64,000 bases of DNA. Source: Sipunculus nudus (taxonomy: Eukaryota; Annelida; Sipuncula; Golfingiida; Sipunculidae). Positions 1-64,000 of this stretch are shown here, one piece after another. Both the position numbers and the translations under genes were made by a program. The stretch covers positions 28,931,079 through 28,995,078 of the forward strand of contig CM049307.1 in assembly GCA_026874595.1 (NCBI GenBank). Direction: 5' to 3'. Position 1 is the stretch's first letter. Each line of letters starts with the position of its first letter. The notes beneath the pieces were generated by a model, which saw only the letters and a list, made by a program, of their open reading frames with translations, was not told the DNA's origin and searched no databases.

Positions 1-779
1 ATATGAATAATAAAAAGATATAAATGCTAAAAGTACAGATAAAAAAACACAATAACTAAAAAAATTAAATTACATGGGTTTTTTGCCTGAATGTGGTGCT
101 AAAATATGTACCAGTACCATTAAGAAATGGTAAAACAATGAGTGAAAGGGGTCCGTGACTCACAGACCTTTTTTACTCCTTGTTTTACCATTCTAAGACT
201 GTAAGGTATGTGTGTCAGGGTCCATAAATGTTTATTGTAAAAGTATGTTGCCAAACAGACTTATGTTTTTAACCAAACACAATAAACAATATGTCTATAG
301 ATACTTTTCTGCTTAAATATCTGGTCAAATTACCATGGGAGTTTAAGAATGATAAATTTCTCTTCAGGTCTAAGGTCCGTGTTTTACACACTGCCTTGAG
401 CTGTCCACTAGGTCATGTATGATCATTGTCTGTTGGCACCTGAGAGGTTGTCAGTGTCAAGGAAACATGGGGCAGAGCCAGAGTGCCAGAAAAAAAGGCA
501 TGGGTTATGTATGACAAAGGCAAAACTACGCCGCACATCTGTGTAATACAGTGTTGTAATTCAGTCACCCTGTGACCCCCTAACCTTATTTAATTGGACT
601 CTGTATTATTTGACCCTGCCATATATTGAGTCCGATACTGAGCCCATACAGTGAGAGTTTCTACAAGACACGGGATTAAACTATTATGACACCAATAAAT
701 ATGTTTCATGGTTTCGATAGCAACTAAAATAAAACTTGGATCATTATTTTTAAACATTTACTGACCTTTTTTTATCAGG
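1..779. other. No gene recognised
   Basis: AT-rich sequence without long frames, splice-bounded exons or repeats that I could match elsewhere in the window. Confidence 0.5.
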
Positions 780-1640
780 GGCATATCAGCAAGTTTAAAA
801 AGGACTATGAAGAACATGGTGTTATTGTAGTCCATGAGCCAGACCCCCCAAAAAATGGGGTTGACTACCAAATAGGGGGACTATATGCTGTTTTGTTTTT
901 CAGTTACTACAGCATCTGAACTGTATGAAAACGTGTGATGGACGTGCAGCATGCCCAGCTAAATGTCTTTTTGGCGGCCATCATTAAAATATGTCAGTTT
1001 TTCTTGTGTACATGCAATTTAATTTTTGGTAATAATTTGGTTTTTGATCGGTCTTGGCCACATTATATTTACCAAGTGCTAATAAAATGGCGAAATATGA
1101 CTTTCTACAGATACCCAAACAAATTTTGATTAATTATTTTAGATGAATATTAAAATATTGATTCATTTTGTATTAACAACTGAAAATAAAAACATTTTTG
1201 GAATATATTTATATATGTATTGCAAAATAATTATTATATTCCAATAATTTGAATGCCTTACACATATGTATACAAAAAAATTAAGATATGGCACATTTTT
1301 TAGCAATATTTAATAGTTTTTAGGCTTTTGAAGTGATGCTGTGTAATAACAAGAGTAATATCACCTAATATTCAGCATTCAAGTTATTGTAGTTTAAATC
1401 AATCATTAAAGTGGTCAAGAGGTCACCTTTTATCATCCTATATTGTCAGAATGTTGAAAAATCTATTATTAGACAAGAATCAGGATTTCATAAAAAAAAC
1501 AAGGCCAGCAGGCCTAATACCTACCTGTGCAATGGGATATACATCAGTTACAATAATGCTTCCATGATAACATGCTTGATCAATCTACGAAAAGTGCTTG
1601 ATTGCTTTTCAAGTACATGTGTGACACGTACATGTACATA
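780..1640 (+). repeat. Left arm of a large inverted repeat
   Basis: gatggacgtgcagcatgccc (937), caccttttatcatcctatat and gcaatgggatatacatcag recur in inverse order at 10740-11510. No coding capacity seen. Confidence 0.65.
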
Positions 1641-2990
1641 ACAAGTACCAAACATTTTGAACCCAATTACACAGGGTCACTCTTGGTAAAAAAGCTTATA
1701 TACAACACAAAACTAATTGTAATTGGCACCCCAAGTTTTGTGTATAAGAAAGCCATTCAACATGTATAGACATACAAATTCCATGAAGATAATTCAAACC
1801 ACTCTTAGGCTATATGCACAGATACATGAAACAATTGTAGATGGCACCACAGGTATTGTACATGACGGAGCTGTCCAAAATGTACAGATATGCTTAATTT
1901 CAGGCTGATATATAAAATCCCAACTGTTTTAAACAGGAACATACACTGCGCAAAAATCATTTGGTGTCATGCAGCCATCAATGATGCATTGACATGCCAA
2001 CATTTCAGGTTGATACATGAAATGTTCTTGAGTTTGGTCAACAACGCTGACAAAGCTCAACTGAGGAAGGCAGTTGCCACCAAAGTCAACTGTGGCTAAG
2101 TGCAAAGTTTAGCTACTGACTGTAATTTTAACCTGTTGCCTTATCTGATACAGTTGGCATTCTGCTAAAGATAAAAATAGTTAGAGACAAAATCTTGGCC
2201 TGTCGCCACCCTCAATTAGTTGGCAGTCTGCCAAGCTGTTTATAGATACAGACAAAATCTTGGCCTGTTGTTAAAAATGTTTACACAGACTAAAAGACTG
2301 GTAAAATGATTTTTTCATGCTTACATATTCATAAAATTTTTATCGAAAATGTTTAGTAAAACCAGAATACAGATTTTTTTTCGTGCATTTATCTTGCACA
2401 TACGTTAGCCATGGACACCAATAACTTTTATGTTGCCAGTAGACCTCTGCTTTTATACCAAGAGAGCTCAGTCTGTTACTACAACAAATGTACTAGCTTT
2501 GTTAACTAAATTATTTTAATGCCCTTTTATTTAAAACGGTCAAATAATTCAACCAAAATCATTTAAGTAAACTCTGATCAAAGAAGGACATATAAGAATC
2601 GTTTTGGTGCAAATTTTACAGAATTTGAAACAACAGGTTTGCAGAAAAAGACTATTGCAGACCTCAGTTTGATACTTTGTTTGATACAGACCATCTTCAG
2701 CTTTCCTTGATCAGTGTACTCGGTGTGTTCTTATATAACTTTGACAACCCTACCTAAGGATAATTCTTGTGAAAAATAATATCATTTGGCCTGCAGTTTC
2801 ATCGTTACAGATTTTGATGCAGAAGCTGAAAAGGGATAAATTGAAAAGGTGTTTGCCCATAATAAAAGGTCAATGAAGTTGGTGCCACAAAAAACTCAGT
2901 CTTTCAACATTTGACATGTCACTGATTTTGGCATAAAATTTGGGAAACTTGCTCTTGCTGTTCCTGAGAATTTAATGGGGTGGGTGAGGG
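1495..2990 (+). repeat. Dispersed composite repeat, copy 1 (diverged)
   Basis: Same order and orientation as 60575-63195: aggcctaatac-ctgtgcaatggg, then aagtaccaaacattttga, acaacacaaaactaattg, several ggcagtctgcc segments, tcatttaagtaaact and ggtcaatgaagttggtgcc. No coding capacity seen. Confidence 0.65.
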
Positions 2991-5900
2991 GGTGTCCCTT
3001 GCAGCTACTTCTAGGCAGATGAATATGCAAATTTGTTGACTAACACACTAACACATAAATCATATTATAAAATATTTCAGTGATCTGCTCTTAAAGTACA
3101 CAGGAATGTGTGATGTACGCTCCAGACTTCCAGTTAAAGGCCTGCTTTTGGACATGCACACCTACACACAACTACCCCATGCAAGGGGACATGATAAGCA
3201 GGGGACATGATAAGACCTGAAAGAAACACAAAGACAGATTACCTATGATGGAATCCAGGATATTCAACAAATAACTTAATATCTTGAAAACAAACATTAC
3301 ACACACAAGCAGTTTTTTTTTTGAGCATTCAATATGGCTGCAAGCATTTGGTCAGAAATATCACCAGAGAAAATATGTTGTCTTGTACACATGCATATAC
3401 CATATTATTTTCCGAGACTTCACATATTTTACAGTCTCTGTAATTAGAAATAAAAGAACATCACACGCATAAACCAAAAACGTTACAAATAAAGGAATAG
3501 AATTATTCACTATTGTCAGTAAAAAGTTTCTGTAGAGTTTCTCTGACGTTGTGTGCAATTGATTATTTATTGCATATTAAATTAACAAGAGCTTGGGTTA
3601 AACTTCACAATATTATGCTTTATAATTTCGTTAATTGTGATTTTGTTAATGATCATACAATAAACCACATAAATTGAAAAGTAAAATAAACATTACAAAT
3701 TCTGTTTTTGATAATTAAGGTGTTTATTTTGATTAGCTCAACTGACTTGATTTTCACACTAATAAGGATGCATGGACTTTAATAAATGGGTAAATAAATG
3801 GGTAATAAAAAGGTGTTGAAACATGGCATGAAATGAATGCTGGGTCACCAAAATTACTCGGTTTTAAGTGGCCCCCTTGGAGAGCAAATATTTTATAGCT
3901 TCTATTTCAGATTACTTTTTTTACGCGAATCATGCATGTGAATATCTCATTCACTCCCCAGTAAAAGAGTGATCCATTTGTTAAAATAGGCATGTCTATA
4001 AAAGGTGGGAAAACATTTTAAAATGGGTCATCTTCTTTTCCTTAAGTAGCCAGTCACTATAGCTTATCATTATTATGTGAAAATGAATCTTATTATATGT
4101 CATATACCTATATTGTAGGTTGTCTAAGTCCAATTTCTTGTCAATATTTTTTTTTAAACTGTGATAGATTTATAGGTATTAGAGATTATATTTATCAGTG
4201 ACACATGTCTATGTTAAATCAAACATAAAACACTGTATGCGGCACTGGTATTTAGTAATCAGAAAAATGCTGGATAAGAAAGCCCACAGACATTCAGAAT
4301 TGCTGACCAATACATTAAGAATTTCTTCTGTCAAAGGACTTCAAAATTGAGATGTAAAAATCATTTAGAAATTATGGGATTGATTTGCTGCCAATATTTC
4401 ATGAGGACATAATTAATTGTTCGAGAACATTACTCTTTGATTTCCGTTTTAGTTGACACCGTACGTTTAACTGTTTGTGCTTATTCTAGAATTTGAGTAA
4501 ATATACTTAGAAAATGTCTTAAAATTCCAGGCATAACCACTCTTGCAAAAAATAATTGAATAAATGAATAAATCAATATGCCTACATAACATAGTCTTTG
4601 CGGTTAAATGTCCATGCATGTTTCCATTCATTCATCAATAAGAGTGGTTCATTATGTACATTTTGTAAAAACCCTCTAGTCTTTGTGACAATTTGTCTTA
4701 CATATTAATTCATTCACTCAGTGAGTCTGTCATTCACTAACCCTTTCATTCTTTTATTGTCCAGGCTTTAAAATAGATATTAAAATTAACATTCAAACAT
4801 ATTTTTTAGCGAACCTGTGAGCTTATGCGATAGTGCGGCGTCGTCCGTCGTGTGTTGTGCGTGGTCTGTACATTAACCATAGCTATCTCAAAAACGGCAG
4901 GAGCTAGCATCACCAAATTTTTTGCAAATAATCAGTCATCCAAAAAACTATATTGGATTTTGTTTATTTTTTTTCTAATTGCATTTTCTTAGATTTTATA
5001 GGGAAAAAGCTAAAAAAGCTTTAAAAATCTTCTTCTCCGAAACTGTCCAGCCAAATTGTCCAATATTTCACAGAAATGATCCTTGGAACAATCTTTCTCA
5101 AGTTTGTTCGAATGGTTCCAGTTTGGAGATTTTTGGCCAAGTTACAGTAGGTTGAATTTTGTTAACTGTGCAAAAAAGCATATTAAAATTTAAATCTCAG
5201 AAAAGGCTGGAGCTATCATCACCAAATGTTATACCAATGTTGCTCACATAGGTCATATCAGAAATTGAGGTATTGGTGGCGCCACCTGCATCGGCCTTTT
5301 TTGTATGGGGTCATTAGTGCCTGTATCACACTGAGGGCTACAAAAAACTTCTTCTCTGAAACCATATGGCCAAAATGTTTAATATTGCACAGAAATGATC
5401 CTAGGGAAGTGCTTTCTGCAGTTTGTTCAAATGGTCTCTTTTCAGTGACTTTTGGCTAAGGTATGGGAAGCTGAATTTAGTCATATGCCATAACAGCCCA
5501 TTTTAGCTCAGTGGCTACAAAGATCTTCTTCTCAAAAACCAATGGGCCAAATTCTTAAATCTCACACATTAATTATCCTCAGATGTTGATAATTCAAGTT
5601 TGTTCAAATGGTTTTTGGTCAGTGCTTTTTGGCTGAGTTACGGGAAGCTGAACTTAGCCAGTTTGCTGTATCTTCTTATATGAGTTATTAACTTGCGAAA
5701 CGTTTTTCAACTGATGCCACTGAAGCCAGTTTGTTAAATATTTTACAAGAATAATCCCTTCAATAATTCTTATAATAATTGTCAATAATGGTTCCACATG
5801 AATGATTTTTGGCTGAATTATGGAGATTGAATTGAGTCATTTTACCATATATGTAAGCTGTGTGATGCTGTTATATCTAGCCTGGCACCAGTTCAGCATC

Positions 5901-6004
5901 TATTACATCATGCCGCTAGACATTTAAATTTCAGGTTAATTGGTTAATATTGACAAGAAAGTTTTTTTAAAAGCTTTTACAAATTTGAATTTATGATTTA
6001 AGTT

Positions 6005-6412
6005 ATTCATCATACCAGGCAATGTTACAATCATGGATAATCAGCTCTCTGTGGCTATATAAAGACAACTGTACATGGATTATGAATTATTGGTATCCCT
6101 ACTCAACTTAATTCAAGAATTTGCCATCAATGATATATATCTGTATTTTAATTTGCATTCAGTATGCATCCGTAATAATTTTACATATATATTCCTGATT
6201 TCTTTTCTATTCATCATACCAGGCAATGTTACAATCATGGATAATCAGCTCTCTGTGGCTATATAAAGACAACTGTACATGGATTATGAATTATTGGTAT
6301 CCCTACTCAACTTAATTCAAGAATTTGCCATCAATGATATATATCTGTATTTTAATTTGCATTCAGTATGCATCCGTAATAATTTTACATATATTCCTGA
6401 TTTCTTTTTTAT
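6005..6412 (+). repeat. Two direct 204-bp tandem copies
   Basis: attcatcataccaggcaatg starts each copy (about 6005 and 6210), and the period of 204 bp is seen throughout. The copies are almost identical, suggesting a recent duplication. Confidence 0.9.
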
Positions 6413-6897
6413 AAAAAGTCAGCTGAAAAGCATTTGGTATTGGGAAAATAAATTTCAAAGTTATTTCAAGTAGGGACCACTTTTGTGTACAGATGGCAGC
6501 ACTTGGTTTACCATTGGCAGATTGCCAGTGCCATGATGTAGGCCATAAGCCAAGATGATGTCAGTTCTATAAATAGTTTTGGCACAGTGCCAGAATTGGA
6601 AGAAGTGCAGCCAGGTATAGATCAAGAGTTCACTCAGTGCAGTAGCTGCATTCTATTTATAGCTTTGGCAGACTGCTCACTACATCATATTTGGCACCAA
6701 AGTTCAGCTTGAATCTTTTTATAGCTTTGGCAGACTGCCAACTGTGTCAGAATATGCAACAGGTCAAGAGTTCACTCAGTGCAGCCAGGTACAGGTCAAA
6801 AGTTCACTCAGTCTAGCCAGGTGCAGGTCAAGAGTTCACTCAGTTCAGTAGCTTGAGGCAGCAATTTGTCACAGGTCACTCGGGGGCAACTGCCTAA

Positions 6898-7157
6898 AGC
6901 TGTGTTTCCATTCATCCGTAAATCTTGTACGTCTCGTACGCAAAAAATAGGATCCCTCTTTTTAAGATGAACTGTTTCCATATGTACGTTTTAACGTGCT
7001 CCACATGCGTATCTGCAAAAACAGACAGTATCGAAACGGATCGGTGAGCGATTCATCCGTTTTGCGGATGGCAAAAGTGCCTACATTTCCCAACAGTGCC
7101 CCGGTGCCAGGTGTGATGAGACATATTTACCTTCTTCCTGCCTGTCGTCCTTGCAGT
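6898..7157. mobile_element. Truncated inverse copy of the 11678-12083 TIR element
   Basis: It begins aagctgtgtttccattcatc and matches the right ~270 bp of the other copy in inverse orientation up to cctgtcgtccttgcagt, after which similarity stops. Confidence 0.7.
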
Positions 7158-7463
7158 GCATCAAACTCTGGGGAAGTTTCATGTATTGGACCGATACCTG
7201 TCTATGCGTCTTTGATGGTATTCTCATTTACAAGACAGGTGGTGCCACCTACATTGACTTTTTCAGTGTATGCGCCTGCTTATTTCTACAGAGGAATTTG
7301 ATACATCCGCCTAAAATTGGGTGTGTTTATACATATCGGGTAGCTTTATAGTGTAGAAGACTGGTGGCGCCACCTACAATAATTTTTGCACAGTGTATGT
7401 CCCTGTTAATTTCACAGGAGGGGTTTGACGTATATAAGACTGGTGGTGCCAGCTACAATCATT

Positions 7464-9110
7464 GTATCAGCCAAAACAGAGTTTTGCGGATACTATGTTT
7501 ACAGTGGGACACTCCATAGGTTTCCAGAGAAACTAACCACTGGGCAGAATTTTTTAAATTTCGGAATTAGGATTGGTCAAATGTGAACTGCTGCGCCCTC
7601 ATTTTTGGTTGACCTCTGACCTTTCCTCTCTGCCCAGCGTCCATTTGTGTGTCTGTTTCCACACATAAAACCACACATCTCAGGAACCGTTTGACTGATA
7701 AGGCTAAAGATTTTTCACAAATGTAGCCCTTGGAAAGCTATATATCATACACTAAAAATGGTGGCGCCACCTGCAACCATTTTTGCACAGTGTCCATCTG
7801 TTCATCTGCCTTGAGATAAAAACACTCATATCTCTGCATTGGTTGGACTTATCCACCTGAAATTTTGCAGACATCAAAGCTCATATCTTGGGAACCGTTT
7901 GACCAGTTGGGCCAAAATTTTGCGTGTGTATAGATCTCCCACAGCTCTTTATCATACGCAAAACTGGTGGTGCCACCTGCAACCATTATTTGCAAAGTGT
8001 CCATCTGTTCATCTGCCTTGGGATAAAAACACTCAGATCTCTCCATTGGTTGGACTTATCAACCTGATATTTTGCAGGTTTATACATCCTGGACAGCTTT
8101 CTTGATTTTATGACAGGTGGCGCCACCTACATACACGTTTAAGCTTCAGACATCGAAGCTCATATCTCAGGAACCGTTTGACCAGTTGGGCCTAAATTTT
8201 GCGTGTGTATAGATCTCCCACAGCTCTTTATCATACGCAAAACTGGTGGTGCCACCTGCAACCATTATTTGCACAGCGTCCATCTGTTCATCTGCCTTGG
8301 GATAAAATCACTCATATCTCTGCAGTGGTTTGACTTATCCACCTGAAATTTTGCAGGTTTATTCATCCTTGACAGCTTTCTTGTTTTATGACAGGTGGCG
8401 CCACCTACATTCAAATTTACGCTGCAGATATCCAAGCTCATATCACAGGAACCATTTGACCGATATGGCAAAAATTTTGCATGTTTATAGATCTCACACA
8501 GCTCTTTATCATACGCAAAACTAGTGGTGCCACCTGCAATCATTTTTGCACAGCATCCGTCTGTTTGTTTGCTGTGGCATAAAATCACTCATATCTCAGC
8601 AGTGGTTTGACATATCTTCCTAAAATTTTGCAGGTTTATACATCTTGGATAGCTTTCCAGATTTTGTGGCAGGTGGTGCTACCTACATTTATGTATACAC
8701 TGCAGACATTCAGGCTTATATCTCAGGACTTGATTGACATATCCCCCTGAAATTTTGCATGTGTATAGATCTTACATAGCCCTTAATCATACACAAAATT
8801 GGTGGCACCACCTGCCACCATTTTTTCACAGCGTCCATCTGTATTTCTGCCATGGTCTAAAATCACTCCTATCTCAGTAGTGGTTTGACTTATCTGCCTA
8901 AAATTTTGCATGTTTATACATCTTGGACAGCTTTCTGGATTTAGTGGTATTAGGCGGAACCTACATACACGTTTTGGCTGCAGACATCCGGGCTATTATG
9001 TAACACACCTCACTCTATTTGCCCTTGCCACTCAATCCATGCCTTATTCACCTTTCCTACTCTGATTTTGGGGGATACACGTAGTCGCTTGTTGACTACC
9101 CATATTCTAG
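7464..9110 (+). mobile_element. Non-autonomous Helitron/Helentron-like element with ~280-bp internal repeats
   Basis: The left end is tgtatcagccaaaac, forming a hairpin with gttttgcggatac. The right end has hairpin gtagtcg/gttgactac, an 11-nt spacer and CTAG followed by T, as in rolling-circle 3' ends. Inside are about 4.5 units of ~280 bp with gccacctgcaacc and ctcatatctcaggaacc. The element interrupts another repeat: flanks agctacaatcatt and tttttgtgttgtgtg are contiguous in the copy at about 60750-60780 (inverse strand), which serves as an empty site. Confidence 0.75.
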
Positions 9111-9305
9111 TTTTTGTGTTGTGTGCACCCATGCCAAAATTGCAGCAGTGATTTTTGTTTAATTGTTTCTTGTTCTAAGTGTTTAGTACTTGCATTGTTC
9201 ATATACATGTTACACATGTTCTTGAAAAGTAATGGTCCAGCATTGAAGCATTATACCTGTTGTAATCTCATTGCACAGGTTTGCATTAGGCCTGTAGGCC
9301 TTGTT
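9111..9305 (-). repeat. Right part of composite copy 2, beyond the Helitron-like insertion
   Basis: tttttgtgttgtgtgcaccc, gcagcagtgatttttg, tagtacttgcattgttcat and ggtccagcattgaagc are the inverse of 60590-60765. Confidence 0.7.
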
Positions 9306-9930
9306 TCTGTAATATATAGTAAAAATATATGTATATATAAAAATAAATATATTTTTGCAAGTTACATTTTCCTGTAATATATAATAATGAAATGTATATT
9401 CCAATTATTTCTGTTCATTGATCCATGAAGAGGTTCACCATTGTCCTGTTATAGGGGAAAGACCTAATTGTAAATTAATATAATATAAAAAAAAAACTGG
9501 GTTTAAAAAGTTGATATCTTTTTATATATCTAAATGTATTCACATCCCTTGCCTTTTTCAGTGAGCGAACTATGCTTTTTAATTATAATACGCATTGTTC
9601 AAAAGGTATGAAACATTCTTTATTATAAAATGTGTCCATGAAAATTTAAATGTGGCTTTTTCATGGCATTATGGTAAATGAAAGTATCTATATTGTTCTT
9701 TCCTGGGATTCCTTTTGACTTTTTTTTTTATATCAGCCTGGGTACCTTAGAGGAATGCATGGTTGCAAAATAATTTGTCAAAATTTGTTCCAAAATGAAA
9801 CCCTGTTATACTGGACTATGAGGGGAGTTTTTATTTATTGCAACAGGAGGAGTCATTTCAAAGAGATCCAAAGGGGGCAGTATAAAAAAGTAGTAAAAAG
9901 TAGTAAATATAAATATAATATAAAATGGGG

Positions 9931-9949
9931 GGAGAGAGAGAGAGAGAGA
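9931..9949. repeat. (GA)n microsatellite
   Basis: A short run of alternating ga following gggg. Confidence 0.85.
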
Positions 9950-10100
9950 ATATGCATAAAGTAGCAATGTTCTTATATTTCAAAATTATCTTTTGCTTTT
10001 TCTTATAGCCAATAACATTATTATATAAAAGCTTAAATATTAACCAGGATATATGCTGAACAAAAGTATAACAATATACTAAACTTTTGCTATATCAGTT

Positions 10101-10500
10101 GTTACGGGGTGACATTAAAAGCGGACTAAACTGTCTCGCTAGTGAAGCTTGCTTTTCTAGCGAAGCGGTTGGTACGCCGGACTTGTGCGCCACTTATATG
10201 GGTTCGAATCCCGGATCAGCTCACTGTTTTCCCCTGAAAAATTTCTCTTCGTAACATAATGGGGCTTGTCCAACGAGACAGTTAACTTTGTGGCCCAGGG
10301 AATAATCTCACCAAAGTGTGACTCCTGGGATAATTAGTCTTGTTCTGATTGCAGAACGCTCTTAAGAGGGGGTGTGTTACCGGGTGACATAAAAGTGGAC
10401 AAACTGTCTCGCTAGCGAAGCGGGTGGTACGCCAGACTTGTGCACCACCGACATGGGTTTGAAACCGGGGTCGGCTCAGTCTTTTCCCCTGAGCAATTTG
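10101..10500 (+). mobile_element. Pair of tRNA-derived SINE-like units
   Basis: Two copies of gttac-gggtgaca and actgtctcgctag start at 10101 and 10377. Each has a tRNA-like segment with an A-box-like ggttggtacgcc and a B box (gggttcgaatccc at 10200; degenerate gggtttgaaaccg in the second). They do not fold as an intact tRNA by eye, so they are called SINE-like rather than tRNA genes. Confidence 0.6.
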
Positions 10501-10739
10501 TATTCATACCACAGTTCATTTCTATTTCAGACAAAATCGTTTCTAAATCCAAATATCTATTATGTTAAAGAACAGGAAAAACAAAGCTGCCATAGTGTAT
10601 AACAGGCACAAAAATAAACTAGCCTTGAGTTTGAAACGTCTGTCAAGTGATTTTATAATATTTATACATCAAACTAACTGAAAACCATATTATAATAAAT
10701 ATAAATATATGGAAAATGAATCAATCCCTTCCCTATAAT

Positions 10740-11510
10740 GGTCAAGCATGTTATCATGAAAGCATTTTGCCTGATGTATATACCATTGCACAGGTTTGTA
10801 TTATGACTGTAGGCCTTTTGATTTTTTAAATTAAATCCTGATTCTCATATAATTGGAGGGTATACTTTGCTAGATTTTTCAATATTTTAATAATAGAAGG
10901 TAATAAAAGCTGACCTCTTGACATCTGTAATGTTTAATTCAAACTACAAGAACATTATTGCTAATGGGCGATATTAGGTGATTTTAATCTTGTTACCACC
11001 AAATATCACTTCAAAAGCCTGAAAACTAGTAATTTCACTGAAAATAGTGCCATATATCAGGGATATTTTGCATACAGATATGTTAGACATTCAAAACATT
11101 TGAAGTAAATATTTATTTTGCAAAATATATTCATACTCAAAATAAAATGGCGGCATTTTTTAAATTTTGATTACAAAATTGATCAATGTTTTAATATTTA
11201 CCTCATATTATTCATAAAGATTTGTTTGGGTATATGTAGAAAGTTATGTTTCGTTATTTTAACAGCTCTTGGTAAACATAATGTGGACCAGACCCATCAC
11301 AAACCAAATAATTAACAAAAATAAAATTGTATTAAAAAAATGCACATAATTTAAATATGCCGCCAAAAAGACATTTAGCTGGGCATGCTGCACATCCATC
11401 ACATGTATTCATACAGTTCAGATACCGTAGTAACTGAAAAACATACTGGCATTTAGTCCCCCAATGTGGTAGTCAAAACTGTTCTGGCTCATGGACTATT
11501 GGCCCTTGAA
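10740..11510 (-). repeat. Right arm of the large inverted repeat
   Basis: Inverse of 780-1640, e.g. gggcatgctgcacatccatc at 11382 and gatgtatataccattgcaca near 10775. The two arms enclose about 9 kb of other repeats. Confidence 0.65.
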
Positions 11511-11677
11511 TACCTCCCTTTGGGAGCCTGACACTGACTAGAGTGACCGAGAACCAACATTTTGTTACATTTTGTTTTAAAGGCTCACTTTGAAGTGTGA
11601 CGCACTGGCACAGTATAATAGTTACACCTGTTGACACTGGTTACAAGGGCATTGAGTGGTGTGTAGCCTTAGGCAAA

Positions 11678-12083
11678 AGCTGTGTTTCCATGTATCAATA
11701 AAAATCGTATCCACAAAAGACATACATACGCTTCATAGCGCACAGTTAACAAAAACTGTTTCCATAAGTACGTACGTTTTTCTTGCGGATACCCTTTGAC
11801 GAGCCTCTTTTGAAACTGCAAGGACGACAGACAGGAAGAAGGTCAATATATACATGTCTCATCACACCTGGCACTGGGGCACTGTTGGGAAATGTAGGCA
11901 TTTTTGCCATCCGCAAAACGGATGAATCGCTCACCGATCCGTTTCGATGCTGTCCATTTTTGCGGATACGCATGCGGAGCACGTTAAAACATACATATGG
12001 AAACAGTTCATCTTAAAAAGAGGGATCTGATTTTTTGTGTACGAGACGTACAAGATTTACGGATGAATGGAAACAGCTTTATA
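11678..12083. mobile_element. ~400-bp TIR element (MITE-like)
   Basis: The left end is aaagctgtgtttccatgtat and the right end, reversed, is aaagctgtttccattcatcc. Internal sequence 11815-12083 is repeated in inverse orientation at 6898-7157, including gatggcaaaagtgcctac and gatcggtgagcgattcatcc. The superfamily was not identified. Confidence 0.7.
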
Positions 12084-12833
12084 TTGTATTAAATCTCACT
12101 GTGTGGCTATCAGACTCAATAATATATATATGGGGCAGGGCCTAATAATATTGAGTCCAATTAAATCGGATGCACAGGTGCCACTGGACTTAAGTCACCT
12201 ACATGACTTTAGTTGTCTTATTGCAACACATCTCAAAGCTGCCATCAAATCCATATTACCAAATGTAAACAATACACTATAGTCAGAACTGTTCACAAGC
12301 TCTCTGGTCTAGAACACTTGCACCAAAATGGTTAATAAGCCTTGATATGATTGGTCAGATTCTAGATGCCTTTCTTGACATGCTAAATATTTGATCTAAC
12401 TGTAGCAACAGATATGTGTCATCTGCTGCATAGACGAAATGTGTTGGAGTCATTTGATTGATTCACTTGCTTTATTGTCCCCTTTTCCTTGGTGCAAGGG
12501 TTAGGTTCACCTGTGAGGTCAAACGTTTTATATCTATAGCTAGTAGTGGCCTAGTGCTCAAGATATCATGTTATATGGGCTTATCTATGAAGCTTGCTTC
12601 TTTTGTCATAAAAATATCTCATTATATATCCGAAGAGCCTTTTTGTAGAGATTATTACTTGGTCCAGGATGCATTGGTGACAAACTTACAAGTCTCTGAG
12701 TTGATGTAGAAGATTCTTTATTTTAACTATACAGGAGAGGGTATGCCAAGCTCCTGTTCAGGGCTTGGTCCCGAGTTTGTAACTGCCTCTCCCCAACAGC
12801 ATTACTTCAAGCAACATTCATAAACCATTAGTA

Positions 12834-13727
12834 CAGCTAATATTATCAGGTGATATAGAAACAAACCCAGGCCCTCAAAACACAACATTGGACTTCTACC
12901 ATATTAACATAAACAGTCTAATCAACAAAATAGATGATATCATAATAGAAATTGAAAAATTTGACGTAATCTGTTTCACAGAAACACATCTCGATCACAA
13001 CTTACCAAATGATGATTTACTAATACCAGACTTCCAAGAACCGATACGAAGGGACAGAAATAGATATGGAGGTGGCATTGCAGTATATGTAAAAAATAAT
13101 CTGCCATTTAAAAGAAGACATGACCTTGAAAATGATAAAATTGAAAGTGTCAGTATCGAAATCCTGAATCAACCCAAAAAAATAATATGTACAACTATCT
13201 ACAAACCCCCAAATGAAAACATTGAAAGTTGGGAGATGTTAAAGGACTACTTCTTTGATCTTAACTCAATACCGATAATGAACCATATCATACTAGGGGA
13301 CCTAAACAGTGATTTACTAATTGAAAATCCTAAGCCAAAACTGAAAGTCATATTACAAGAACTTGGCCTAAGCCAACATGTCAAGGAACCAACAAGGATA
13401 AATGATAAAAGTAAAACCCTACTAGATGTAATAATAACCAATTTTAATGATCAAATTTCACAATGTGGTACATTCCCCAAACACTACAGCGACCATAATG
13501 CAGTATACATGAAACTATATTGGAATAAACCTGTCCAAGCACTCCATCCCTTTAGAGTTTGGAAATATAAAGAAGGAAACTATATTAAAATGATAGACAT
13601 GCTCCAGAAAATTAACTGGGATAATATTGTAGACAAAAAAGAATATATCGACATAGTTTACATAGGACAAATTTACGTCCTCAGTCCTCTGTATATCAGA
13701 ACAATGCATCCCAGTAAAAACAGTTAA
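12834..13727 (+). pseudogene. LINE ORF2 part 1: 2A-like motif and APE endonuclease
   Basis: The frame is open from the truncation point. It encodes LILSGDIETNPGP (2A-like, 12849-12875), then the EEP endonuclease with HININS, CFTETHLD, a GGGIAVYV segment, LGDLNSD, LLDVIITN and YSDHNAV, the expected catalytic set (N, E, DxN, D, SDH). The domain occupies about 12888-13510. Near 13665 the homologous reading moves to another frame, and this frame stops at 13727. The ORF is disrupted relative to an active element. Confidence 0.8.
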
Positions 13728-14724
13728 AATCATAACTACCAATAAAGAATGGTTCACTCATGAACTAAAATTAATAAAACACAAGTGCTTAAGAATCAGA
13801 TCCAAAGCAATGAGAACCAAAAATACAAATGATTGGGAATTATACAAAAATTCATGTAACAAATTTAATGCGGAGGTCAGAAAAGCCAAAAGTAAATATC
13901 CTTTAAAACTAGCAAATGATCTGAAGGAAAATCTTCATAACAAGACATACTGGTGGAAAACCATAGACGGCCTTATGAAAGGAACAACACATAAGACACT
14001 ACCACCACTGGACAAAGGAAATGAATTGTATGTTACACTACCCAAAGAAAAAGCAGAACTGTTAAACAACCAATTTATACAACAAACAATACTAAACCAC
14101 AATAGCAACTATGTTCCCTTAACACCAAGAAAAACAAATAACAAATTAGAAGAAGTACAATTCGAAATAAATGATATCGAATCAATTATGAAATCCCTAG
14201 ATACAAGTAAATCTAAGGGACCAGATGATATACATCCCTTCATTCTAAAGACATGTTATAAAGAATTATCATACCCTATTCAAAAAATCGCTGAACTTTC
14301 CTTTAACACAGGAAAACTACCTACCCCATGGAAAAAGGCAAATGTCACACCTATCTTTAAAAGTGGTGATCCTAAACAACCAATAAACTACAGACCCATA
14401 TCACTAACAAGCTGTATATGTAAAATAATACAGAAAATTATATTTGCCAGAATGCTTAACTTCTTTAAAGAAAACAGAATTATATCAGCATACCAATCAG
14501 GATTTTTACCTAGAGACTCTGCAGTGTATCAGTTAACAGACTTGTACAATACTATCACCTATGATTTAGACAATGGAATAGAAGGAATAGGAATCTTTCT
14601 AGATATAAGTAAGGCTTTTGAAAAAGTCTGGACAGATGGCCTTCTCAGTAAGCTACTCTCAGCAGGAATAACAGGTAAACTGCACAGATGGTTATACAAC
14701 TATTTAACAAATAGACAACAATGA
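13675..14724 (+). pseudogene. LINE ORF2 part 2: linker and N-terminal reverse transcriptase
   Basis: This frame becomes homologous from about 13675 (LCISEQCIPVKTV) and continues through a lysine-rich linker. RT motifs follow: SKGPDDIHPFILK, WKKANVTPIFKSGD, NYRPISLTS and the first catalytic Asp in IFLDISKAFEKVW. It ends at TGA 14722-14724 because of a one-nucleotide shift. The next frame continues directly (DIIIENAPLEWKFLQAG). Confidence 0.8.
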
Positions 14725-15991
14725 TATAATAATAGAAAATGCTCCCTTGGAATGGAAATTCCTACAGGCAGGGGTACCACAAGGATCGATCCTAGGACCC
14801 CTACTCTTCTTAGTCTTTATCAACGACATAGGAGAAAAACTCACAAGTAATATTTGTCTCTTTGCGGACGATACAATGTTATACCTAGCCATAGAAAATC
14901 CCATCCGAGCAGCCCAGATACTAAATGCTGACCTTGAAAAGATTTACCAGTGGTCAAGGAAGTGGCTAGTCACTTTCAATGCAGGAAAAACTCAATCGGT
15001 ACTCTTTTCAAGGAAAACAGCACCTGTAAACCTCCCTGACTTATACCTAAATAAAACAAAAATAACTAGACTCAAAATGCACAAACATTTAGGAATAATC
15101 CTTAGCCATAAATGCAAATGGCAAGAACATATAAACCACATTGCAGCTAAAGCAATGAACAAACTTTTAATCTTAAGCAAGTTAAAACATCTCCTAGATA
15201 GAACAACCTTACAAAATATATATTTCTCATATATCAGACCCCTCTTAGAATATGGAAACATCTTATGGAGCAACTGTACCCAGGAACAAGACCAGACACT
15301 TGAAAAAATACAACTAATAGCTGCAAGAATTGTAACGGGAGGGGTAAAAGGAGCATCACATGAACTTTTATATCTTGAACCAGGATGGGAAATTCTCCAA
15401 AAGAGAAAACAAATCCTCCTTGTACATAAAATGATTAACAACGAAAGTCCGCAGTATCTACGCATTCTTCTTCCACCTCCACATAGTAAAATATACGAAA
15501 CCAGATTTGTAATACACAACCTTACTCCAATACAAGCAAGAACTGATTTATATTTCAACTCTTTTCTCCCATCAATCAGATTATGGAACCAAATGGATCT
15601 TGATAAGAAAGCTTGCTTGACAAGTGCCTCATTAAACTACCAATTGAAAAAATCAGCTCTAAGAACTAAAACACCTACGTACTACAACTCAGGAACCAGA
15701 AAATCACAAATAATCCATGCACGCATGAGAATGAAATGTAGTGATCTAAATTATCATATGTACACAAGACATATTAGCGACACCAAAAAATGTCAATGTG
15801 GCCACCCATCAGAAGATCCCAACCACTACCTATTGCAATGCCACCTCTATAACTCCACTAGGAAAACATACTTACCTAGGGATACCCCATTAAAAGTTCT
15901 ACTTTTTGGTGACCCAAAAATAGATGACAAATCAAACAAGGAAATATTCGAATCGGTAGCAAACTTTATGGAAAACTCAAACAGATTCTAA
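14720..15991 (+). pseudogene. LINE ORF2 part 3: RT catalytic core and C-terminal Cys/His motif
   Basis: It contains LQAGVPQGSILGPLLF, the catalytic FADDTMLY box at 14861, the thumb region HLGIILSHKCKW, and near the end CQCGHPSEDPNHYLLQC (about 15791-15841), the Cys/His cluster typical of the C-termini of many APE-type LINEs. The stop is at 15989-15991, followed by a ~340-nt 3' UTR that holds a poly-C tract (16147-16170). Confidence 0.85.
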
Positions 15992-16929
15992 CATAAAATA
16001 ATTTGACGATTTTGACAAACTCATCCCACACCCACCAAAACTCCTCCCCCCTCTCAACTGGCACCTTACACTTTCCAAATCACAACTAAAAACATAGTCA
16101 TTATGCTATCCACATCTTCCATGATACTTCAGTCATCAATATGTTAACATCACACCCCCCCCCCCCCCCCTGCCATGCATCAGAAAATTACCACTTTAGA
16201 ATTCAGGAGCGAGCTTCATAGGCTTTAAGTAGCTTGCGTTCAATCTATTGATACATGTTTATATTTATATATGTGCTTAGGTAGAATACCACATGAATGT
16301 ACTTACTATGTATTGTGTCAATAAATCATTCAAACAAACCATTAGTAAACCAATCAGAGATTTCCCTGACGTGTCACAACAGATGCAATTAAAGAAAGTT
16401 GTGCACATGAGCTGAATGAAAGTGCAATTAGACTGAATAGAGTTGCCATGTAATCAAGGCTAAGCAATTACAGTCATTATGTAAATACCTGGCAGCTCAG
16501 CTCTGACATTTGAATACACAAAGTCCCAATTAACTTAAACACCTACAACTTACATAATATATAATAATGATTAAATACAGAGAGTGAGAACTGTAGTACA
16601 TAAGTTTAATAGACAGGCCCTTAGTACATTACATTTTGACATACACTCCTACCAGTAACTTCTAGTTTGTGTGCATCTCTTCATGAAAATTTCAACTTAG
16701 ATGGCTGAAATACAAGGAACATGTCCTTTATGAGGGACCAGTACAGTGGCAAGTTTGAAGCAGGAATCGGCATGAGTTCTCAAGTTACATGCAAGTTACA
16801 AAAAACAATGTCACCATTTTACTCAAGTCAAACTCGAGAAGGACAGTATTGTGCTGCCACCTCTTGATATTTTATGGAATTAATGTTTCTTATGCTTGTA
16901 TATTTCAGATATTTGACTTTGACTTGACC

Positions 16930-17057
16930 ATGGCTGCCCCTCCCCCCACCTATCAAGAAGCAATCAAGTTACCATGGAAACTATTATATGAGGACTTCAT
17001 GCCACAAATACTTGAAGAAGGTGGTATCTTTAGTAAACCAACCTATGAGACCTTCGA
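16930..17057 (+). CDS. Gene A exon 1 (first coding exon), PPxY and start of module 1
   Basis: The acceptor is at 16907-16908, the ATG at 16930 and the donor gtaagt at 17058, ending in phase 2. It encodes MAAPPPTYQEA, then module 1 beginning with YEDFMP and EEGGIFSKPTYETF. PPTY fits the PPxY consensus bound by WW domains of NEDD4-type ligases, which is a family-level inference only. Confidence 0.85.
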
Positions 17058-20000
17058 GTAAGTATAAGCACACAGGAGTTGGAGGGCTATATTTATGGGC
17101 AGGATTCCTGAAGGATTTTATGGTCTTGTGAAATACTTGCTCAGGGTGAGCAAGTTCTGGAGGAGCTATCTTATTGTTGACATTACTAGTTCCTTCAATC
17201 TACAATATTGCGCTATTATTTATTTGCTTAAATCATATGCATAAACAATATGCATATAGATGTAACAGGTGAAAAATTCTGGTTGGAGAGTTTGTGATTT
17301 ATACATGATCTTTATTTGGTGACATGTTGAAAAAAGATTACTGATTATTTTTACTGAAACATAAAAACTTGAGGAAATTGCCAATTTGATATAAAACTTA
17401 TATATTGTTAATATATAAATAAACCTTCTGAACTTATTTATCCAGATTAACATTTATTTTAGTTTAATTTTACAAGGTGATTCTTAGTTTGATCCAGTTT
17501 AATCCTGTTTAATCTGGATAAAACTGGATCAAACCATGCTTTATCCATCATCCTGGATTAAACAAGTTTTATCCGGATACAAAAACCCTGATTCATACTG
17601 AGAGAAACCATTTTTCTTTGCAGTGCTTTAATTAATCGAGCAAACAACTGGCTTTCCCAGCACCCAAACATCAAGGTGATTATGTGTGAGAGCTTGGAGC
17701 ATCCAATTAGACTCAGTGGATGTGTAAAGCCAGAAAAATTATCATACACTCAGCATAAGAATAACAACAGCTACATACGAGCCCTGAGGTTAGTTATAAA
17801 TAAGAGTCACTCAGTCAATAATGGCATAAGCACTTTTTTAGCTCAGCTGACTATAAGTCAATTGAGCTATACCAATGGTTCTTTGGCTGTTTGATGCCCG
17901 TCTATCTCTCTGTCCATCCATCTTGAAAACTGCAACATTTTGAAACTGTTGGCTCAACAGAACAAGAATTGATTATTTGTTAGGTGTCCCCAAAATCTGC
18001 TACCGAACCCAAAACTGGGTCACTGGGACTTGGAGATATAAAGAAAAATCTCCATTTTATATTAAAAGCATATTGTTACACTTCAAGACTATCAGATATT
18101 CTCATAATCAATTTCTGCTGAGTGGTATGACCCACAGGTCCCTTAGTTTGTAATTCATTGATTTTAATGCAGTGCTGATCTTGCCTTCATTCACACTAGT
18201 TTATATATTTATATAATGATAGTAAGGTATTTTTATTATTTTTTAGACTGTATTTTGATATGGAATCTTTAGGTTGGACCTCTACCATGGACCCTGAGTT
18301 CAGTTTTGGGCCGGAAACCTGGACCTTTGTCTTGATATCTTGGTTGGAAGTACCTGGTACCGGGTATCTGTACCAGGGACCAAAGAATCTGGTATAATGT
18401 ACTTCAGGCTTATTTTCACATGCATAGTCTATATGTTATATGTTTTTTTTTATGTATTTTATGTATTATTTTGATGTATCTATTTACTTACTTATTTTTT
18501 TGTCATGAATTGCAAGTCAACAACATATTCCTGGAACTGAAGGCTAATAGATGTTATCTTATCTTATCTTATCTTATCTTTAATGATACTTTAAATGGAC
18601 ATGATGACATGCATATACATGAATATTTATTGTTATTATTTGTTTTAATATATTTGCATTGAATCTAAATCATTTGTAAATTTGCGTTAGTACTGTTTAC
18701 AATAGCTTGGCCTTCACCTAGAGATAGACTTTAAGGAATTACCTAGAGATCATTTAAATACAAGAGCGTGTGCAGGATTTTATTTAAAAGTGCCCATTCA
18801 CCTGCCTTTAGAAAAGGAATTTATGTGATTTCTGGCTTTCTCTGTACATATATTAATTATCTGAGGGTAATTCTGGTTATGAAAAGTTCTTATAACACCT
18901 CTGTAAAGGATGTATGAACTTGTTTATCAACAACATGTTCATAAACACAGCATTGTTGACAAACAGGGAAAAAAATATAACCTAAGGTGGTAGGTTGCAT
19001 ATATGAAAGGTCACATAGAAAGGTCACTTATTGCAAAATGCCATTTGCAAAGCTCTGGCTTATTGTACTTGCCACCAGATGCCCTTGTTGAATTTGTTTT
19101 GACTTTTTTGGCGGGCCCCCATATATTATAAACTTGATATATAGATGCAGCCTATTGTGGTGATATCCATGTTTTCATATAAGCTCCAAGGGATAACCTT
19201 GATTTTATAAGGGTCAGAAGATAGGTAATTGGGCCCATTTAAGACAAATAAGAGACTTAAATTGGAAACTTCATCATCAAGTCTGCTGTTCTTGTGCCCT
19301 TGGAAACCCAGGGGCCTAAATCTGTATAGGCCCTTAGGATTACTTCCAATTAAAACTAGAAGCTAACACCAAAGAGATGAAACAAAGTTAAGCATTCGCA
19401 AGCAATTGACTGGGTCCTATAGGAGATAAAGCCTGATCCGGGCCCCTCTTGAGTTGTCCTAAAAACAGCTATATAAATGCAAGTTAACATAAAAACCAAA
19501 AGAGATTTTCTCATTTTCAAGTATTTTTTGGTGTTTCTCACATAGGAAACTCCTGTTGGGCCACGGCCCCTTTAGATCACTCATATTTTATGTTTCATAA
19601 AACCTGTGACTTCATCATTTTCGACCTTTTACTTCAGCCTTATTGGAAATTCCTAGCCTAAAATAAAATCAAGTGAGACTTATACATTTTCAAACATTTC
19701 AATAGGCCCTATAGGAAACTCTTGGCCAATACGGGTCCCTAAATTAGGCCCCTCAATTTTGATTTAAAACTCCAATTACATACTTCTCAAATGACAAACA
19801 GGATGTGCATTTCTTTTGCCCTATATAGGACACACCTGACTGACCCAGACCCGGGGGGGTCTCCTAACTGAATTTATATAAGCTAAAAATAAAAACTAAA
19901 TTAGCCTACATTTTCAAACATTATTCTACTCTCAGGAAATTCCTGGTCGTTCTGGGCCCCCCCCCCCCCTTGGGCCTGTTGTGTCCAGGTACAGTGTACC

Positions 20001-23000
20001 TGCTGACACCACCGCTCATAGGGCTTGCTTTTAGTTAGATAAACCACGGTGAAGACTGAACACTGCACACTGAAGTTACCAGAACGAATCACAGAACCAG
20101 TATATATTGGCCAGCCACCAGGACTGTCATGCCCCATGCATAACACCACATGACCCATGCATGAGCAGCAGCTTCCAAAGAGGATTTTGTTTGGTCCATC
20201 TTAGCTACAAGAGGGGGTCATTCTATACTGTTTCTAAATTGAAACAGTTTTAACTAGGGCCTGCATGGGCCTTTCAAAAACGACTTTGTAAGCTTATTTT
20301 GCAAAAGGTTTAGGCACATCCTGACAATTTACGAAATTGGGTGCCCCCAAAAATTGTTGAACAGATTTTAGGGGGGGGGTGTAGCTGGCTTTAAGCTATG
20401 AACCATGGATTTCAGGTGTTACACATACTGTGTCAACAGAATGTTCACAGTGTACTGTAAAATTCATGAATTGGAGTTTTTAGGCTCTACTTTGATTACT
20501 GGTTTTGAATTTGCAGGTTGTATCTTATGGACTAGAGATTTCAGGTGTCACACTTCCTATGTCTAGAGAATATTCAAAGTGTACTGCACAATTCATGAAT
20601 TGGAGTTTTTAGGCTCTACTTTGATTACTGGTTTTGAATTTGCAGGTTGTATCTTATGGACTAGAGATTTCAGGTGTCACACTTCCTATGTCTAGAGAAT
20701 ATTCAAAGTGTACTGCACAATTCATGAATTGGAGTTTTTAGGCTCTACTTTGATTACTGGTTTTGAATTTGCAGGTTGTATCTTATGGACCAGAGATTTC
20801 AGGTGTCACACTTCCTATGTCTAGAGAATATTCAAAGTGTACCGCACAATTCATGAATTGGAGTGCTTAGGCTCTACTTTGATTACTGGTTTTGAATTTG
20901 CAGGTTGTATCTTATGGACCAGAGATTTCAGGTGTCACACTTCCTATGTCTAGAGAATATTCAAAGTGTACTGCACAATTCATGAATTGGAGTTTTTAGG
21001 CTCTACTTTGATTACTGGTTTTGAATTTGCAGGTTGTATCTTATGGACTAGAGATTTCAGGTGTCACACTTCCTATGTCTAGAGAATATTCAAAGTGTAC
21101 TGCACAATTCATGAATTGGAGTTTTTAGGCTCTACTTTGATTACTGGTTTTGAATTTGCAGGTTGTATCTTATGGACTAGAGATTTCAGGTGTCACACTT
21201 CCTATGTCTAGAGAATATTCAAAGTGTACTGCACAATTCATGAATTGGAGTTTTTAGGCTCTACTTTAATTACTGGTTTTGAATTTGCAGGTTGTATCTT
21301 ATGGATTAGAGATTTCAGGTGTCACACTTCCTATGTCCAGAGAATATTCAATGTTTACTGCACAATTCATGAATTGGAGTTTTTTGGCATTACCTTAATT
21401 GCTAGTTTTGAATTTTTAGGTTGTATCTTGCACCCAAAGGCCCTGGGGATCCACCATACCCTCAGAAACTGGCACACATCAATGTGGTCCCTGCCTGCCA
21501 GGAAGCAGGAGGGTTTTTCTCATCTCCTAAATACAGCAACTTCAGCGAAACCGTCTCAGCATTCAATAGAGAACTTAGAATCAGACCACTCCAAGGTGAG
21601 CATGGATTGTGTCAGTCTGGCATTTTATTAGCATTTTCTGTAAAGACTGGTATATGAGTCAACCTGGTTCATCTAAAGTGACATGTTCTGATATTACAAG
21701 GTTCCTAGATCAAAAGATTCAGGTTTATATATCTCCAGGCTTAATGAATTTTATCGAGGCTTTTTTAATTTTGCCAAATGCAAACTCTCAATAAAAAGGG
21801 ACATAATCAGGATCAATATTATGTCTGTTCTTTCACACTATCAGTTCAGTTTTGCTTTAAACACAGATTTGCCAGCAGAACCATCCCAGCATGCACAGTC
21901 TCATTTCCTGGCATACAGCTGTTTTACACCTTGCAATGACTGTGTGTGTTGGTAAACATAGTCCATGTGTGACTGTTTACCATAACAAGGCTGCGTGACC
22001 AGAGGTCTGATTAGAGGGGCAACACACGGTGTTTCATCCAGCGGGAACATGTATTATATTTTTTGGCCAAGTCAGTCAGGGCATCCAATGAGTCCTGATT
22101 GACACCTGTTGTGGCTCCACGTTGCAAACAGCCCCACACACTGTGTTTATGTTGACACCTGCAATTGCGTCCGGTCCACTGTTTTTAACACTCGTTTACA
22201 GGAGAAAGTAAACAGTTTCAAGGCAGTATTTTGACAGGTACAGATTTATTATAGCGGCATAAAATATAGGTAGTTAGGCCAAAAAAAAAAGGTATGGTTC
22301 TCGGGCACTGCACGCGCCACCTACAGTCATGTTTACCTGAAAGACATCCAAGCTAAAATTCAACACATCTCACTCTATTTCCCCTTACCACTCAATCAAT
22401 GCCTCACTTCACCCATACCACTCTGATTTTGGCGGATACATGTAGTCGCTTGATGACTACCTGTATTCTCGTATTGTAATGTAGTCAGTCTGTGTGATAA
22501 TTTAAGAGTTTCAGCAATTTTGAGGAATAAGTACACATTTGTGGTTATATTTAAGACTAACTGCTTCTCATTGATACACTTTTAATTAATTCCAGAGACA
22601 CAAAAACTTCCTATTCTATTATCTAACTGAACTACAGTGGAACCCCGCCTTACGACCACCCCACAATTGCGACCACCCCCACAATAACGACCACCTTACT
22701 TGGTCCCAAATATTCGATCCATGTAATTTAGAGTTTCACAATTACGGCCACCCCCAAATTACGACCACTTTGGTCAGTCCCCAAGGTGGTCGTAATTGTA
22801 GGGTTCCACTGTACATGTAATAGCAAATTCAAAGTTACTATTTCAGAAAACATTACTGTAAATAGTTGTGATTGGAATCAATTAAATAACCAGGTTTTGC
22901 ACTATGATATAATTTCAGGGTCTGTGTTAAACATAGAAACTCAGGAGATGAAGCTCCACCATGGAAACAGTATAGCAGATCCGGACCGGGCTATATGGAC

Positions 23001-26000
23001 AGAACAACAGTATACTTGTTTCCTGTATGTAATACGTGTTTTCTATGTGGTGGGACCTCCAGCATTTGAAGAGATTGGTAATTATTGTTATTACCTTATC
23101 CAAGGAGACAATGTTTTCTTCACTGTTTGTCATTTTTTTTAGTTTTTGTTTGTCAATTGGTTTACTTGTTGATTTGTTTGTTGATCTTTTAGCTCAGCTG
23201 ACTGAAAGTCATCTTCAGGAGCTATAGCAATCACTCTTTGTCCATCGTCAGGTTGTCTGGCCGTCCAGCCGTCCTTTAACAGGGCACAAATCTTTACTGT
23301 TAGATCCTGAAATGTCTCACTGTACATTCAGGGAGTTCCATTAATAATCTCCTTCAAAACCTGAAGTAAGGTCTCTGTTACCAATATCCTTTGAGCTATG
23401 GGCCTCATAAAAACCCCCAAAAATAATTTAAAATTTGATACAAAAATTCCAGTATCCGAATAACTAATGCACTGATGGCCATTATTCTTTGCATGCTTAT
23501 TAATTATGGAGTGTTTCATCAGTTCCTGCAGACTGGTGGCGCCACCTGTATGTTTTCTTATTTATTTCTCTGTTTGAGACCTTCAAATGAAATGGACGTC
23601 TATTAACAAGGCACAAATTGTACGCTTTGAACCTAGAATCTTCTAACTTCACATCCACAGAGGTAAATTAAAAATCTCCTTTGGAAACCTGAAATTAAGT
23701 CTCTGTTTTCCATATCCTCCAAGCTGTGTACATAGCTCATATTTACCCCCAAAAATAATTAAAAATTTGATACAAAAGCTCTAGTATCTGAATAACTAAT
23801 GCATTGATTGCCATGATATTTTGCAGACATTTTGACCATGGATTGTTTTATCTGTTCCTTCAGACTGGTGGCACAACATGGATTTTCTAAAAAAAATGTA
23901 CGCATTTTATTCAATTTTTGAGATCTTCAAATGAAGCAGTCATATCTTAACATGGCACACTCAAATTGTCGGTGTTGGACCTAGAATCTTCTAACTTGAC
24001 ATCCAGGGAGGTCCATGAAAAGTTTTCATGGAAACCTGAAATTAAGTCTCTGTTACCCATATCCTCCAAGTCAAATGGCTTGTATATATCCCCCAGAATA
24101 ATTAAAAATTTGTTACAAAAGCTCCAGTATCTGAATAAGTAATGCATTGAATGTCATGATTTTTATGCCCCTGCCACAAAGTGGCCGGGGCATATAGTTT
24201 TATCCATGTCCGTCATTCCGAAATCAAACAGTTGTACGGACTTTTTTTCGCAATGCCTGCAGATATTGGCCTGATTTTTGGTGTGTGGGCAGATATAGAC
24301 CAGTTACAGATCGAGTTCGCGTTTCGTCCCGGTTGACCTACTTTTGACTGTTTTACGGCTCCTAAACTTAGAAAATTTCATGAAAAATAGAAATATTCAT
24401 GACAGATACACATGTACAGACTTTTTTTCGCAATGCCTGCAGATATTGGCCTGATTTTTGGTGTGTGAGCATATATAGACCAGTTACAGATCGAGTTGGC
24501 GTTTTGTCCTGGTTGACCTACTTTTGACGGTTTTACGCCTCCTGAACATAGAAAATTTCATGAAAAATATGAAATTTCATGACAAATACACATGTACGGA
24601 CTTTTTTTCGCAGTGCCTGCAGATATTGGCCTGATTTTTGGTGTGTGGACAGATATAGACCAGTTACAGATGGAGTTCACGTTTCGTCCCGGTTGACCTA
24701 CTTGTGACCGTTTTATGGCTCCTAAACTTAGAAATTTTCATGAAAAATAGAAATATTCATGACAGATACACATGTACGGACTTTTTTTTCGCAATGCCTG
24801 CAGATATTGGCCTGATTTTTGGTGTGTGGGCAGATATAGACCAGTTACAGATCGAGTTCTCGTGTCGTCCTGGTTGACCTACTTTTGACCGTTTTACGGC
24901 TCCTAAACTTAGAAAATTTCATGAAAAATAGAAATTTCATGACAGATACACATGTACAGACTTTTTTTCGCAATGCCTGCAGATATTGGCCTAATTTTTG
25001 GTGTGTGGGCAGATATAGACCAGTTACAGATGGAGTTTGCGTTTTGTCCCGGTTGACCTACTTTTGACGGCTCCTGAACATATAAAATTTCATGAAAAAT
25101 ATGAAATTTCATGACAAATACACATGTACGGACTTTATTTTCGCAATGCCTGCAGATATTGGCCTGATTTTTGGTGTGTCGGCAGATATTGACCAGTTAC
25201 AGATGGAGTTCGCATTTCATCCCAGTTGACCTACTTTTGACTGTTTTACGGCTCCTGAACATAGAAAATTTCATGTAAAATATATATTTTCATGACAAAT
25301 ACACTTGTACAGTTTTTTCTTCACAATACCTGCAGATATTGGCCTGATTTTTGGTGTGTGGGCAGATAATGACCAGTTACAGATCAAGTTCACGTTTTGT
25401 CCCAGTTGACCTATTTTTTACTGTTTGACGGTGCTCTAACATAGAAAATTTCATAAAAAGGTGCACATGTATGGACTTTTTTCGCAGTGCCTGCAGATAC
25501 GGGCCTGTTTTTTGGTGTGTAGGCAGATAATGACCAGTTACAGATCGAGTTCTTGTTTTGTCTCAGTTGACCTACTTTTGACCATTTGACTGCTCCTGAA
25601 CATAGAAAGTTTCATTTAAAAATATAAATTTTCATAACAAATGCATATGTACTGACTTTTTTCCTCAATGCCTGCAGATACCAACCCTGATTTTTTTTGT
25701 GTGGGCAGATAATGACAGTTACAGATCGAGTTTGCGTTTCATCCCGGTTGACCTACTTTTGATTGTTTTACGGCTCCTAAACATAGAAAATTTCATGAAA
25801 GACAGAAATTTTTATGGAAAATGCACATGTATGGACTTTTTTTCACAATGCCTGCATATACTGGCATGATTTTTGGTGTGTTGCTTGATAATGACCCGTT
25901 ACAGATCGAGTTTGCACATTGCCCTTGTTGACCTACTTTTGACCATACGACACCTCCTGAACTTAAAAAATTTTCCAAATTTTACAAATGTTTCTAATAT

Positions 26001-29000
26001 ACCCAAGGCGGGGGCATTCGTGTCGTTCCGACACATCTAGTTTTACATGTATATTGATCATGGGGAGTTTTTTAGTGCCTGCAGACTGATGGAACCAACT
26101 GTATTTTTTTAAATTTTTTCGCATTTTTATGTTTATTTTTGAGAACTTCAGATGAAGCGGTCTCCCATTAACAGGGCAGAAATTGTAAGTGTTGAACCTA
26201 TAGAGAATCTTCTAACTTGACATCCTGAGTGTTCCATGAAAAATCTCCAGAAATTAAGTCATGGTGACCTATACTGTATTTTGCAAATTAAGGGAGAAAA
26301 CATGATTTTTAAGCACACGGTGAGTCAAATGGGGCTCAATTGTGTCCATATGGCCAACTAAAACCCTCGTACGCGACTTTCAGGGAGGTCCCTAAAAATC
26401 TACTTGGAAACGGGAAATGTCACTCAGACTATTTTCTACGAGCTGTGTGAAAGAAAACAAATGGTAGTAGCTGCATGTAGATTAAGGTTACTGTAACCGA
26501 TATCTAAGGGCAATTGACGAAATCCTTAATTTTGAGCACTCTGAGACTCTTTTGGCCCATTGTTCAAGGCTCCTTGAATTCAGCTGAGCATCATGGCTAA
26601 TTGGCCACTTGTTTTATTCCTACCACAATTAAAAAAAATTGTTTCAGATCAGTTACACCCCAGTGAGAACAAAAGCATACAAAGTCAATTACTAGACCAA
26701 AAAACCCCTGTTAAGGTGGATGTTAAGTCTAAAATGTCAGTCTCATTAGACTTTAAACTTTGCCTTCCTGGTCTTTTGGGGCTGTTCCTTCTTGTAGCTT
26801 TTCTTAGCTCCCTGGGAAGTGTACAGCCTAAGCAGTCACAATAGGTGCTAGAAGGTTATATGTTCTACATTTGCCTGCCTCCATGGACCAATACCCATTC
26901 ACTCGTGGGTTGACAGAGTGCACTCTTGTGGTAAAATCTTTGGCTGGGAGTTTTATTAATTAGCAAAGACAGTGGTCAGAACAGGACTTGAACCCACAAC
27001 CTTGCAGTCACAAGTCCAGCTTCCCACCCATTACATCACCACACTCCACTAACAGGCTATGCACCTATCCTCTAAACAAATGATAATACTAATGTATGAG
27101 CTGGAGGACTAAATAAATGTGGATGTGACAGAGCTGTAGCCTTACCAACTTAGCATGCATGGGTGCAGGTTTTGTGTAAATGACACGTTTTATACCAGAT
27201 GACCAACACAGGAAAAATTCCTGCTTAAAAGCTTACATTTTTATATTGGTATTTACTCTTTGGGGCATTGTTCCTGGTATTATTTTAACCTTGAGCATGT
27301 TCCCATTTGATGTTGATACTTGCAGGCTGTGTGGACTTTGTGCCAGGTATTATCAAAGAAGGAGGGATATTCTCGTTACCGGAGTATGATCCTTTTTCTG
27401 CCCTGGTAGACAGAGCTCACATGTGGATGCAACAGAATCCAGGACTACGGATTACTAACATACAGTCTGTCAACTACAGGACACACAGTAAGTCTGTCAA
27501 CTACAGGACACAGAGTCTGTCAACTACAGGACACACAGTAAGTCTGTCAACTACAGGACACAGAGTCTGTCAACTACAGGACACACAGTAAGTCTGTCAA
27601 CTACAGGACACACAGTAAGTCTGTCAACTACAGGAGACAGAGTCTGTCAACTACAGGACTCACAGTAAGTCTGTCAACTACAGGAGACAGAGTCTGTCAA
27701 CAACAGGACACACAGTAAGTCCGTCAACTACAGGAGACAGAGTCTGTCAACTACAGGACACACAGTAAGTCTGTCAACTACAGGAGACAGAGTCTGTCAA
27801 CTACAGGACTTACAGTAAGTCTGTCAACTACAGGAGACAGGGTCTGTCAACAACAGGACACACAGTAAGTCTAACAACTATAGGACACACAGTAAATCTT
27901 TAAACTACAGGACACACAGTAAATCTGTCAACTACAGGACACATAGTAAGCCTGTCAACTACAGGACCCACAGTAAGCCTGTCCACTACAGGACACATAG
28001 AAAATCTGTCAACTACAGGACACACAGTAAGTCTGTCAGTTACAGGACACACAGTAAAACTCAGGCTGTCAACTACAGGTCACACAGTAAGCCTGTCAAC
28101 TACAGGACACACAGTAAGTCTGTGAGTAATAGGACACACAGTCTATCCACAGGACAACTATAGGCACACATGGAGGATTGTGAATTTTTGTCTGTCAGTG
28201 TCTGTTGTTTGATGTGTGTTATAATCTTTGTTTATGGGTAATTGCATTAAAAATGAATGTGACTACTATATCTTCAGATGAGCATGTCATAAAAGTTATT
28301 TTTTTTCAAATAGTTAAACATTTGAAGGATACTACTTGTTCCTTTAATATGATTAAATGGGAAAAGGGTTCAATTGTGAAAGTACACCTTTGTCTTTCAA
28401 ATCAGGATGATTAAGCATTTAAAATAACCAAGTTCTCTGCTTTCTTTCACATATTTGTGTTTGAAACTGCTTATGATTTTTTCACACAGAGATGTCATTA
28501 ATAATATTTCGCAGAAAGCAAGCGTTTTGACAGCCACGAATCCTTGTATAAACCATCCACTGGAGGGTACACAGTACTGCTGCGAGTGCTGAGAGTTTGT
28601 TACGTCATGACGATGGCTCCCAGGGCGAGTGTTATGCCCCCACCACCCATGCTGACATACAAGACCTTCGCAGCACAGCCACTGACCCAGTGCTGTGGCA
28701 GCCCTAGCTCATTTGAATCCTTACAGGAGATGATGATCAGGGTCCAGGAGTGGCTTCATTATAACACAGGTACTCATGTGACTGTTCTAGTTCTAAATGT
28801 TTCTGGTAGATGGCAGCAACCTAGGTGTAGGAAGGCCTGGAAATATGAATCTCGTTTTATGTGGTGAGACTTTGAAAACTGTGCCAACAATCTCCCCCCA
28901 TTGGTACTTAACAAATGTTGATTATAATTTGCTCAGATATCTGGTTAGACCGGCCTGATACATTTTAAAATGTATAATAATTATGGTAATCATATACCTT

Positions 29001-29319
29001 GAATGTGTACAGTTTATAAATAGAGTGTATACTGTATAAAGAGAGACTTTTTGATAGTTCCCTAAGGTATGTAAAATTATTATATGGTATGCTCGCATAT
29101 ATTTCAGGTGTTCGAGTTCTTGCAGTTGAGACAGTCCCTTTGCTGTTGTCGGGAAGCTCTTCATTGTGTGATTCTGAAAATGTGATGTCGGTGGATCTGA
29201 ACAGAACCAGCTACTGGATGTTTGTTTTGCGTTTATACCTTGAAGGTCCGTGGTGCGATCCTCCAGGTCAGCAACCACGTAGACCTCAGTCTTCATCTGG
29301 AGGCTGCACCGTATTGTAA
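16930..29319 (+). CDS. Gene A: four-module protein of unknown function, 7 coding exons, 418 aa
   Basis: Exons join(16930-17057, 17624-17788, 21420-21595, 22919-23077, 27326-27487, 28515-28769, 29108-29319) sum to 1,257 nt = 418 codons plus TAA. Every junction has AG/GT sites and compatible phase (intron phases 2,2,1,1,1,1). The ATG at 16930 was chosen for its strong context (ACCATGG) and because an acceptor (tatatttcag) lies 21 nt upstream, so 5' UTR exon(s) probably lie further left. The frame is open through those 21 nt, so a more upstream start is possible. The protein starts with a Pro-rich PPTY (PPxY) motif. It contains about four repeats of a module with GG-I/F-F-x-x-P-x-Y-x-x-F, a W/NP turn and an LR-[VL]-[YF] strand, and ends SGGCTVL, a CaaX-like box. 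No signal peptide or membrane segment is apparent. I do not recognise the family. The paralog on the minus strand (43238-54271) shares exon phases and order, which supports the model. The function is unknown; membrane attachment by prenylation and binding to WW-domain proteins are inferences. Confidence 0.85.
17624..17788 (+). CDS. Gene A exon 2, second half of module 1
   Basis: The acceptor is tttttctttgcag before 17624 and the donor gttagt at 17789. The split codon GA|T gives Asp. It encodes ALINRANNWLSQHPNIKV and ends in YIRAL-R, matching the RA-x-x-W-x-x-x-x-P-x-[IL] and LR-strand parts of the other modules. Confidence 0.85.
17838..18120 (-). repeat. Inverse fragment of the agctcag-hairpin repeat in intron 2
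   Basis: It starts ttagctcagctgactataag and contains ggtgtccccaaaatctgc and gggtcactgggacttgg, the inverse of the family's ggggacatcta / gtccta blocks. Confidence 0.6.
18553..18582. repeat. (TTATC)n microsatellite
   Basis: About five perfect copies of ttatc in intron 2 of gene A. Confidence 0.9.
19180..19990. repeat. Degenerate low-copy repeat in intron 2
   Basis: Variants of ggcccc..tagg followed by aaactcctg and tttaagt recur every ~150 bp (for example near 19540, 19640, 19710). It ends in a poly-C tract at ~19957. No coding content seen. Confidence 0.45.
20398..21430 (+). repeat. 129-bp tandem array (~8 units) spanning the exon 3 acceptor of gene A
   Basis: Successive units start tatcttatgg about 129 bp apart and are nearly identical, except for the first and last, which are diverged. 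Each unit contains gaatttgcag|gttgtatctt, and the last unit is the real junction gaatttttag|gttgtatctt of exon 3. The array therefore duplicates the 3' splice site plus ~11 nt of exon. Confidence 0.95.
21420..21595 (+). CDS. Gene A exon 3, end of module 1 and start of module 2
   Basis: The acceptor gaatttttag lies directly before 21420 and the donor gtgagc is at 21596. It encodes LYLAPKGPGDPPYPQ, a proline-rich linker, then CQEAGGFFSSPKYSNFSE of module 2. The exon's acceptor and first ~11 nt are the last unit of a 129-bp tandem array (20398-21430). Confidence 0.85.
22300..22476 (+). mobile_element. Right-end fragment of the Helitron-like family
   Basis: It shares the last ~170 bp with 7464-9110 (caacacatctcactc, ggcggatacatgtag, tcgcttgatgactacc). 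The terminal CTAG is changed to CTCG. It lies in intron 3 of gene A. Confidence 0.65.
22635..22811. mobile_element. MITE, 177 bp, pogo/Tc1-mariner-type ends with TA duplication
   Basis: It starts CAGTGGAACCCC and ends GGGTTCCACTG, flanked by TA on both sides (22633-22634 and 22812-22813). The interior is rich in acgaccacc/ggtggtcg inverted motifs. It lies in intron 3, 107 bp before exon 4 of gene A. Confidence 0.88.
22919..23077 (+). CDS. Gene A exon 4, end of module 2
   Basis: The acceptor atttcag precedes 22919 and the donor gtaatt is at 23078, phase 1 to phase 1. It encodes NIETQEMKLHHGN, then WTEQQY, then LYVIRVFYVVGPPAFEEIG. It is clearly homologous to gene B exon 4 (NIETQEMKF, YLYVIRLFYVAGPPAYQDIG). 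Confidence 0.9.
23188..26600 (+). repeat. Composite intronic repeat with ~320-bp units, split by the nested element
   Basis: It begins ttagctcagctgactgaaag and ends ccttgaattcagctgagcat. Between are about three units of ctgaaattaagtctctgttacc and ccagtatctgaataactaatgca (23270-24165, resuming at 26041). Inverse copies lie at 43575-44010 and 45450-45740. Confidence 0.7.
24165..26040 (+). mobile_element. Helitron-like element with ten ~180-bp tandem repeats, nested in intron 4
   Basis: The 5' end is a hairpin tatgcccctgccac-aaa-gtggccggggcata. The 3' end is hairpin gtgtcg-ttc-cgacac, then atCTAG followed by T. Units ctttttttcgcaatgcctgc start at 24241, 24421, 24601, 24780 and 24961 and continue diverging to about 25850. 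The element splits a ~320-bp repeat: the sequence before it (cattgaatgtcatgatttt) and after it (acatgtatattgatcatggg) are contiguous in other copies (reverse of ~43955-43995). Confidence 0.75.
26840..27057 (-). mobile_element. tRNA-derived SINE in intron 4 of gene A
   Basis: On the minus strand it begins ggagtgtggtgatgtaatgg (A-box-like) with the B box gggttcaagtcctg ~50 nt later, then a non-tRNA body to ~26840. The spacing of the two boxes fits a pol III promoter. Confidence 0.6.
27326..27487 (+). CDS. Gene A exon 5, module 3 first half
   Basis: The acceptor acttgcag precedes 27326 and the donor gtaagt is at 27488. It encodes CVDFVPGIIKEGGIFSLPEY, then RAHMWMQQNPGLRITNIQSV. It is homologous to gene B exon 5. 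The donor is the first of many repeated donor-like sites in the following minisatellite. Of the first four it is the only one that keeps exon 6 in frame: the next three lie 50, 100 and 127 nt further on. Confidence 0.85.
27468..28145 (+). repeat. Minisatellite (27/23-bp units) derived from the exon 5 donor of gene A
   Basis: Units of tctgtcaactacagg plus acacacagtaag (27 bp) alternate with a 23-bp version. The first unit is the exon 5 end (encoding VNYRTH) with its donor gtaagt. Many later 27-bp units keep a GTAAGT-like donor. About 25 units, becoming more diverged to the right. Confidence 0.95.
28515..28769 (+). CDS. Gene A exon 6, module 3 end and module 4 start
   Basis: The acceptor atttcgcag precedes 28515 and the donor gtactc is at 28770. 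It encodes GYTVLLRVLRVCYV, a proline-rich linker (PPPPMLTYKTF) and EWLHYNTG. The module 4 signature is degenerate: gene A has LTQCCGSPSSFES where gene B has LTQGGMFTVPEFET, so the GG-F-P-[FY] residues are lost and the segment is about two residues shorter. Confidence 0.85.
29108..29319 (+). CDS. Gene A exon 7 (last), ends in CaaX-like CTVL
   Basis: The acceptor atatttcag precedes 29108 and the stop TAA is at 29317-29319. It encodes VRVLAVETV, then WMFVLRLYLEGPWCDPPG and a Pro/Ser-rich tail ending GGCTVL. The C-terminal Cys-a-a-Leu fits geranylgeranyltransferase-I substrates (established rule for X=Leu). Whether the protein is modified is inference. Confidence 0.85.
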
Positions 29320-29693
29320 CCTTGTTTTATACAGGCCTTATTGTCAACTTTTTATACATGTATACACTAGACCACTTTGTAACAGTTAGGCCTACTGCTT
29401 AGCTCAGGAATGGCAGTCCGTTGGTTCAGAGAGCAGAAGTTGTCATTTTGATAAATCATGAACCTGGCAAGTAAACAGTCAGGCAGTCATATACTGTGTT
29501 TGAATATTGTTTGTGAGGGTTTTTTAATTTGCGATATTTCTGAAAGGGAAAGTATCATGAAAATGAAACATTTTAAGCAGCTCATCTACACAGGTGATTG
29601 GTCATTTATAATACAGCCTCCTTGCCATTTTGTGTATGTTAACAATGTGACCCCACCTGTATGTCTAAATATCTGAGAAAGATTGATATTATA

Positions 29694-29699
29694 AATAAA
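29694..29699 (+). promoter_or_regulatory. Possible gene A polyadenylation signal AATAAA
   Basis: This AATAAA lies 375 nt after the gene A stop, in an AT-rich 3' flank. In such composition AATAAA arises easily by chance, so this is a candidate only. Confidence 0.3.
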
Positions 29700-32600
29700 A
29701 ATATATTTTAATGTTACCTGTTAATCAAAGATAAATATGATAAATACTATCAGATTTTCATATTTTCTGTACAATTATTTCCACTCGCCGTTGGTATGCG
29801 CATTTGAAATAATTAATGTGATGATGGACATTCTACCAGTGTAGGTAGTTACTCTAGTGAGACTGCAAAAATTGAACCTAGCAAAATACTCAAAATGTGG
29901 ATATCACAAATCATTTGGTTAATAAATATGAAGAAAACCACAGTGTAGAACTGGTTTTACAGGGAATGTCACATCTTGAAGATTAAATATCTTTACTTCT
30001 TTCATGATGTTCAAAGAAACTTATTAAAGATATTCAGGGCCATGATGTTTTGAGGAATTATTAGAAGAATTAAGGACTGAAATTTTGAAACAGTGCTTCC
30101 ATGTCCATAATGTGTCACCCAGGAAAATAGACATGATAAAGTAAAAAGCATATAGGGGTTATATTAAATATTTAATAAAGTATGATGGATACTATTTTGT
30201 GGTTATCTTTACAAAAAAGTAAATGCTATATATTTTTATATTATACATGTATAATTTGATATCAAGCATGTTCTCTTCTATTTCTCAGATGATTTGGGTC
30301 CAAAGGGGAGCATGCACACCCTGTTTCCCCCAAAAGCCACCCTGGTTATAAAATTCATAAAGCAGCTGATGTTAGCAAATCTCTGAATCAAGGACTGCCA
30401 TGCTAGAGTTAAGCAGCTAACCTGATGTCACAAAGATGTTGGAGCTGTCATTTATTCAAACGTCAATTATCCAGGTTTCAAGTATTTGAATGTACAGATA
30501 TGTGTTATTTTAAATGATTTTTATATAGAAAAATGTAGTGTATCTGAATATCCAAGTCCAATTATATTCTTAACCTCTCTGTATTCATATTGCCTGTGCA
30601 ATATGTTGTGAGCTTTGTTGAGCTTTGTGAGCAATATGCTTTCATAAAAATAATAGTGAAGTTTTATATACATGTCACATTGTACACCTCGTAGTATATA
30701 CAGCATTGTAAACCCTTACGGATATTAGTGGTAACTAGGAATTGGTTGTGCTGTCATGTTTGACGATTGAAAGAAAGGACTGATTATCAATTGTTAATCA
30801 ATTATTTTATGTACTTTCTTTATCTGTATGAAATCTGCTGTATTGAGTTACTGCTATACTTAAAATAGTGACTGAGAAAATTCAGTCTGACCAGTGCATC
30901 ACACTGGAAGGTCAAGGTCATTGACAGTCACCCTCACACACTGATTTCTGAACAAAAATTGCCTGAGATTTAAACCCTTTTTTTTGCCTTAGAATATTTT
31001 TTTGTCTGTATTAAATGGCTTCTTTGCACATGCATTACATAATTTTATGTGATCTATTATGCAAAAATGCAACCAATTCATATAAATCATAAAAGAAAAC
31101 CAACCAATCATTGATATAATCAAATAATTAGCACATCACTAATGGATATGCATGTATACAGTTATTGATGGTATGTAAGTCTAATACTTCATCATTAACA
31201 TTTGACTTATTACATGCATGTAAATCACAGATCAAGCTTTAATTATGTAAAGCATGTTGTGTTAGTTTACCCTTTCCCCTGCAGATGGAGCATGATATGA
31301 TATCGATAGGGCATATAAACTTACTCTGAGAGAGCCTGCATTAACAATACATAATGTTCATGTCATGAGATGTGTCATATCATTTATTAATTATAAATTT
31401 GGTAAAAGTGCAGTACAAGTGACCTGCCATCAAACTTGTTTCCTCAATGATGGTCTGTCCTTATGTTTCTTGCTCCCACAAGGAGTTTACTTGATGCATG
31501 ATCCCATCAAGATACACAAATTTGATTATACAAAAATAAGACAACATCAAAGGAAAAATTAACTTTATTCTTAAGTAATAGTAAAGCTGGTTTACAGCAG
31601 GTCACCTATACTTTACTTTTACCATAAATTCTCTAGTACCTGGGTAATTTTGTATGTTTTAATATTGTTGATGAAGAATCTTTTGTATATTATGTATTAA
31701 TTATTTAATCATATATATATATACTGAAGCGTTATACTGGTATTTCAGTTCCAGGTGTATATTATCAAAACTATCCCATTTTTATGCTTCATATGTATCT
31801 TTCATTATGAATTTATATGTCAGACCTGTTCTAATTTCTAATATAAATGGCATAACTTGGCCAAAAACAAAAGCTTGCCTTTACACGGTAAATAAGTAGA
31901 TATTTCTTATATTAACATCTGATGGATGTTCTTTTATTCTAGTATAAATGTTATTATGTATGTACAGTAGTTTTGTACAGGTTCAGAGAATAATACAAAA
32001 ATAAATACTCAGGTTCCTACCTCTCACACTGCCAAGCGATGTAAATACAAATATCTGGGAATTAATACACTAAAATTCATGGCATTTACAAAGAAAAAAT
32101 TTTAATTAACATCTCTCCACATCTTCAATCATGTAACCCAGTACAGCCTGTGCTCAGTTAGCACCAACATTAATTTTGACACCAGTTGATATCAATGTTC
32201 ATAAACAACTTGTTTCTAATTGAATGTTTTTTATTATTTTTTAATTAAGGGTTATCATAATCATGATTGATAATTTAAAAAAATATATTGTATTTTAAAA
32301 TACATTCACTTATATTTTGAATGCATGAATAGCTCCCCTGTTGATTAGCTAAAACTATTGAAAATAGAAATATTCATAAAGTGAACATTATTTTCAAAAT
32401 ATCCATTTGTCCAATTAATATCAAATGTTATCCAGCCTGGTGAGTACATTCTTAAATATATCAGAAAATATATTATATATTACCATGATTGTTACTGATG
32501 AGACACAGCTTTGTGTCTAGGTTTACTATAGTAACAAAGCCTGACATGTTACTTTTGGTCTTGTTCAAGACAAGGTTTACTAGGACATATGTATGTTTAC

Positions 32601-33140
32601 TTGTTTATGTGTATATTCTATTGAAAATTACTGCTCTAATTAGGAATACATGCTTGTTATGCTATATTTGTATGTACATTGATCATAAACCTTGAAATCA
32701 GTAAACAAATCAGTATTGCTGACCTTCTGCATTAGAGAAGTGATTTATGTTGTAAAGCATGTCTTTAAAGGGGACCATTTTTGAGTGCATTGTTATGCGC
32801 CGGAATTCATTTCTATAAACACTCTTTCTTGCACAAACTGACACTTGTTACATGGTAACACTGGTTTCTGTATTGTGTATCTGGGGATGGTGAAACCATT
32901 CATAAACTTAATGGTGATATGTCATCATTCATGGGTATTAGTGGGTCAGCAGACAATAAGCATGACCTACCTTTTTAGAGTTTTTTTATATATATTAATA
33001 TACACTGTTTCATGGTAGCAAACACTGAACCTGCTGCTGTGTTCATGCTTTGACAAGGTCTCCATTAGTTCTGTAAAGGTCAAAATTTTAACCAGTCTGC
33101 GAGGCCAAACTTATGCTAGTTCTGTTGAGGGAAAGACTCT
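29700..33140. other. Intergenic, nothing recognised
   Basis: Downstream flank of gene A: AT-rich, only short frames with no motif or exon signature of the A/B family, and no repeat matched elsewhere in the window. Confidence 0.5.
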
Positions 33141-33262
33141 TTTAGTTCTGTAAAGGTCAAGGCCTTGGTAGTAGTTCACTAAAGGTCAAGGCCTTGGTAG
33201 TCAGTTCAGTAAAGGTAAAGGCCTTGGCAGTCCTTTAAAGTTCATGGCCATTGGCCATCAGT

Positions 33263-33616
33263 GATATGTTTAATTATGGCTTTGTCTAATATGTACTCGC
33301 CTGGTCCTCCAAATATTTGTTATCCAAGGCCAAACATTTATATATTGTATTTTATACCAATTATCTCATAAAATCCTGAAACTGCCATATTAAATGAATT
33401 TATGGCAATCTTCCATTTGATTATATACTGTTTCAATTTGATGATATGTTTAATTATGGCTTTGTCTAATATGTACTCACCTGGTCCTCCAAATATTTGT
33501 TATCCAAGGCCAAACAATTATATATTGTATTTTATACCAATTCTCATAAAATCCTGAAATCGTCATATTAAATGAATTCATGGCAATCTTCCATTTGATT
33601 ATATACTGTTTCAATT
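33263..33616 (+). repeat. Two direct ~177-bp tandem copies, intergenic
   Basis: gatatgtttaattatggc starts at about 33264 and 33441. The copies are near identical over tgtactc-cctggtcctcc and tttatgg/ttcatgg variants. A shorter aaaggtcaaggccttggtag repeat lies just before (33150-33235). Confidence 0.85.
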
Positions 33617-33619
33617 TGG

Positions 33620-36600
33620 TGATGATTCAATTAATCTTCATGATGTTACAAGTAGTAAGCTATTTTTATTGTATATGCATAAATATGTGTGCCATCATAA
33701 CCTTGTGTAAAATACATAAAGGTATTTTAATGTTTATACCAAACTGAAAATGTATATATATTGCTTGCCATGTGTATTTATATATTATCAGTTTTTCAAG
33801 ATATTTAAGCTATGGTGCAATATTTAATGAATATTTTAACAATATCCTGGTACTATCTTGGTACTTAAGCAGACATCACTTTTCTTTTAATTCAGGGATA
33901 TTGGATATCTTTAAAAAGGTTTATTTACCAAAATGGTATTTTTGTGTCAGTACTATTTGATATGTTTTACCATGTACAGACATTGGCACATGCCAGCATT
34001 CTAGTCAAACGGAGTGAAAAACCAAATAGTTATTAGGGTCTTGTTATTTATTTACAGACCATCAGTGTCCTCCTAAAAGTATTCTGTCAAATCAGATAGG
34101 CCTGTAGCCTACATTTGAGAAATCTGATGACCCCAAATGGTCAAGAGCTTTGCAATCATGCCATATTTGGCATATACGTTAACATGTGACACCCTAGCCA
34201 ATAATCCAGGCTGAATTATTAGACTAGGTAGTCACCAAGCTCAGCTTGATTGTCTGATCAATTGCAAGTGCTGCCTTGCTGGTCACTAGAAATGGGGCCA
34301 AAAACTGATAAGTTAATGCTGACTGAACATATACTGTGAAATGTCAATGTTTCATAAACTTTAAATATTATATGTAAAGTTTTATTAATGCCGGAAATGT
34401 TTTATTTTTTAACAGAAACATTTTCATTATTTCTCTGATATACTGACTGTAGTGTGATATATTTAAAGCCATGTTCTGTAACTTACCTGCACTATGACCT
34501 GCAGAGGTATATTGTTATGTTTAAATGGACCTGCAATCAGTTTTTCAGAAACTGTTGTATTACCTTCAGCACTATTGACCTGTAATTTGTTAATCCTGTA
34601 GGATAAATAAGTTGAATTTCATATTCATCCTGTGTATGAAGCTATATGAAAAAATTGTCTGGAAAGGACTTTTATTGCAAGATCTTTTTTTGTGATACTG
34701 CTAATTAAACACATATTGCCAGATATTGGCCTCTTGTTTTATACAGATAAATAAGTATAAGTGATCAGTATAGTATTGAGTTATAGTATTCTGATGCTGA
34801 GAGAATGACAGATGCCTAAAACAACAGATTCAGTAAGCAAAAATTTATTCAGAACTTTCCACATTCACCCAGGTGGATGCATATTATTTTTAAAAACAGT
34901 CAACACAACACTGAATGGTCATTTCAAACCATGGCTACTGCAGCTGTGCAGCCTTTCATTGGTGAACCAGCCGCTTCAGATATGGCTGAAACAGCTGCTG
35001 TTCTAAATCATACCAGTCTCCTGGGTATAACAGATGTACAAACATGGTGAAAGGAATGAAAAAATAAAGTTTAATGCAAAGGTAGAGCATAAACATTACT
35101 CTTTAGGTGACTGAACTCAGAATGCTTACTTTTAAGCTGGGGTACACATAAACATATATAAACATAATATAAAATATTTTATTTCCATGCAAATACAAAG
35201 ATTCATTAAATAGAAAGCATAAAATATTGAAAACATAGTAGACTTGATTATGCAGGATCAATATATGTTAATAACATTCAATATATCTAAAGACATCAGC
35301 AGAATACATATAGTCTACTGTCTGAATAGAGCAATTTCATTTAGAGATGTATTGCTTTATTGTTTTTCATAACGTGATGGTTAATCAGGATTTCATTAAA
35401 ATAAATGTGTATGCATATGGGTAAAAATACTAAATAAATTAAATAAATCAGTCAGCTGATATTCATTTTTTCATAAACAACAAATGTAAAAATGTGTGTT
35501 TAAAAAATAGGTCTGCTTCAGTACAAATTCAGACCATCATATGTGTTATAATGCACTCAACTAAATGGTTTTTGATCATGGGTCATGATCTGACAGGCAA
35601 ACGATAAATCTTTTTGATATGAGAGAGATGGGTATGTTTATATGCAACTCTTTACTCTATCAGCTTTGTCACACCTTGATCATGAGACATCAGGCAGTAA
35701 ACATATTATATATAAATGGCTGGGGTAGCCAGATAGAGAACTGGATTTGTAAATCAGTCCCCTTCATAATTGCTTTCATACCTAAAGTCACCTAAGTTGG
35801 TGTCCTTTGAATACAAAAAGGCCTGGCCTATTAATATTAGGTCCTAGTACACTCCTGCTTTTGTGCCGCTTCATAACCTTTATGTTCATGATTACACCTG
35901 GCTGGTACAAGGCTGGGTGATTCTAACAGCACTGGCTCTTGGGCAGTCTGCCCAGGGGTGGTTGTTGACTCGTTTCCCATTTTAATGCAGATTAGAACAT
36001 TGCTAAGATAAAATAACCTTAGTGTCATAATAGGTGGATGAGCATGAACAAAGTGGGAGGGTAACGTGACCTATTATTTAATAAGAATAGACTGGCCTTA
36101 TAAAATAATAAAAGACTGGCCTTTGCTTCATTAGGCCATCTTTCCAGCCTTTAAATGTAGACGAGTAGGGTAAGTTTCTGGATATTCCATTACATGTTTA
36201 TGCACTTTAGAAATCGGATAAATGAACTGTCAAATCTTACATAATAATTTCAACTTTATGTTTATATAAAAAATAATAAAAATAAAACAAAATTGGTATC
36301 TACCATTCAGAAATACCAAACCCCTCCTTTTTACAACACCATGAAACTGTTATATAAAGCATCATGAAAACAATAACCCTAAGTCTGAATATATTAATCT
36401 TCAATAACATCAACTAGCTATCATCAAATGCTTTGCAGGATTACTAATTAACATACGTGATCACTATATTTCACAACAATTATCAGTCAGCAACAACAAC
36501 TGCTTAAATTTACATTAAAATGCCACTTGCCTTTATCAGAAAAATATTTCTGCAGAGTTATTGTGCATGACAGGGTTGTGTATAAACACCCTTAGTAAAT

Positions 36601-38070
36601 ACTTCTCTTCTGTTGCACATTGTAATTAACTGTCACATGAATGTAAATCATGATATTTTTTTCCTCACAGAAAATCAATACATTAAGTGATGGCTATTTA
36701 ATTAAAATGCCCTTGATTTTATGTTACTTATCTGAGTACCTGGCAAGACACCACATCAGTCTTTTACAAGCTACCTAATACTTTCTGACACACCTGATCA
36801 TTAAACATAACACCTTTTATGATATCAGTCACCCTATCATATTTGATGTGTCACCACATAACATGATGTGACTTTTGACACCCCCCCCCCTCCCCCGATA
36901 TGATACCCTGTTCAAATCTTCCCAATTTACATGAAACCAGACATATTACCATTTGATATCACACTTTGTAAAATATTTAATAAAATGAGCCATCATATGT
37001 ATTATCATCTGACAATCTGACATGTCAAATGTGAATGTCTAACATCTAAAGCCACCAGACATGAAGACTTGACATCTGACAGTCTTTTCTGAAATCTGAC
37101 AAAAAGCTATGCCTGACATCTTACCAACTGACAAGACATCCGGCCTCACCAAAAACAGTGTGACATCCTGTTTTCTGACATCTAAAAACCTTACATCGTC
37201 TCGTCTGACATCTAACCCCACAGCCATGGATCGCTCACATGTGTGTGATGACTGAACAACTGGGATAATAACACACCCAGGACCCATCTACAGGTGTGGT
37301 AGACACCAGGCCTGTGTGACACAGAAATATGAAATAAAATGACAGGAAGTGAGTGCAACCTCACAGTCCCAAATATGAGAATGGAACTCTGTGATGTTAC
37401 ATACAGAATTAAAGTAATCATTATAAAATGAAAGGCTGTTACCTCCACTTAAAGAAAGATGCCATGCCTACTAGGTGACTACCAAGCATACATTATTCTT
37501 AAATATTATATGTGTTTCATGGACAGGAGATACTAGATCTTGTGCTTGCTTCACTAGTCATCTGAAATAACTTTTCATATCACTAGTTGGTGGTTCCTGA
37601 AAGTGAATCAATTCACAGGATCTATCTTATAATCTCAAAGATGATCATATAACATTGATGGAGAGGAGCCAAAATACAAGTATTTTTAAGTGGCTTTTGT
37701 CATGAACAGCATTAAACAAACATCTTAACACACATTTAAAATGTGTTACTTTATCTTACTGGTATCTACTCAGTTATAAATTGGAGTAATTTACAACAAC
37801 ATTGTAATGGTAAGTTTAGGCATCATTGGTATATTAGAGCACCCAGAGCATGCAATTTTACAGGACTAGAACTGAGACATTATCTATGGACCACTAACAT
37901 GGTAGTCCTTGTCCTTTTTGTGCATTAGAGACAACATCTAACAAGGTGTACAGAAATAAATATTACAGAGGTTATGAAAATGGCAGCAGTAAATTAGAAC
38001 TGGTACAGACACTTCTCAGAAAAACCTTTCATTAATCATTTACAGAGGTATCAATTACCTTTTGCTCAAT
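33620..38070. other. Intergenic, nothing recognised apart from low-complexity tracts
   Basis: AT-rich, with a poly-C tract at ~36882 and the ctgacatct repeat listed separately. No coding evidence. Confidence 0.5.
36990..37215. repeat. Degenerate ctgacatct repeat
   Basis: About fifteen variants of the ~10-mer ctgacatcta/ctgacaatct occur between 36990 and 37215. The apparent minus-strand ORF here reads this low-complexity repeat and is not called a gene. Confidence 0.6.
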
Positions 38071-38076
38071 ATACAA

Positions 38077-38816
38077 TTAGAATACGGGTAGTCGACAAGC
38101 GACTACGTGTATCCGCCAAAATCAGAGTAGGACGGGTGAAGTGAGGCATGGATTGAGTGGCAAGGGGAAATAGAGTTACATGTGTTACATATTAGAATGG
38201 ATGTCTGCCATGTAAACATGATTGTATATTTGACTGTTATTTGAAAGAGAAACTATCCAAGATGTATACACATGCAAAATTTCAGGTGGATAAGTCAAAC
38301 CACTGCAGAGATATGAGTGATTTTATCCCACAAAAGACAAACAGATGGACCCTGTGCAAAAATGGCTGCAGGTGGCGCCACCATTTTTGTGTATGTTATT
38401 AAGCTATCCAAGGGCTACATTTGTGTAAAATTTTTTTCCTGATTGGTCGAATGAGTCAGGAGATATAAGCATTAATGTCTGCAGCGTGAACATGAATGAA
38501 GCTGGCGCCACCTGTCATAAAATCAAGAAACCTATCCAGGATGTATACGCAAGGGCTACATTTGTACAAAATTATTTTCCTGATCAGTCAAACGGTTCCC
38601 GAGATATGTGGGTTTATGTGTGGAAACAGATGCACAAACGGACGCTGGGTAGAGAGGAAAGGTTAGGCATCAGTTCACATGTGACCCCTTAATTGGTATA
38701 GGTTTCGGAAAAATCCATCCGGTAGTCCCAAGTGAGTTCTCCGGAAACTAACGCAGCGGCGGCGGAACCCGGTCAAAAACATAGTATCCGCCAAAACTTC
38801 GTTTTGGCGGATACAA
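38077..38816 (-). mobile_element. Non-autonomous Helitron/Helentron-like element, short copy
   Basis: Same family as 7464-9110, opposite strand. On the plus strand it starts ttagaatacggg (CTAA end on the minus strand) with hairpin gtagtcg-acaag-cgactac (38088-38106). It ends with a perfect 14-bp stem, gtatccgccaaaac-ttc-gttttggcggatac (38784-38814). It contains the palindrome ggtggcgccacc at 38371. Confidence 0.75.
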
Positions 38817-38819
38817 TTA

Positions 38820-41380
38820 ATGAAATTAATCACAGTAAAATTTTAAAATACAGTAAAAAATCTATTTGACACAATTACAATACAGCCAGCTTTAGTGATG
38901 ACATTTTAATGTTATTTTTTATGTAAACTATCCACTCATTAGCATGGCAAATTTATCAAGCAGGTGCTGTAATGACCTATCTGGTAGCTTTCTTCTGTAC
39001 AGTCAAAGGTATACCCATAAAATATGGTAGCTAATCTGTTTCTATGTTTATACTTAAGTTACTACAACAAAAGTTTATATGAGTATTTTCTAAGGAGGAT
39101 CACCAAACGTCACATACATGTATACCAGAATGATAAATATATTATCACAAATGACTGGTTTCTACATTCAACAAAACTAGTGTACACAGAAGAATTGCAT
39201 AGTGTGAACATATGCCTCACGACTTATTATATTTGAGAGGTAGTTTAGATTTCCTGGATGTCCTCTCCCATCAACTTAATATACACAGGTGAGCATTACT
39301 TCATCAGCTTCTTTGAAAGTATCACAATATCATAGTGGTTCTCATAACAAATATAAGGCAATTTTTATCATATATATTAATGGGCATTTACAAGACTGTT
39401 GTGGAGAAATCTTAAATGTAAAAATGAATGTTTAATGTCAGTTTTAGCTGACAACAAATTTTGACCAATGAAATTTGGAAGACCATGTATATATGACAAA
39501 GACTTGGTTATGATGTATATTATACCGTGAATCATAAAACCTGTACACCAATAAGTCATGACTAATATAAGTTTTCCCTGCATCTTAAACCAAACCAGTT
39601 TTTTTATATATATTAACCTTAAACCTGCAACACAAAAAAAACATTAAAACAAAGATTGTGTCAGAGACTGCCTAGATATATCATGGCACATTAAGACTCA
39701 CTTTTATAAATATATTGATATCTTATCAATAATATAAATTGATATTTCTCTCAATACTCTACCCACTGATAATTTATTGATAATAAGTGACTCTTCCAGG
39801 GCCCAGGCTTAATTTCAGAAATAACCTATTTGGTTGCCTTTGAGCACTAACAATGTTAAGGCATTAGTGAGGACATCTGAGGCTCTGTTAAAATCTTATT
39901 TATTTCTACCCTCCAGGTTCTTGCTGTATTAAAACCAGGCCAGACCTGCATATTTCCTGAAATACTAAAGAGGAACTCCTACAGACTCCACAAAAATTCC
40001 TCTCTGTTCCCTTACCACTGTTCACCTATTTTAAGCAATTATTTTCACTGAGACTATTTGTTAAAGCAAATATGTCCAAAATGAAGAATCGGATTAAATG
40101 TAATTAATGGTAAAAAGAGTGTTAACCTTATGTGATGTTTCCATGAATTAGAAACCAGTTCACATTTCTTTTTTTTCTGATTTTAACAATCCATGTAAAT
40201 AAAAACAAAAAAGCCTAACTGGACATCTACTGTATAATGTGAAAGTGATTAGCATGTTTTGTGTGCTGTCAACCCCACAGTGTGAGGTTTTTTTCTAAGC
40301 ATTCAATGAAAGAACAAGGGACCTATGGGTCACGACGCTCAGCTGTTATATATGATAAAAAAATATTATTTAGAAATGAGGCACATGCTGGTTTTGTGTG
40401 GTAATAAATTTATATAAGCTGTATTATGAGTTGTTGTTCTTTAGCTTATGTATGATTTTGATAGTACCTTTGGAGACAGGGAAGAGGATTGATTTCATTT
40501 ATTTTATTAACAAATGGAGTACTATTGTCACACAGATTTTGACTTGGCCATATAACTTATAAGCAGAACATATAATATAAGAGTTTAACTATTTATTAAA
40601 AAAAATTACAAATATTGTCCCAAATATAATTTTTATAAAAAATAATAAGAGAATCATATGATTTTTTTAAATGAAATATAACTGATATGATTATTAAAAT
40701 AATATTAAAGAATATATTCATGAATGCATTCATGAATACATTTTGAAAGTATTTGCACGAGTATTCATATACTTTCATTTTTACCTGAATTCCTATTCTT
40801 TATGCAAGAAACATATAATGGAGTACATAATCATATTCATATTTAAATACAATTACAAAGTATTCACACCATGTCTGGTATTTATTCAGTTTCACCAACC
40901 AATGATGTTGAGAATCCAGAATATACAAAATTCACACATTTAAATAATGATCATAAGTACCTGGTTTTATGGCTTTTATTTATATTAAAAAATAACTGTA
41001 AAAAATTCATTTTGGACCAATTTCACATCAATGTACACACTAGACACAGTAGGAATCTAGATTAATATTATCAACTGCATCTTTGTCTATCATTAATTTC
41101 CTTCATATGATCCCTAATGATTAGTAATGAATAATATGATTTACTTCTTTATCATTTAAATTGAACTGAAAAATGCCATAGGTGACTGCATGGTGTTATT
41201 TGGAATATTTGACATTCTACCCATCGATACAAGATTCTTATATCATCAGGAACTGCAAGTTAATTTCCTGTTATTATAAACTAACAAATTCCTTTTCTAT
41301 TTTTCTTTAATTTGTTATTAAAAACCAATAAAAATTTATTAATGTATTGTTTATTGTTATGTTGTTGGTTAAAACTACTA
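38820..41380. other. Intergenic, nothing recognised
   Basis: AT-rich sequence. A short gggacctatgggtcacgacgctcagctg segment at 40319-40346 resembles repeat ends at 43583 and 56265. No exons seen. Confidence 0.5.
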
Positions 41381-42960
41381 GATGAGTTGGGTTGGACACC
41401 TGGATCAACTGTGGCTGGCCATAAGCTGCCTGGATTCCTGTATGCCTCGCCTCAAGCGTGCATAATTTGATGAAAGGTCAACAAGGTCAACATACAGGTG
41501 ACTCAAGAGGGGCTGGAGAGAGCCAAAGTCTGACAGGGTCTCATAAAAAACATTAATCAAAGCTACAATTTTTGGCCAATTTCTTTCAGCTTTCTAAACT
41601 AAAAAGCTGAAATCCTATTGTGTGCATGATATGAAAATTATATCAACAGTGCTCACAGGACACAAACGTGCCATGGTCACAGTTGGGCAAAATTTAAGGT
41701 ACTAATTTTATATTTATACTAATAACTTATAAAATTTGAAAAATTCAGAACTAATTTTGGGTATTCAATTGAATCTTGATTAAATAATGTTACATCCCTG
41801 ACAAAAAAATCTCTAGCTTCAGCAATGCCCTTGTTAAGGGAGTAAATATATTTCTTGATTTTTTACAAAGTGCATTATGTTTGGGCCCATAACCTAAAAC
41901 AATTACGCAATACTGACATCATTCTGGCATGTGCATAGAGAATGAAAAATATGTATATTATTTATGATTAAAGTCAGATCAGTGGTTTTGATATTAGGCA
42001 GTCTTGAAGTGTAACAATGGTTTTTTAATGGAAAAATGAAGTTTTTCATTAATATCTCGAAGGTATTAAGTCCTAGTGACCAAATTCTTGGCATGGTAGG
42101 GGATTTTGGAGACATCTAACTGTATGCCGAATTTAAGGAACTAAGAGCTGAAGCTGGGGAGCTGAGCTCTTGCAAACTGCATAACACTAGCTTGATGTAA
42201 ACAATATGTTACATGGTGCTTGAAAACTTATTAAAATCTACAGTTTTTGATCAACTGGTTTCAAATTTTTGGTGTTAACAGTTGAAATGCTAAAAAAAAC
42301 ATGCTGTGAAAATTAAATCCACAGTACTTACAGGAAAAAAACGTGCCATGGTCAAAGTTGGGCAAAATTTAAGGTACCAATTTTTTATTTTTATTAATAT
42401 TTTAGAAAATTTAAAAGATTTTCATCTAATTTTGGGTGTACAATTTAATTTTGATTAATTAAAGTTATATTACTGGAAAAAAGGTCGATAGCTTTAACAT
42501 TTTTTGTGTTAAGTGATCAAATATCTTTCCTGAATTTTTACAAAATGCATTATGTTTGGGCCCATAACTTTTTTAAATTAAATAATACAGACATAATTTC
42601 TGGCATGTACATAGGAACTATATAGAGGAATATTTATGGTAAATATGAGGAAAAAACAGATGAGTGGTTTTGATATTATGCAGTCCTGAAGTGTGAAAAT
42701 AGGTTTTTAATAAAAAATTGAGGTTTTTCCTTAATTTCTCAAAGGAACGAAGTTGCAAAGACCCAGTTTTCGGCTTGGTAGGAGATCTTGGGGACATCTA
42801 ACATTATGCCGAATTTTGGATTCCTAGGTCTTACGGTTTCAAAATGTGCCACATCTACGGACGGACGGGCGGACGGACGGACGGACGGACAGACGGACGG
42901 ACGACGGACAATGGACCACGACTATAGCTCAGATGACTTATAGTCAGCTGAGCTAAAAAA
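41380..42960 (+). repeat. Dispersed repeat ending in the agctcag-tgact hairpin, with ~620-bp internal duplication
   Basis: Two diverged internal copies (gtgccatggtca, gggcaaaatttaaggta, ggagatcttggggacatcta) are followed by a ggac microsatellite (42858-42905). The end is ctatagctcagatgacttatagtcagctgagct, an imperfect palindrome. Related copies lie at 55590-56260 and 59040-60270, and inverse at 17838-18120. Confidence 0.7.
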
Positions 42961-43237
42961 GCTACCAGTAGAATCTCAAGATACCTGGTTATAAAATTAA
43001 TACACTTGACATGCCAGCTTTGTATTCAAACAAAATGTATGAACTTTTCTCTTAAAGTGTCTGGTGATTATTGTTTTTAAATAATGAAGCTGAAAAAAAA
43101 TCATCACGGGAAATAGGTGGACAGGGGTACCGGAACAAAACATATAGAATACAAGGTAACAACATCATTGATAAATTGTAATATCTAGATGGTAATAATA
43201 AATACTCAGGGGATCACATGCATTAGCGCCTGGCAGT

Positions 43238-43464
43238 CTACAGAATACGACAGCAGTCTGTGTCTCCCTGTTGTACTTGTGGCATCGGGGGCAGAGCCTG
43301 GGGAGGAGGTTCCTGGCAGTACCCGTTCATGTAAACCCTCAGTACAAACAGCCACTGTTCATTACGATCACCAGGATTGTATGTGTATGTCTGTTCAGTG
43401 TTCCCCCACTGGTGACCAGAATACATGCGGATTGCCACCGTCTCAGCAGAAAGAACACGGATAT
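43238..43464 (-). CDS. Gene B last exon, ends in CaaX-like CRIL
   Basis: On the minus strand the acceptor ttattccccag is before 43464 and the TAG stop is at 43240-43238. It encodes IRVLSAETVAIRMYSG, QWLFVLRVYMNGYC and a Pro/Gln-rich tail ending in DTDCCRIL. Confidence 0.85.
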
Positions 43465-46400
43465 CTGGGGAATAAATTGCAACATGTCAGCCATAATATC
43501 CATATATAGAAATATGAAATGATGGAGGAAACAGTCATTCACATAAGTTATTCGATAATAAAATGACAACAGAACTGAACTAGAGGCCCATGGGCCATGA
43601 CGCTCAGCTGAATTCAAGGAAAATTGAACAATGGGTAACATAACATCCCATAGTGCTCAAAATCTTGCATTTTGCCAACAGACCTTAGATATAGGTTACA
43701 GTGAATAAGATAAACATAAAAGTGAATCCTACAGCCCCATAGCTGAGAGGATATGGGTAACAGAGACAAGGAGATTTTTCATGGGCCTCCCTGGTTGTCA
43801 AGTAAGAAGATTCTAGGTCCAATGGTTACGATTTGTGACTTGTTAACAGATGACTGCTTCTTTAAAGGTCTCAATAATAGAGAAAACAAAATGCATAAAA
43901 ATTGGAAAAAAATACATGTGGCACCACCAGTTTGCAGGAACTGATGAAACACTCCAGGATCAATATGTATGCAAAAAATTATGGTGATCACAATCAATGC
44001 ATTAGTTATTTAGATACTGGAGTTACAGGATGCTTAAATTAGTCATTTTGCCAAAATGGATTTTAAATTACAATATCAAAAACAGCTGGAGCTATCATCA
44101 CAAAATTTTATGCAGATGTTGGTCGAATGACTCATATTTGAAATTGAGGTATTCGTGGTGCCACCTGCATTAACCTTTTTTGTACGAGGGTCATCAGTCA
44201 GTACATTAACCCATAATTTCTCAAGAAAAGCGGGAACTAGCATCCCCAAATTTTATGCAAAACTCTGTCACATATCAAATGTTGTGGGATTGAGCTTTCT
44301 GTGGTGCCACCTGCATTAACTGACATTTTATGGGGAAAAAACTAAAAAAAACTTTTAAAATCATCATCTCTGAATTCATTCAGCCAAATTGTTTAATGTT
44401 TCACAGAAAAATCCCAGAGACCAGCTCTCTCAAGTTTGTTCAAATGGTTTGGGTTTGATGAAATTTGTCTGAGTTACAAGAATTTGATTTTTAGTCATTT
44501 GGTCAAGTAAGCATACTTACATAAAAATCTCAGAAACTATGGGAGCTAGCATCATCAAGTTTTGTGCAAATGTTGTTCACCTGACTCCTATTTCAATTTG
44601 CAGTTTTTGTTGCGCCACGCACATAAACCTGTTTTTTTAGGGACAAAAACCTCATTATTTTTGCCTCTTTCAACTTAAAAATGTTTTATGATGAAACTGT
44701 TAAGCTGAATTGTTTAATTTTTCACACAAATTTTCCTAGGTTAGGGTTCTTTCAAGTGTATAAGAATAGATTCTGTTCATTGAATTTTGATAGAGTCATA
44801 GATAGCTGAAGTTGGTCATGTGGCCATTAGTAAGCCTATTTCAAACTGAGGGCTGCAACAGTCTTCTTCTGGAAAACTTCTTTGACATAGCCCAAAAATG
44901 AATCTTAGGAGGCCTTTGTTCAAGTTTACTGAAATAATTTTTAACGGAATTATTGGACCTTTAACAATGAAAGGACCGCATTTTTTATAATTCTAAACTG
45001 TTTGATTAAATAAGCTTATGAATATGTTAGAGTGAAAAAAAGAATTGTAGCCAAAGTCTATCAGCATGTGTAAACAGATTTACTAACAGGGCTAGATTGT
45101 GTCTGTATCTATAAATAGCTTGGCAGACTGCCAAGTATTTCAGATTTGGCAACAATCCAAAGGTCAGTCTGGATTTATTTATTGCCTTGGCAGACAGCCA
45201 ACCGTTTAAGAGAATGCAACACGTCAAGGGTTCACTCAGTGCACCCAACTACAGGTCAAAAGTTCACTTAGTAAAGTAAGGTGAGGGGGCAACTGCTTTC
45301 TCACCTTAACCTGGTTAGCCCAGTGCAGCTGCATTGTTCATGTACATATTACATGTCTCTGAAAAGTAATGGTCCAGCATTGAAGCATTATACCTGGTGT
45401 GTATGCCACTGCACAGGTTCGCATTAGACCTGTAGGCCTTGATGGCATTACGAGCCCCATATCTCAGAGGATATGGGTAACACAGTCCTAATTTCTTGTT
45501 TCCAAGTAGATTTTTCATGGACCTCTCTGGATGTCGGGTAAGAAGATTGGAGGTCCAATGGTTATGATTTGTGCCCTGTTAGCGAATGACAACTTCTTTG
45601 AAGGTCTCAAAAACAGAGAAAAAATGCATAAAAATTGGGAAAAAATACAGGTGGTGCCACAAGTTTGCAGGAACTGATGAAACACTCCAGGATCAATATG
45701 CATGCAAAAAAATCACATGTGGTGATCAATGCATTAGTTACTTAACCTAGTAAGAAACGGCAATTATAACATTGTTTCACAGCACAAAATGTTATCCGAT
45801 ACAGCCCACTCTAGCACTGTACAAATTTTACATGACAATGACTTTATATGTAATGATTCTAATGTTATTCCTTAAATATAAGCATTGTATTAAAGCTGTT
45901 TCATTTATTTTTATGTTTATAAAACATGTTAGTACTACGGGGACGTTGGTTGTAGTCTTTCACCACAGGGAATGATACTTCAATTCCATAAGTATCAGGT
46001 GGTTGGGATGCCTCTGAAGTCTGGGTGCAACTTATATAATGGACTTTTCCTGAAACAAAACTTTAACGGCTATTCCCGAGGGGTATCCTAAAAACTTGTA
46101 ATAAGGATTTGACTTCTACGACTTTTACAATATACTGAAGCCAGGACATGGCTCTCTTCATTGTCTTTGACATGGTTTCAAAACTAACTTTTATTTACTG
46201 AAGCCAGGACATGGCTCTCATAGTCTGTGACATGGTCTGAATACTTACTTGTATTATACTGAAGCCAGGACATGGCTCTCTGCATCATCTGAGACATGGT
46301 CTCAATACTTACTAGTATTATTTTGAAGCCAGAACATGGTCCTCTGCATGGTCCGTGACATGGTCTCAATACTTACTTGTATTATACTGAAGCCAAGACA

Positions 46401-49400
46401 TGGCTCTCTGCATCGTCTGTGACATGGTCTCAAACTCTGGTACTGTGAACATTCCACCCTGTGTCAGCTGTACTGGGCAGAATGTTTTATATGTAAGAAT
46501 CGGAGCTGGTGCAGCTGGAGCTCCCCCTGGTGATGTGGTGAAACAAACACGCAAGATCCTAACAAAATATGTCCTCATTTCCCCATGTTCCCGAAACAAT
46601 GATCGTTGTGAGTCCAAGCAGCCTCCACCTACAAAACATGCCATAATTAGTTTAAAACTACAGTCTAACTGGCACTGGAAAGAGTTCCACAGGTCTAAGC
46701 TGGACCTAGGCAACATTAAATAATGTAATTTCAAAATGACTTTTCAGTTTTTTTAAAGCAAGGGTTATCATGCGCAGGTTAATGTTACAGAACTGAATGG
46801 GAACACCCCATTTAGACAACAAAAGTAACAATTCTCTCATATCTAGATCTTTAAGATATCTGTAAATTAAAAAGAAAATAAGCTTCAATGCAGTTACTAT
46901 ATATAGCGGACACCTCTAAAAAGTGGACAGCTCTGCCAAATCTAAGGAGTGGCCATATTATAGAGGTAACACTGTATGTTACAATCTGTAAACTTACTCC
47001 ATGTTCCTTTAAGTTTATAGTCAATGGACTGTATATTGGTGACATTTATGGATGGGTTTTGCTGAATCCACTGTCTTGCCTTGTCCACCAATGTATGGAA
47101 GGGTGCAAACTCTGGATGAGACAATATACCTCCCTCTCTCAGCTGATCAGGTAAGAAATCAGCAGCACCTTCAAAAGAAAACATAATATCTCTGAATGAA
47201 ACATTAATACCCCATTCTGTTAGCCGATCAGGTATGATATCAGAAGCACCTTCAATAGAAAACATAACTCTGAATGAAACATTAGTACCTCATTCTGTTA
47301 GCCTATCAGGTATGAAACCAGGAGCACTTTCAATAGAAAACATATCTCTGAATGAAACATTAATACCTCATTTTGTTAGTCGATCAGGTATGAAATCAAG
47401 AGCACCTTCAATAGAAAGTGTATCTCTGAATGAAACATTAGTACCTCATTCTGTTAGCCTATCAGGTATGAAACCAGGAGCACTTTCAATAGAAAACATC
47501 TCTGAATGAAACATTAATACCTCATTTTGTTAGTGGATCAGGTATGAAATCAAGAGCACCTTCAATAGAAAGTGTATCTCTGAATGAAACATTAATACCC
47601 CATTCTGTTAGCTGATCAGGTATAATATCAGTAGCACCTTCAATAGAAAACATAGAGAACATTAATACCCCATTCTGTTAGTCGATCAGGTAAGAAATTA
47701 GCAGCACCTTCAAAAGAAAACATAATATCTCTGAATGAAACATTAATACCCCATTCTGTTAGTTGATTAAGTATGAAATCAAGGGCACCTTCAAAAGAAA
47801 AAATATATATGAATGAAACATTATTACCCCATCGTGTTGGCCAATAAGGTATGAAATCAGGAGCACCTTCAAAAGAAAACATCTTTGAATGAAACATTAA
47901 TACCCAATTCTGTTAGCCGATCAGGTATGAAATCAAGAGCACCTTCACTAGAAAACATATCAGGTATGAAATCAGGAGCACCTTCAAAAGAAAACATATC
48001 TCTGAATGAAACATTAATACCCCATTCTGTTAGCCGATCAGGTATGAAATCAAGAGCACCTTCACTAGAAAACATATCTGTAAATGACACATGATTACCC
48101 CATCGTGTTGGCCGATAAGGTATGAAATCAGGAGCACCTTCAAAAGAAAACATATCTTTGAATGAAACATTAATACCCCATTCTGTTGGCTGATCAGGTA
48201 TGAAATCAGGAGCACTTTCAATAGAAAACATATCTCTCAATGAAACATTAATACCTCATTCTGTTAGCTGATCAGGTATGAAATCAGGAGCACCTTCAAA
48301 AGAAAACATATCTCTGAATGAAACATTAATTAATACCTCATTCTGTTAGCTGATCAGGTATGAAATCAGGAGCACCTTCACTAGAAAGCATATCTCTGAA
48401 TGAAACATTAATACCTCATTCTGTTAGCCAATCAGGTATGAAATCAGGAGCACCTTTAAAAGAAAACATATCTCTGAATGAAACATTAATTAATACCTCA
48501 TTATGTTAGCTGATCAGGTATGAAATCAGGAGCACCTTCAAAAGAAAACATATCTCTGAATAAAACATTAATTAATACCTCATTCTGTTAGCCAATCAGG
48601 TATGAAATCAGGAGCACCTTCAAAAGAAAACATATCTCTGAATGAAACATTAATTAATACCTCATTCTGTTAGCCAATCAGGTATGAAATCAGGAGCACC
48701 TTCAAAAGAAAACATATCTCTGAATAAAACATTAATTAATACCTCATTCTGTTAGCCAATCAGGTATGAAATCAGGAGCACCTTTAAAAGAAAACATATC
48801 TCTGAATAAAACATTAATTAATACCTCATTCTGTTAGCCAATCAGGTATGAAATCAGGAGCACCTTCATAAGAAAACATATCTCTGAATGAAACATTAAT
48901 TAATACCTCATTCTGTTAGCCAATCAGGTATGAAATCAGGAGCACCTTCAAAAGAAAACATATCTCTGAATAAAACATTAATTAATACCTCATTCTGTTA
49001 GCCAATCAGGTATGAAATCAGGAGCACCTTCAAAAGAAAACATATCTCTGAATAAAACATTAATTAATACCTCATTCTGTTAGCCAATCAGGTATGAAAT
49101 CAGGAGCACCTTCAAAAGAAAACATATCTCGGAATGAAACATTAATTAATACCTCATTCTGTTAGGTGATCAGGTATGAAATCAGGAGCACCTTCACTAG
49201 AAAGCATATCTCTGAATGAAACATTAATTAATACCTCATTATGTTAGCTGATCAGATATGCCAGGAGCACCTTTAAAAGAAAACATATCTCAGAATGAAA
49301 CATTAATTAATACCTCATTCTGTTAGCCAATCAGGTATGAAATCAGGAGCACCTTTAAAAGAAAACATATCTCTGAATGAAACATTAATTAATACCTCAT

Positions 49401-52400
49401 TATGTTAGCTGATCAGATATGCCAGGAGCACCTTTAAAAGAAAACATATCTCGGAATGAAACATTAATTAATACCTCATTCTGTTAGCCAATCAGGTATG
49501 AAATCAGGAGCACCTTCACTAGAAAGCATATCTCTGAATGAAACATTAATTAATACCTCATTATGTTAGCTGATCAGATATGCCAGGAGCACCTTTAAAA
49601 GAAAACATATCTCAGAATGAAACATTAATTAATACCTCATTAAGTTAGCTGATCAGGTATGAAATCAGGAGCACCTTTAAAAGAAAACATATCTCTGAAT
49701 GAAACATTAATTAATACCTCATTATGTTAGCTGATCAGATATGCCAGGAGCACCTTTAAAAGAAAACATATCTCGGAATGAAACATTAATTAATACCTCA
49801 TTCTGTTAGCCAATCAGGTATGAAATCAGGAGCACCTTTAAAAGAAAACATATCTCTAAATGAAACATTAATTAATACCTCATTATGTTAGCTGATCAGA
49901 TATGCCAGGAGCACCTTTAAAAGAAAACATATCTCTGAATGAAACATTAATACCTCATTCTGTTAGCCGATCAGGTATGAAATCAGGAGCACCTTTAAAA
50001 GAAAACATATCTCTGAATGAAACATTAATTAATACCTCATTATGTTAGCTGATCAGGTATGAAATCAGGAGCACCTTCACTAGAAAGCATATCTCGGAAT
50101 GAAACATTAATTAATACCTCATTCTGTAAGCCGATCAGGTATGAAATCAGGAGCACCTTTAAAAGAAAACATATCTCTGAATGAAACATTAATTAATACC
50201 TCATTCTGTTAGCTGATCAGATATGCCAGGAGCACTTTCAATAGAAAACATATCTCTGAATGAAACATCAATTAATACCTCATTTTGTTACCTGATCAGG
50301 TATGAAATCAAGAGCACCTTCAAAAGAAAACATATATATGAATGAAACATTATTACCCCATCGTGTTGGCCAATAAGGTATGAAATCAGGAGCACCTTCA
50401 AAAGAAAACATCTTTGAATGAAACATTAATACCCCATTCTGTTAGCCGATCAGGTATGAAATCAAGAGCACCTTCACTAGAAAACATATCTCTGAATGAA
50501 ACATTAATACCTCATTCTGTTAGCCGATCAGGTAAGAAATCAGGAGCACCTACAAAAGAAAACATATCTCTGAATGAAACATTAATACCCCATTCTGTTA
50601 GTCAATCAGGTATGAAATCAAAGGCACATTCATTAGAAAGCATATCTCTGAATGAAACATTAATACCTCATTCTGTTGGCTGATCAGGTATGAAATCAGG
50701 AGCACTTTCAATAGAAAACATATCTCTGAATGAAACATTAATTAATACCTCATTCTGTTAGCCAATCAGGTATGAAATCAGGAGCACCTTCAAAAGAAAA
50801 CATATCTCTGAATGAAACATTAATACCCCATTCTGTTAGCCGATCAGGTATGAAATCAAGAGCACCTTCACTAGAAAACATATCTGTAAATGAAACATGA
50901 TTACCCCATCGTGTTGGCCGATAAGGTATGAAATCAGGAGCACCTTCAAAAGAAAACATATCTTTGAATGAAACATTAATACCCCATTCTGTTGGCTGAT
51001 CAGGTATGAAATCAGGAGCACTTTCAATAGAAAACATATCTCTCAATGAAACATTAATACCTCATTCTGTTAACCGATCAGGTATGAAATCAGGAGCACC
51101 TTCAAAAGAAAACATATCTCTGAATAAAACATTAATTAATACCTCATTCTGTTAGCTGATCAGGTATGAAATCAGGAGCACCTTCACTAGAAAGCATATC
51201 TCTGAATGAAACATTAATACCTCATTCTGTTGGCTGATCAGGTATGAAATCAGGAGCACTTTCAATAGAAAACATATCTCTCAATGAAACATTAATACCT
51301 CATTCTGTTAACCGATCAGGTATGAAATCAGGAGCACCTTCAAAAGAAAACATATCTCTGAATAAAACATTAATTAATACCTCATTCTGTTAGCTGATCA
51401 GGTATGAAATCAGGAGCACCTTCACTAGAAAGCATATCTCTGAATGAAACATTTATACCCCATTCTGTTGGCTGATCAGGTATGAAATCAGGAGCACTTT
51501 CAATAGAAAACATATCTCTCAATGAAACATTAATACCTCATTCTGTTAACCGATCAGGTATGAAATCAGGAGCACCTTCAAAAGAAAACATATCTCTGAA
51601 TAAAACATTAATTAATACCTCATTCTGTTAGCTGATCAGGTATGAAATCAGGAGCACCTTCACTAGAAAGCATATCTCTGAATGAAACATTAATACCTCA
51701 TTCTGTTAGCCAATCAGGTATGAAATCAGGAGCACCTTCAAAAGAAAACATATCTCTGAATGAAACATTAATTAATACCTCATTCTGTTAGCTGATCAGG
51801 TATGAAATCAGGAGCACCTTCACTAGAAAGCATATCTCTGAATGAAACATTAATACCTCATTCTGTTAGCCAATCAGGTATGAAATCAGGAGCACCTTCA
51901 AAAGAAAACATATCTCTGAATGAAACATTAATTAATACCTCATTATGTTAGCTGATCAGGTATGAAATCAGGAGCACCTTCACTAGAAAGCATGTCTCTG
52001 AATGAAACATTAATACCTCATTCTGTTAGCCAATCAGGTATGAAATCAGGAGCACCTTTAAAAGAAAACATATCTCTGAATGAAACATTAATTAATACCT
52101 CATTCTGTTAGCTGATCAGATATGCCAGGAGCACCTTTAAAAGAAAACATATCTCTGAATGAAACATTAATTAATACCTCATTCTGTTAGCTGATCAGGT
52201 ATGAAATCAGGAGCACCTTCACTAGAAAGCATATCTCTGAATGAAACATTAATTAATACCTCATTCTGTTAGCCAATCAGGTATGAAATCAGGAGCACCT
52301 TCAAAAGAAAACATATCTCTGAATGAAACATTAATTAATACCTCATTCTGTTAGCTGATCAGGTATGAAATCAGGAGCACCTTCACTAGAATGCATATCT

Positions 52401-54271
52401 CTGAATGAAACATTAATACCTCATTCTGTTAGCCAATCAGGTATGAAATCAGGAGCACCTTTAAAAGAAAACATATCTCGGAATGAAACATTAATGAATA
52501 CCTCATTCTGTAAGCCGATCAGGTATGAAATCAGGAGCACCTTCAAAAGAAAACATATCTCTGAATGAAACATTAATTAATACCTCATTATGTTAGCTGA
52601 TCAGATATGCCAGGAGCACCTTTAAAAGAAAACATATCTCGGAATGAAACATTAATTTATACCTCATTCTGTTAGCCGATCAGGTATGAAATCAGGAGCA
52701 CCTTTAAAAGAAAACATATCTCTGAATGAAACATTAATTAATACCTCATTCTGTTAGCTGATCAGATATGCCAGGAGCACCTTTAAAAGAAAACATATCT
52801 CTGAATGAAACATCAATTAATACCTCATTTTGTTACCTGATCAGGTATGAAATCAAGAGCACCTTCAATAGAAAGCATATCTCTGAATGAAACATTAATA
52901 CCTCATTCTGTTAGCCGATCAGGTATGAAATCAGGAGCACCTTCAAAACAAGTTCACATAAACCATAGAGAGCAACTTTCCCATCACTCCCATCAGCTGA
53001 GTAATCAGTTAAAATAAATCTAATACCTGTCCTTATATCACATGCATATACAAGCCCACTTTGACACACCTCAAATGGTTAAAACAAGATGTGGTCAGAC
53101 AATGGTCCATTAGAGGGCCCTGCATTTCTGGTAGTACTGGACTAGTTTACATACAGGTAAAAAGTTTAGTTTATAGTTCAAAAATATGACAAACAGAAAC
53201 AGGTTTTTATCAATATGCATGAGAGAACAAAAATTCTACGGGTTCAAATCATATTAAAGAAGATATGGTTGAAATAATGTGTGCAATACGAAATCATCTT
53301 TTGTTCTCTGGCAGCCATATTGGATATTTGGCGGGTGTGTATTGTGATGGGGATTGAGCCCTTGAAGGTACCAATCATCCCTGTGAATATTTAAAAGATC
53401 TGGTGTGTTCTTGTTGATATAATGCACGCGAAAATCACAGATTGTGCTCTGACAGCCATATTGAAATTCTAACAGGTCTGTAATTCATTAGGTCTGGAGC
53501 CCTCATGGGTCCCAATGATCCCTGTGAATTTGAGAAGGATCAAAGTTTTTCTTTTTGAGATATCATGCACGAAAGAAAATCACAGATTGTGCTCTGGTGG
53601 CCATTTTGGAATTCACATAGACCTGTATTTTGGTAGGGATGGAGTCCTTACAGGTACCAAGCATCCCTGTGAATATGAGAACGACCAAGCTTTTTCTTTT
53701 TGAGATATCATATGCAAAAGAAAATCATGGACTGTGCTCTGGTGGCCGTATTAGAATTTCTACAGACCTGTAATTTGATATGTCTGCAGCCCTTATAAGT
53801 ACCAATCATCCCTGTGAATTTGAGAAAGATCAAGCATGTTCTTGTTGTGACATCGAAAATCACTGATTGTGCTCTGGTGGCCATACCCCAAGTCTGGTAG
53901 GTCTGTTATTCAATAGGTCTGGAGGGCTGACAGGTAAAAAATCATCCCTGTGAATTTGAGAAAGATTAAGCATGTTCTTGTTGAGACAAGGTGCGCAAAA
54001 GGAAGTGTCACTGATGGACGGAGGGACACAGTGATCACTATAGGGTACCGCTACCCTAATTAAAACAGCATATGAATATATTGTGAAATAACAAAAGTCA
54101 CCTTACCTATGTCCTGATAAGCAGGCGGCCCTGCCACATAGAATAGTCTGATTACATAGAGATAGTAGGTGTTGTGGTCCCCGTGCTCTGTCCAGTAACA
54201 CTTGTCCGGGTCAACCTCATTACCCCAGCTCTTAAACTTCATCTCCTGGGTTTCTATATTTGTTATGAATC
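43238..54271 (-). CDS. Gene B (3' part): paralog of gene A, last four exons
   Basis: Exons on the minus strand, 5' to 3': 54271-54107, 47168-46998, 46628-46377, 43464-43238 (165, 171, 252 and 227 nt), all joined in phase 1 with AG acceptors and gtaagg/gtaagt/gtaagt donors. They correspond one to one to gene A exons 4-7 (159, 162, 255, 212 nt). The encoded part covers the end of module 2, all of module 3 and all of module 4. Unlike gene A, module 4 keeps an intact signature (QGGMFTVPEFET). The tail is Pro/Gln-rich and ends DTDCCRIL, a CaaX-like box with an extra Cys. Exons 1-3 were not found between 54300 and 64000, so they lie to the right of the window or are too diverged to see. Intron 4 (~6.9 kb) is mostly a tandem array of copies of the exon 5 acceptor. 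Gene A and gene B are convergent, 13.9 kb apart. The function is unknown. Confidence 0.8.
44040..45440 (-). repeat. Dispersed composite repeat, copy 3 (inverse)
   Basis: It shares with 4800-7463/9111-9305 and (inverse) 60575-63195 the blocks gctggagctatcatcac, attcgtggtgccacctgc, ttggcagactgccaa, gggttcactcagtgc and ggtccagcattgaagcat. It lies 3' of gene B exon 6, in intron 6. Confidence 0.65.
46138..46430 (-). repeat. 61-64 bp tandem array (5 units) duplicating the exon 6 donor of gene B
   Basis: gaagcc starts at 46138, 46200, 46261, 46325 and 46389. The 46389 unit is the true exon 6 end. Read on the minus strand, each unit encodes a version of ETMSQTMQRAMSWLQYNT followed by gtaagt (gttagt in the last). 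The donors lie +64, +128 and +188 nt beyond the true one, none in frame for exon 7. Confidence 0.9.
46377..46628 (-). CDS. Gene B exon 6-equivalent, module 3 end and module 4 start
   Basis: On the minus strand the acceptor gttttgtag is before 46628 and the donor gtaagt follows 46377. It encodes GGCLDSQRSLFREHGE, YFVRILRVCF, a Pro/Ala-rich linker, LTYKTFCPVQLTQGGMFTVP and SWLQYNT. The 3' end and donor are repeated four more times downstream (46138-46370). Confidence 0.85.
46998..47168 (-). CDS. Gene B exon 5-equivalent, module 3 first half
   Basis: On the minus strand the acceptor tcttttgaag is before 47168 and the donor gtaagt follows 46998. It encodes GAADFLPDQLREGGILSHPE, then VDKARQWIQQNPSINVTNIQ. 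An alternative acceptor in the next repeat unit (first exon base 47249) would add exactly 81 nt (27 codons) without a stop and in frame. Confidence 0.85.
47165..52949 (-). repeat. 5.8-kb tandem array of 78-82 bp units duplicating the exon 5 acceptor of gene B
   Basis: About 70 units. Read on the minus strand, each carries ttttcttttgaag|gtgctcctgatttc, the same polypyrimidine/acceptor and first exon bases as exon 5 (47168). The 78-bp form is 26 codons and reads FSFEGAPDFIPD-(R/W)LTEWGINVSFRD. Many units carry a 4-bp TTAA insertion (82 bp) or a TGG-to-TGA change that stops the frame. A third variant (gatcagatatgccagg) is 3 bp shorter. Larger blocks repeat too: 47885 onward reappears at 50414, the block ending 48240 reappears ending 51046, and a ~239-bp triple repeats at 51069, 51308 and 51546. 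Confidence 0.95.
53290..54010. repeat. ~140-bp tandem repeat (five units) in gene B intron 4
   Basis: catccctgtgaat recurs at about 53379, 53516, 53663, 53807 and 53947, each followed by gagaa-gatcaagc-ttct and preceded by gattgtgctctggtggccat. Confidence 0.8.
54107..54271 (-). CDS. Gene B exon 4-equivalent
   Basis: On the minus strand the acceptor ttgttcacag is before 54271 and the donor gtaagg follows 54107. It encodes FITNIETQEMKF, then WTEHGDHNTYYLYVIRLFYV and AGPPAYQDIG, aligning directly with gene A exon 4. Confidence 0.88.
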
Positions 54272-54892
54272 CTGTGAACAAAAACAAAACAATGTCAATG
54301 AAGTACAATAAGAGTCTACTTCACAGCTGTCATGACTATAAACATCCATACACATGATAAATTGCCAGTATCATGTGGAATTCAAAGATCATTAACAATT
54401 TCTCTGTCAATTATGCCAGACAATTGTTTACTTTTGTTTATTGTGATAAGGTTAATATTACTATTATATCATGATAGTGTGTCAAATATTTTAAACAGCA
54501 CAAAGAGATAAAAAGCAAATGTTTAGTCAAAATGACATTTCCATGCATGGCAACCAGATTTCTATAATAAGGTTTTAGGTCTGTAATCTGATGTCAAACA
54601 CAAAGCAGTCTCCGCTGACTTTACTCTATTTTCCCTCATATGTCAGGCCCGTCATCCTGATCAGCTTTTCTTAGCTGCCTCAGGAGGACATAACCCAGAG
54701 GTCAAGTGTTTCAGTGTGGAGAAGAGTCTAAACAGAATGTGAACCCATGTACTTGGGTATAGATTTATGAAACAAGGCAGGGGTAACTGAAAAATGGTAT
54801 TGTAATTGAATGTAATTAATAACATGATTTCATGTAAATGAAAGTAATTTGTAATTTGACATATTTTAAATAACAAGTAATTGTAATTGTTA

Positions 54893-54990
54893 CTAGAATG
54901 TGGACAGTCTACAAGTGACTACATGTATCCCCCAAAAAATCACAGAGGTATGGGCAAAATAAGGCACTGAATGTTCCTGACATGACATGA
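54893..54990 (-). mobile_element. CTAG-end fragment of the Helitron-like family
   Basis: ctagaatgtggacagtctac-aag-tgactacatgtatcc matches the CTRR end of the family on the minus strand. The opposite end signature (ctggcggatacaatta) occurs at 63186-63200, so the two may bound a single ~8.3-kb element with nested repeats, or be separate fragments. Confidence 0.55.
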
Positions 54991-55319
54991 CTCCAATTTT
55001 GTACCATCAGTAATGCCAACTTAACTCCTCATATTTGTGCATTTTTTACTAAAAACTAATTTTTACTTGACCTCTGATCAGTTAACCTCAAAATCTACAG
55101 ATTTCCTCACTTTGGGCAAGTAAGCCATGTGTGAAAGATGGAAGGTTTGGGATGAAAAGTTTGATTTACAGTGCATCCACAATCTTTATAAAGTTGTGGC
55201 TCCTGTGACCTTCAACTTTGATCTCTGGACCCTGAAAATCAAAATGAATTTACTTAAGTGGTGGGTCATTAATAAATCAAGTTTGAAGCCAATCTGTTAA
55301 TCACAAGCAGAATTATCAT

Positions 55320-56260
55320 TCATAAACTAATTTGTGAATGGATAGGCCCTGTGACCTTAACCTTTTACCCTATGACCCAAAAATCAAATAGAATCTTGCC
55401 CTATGGACAGGTCAGCAATATCTTGAAGATGGGAAGGTTTGTGAAGAAAGGTTTGGCTTGAAATGGTTCATCTAATGGTTTGGATTTGTAAGTCCAACGG
55501 TTTTAAAATGTGCCCTGTTAACGGACGGACGGCCGGACAGACGGACAAAGGACCACAACTATAGCTCAGATGACTTATAGTCAGCAGAGCTAAAAAACTT
55601 CAATAATTAGAATAATTTTTAATCTTTTGCTTTCAAATTTCAGATTAAACATTTTAAATCCATATGTATCCCAGCTGTGAAAAATAAATTAAATTTACTT
55701 ACAAGAAAAAAACGTGTCATGGTCAAATTTGGGCAAAATTTAAGGTACCAATTTTAATATTTTCATAAAATTTTAGAAACTTTGAAAGATTTTGATCTTA
55801 TTTTGGGTAAACAATTAAATTTTGATTAATTAAAGTTATATTACTGAAAAAAGTCCCTAGTTTTAACATTTTTGTGTGTTAAGTTACCAAATAAGGGCCC
55901 ATAATGTTTTTCAGATTATATAATACAGACCTAATTTCTGGCATGTACATCGGAACTATATAGAGGAATATTTATGGTAAATATGAGGAAAAACAGATGA
56001 GTGGTTTTGATATTAGGCAGTCCTGAAGCGTGAAAATAGGTTTTTAATAAAAAATTGAATGAAGTGGCAAAGACCCAGGTTTCGGCTCGGTAGGAGATCT
56101 TAGGGACATCTAACATTATGCCGAATTTTGGATTCCTAGGACTTACAATATCAAAACTTGCCACATCTATGGACGGACGGACGGACGAAGGGCAGACAGA
56201 TGACGGACAGTGGACTACGACTATAGCTCAGATGACTTATAGTCAGCTGATCTAATAAGG
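55320..56260 (+). repeat. Two adjacent copies of the agctcag-hairpin repeat
   Basis: Each ends in ggacggacgg followed by gactatagctcagatgac (about 55520-55590 and 56165-56255). The second contains atctaacattatgccgaat as in 42795. Confidence 0.65.
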
Positions 56261-57114
56261 GACCCATGGGTCACGGCGCTCAGCTGATCGTGATTGTACT
56301 ATAAAATGTTTCTCCACTGTGATACTATATCGAGTCGATAAAGCTTATGAATATCATGGACATAAAGGAATGTAATGTAATATGTGAGTAAATGATAAAT
56401 GAAATTACCTGACTGATGGGTTAATAGAGTCAAATATAGTGGTTTATTTTTTATTTATTTAGGAGGGGTTGAAAATTGTGATATATTTGAGCAAATATGA
56501 ATGCAATGACAGCAGTAATAAGCAGTAGTAGAATGATGATAAGGCTATTTGTTGAAGGATCTAAAGTGTATGGTAGTCTGCAAGCTTTCAATTTGACAGA
56601 TATGATGTTATGATTAACTATGCTGATGAAGTGATTTATGAATTTGTGACTGTATGACACAATATCTCTTTAGTCTTGACAAGGTACATTATTGTGATGC
56701 CCACTATGTCTACATATTACACAATATTGACATAATTTCTGGCATGTACATAGGTACCTATGGACGAATAGTTATACAAAATATTAAAGTATGAATATAT
56801 CTGATTCATCTTGTTCTTGCTTACTGAGGCTGACTTTGGGATGGGGTTCGGAGAAGGGAAAAGTGAGGGCAGCACGAAGGTGGATGTAGAAATATTCTAT
56901 TGTAATGTTTTTCATTTATATAAGAATATGAAAAGCTAAGAGGAAAGGGGCCCTCCTACTTCGTTATAGTAAAGTTCTAAATATATGATTGCAAACTAAT
57001 ACTCTGACAAGACTGTCATGAAGAAAAACAGTAAAATTTTGAGATACTGTGATGCATATGAAAATTTACAGATGGACAGGCAAGGGGGCAGAATGGACTG
57101 ATACCTTTATTTCA

Positions 57115-58400
57115 CTTTCAAGGGAATAATGCATTTAAGTTCATATGTAATCCTATTTTTTAAGCATATCCACTTTTTCCATTAAGAAATTTTTATCTGA
57201 ATCATTTTTTTATTTACAGGTTTTATAAATTTTTAATAAAAAAACCTGAAAATATAAGTTAAAATATTAGAATTGTTGCAAAAGTTGCAATCATTATATA
57301 TACAGAGTAAAAAACTGAAACTCTAAATTAAAATATTAGAATTGTTGCAAAAGTTGCAATCATCTTGAAGATGGGAAGGTTTGTGAAGAAAAGTTTGGCT
57401 TGAAATGCATACACTTTCTTTTTAAAGAAATGGGTCCTGTGACCTTGACCTTTGGCCGCTGGACCCCAAAATCGACACGGTTCTTACTTTTGTGGTGAGC
57501 CATAGATAAGTTAAGTTGGAAAACAATTATGTCAGACTCAACTGGAGTTATTATCTGGAAATTAATTTGTGAACAGATGGGTCCTGTGACCTTGACATTT
57601 GACCTTGTGACCCCAATTTTATTTATGCTCTGCCAATACTGGCCAGTAAGCTAAATGTGCAAGCTGAAAAGAGTGGGATGAAAAGCTTGGCTTCACAAGG
57701 AACATCAGCTGAATTTTGAAAAAAAAAATATCAGCAACTGCAAAATATTTTTATTTCTTTTGGTTTTTCATGTATATTTGCATTTGAAAAGAGAGAATGG
57801 CTGTGCTAAAATGAAACTGTAAATTATAGAATAATGGGCATAAGCTAAAGCATACGCACTGTGAAATAAATGAAACCTGTGGCACCAAGGGAAACTAGGG
57901 CTCAAGGACTGGGGGAGGGGGGGGGGGGGAGTTTCAACACCTTTGGAAATAAATACAGAATACGGAATTAAATTCATCGGTGCTCACAGGGACTGGTGGG
58001 AGTTACAGCACCTCTGCATATACTTAAAGGATAAAATTTAATTTAAATGAAATTTCAAGGGAATAATGCATTTAAGTTCATATATAATCCTATTTTTTAA
58101 GCATATCCACTTTTTCCATTAAGAAATTTTTATCTGAATCGTTTTTTTATTTACAGGTTTTATAAATTTTTAATAAAAAAACCTGAAAATATAAGTTAAA
58201 ATATTAGAATTATTGCAAAAGTTGCAATCATCTTGAAGGTGGGAAGGTTTCCTATTTTTTAAGCATATCCACTTTTTCCATTAAGAAATTTTTATCTGAA
58301 TCATTTTTTTTATTTACAGGTTTTATAAATTTTTAATAAAAAAACCTGAAAATATAAGTTAAAATATTAGAATTGTTGCAAAAGTTGCAATCATATATCC
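57115..58400 (+). repeat. Three partial copies of a ~245-bp repeat
   Basis: cctattttttaagcatatcc with ttacaggttttataaattt and gttgcaaaagttgcaatca occur at 57151-57365, 58091-58235 and 58250-58395. The last two are adjacent. Confidence 0.8.
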
Positions 58401-59039
58401 AGAGTGTAGCTCATATTGGGTCATATTATGCATACACATATATTTTATTATTTTTAAATCATAAATGTTTAAATTGAATTTAAAAGAAAATAATGCCACA
58501 ACATGGCATCTACAAGAATATTCCTTGAATCACTATTAAAAAGTTTTGCACATTGGAGTTTTCAGTACATGCTTAATTTTATTCACCAAAATAAAATAAA
58601 AGTAAATTTGATCAAATAAAACATCTTTTCAAATAAAGTATACACACTGTTGGTTGAATGAGGGACAAACAATATCATTGTGCTAATAACTATCCCAGTT
58701 TTAATTTATTACTGGAATTAATAGTCAATTTCACACCTGGTGAAGTTTTTTTCTCTTCTGAAGTAAGGAATTACTTATCTGATGAACATCCACACTTTCA
58801 TAACAGTTCACCACTTTGTGGACACAATTAAATGTACACTTTAATCATTGTTACCCTGGTGGTACAATACAAAATCTAAAATGTAGCATAGCCTAGAATA
58901 AGAATGAATCAAATACAGAAAATAATAACATTCATCTAGTTTATGCACCATCTGGGGGGGGGGAGTGCAGGGCAGAGGGGAAGCCTGCTGGTAGTGGCCA
59001 GGCTGACCCAAGGCAAGCTGCCTGGGGTGGGTTACATAA

Positions 59040-60270
59040 TGCAAGTGAAGGCTGTACTACTAGGTGGGCTAGATGTAAACAACACTTGACATGGTGTATG
59101 AAAACATGAATAAAAGCTATTCTTTCCAATCAATTTCTTTGAAATTTCAGATTTTAAAAGATTAAATCCTTATGTATATATGCTGTGAAAATTAAATCAA
59201 CAGTGCCAAAGTTGGACAAAATTTAAGGTATTGATTTTTTATTTATGCTAATAACTTGAAAAATTTGCAAAATTCAGATCTAATTTTGGGTAAACAATTG
59301 AATCTTGATTAAATAAAGTTATATTCCTGAAAAAAAAGTCTCTAGGTTCAGCAATTCAGTTTTTTTTCCTTAATATCTCGAAGGAACGAAGTCCTAATGA
59401 CCCAATTTTTGGTATGGTAGGAGATTTTGGGGACATCTAAAATAATGCCAACAGCCTGGGGAGCATAGAGAAGTGCAATGAATGACCTACAGTCATCAAA
59501 GTGGACTGCTTGACAATGTAAGGGAATACAACAAGAGCCTCCAAAAAAATTCCATAACTAGCCTAATTTTGCAGCTTTTATTTTCAAATTTCAGATTTTA
59601 ACAGATTAAATCCTTATGTATACATGCTGTGAAAATTAAATCCACAGTACTTAAAGGAAAAAAAACATGCCGTGGCCAATGTTGGGCAAAATTTAAGGTA
59701 CCAATTTTATATTTTTGCCAATATTTAAAGAAATTTAACAGATTTTGATCTAATTTTTGGTATACAATTAAATTTTGATTAATTAAAGTTGTATTACTGG
59801 AAAAAAGTCCCTACCTTTAAGACTTTTGGTCTTAAGTGACCAAATATCTTCCTGATTTTTTTACAAAGTCCATTATGTTTGGGCCCATAATTTTTTTAAA
59901 TTATATAATACTGACTTGTACATAGGAACTATATAGAGGAATATTTATGGTAAATATGAAAAAACCAGATGAGTGGTTTTGATATTAGGCAGTCCTGAAG
60001 TGTGAAAATAGATTTCAAATAAAAAATTGAGGTTTTTCCTTAATATCTCGAAGGAACGAAGTCCTATTGACCCAATTTTCGGCATGGTAGGAGATTTTGG
60101 GGACATCTAACTGTATGCCAAATTTCAGATTCGTAGGTCCAAAGGTGTCGAAACGTGCCAGTCTTATGGACGGACATCCGGACAGATGGACGGACAGACG
60201 GACAGACAGACAGACGACGGACAATGGACCACGACTATAGCTCAGATGACTTATAGTCACCTGAGCTAAA
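59040..60270 (+). repeat. Copy of the agctcag-hairpin repeat
   Basis: It has the same internal blocks (gggcaaaatttaaggtacc, aatatctcgaaggaacga, ggagattttggggacatc) and the same terminal gacggac microsatellite and hairpin (60236-60268). Confidence 0.65.
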
Positions 60271-60574
60271 AATGCAGCCATATTATTTTTAAATAAGTGA
60301 GTCCTGTGACCTTGACCACTGACCTCATTACCCAAAAATCATATAGTGTTTTGCTTAAATGGTTGGCCATATTAAAGTCAAGTTTGAAATCCATGTGTCA
60401 ATCCAACCTTGAGTAATTAACTGGAAACAAATTTGTGTGAATGGCTGCTTGGACAGACAGACAAACAGACAGACAGGGTGATCACTATAGGGCATCCACT
60501 TGTGATCAATAAACATACCAGGTTTTGGGACACTAGATGCATTCACAGCTGAGAAATTGACACGATTGTTGTCA

Positions 60575-63200
60575 TTTTATAGTAAACAAGGCCTACAGGC
60601 CTAATGCGAACCTGTGCATTGGGAAATACATCAGGTATAATGCTTCAATGCTGGACCATTACTTCTCATGTATATGAACAATGCAAGTACTAAACATTTT
60701 GAATAAGAAACATTTACACAAACATCACTGCTGGAATTCTGGCATGGGTGCACACAACACAAAAATGATTGTAGCTGGCACCACCAGTTTTGTATACAAC
60801 AATGCTATCAGAGATATATACATATGCCCAATTTCAGACTGATATATCAAACCCCTCCTGAAAATAAGCAGGGACACACACTGTGCAAAAATTATTGTAA
60901 GTGGCACCACCAGTCTTGTAAACAACAAAGCTATTCAATATGTATATATATGCCCAATATCAGGCTGATAGATCAAATTCCTCTGTAGAAATAAGCAGGC
61001 ACATACACTGTGCAAAAGTCATTGTAGGTGGCGACACCTGTCTTGTGAAAGAGAAAGCCATCAAAGACACATAGACAGGTCAAAATATCAGGCCAATACA
61101 TCAAAATTACCTTGAGTCTGATGCATGGGGCTGACCAGGCTTAGGTGAGAAAGGCAGTTGCCCCGAGTGAAATGTGACAAATTTGCTGGCTCAGGCTACT
61201 GCACTGAGTAAACTCATGACCTGCACCTGGCTAGACTGAGTGAACTCTTGACCTGTAGCATAATCTGACACAGTTGGCAGTCTGCCAAAGCTATAGATAG
61301 ATCAAGGCTGAACTTTGGTGCCAAATCTGATGCAGTGGGCAGTCTGCTAACACTATAAATAGAATGCAGCTACTGCACTGAGTTTAATCCTGACCCATAC
61401 CTGGCTGCACTGAGTGAACTCTTGACCTGTTGTCTAATCTGATACAGTTGGCAGTCTGCCAAAGCTATAAATAGATCGAGACTGACCTCTAGCCTGTTGC
61501 CAAGTCTGAAATAGTAGCCACACCATTGCATAAGCTCATGCAGGGGCCCTGCCCTGAGGGGCATGACCACCCATGAGGTGATCACATGGTGTCCATTAGG
61601 TGTTCACATGTCGCCCATGAGGTGATCACATGTCACCCATGAGGTGATCACATGACTTGTTTTTGGCTGCACTGACTGAACTCTTGACCTAAATCTGGCT
61701 GCACTGAATGAACTCTTGATCTGTTGCCAAATCTGAAACAGTTGGCAGTTTCTCAACCTATTTAAAGATATAAACACAATCTTGGAGTGTTGGTGAATCT
61801 GTTTACACATACTGAAAGACTTTGGCTAAAATGCTTTTTTTTCCAGCTGACATATTCATAAACTTTTTATCAAAATATCTAGAATAATAAAATATGCAGT
61901 TCTTTCATTGTTAAAGGTCCAATAATTCTGCCAAAAATCATTCAAGTAAACTTGAACAAAGGCCACCTGAGAATAATTTTTGTGCAATGTTACAGAAGTT
62001 ATAATTGAAACAATAATTTTGTAGAAGAACAGTTTTGCAGCCCTCAGTTTGAAATAGACATAATAATGGCCATAAGACCAACAAAAGCTTTTCTGATATG
62101 ATTGAAAGAACCATGTCCTAGGATAATTCTTTTAAAAAATTGAATGATTCAACCTGACAGTTCCATCATAAACATTTTAAGCTGAAAGAGGCTAAAATTA
62201 TGAGGTTTTTGCCCATAAAAGACCGGTCAATGTAGGTGGCACCACAAAATCTGCAACTTCAAATATGAGTCATGTGACCAACATTTGCACAATACTTGGT
62301 AATGCTAGCTTCTGTCATTTCTGAGATTACTATGTCAGTATGCTTACTTGGCCAAATGAATGTTCAAATTCATGTAACTCCACTAAAATTCATCAAATGC
62401 AAACCATTTGTACAACTTGAGAGGGCTTGCCTCTGGGATCATTTCTGCAAAATATTGAACAATTTGGCTGGACTGTTTACAAGAAGAAGACTTTTAAAGG
62501 TTTTCACCTTTTTCCCTATAAAATCTAAGTAAACGCAGAGCAAAAAAAAAAGCTGAATCCCACAACATTTGATATGTGACAGATTATTGCATAAAATCTG
62601 GGGATGGTAGCTCCTGCCATTCCTGAGAAATTATGGGTTAATGTACATATGACCAATGACCCCCGTACAAAAAAAGGTCAATGCAGGTGGCGCCACCAAT
62701 ACCTGAATTTCATGTATGACTCGTGACCAACACTGGCATAAAATTTGGTGATGATAGCTCCGGCCGTTTCTGAGACTGTCATTTTAGTATGCTTTTTTGA
62801 CAGATGACCAAGTTCAGCTTCCTGTAACTTGGCCAAAAATCATTGAACTTCAACCATTCGTACACACTTGAGAAAGATGGTTACAGGAATCATTTCTGTG
62901 AAATATTGGACAATTTGGCTGAACAGTTTCGGAGAAGAAGATTTTTTAAGCTTTTTTTAGCTTTTTCCCAATAAAATCTAAGAAAATGCAGTTAGCCAAA
63001 AAATAGAGCAAAATATGATAGAGTTTTTGAGATGACTAATTTTTTGCATAAAATTTTGTGATGCTTACTCTTGCCGTTTTCAAGATAGTATGGGTTCACG
63101 TACAGACGACGGTTTTGGAAAGATTGGTTAAAGGGTCTCAGAGGAGTTCTCCAGAAACGAATAGAACAACTGCATAACTCTGTTCTGGCGGATACAATTA
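60575..63200 (+). repeat. Dispersed composite repeat, copy 4 (longest uninterrupted)
   Basis: It begins acaaggcctacaggcctaat and runs through caccaccagttttgta, multiple ggcagtctgcc blocks and gtggcgccaccaat, to ctggcggatacaatta, which is also the end signature of the Helitron-like family. It contains the empty site for the 7464-9110 insertion. Confidence 0.65.
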
Positions 63201-63714
63201 ATTACTTTGAAAAATACACTCTGCTTTGAATTATTTTCAATTTCTTTTCAATTACACTTTAATTAAATGTTCTGCCTGAAGTCAGACAAACAAACTTAAA
63301 TATTGCAACATTTCTGCTGATGCCTAGTGGGGCCTGTGCTCGTGTCATCCAAGCTGTGTTCACAGCTTATCCCTGACTGGGTTTCAAGTGAGGATTTGTA
63401 TATTTTGTGTTCAGTGTTCTAGTAATTTAACTGAAAAATAGTAATTTAATGTAATTGAAAAGTAATCCAATTTCATTTCACTGTAACTGTAATAAATTAC
63501 ATTTGCAAAATGTATGTAATTGTAATTTGACATTTTAAAAGTAACTGTAATTGTTATTAAATATATGGGCATGTACTTGACCCCAGCTCTGATATTAAAG
63601 CTAGGGGGCTACACAAGATTGTTTTATTCCAGCCTGTTTATTTCTTCCTTTACTGCAAAACACTATGGAACATGAAACATATCCTATGTATTTCAATCAA
63701 TCATATGTAAAGAT

Positions 63715-63930
63715 CTTGACTGTCAAGTGGTAAAACGCTCAGCTCTCTCCCCTGGTGACCTGGGTTTGATCCCAGGTGAGGCTAAGAGAGTCAGTTGTAG
63801 TGGCATTTCCAAAGTTGGTGGTTTTCTCCAGGTCCTCCTGTTGACTCCACCCTTACAGGCTCCTTAATGCCACCATCCAACCCATGGAGAGTGCTTTGTT
63901 TTAGTTGTAAAATTCATGTAAATTAATTTG
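63715..63930 (+). mobile_element. tRNA-derived SINE
   Basis: caagtggtaaaacgctcagc (A-box region) and cctgggtttgatcccagg (B box) are followed by a body with gtggttttctccaggtcc, resembling conserved central domains of metazoan SINEs (from memory, uncertain), and an AT-rich tail near the window end. Confidence 0.65.
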
Positions 63931-64000
63931 TTTTTGTGTTTGCTTTTTTATTATCTAAATGAGCAATAAGTTACAGATGATAATTTGCGGTAAACATGAA

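Follow-up and report, generated by a model that had tools for sequence, protein, structure and literature searches.

Splice junction-spanning tandem arrays in a family of paralogs, probable counterparts of the amphioxus mirages

Boundary repeats described in other genomes

Tandem duplications of exon-intron boundaries with units of 10-160 bp have been described in amphioxus under the name mirages, in Adh3, the globins BflGb6 and BflGb9, troponin C and PGBD5 (PMC3087553; PMC3902484). Mirage units span the boundary, occur at donors as well as acceptors, differ in length, affect several unrelated genes and retain AG or GT in many, but not all, copies, and the arrays that we describe here share each of these properties. 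The amphioxus mirages are reported to leave regular splicing undisturbed and to be unstable in length, between haplotypes or somatically, whereas the present arrays are known from one assembly and offer frame and conservation evidence on splicing. A human case is the 31-bp VNTR of CBS, c.1444_1467+7(16_21), which is present in 16-21 copies and varies in length among people (PMC2630376). By its coordinates, its unit consists of coding bases plus 7 intron bases and, like the units here, spans the donor; CBS is, however, a single human locus with population variation, while our arrays come from one assembly.

In human segmental-duplication paralogs, internal tandem repeats at exon-intron boundaries were proposed to help form introns (PMC2812944). 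They resemble our arrays in being minisatellite expansions at the exon edges of paralogs (recent ones in human), but about half of the variable repeats are coding and many are found in transcripts, whereas the copies here look intronic. Drosophila introns have been gained through tandem duplication of proto-splice sites (PMC2891723), and intron gain of this kind, in a protostome too, is like our arrays in that splice signals are carried along (PMC2891723, PMC4974935). Coding sequence is duplicated there and a new intron results, whereas here the paralogs have their introns in common and multiplication is confined to the intron edges, where it forms arrays.

In the literature that we found, junction-spanning arrays occur in a few amphioxus genes and at some human loci; here, in a distant animal, they affect 7 of the 139 exons sampled. 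Among the open-access papers listed, which were judged mostly by titles and first lines, we saw none that reports such arrays in a protostome, molluscs included. This one genome makes it testable how the splicing machinery selects one site when dozens of near-identical sites are on offer, and whether new introns can be made from duplicated junctions.

Junction arrays in the window and in related genes

We analyzed a window of 64,000 nucleotides (G000:C2:28931079-28995078) from an assembly of 1.43 Gb in 153 contigs. It contains two convergent paralogs, gene A and gene B, whose exons were mapped by exon-by-exon comparison with paralogs and by the GT/AG splice consensus at their edges. Arrays were located with Tandem Repeats Finder, and the copies of the gene B exon 5 array were counted by wrap-around alignment. 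The features are as follows.

16930..29319, + strand: gene A, 7 exons, located by tblastn searches with the exons of paralogs and bounded by GT/AG
16930-17057, 17624-17788, 21420-21595, 22919-23077, 27326-27487, 28515-28769, 29108-29319, + strand: exons of gene A
43238..64000, - strand: part of gene B inside the window, by paralog comparison
54271-54107 (exon 4), 47168-46998 (exon 5), 46628-46377 (exon 6), 43464-43238 (exon 7), - strand: exons of gene B in the window
20408-21429, + strand: array of 129 bp x 7.9 at the acceptor of gene A exon 3, reaching 10 bp into the exon (start 21420)
27464-28142, + strand: array at the gene A exon 5 donor, 27/23 bp, about 26 copies, with 24 bp of the exon inside (end 27487)
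47108-52948, - strand: array at the gene B exon 5 acceptor, 78/82 bp, about 73 copies by wrap-around alignment
46131-46433, - strand: array of 64 bp x 4.8 at the donor of gene B exon 6, with 57 bp of the exon inside (end 46377)

The window edge cuts gene B, whose exons 1-3 lie outside at about C2:28,995,089-28,997,799 and whose last exon is 43464-43238. Exon boundaries were consistent among paralogs: the end of gene A exon 5 agrees with the ends of exon 5 in genes B and C, the edge of gene A exon 3 was placed by homology to gene B exon 3, and the gene B exon 6 donor reads ACAA/GTAAGT. Neither gene matched a Pfam family above the cut-off, and a PDB sequence search returned no convincing match for their family.

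Two other elements of the window were set apart from these genes. The frame at 45904-46059 (- strand), just downstream of exon 6, was rejected as exon 7 of gene B because it is a dispersed repeat, with at least 151 matches listed, mostly to this frame and most with an in-frame stop. Positions 12783-15991 hold a non-LTR retrotransposon whose endonuclease domain is preceded by GDIETNPGP, which we take to be a 2A-like motif, with the reverse transcriptase portion in further overlapping frames.

All four arrays proved to be real and, as an initial annotation of this DNA had proposed, anchored on splice junctions together with adjoining exon bases: every unit includes a paralog-supported junction, and the overlap with the exon ranges from 10 to about 60 bases. 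The same annotation had called the units unrelated in length and sequence, and this too held, the unit sequences being mutually unrelated and their lengths 129, 27/23, 78/82 and 64 bp. Tandem Repeats Finder describes the gene A exon 5 array as 27 bp x 26 or, alternatively, by a 50-bp period, and places 28 or 61 bp of gene B exon 5 (start 47168) inside its array, depending on the row. The copied AG was intact in 8 of 8 copies at the gene A exon 3 acceptor and in 65 of 74 at the gene B exon 5 acceptor, and the copied GT in 18 of 26 at the gene A exon 5 donor and in all 4 copies scored at the gene B exon 6 donor. A genome search that skips very common words gave 31 matches to the gene B exon 5 unit, all inside its own array. 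With no match outside its own locus in this search, the unit was probably born there, and an origin as a dispersed satellite or transposon-derived array, for which matches elsewhere in the genome were sought, was discarded for this unit.

A protein search recovered three more spliced relatives, gene C on contig 7, gene D on contig 2, where it is separated from gene A by about 285 kb, and gene E on contig 17, which carry the following junction arrays.

Gene C, exon 4 acceptor: 45 bp x 20
Gene D, exon 6 donor: 47 bp x 25
Gene E, exon 2 donor: 61 bp x 11.7

All five spliced paralogs that were recovered thus have at least one junction array, and the proposal that tandem duplication at exon edges recurs was upheld by 7 such arrays (3 at acceptors, 4 at donors) that have no junction in common and differ in their units. 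This count covers the mapped exons, which do not include exon 1 of gene C, exon 7 of gene D or the greater part of gene E.

These relatives contain further repeats and single-exon kin. The gene C array (L001:5731-6623) is built of units TTTATCAG/GTAAGG, so that each copy resembles an acceptor and a strong donor together, presumably a recursive-splicing-like site. Among the non-junction arrays of gene D is one of 35 bp x 68 that occupies most of intron 3; another array of this gene (L012:1-329, 34 bp x 9.8) stops about 25 bp short of the acceptor that precedes the first exon found and leaves that acceptor uncopied. Genes A and B also have intronless relatives, on contigs 4 and 13 (L003:1368-2642 and L010:1445-2656, with ORFs of 424 and 403 aa); a Pfam search assigned them to no family, and they are possibly retrocopies or ancestral single-exon members.

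Set beside the amphioxus mirages, the four window arrays and those at gene C exon 4, gene D exon 6 and gene E exon 2 all have units that contain a junction with adjoining exon bases, these junctions being authentic as judged by paralog comparison. Donors and acceptors are both affected, by unrelated units, in the family and in the control exons described below. A cephalochordate host is a feature of the published mirages and not part of their definition. Innexins number one in lancelets, lampreys and most tunicates and three in jawed vertebrates (PMC8769644). With 15 or more innexin loci in the present genome, its owner is not a lancelet; it is very unlikely to be any chordate and is most likely a protostome, though the innexin count taken alone would suit a cnidarian or ctenophore as well, and a mollusc is no more than a guess. 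Searches for the GFP family and for mollusc haemocyanin, of a kind that cannot show absence, gave no hits.

Junction crossing in the family and in control exons

As controls we used 139 exons of the same genome, taken from myosin (60 of 75 hits), kinesin (59 of 126) and P450 (20 of 95), with the P450 exons chosen for exon-like short frames, many P450 hits being intronless. Flanks of 330 bp were inspected (one side was shorter in L043, L187 and L199), and an array had to have at least three copies, a period of at least 10 and a Tandem Repeats Finder score of at least 50 to be counted. The exon edges come from profile hits and not from annotation, so that the 278 sites are an upper bound, and some exons belong to one gene (L047, L211 and L213 lie within 15 kb on C9).

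Junction-spanning arrays were present in 7 of the 139 control exons, at the donors of myosin exons L040, L047 and L203 and at the acceptors of kinesin exons L216, L221, L225 and L229, the last called by eye because its copies near the exon are degenerate. We found none among the 20 P450 exons, and two-copy duplications that cross the donors of L049 and L204 were left out of the count. The view that such arrays are rare in controls, drawn from 0 anchored arrays in the first 39 kinesin exons, was overturned by the second control batch. Together with genes C, D and E, these control exons limit what can be retained of the initial annotation, which had tied the arrays to one paralog pair: the anchoring stands, but the restriction to a pair or family does not. 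Of the 95 P450 hits, 31 match the domain from its start through at least position 439 in one stop-free frame, so that these genes look intronless.

Genes A-D contain 16 arrays with a minimum of three copies, a period of 10 or longer and a score of 100 or higher, and 6 of these cross a junction. Random placement that spares exons averaged 0.50 crossings when an exon overlap of up to 65 bp was allowed and 0.23 at up to 30 bp, and under neither setting did any of 20,000 trials give as many as 6; four of the six crossing arrays are the discovery arrays, so this enrichment is partly post hoc. The controls have junction arrays at 7 of at most 278 sites and the family has them at 7 of 52, hand-counted from its mapped exons (one-sided Fisher test, P 0.002); once the discovery genes A and B are removed, the family figure is 3 of 28 (P 0.053). 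The family does look richer in junction arrays than the controls, with the reservation that P is 0.053 without genes A and B.

Fifteen array edges lie near control exons, and 7 of them cross the junction, against about 15% under tolerance alone (P 0.004), a rough null taken as 60 of 390 bp and a count that includes L229, called by eye. The 8 edges that do not cross belong to L062, L063, L172, L180, L211 (two) and L213 (two), one of the L213 edges being the far end of an L211 array. Repeat density in the control flanks, profiled in 137 of the 139 windows with the exon of L199 misplaced on one side, was 3.7% at 0-30 bp from the exon, 4.0-5.4% at 30-300 bp and 6.6% at 300-330 bp, and in the exons themselves 1.7% in the outer 30 bp and 0.5% or less deeper; no sharp peak at the junction was seen in these 137 windows.

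Copied splice sites and the origin of the arrays

We compared the copied splice dinucleotides with the other columns of their units in 13 of 14 arrays, with L229 left out and the exon copy included. AG or GT was intact in 181 of 209 copies, where 178.6 are expected from the other columns, and purifying selection on the copied sites was rejected, as they are conserved no better than the rest of the unit. If alternative sites were used, the reading frame would stay open in 7 of 160 cases, four of them the acceptors of L225, with 72-bp units (4 of 4 open); the other 153 shift the frame or bring in a stop codon. In the frame of its exon, the array at gene C exon 4 contains 1 stop in 291 codons and, from its sequence, could nearly be read through. 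Its changes from the unit consensus (23 synonymous, 57 replacing, 1 stop) fit the expectation without coding constraint (20.7, 56.8 and 3.5), and coding constraint was likewise rejected. As AG and GT decay like other columns and the alternative frames are mostly broken, the extra copies look neutral, tolerated clutter and not working parts.

These results bear on a role for redundancy, in which repeated sites would act as decoys, as backups or as a source of short peptide repeats. Intact sites in many copies, the open frames of L225 and the nearly uninterrupted gene C array speak for such a role, and the last two count against a neutral reading. We nevertheless consider it improbable, given the lack of excess conservation, the broken frames of most alternatives, the unconstrained changes in gene C and unit lengths that are frequently not multiples of three, and the use as decoys or for exon diversification that the initial annotation had entertained was not borne out. 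More improbable still is an assembly error or a misplacement of exon boundaries. Tandem arrays are difficult to assemble, and the boundaries were placed without cDNA, but they agree among paralogs, the copies inside arrays differ from one another, and the structure recurs in seven arrays at unrelated loci.

In our assessment the arrays are probably junction-spanning minisatellites of the amphioxus mirage kind, neutral expansions that are tolerated, a reading supported by the separate units and sites, the same structure in unrelated genes and the neutral decay of the copies. A short segment that happens to span an exon-intron junction would be duplicated in tandem, and the duplicate would then be enlarged by slippage or unequal exchange. 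The copy adjoining the exon body would stay a functional splice site while the remaining copies turn into intron and drift; such duplications would be tolerated because one correct junction remains, and junction arrays would be free to grow where purely exonic arrays would be purged. On this reading the arrays are of a known kind, encountered widely in a distant lineage, and are not a new splicing device.

Tolerance alone is challenged by the control edges, and since 7 of 15 cross against about 15% expected, some bias toward junctions may be at work. Taken further, splice junctions would be preferred birth sites, at which a mutational process acting through AG/GT microhomology or transcription seeds duplications. 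The 6 of 16 crossing arrays of genes A-D, where 0.5 are expected, and the excess among control edges favor this idea, as do five other arrays that begin about 22-40 bp from the junction (L172, L180, both of L211 and one of L213). The flat density of the control flanks, lower at 0-30 bp and without a sharp peak at the edge, and the inflation of the family figures by the discovery genes weigh against it, and we regard it as rather unlikely, though less so than a function or an artifact. Equally tentative is its broad form, in which a junction-linked mutational process, judged from about 5% of exons in the control sample, would multiply splice junctions genome-wide, independently of the amphioxus lineage, and make introns lengthen at their edges; were it true, redundant, drifting splice sites would arise again and again and could feed intron gain or exon shifts.

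A further observation concerns the assembly itself. Several of the contigs C60-C89 are bacterial, with near-equal COX1 and ABC scores. The top COX1 hits in the assembly are bacterial contigs, and a short nuclear COX1 fragment lies on C5. The COX1 of one bacterial contig is 52-58% identical to its best 80 bacterial loci, which come from diverse genomes, and the bacterial contigs mark an uncharacterised cobiont, perhaps several strains.
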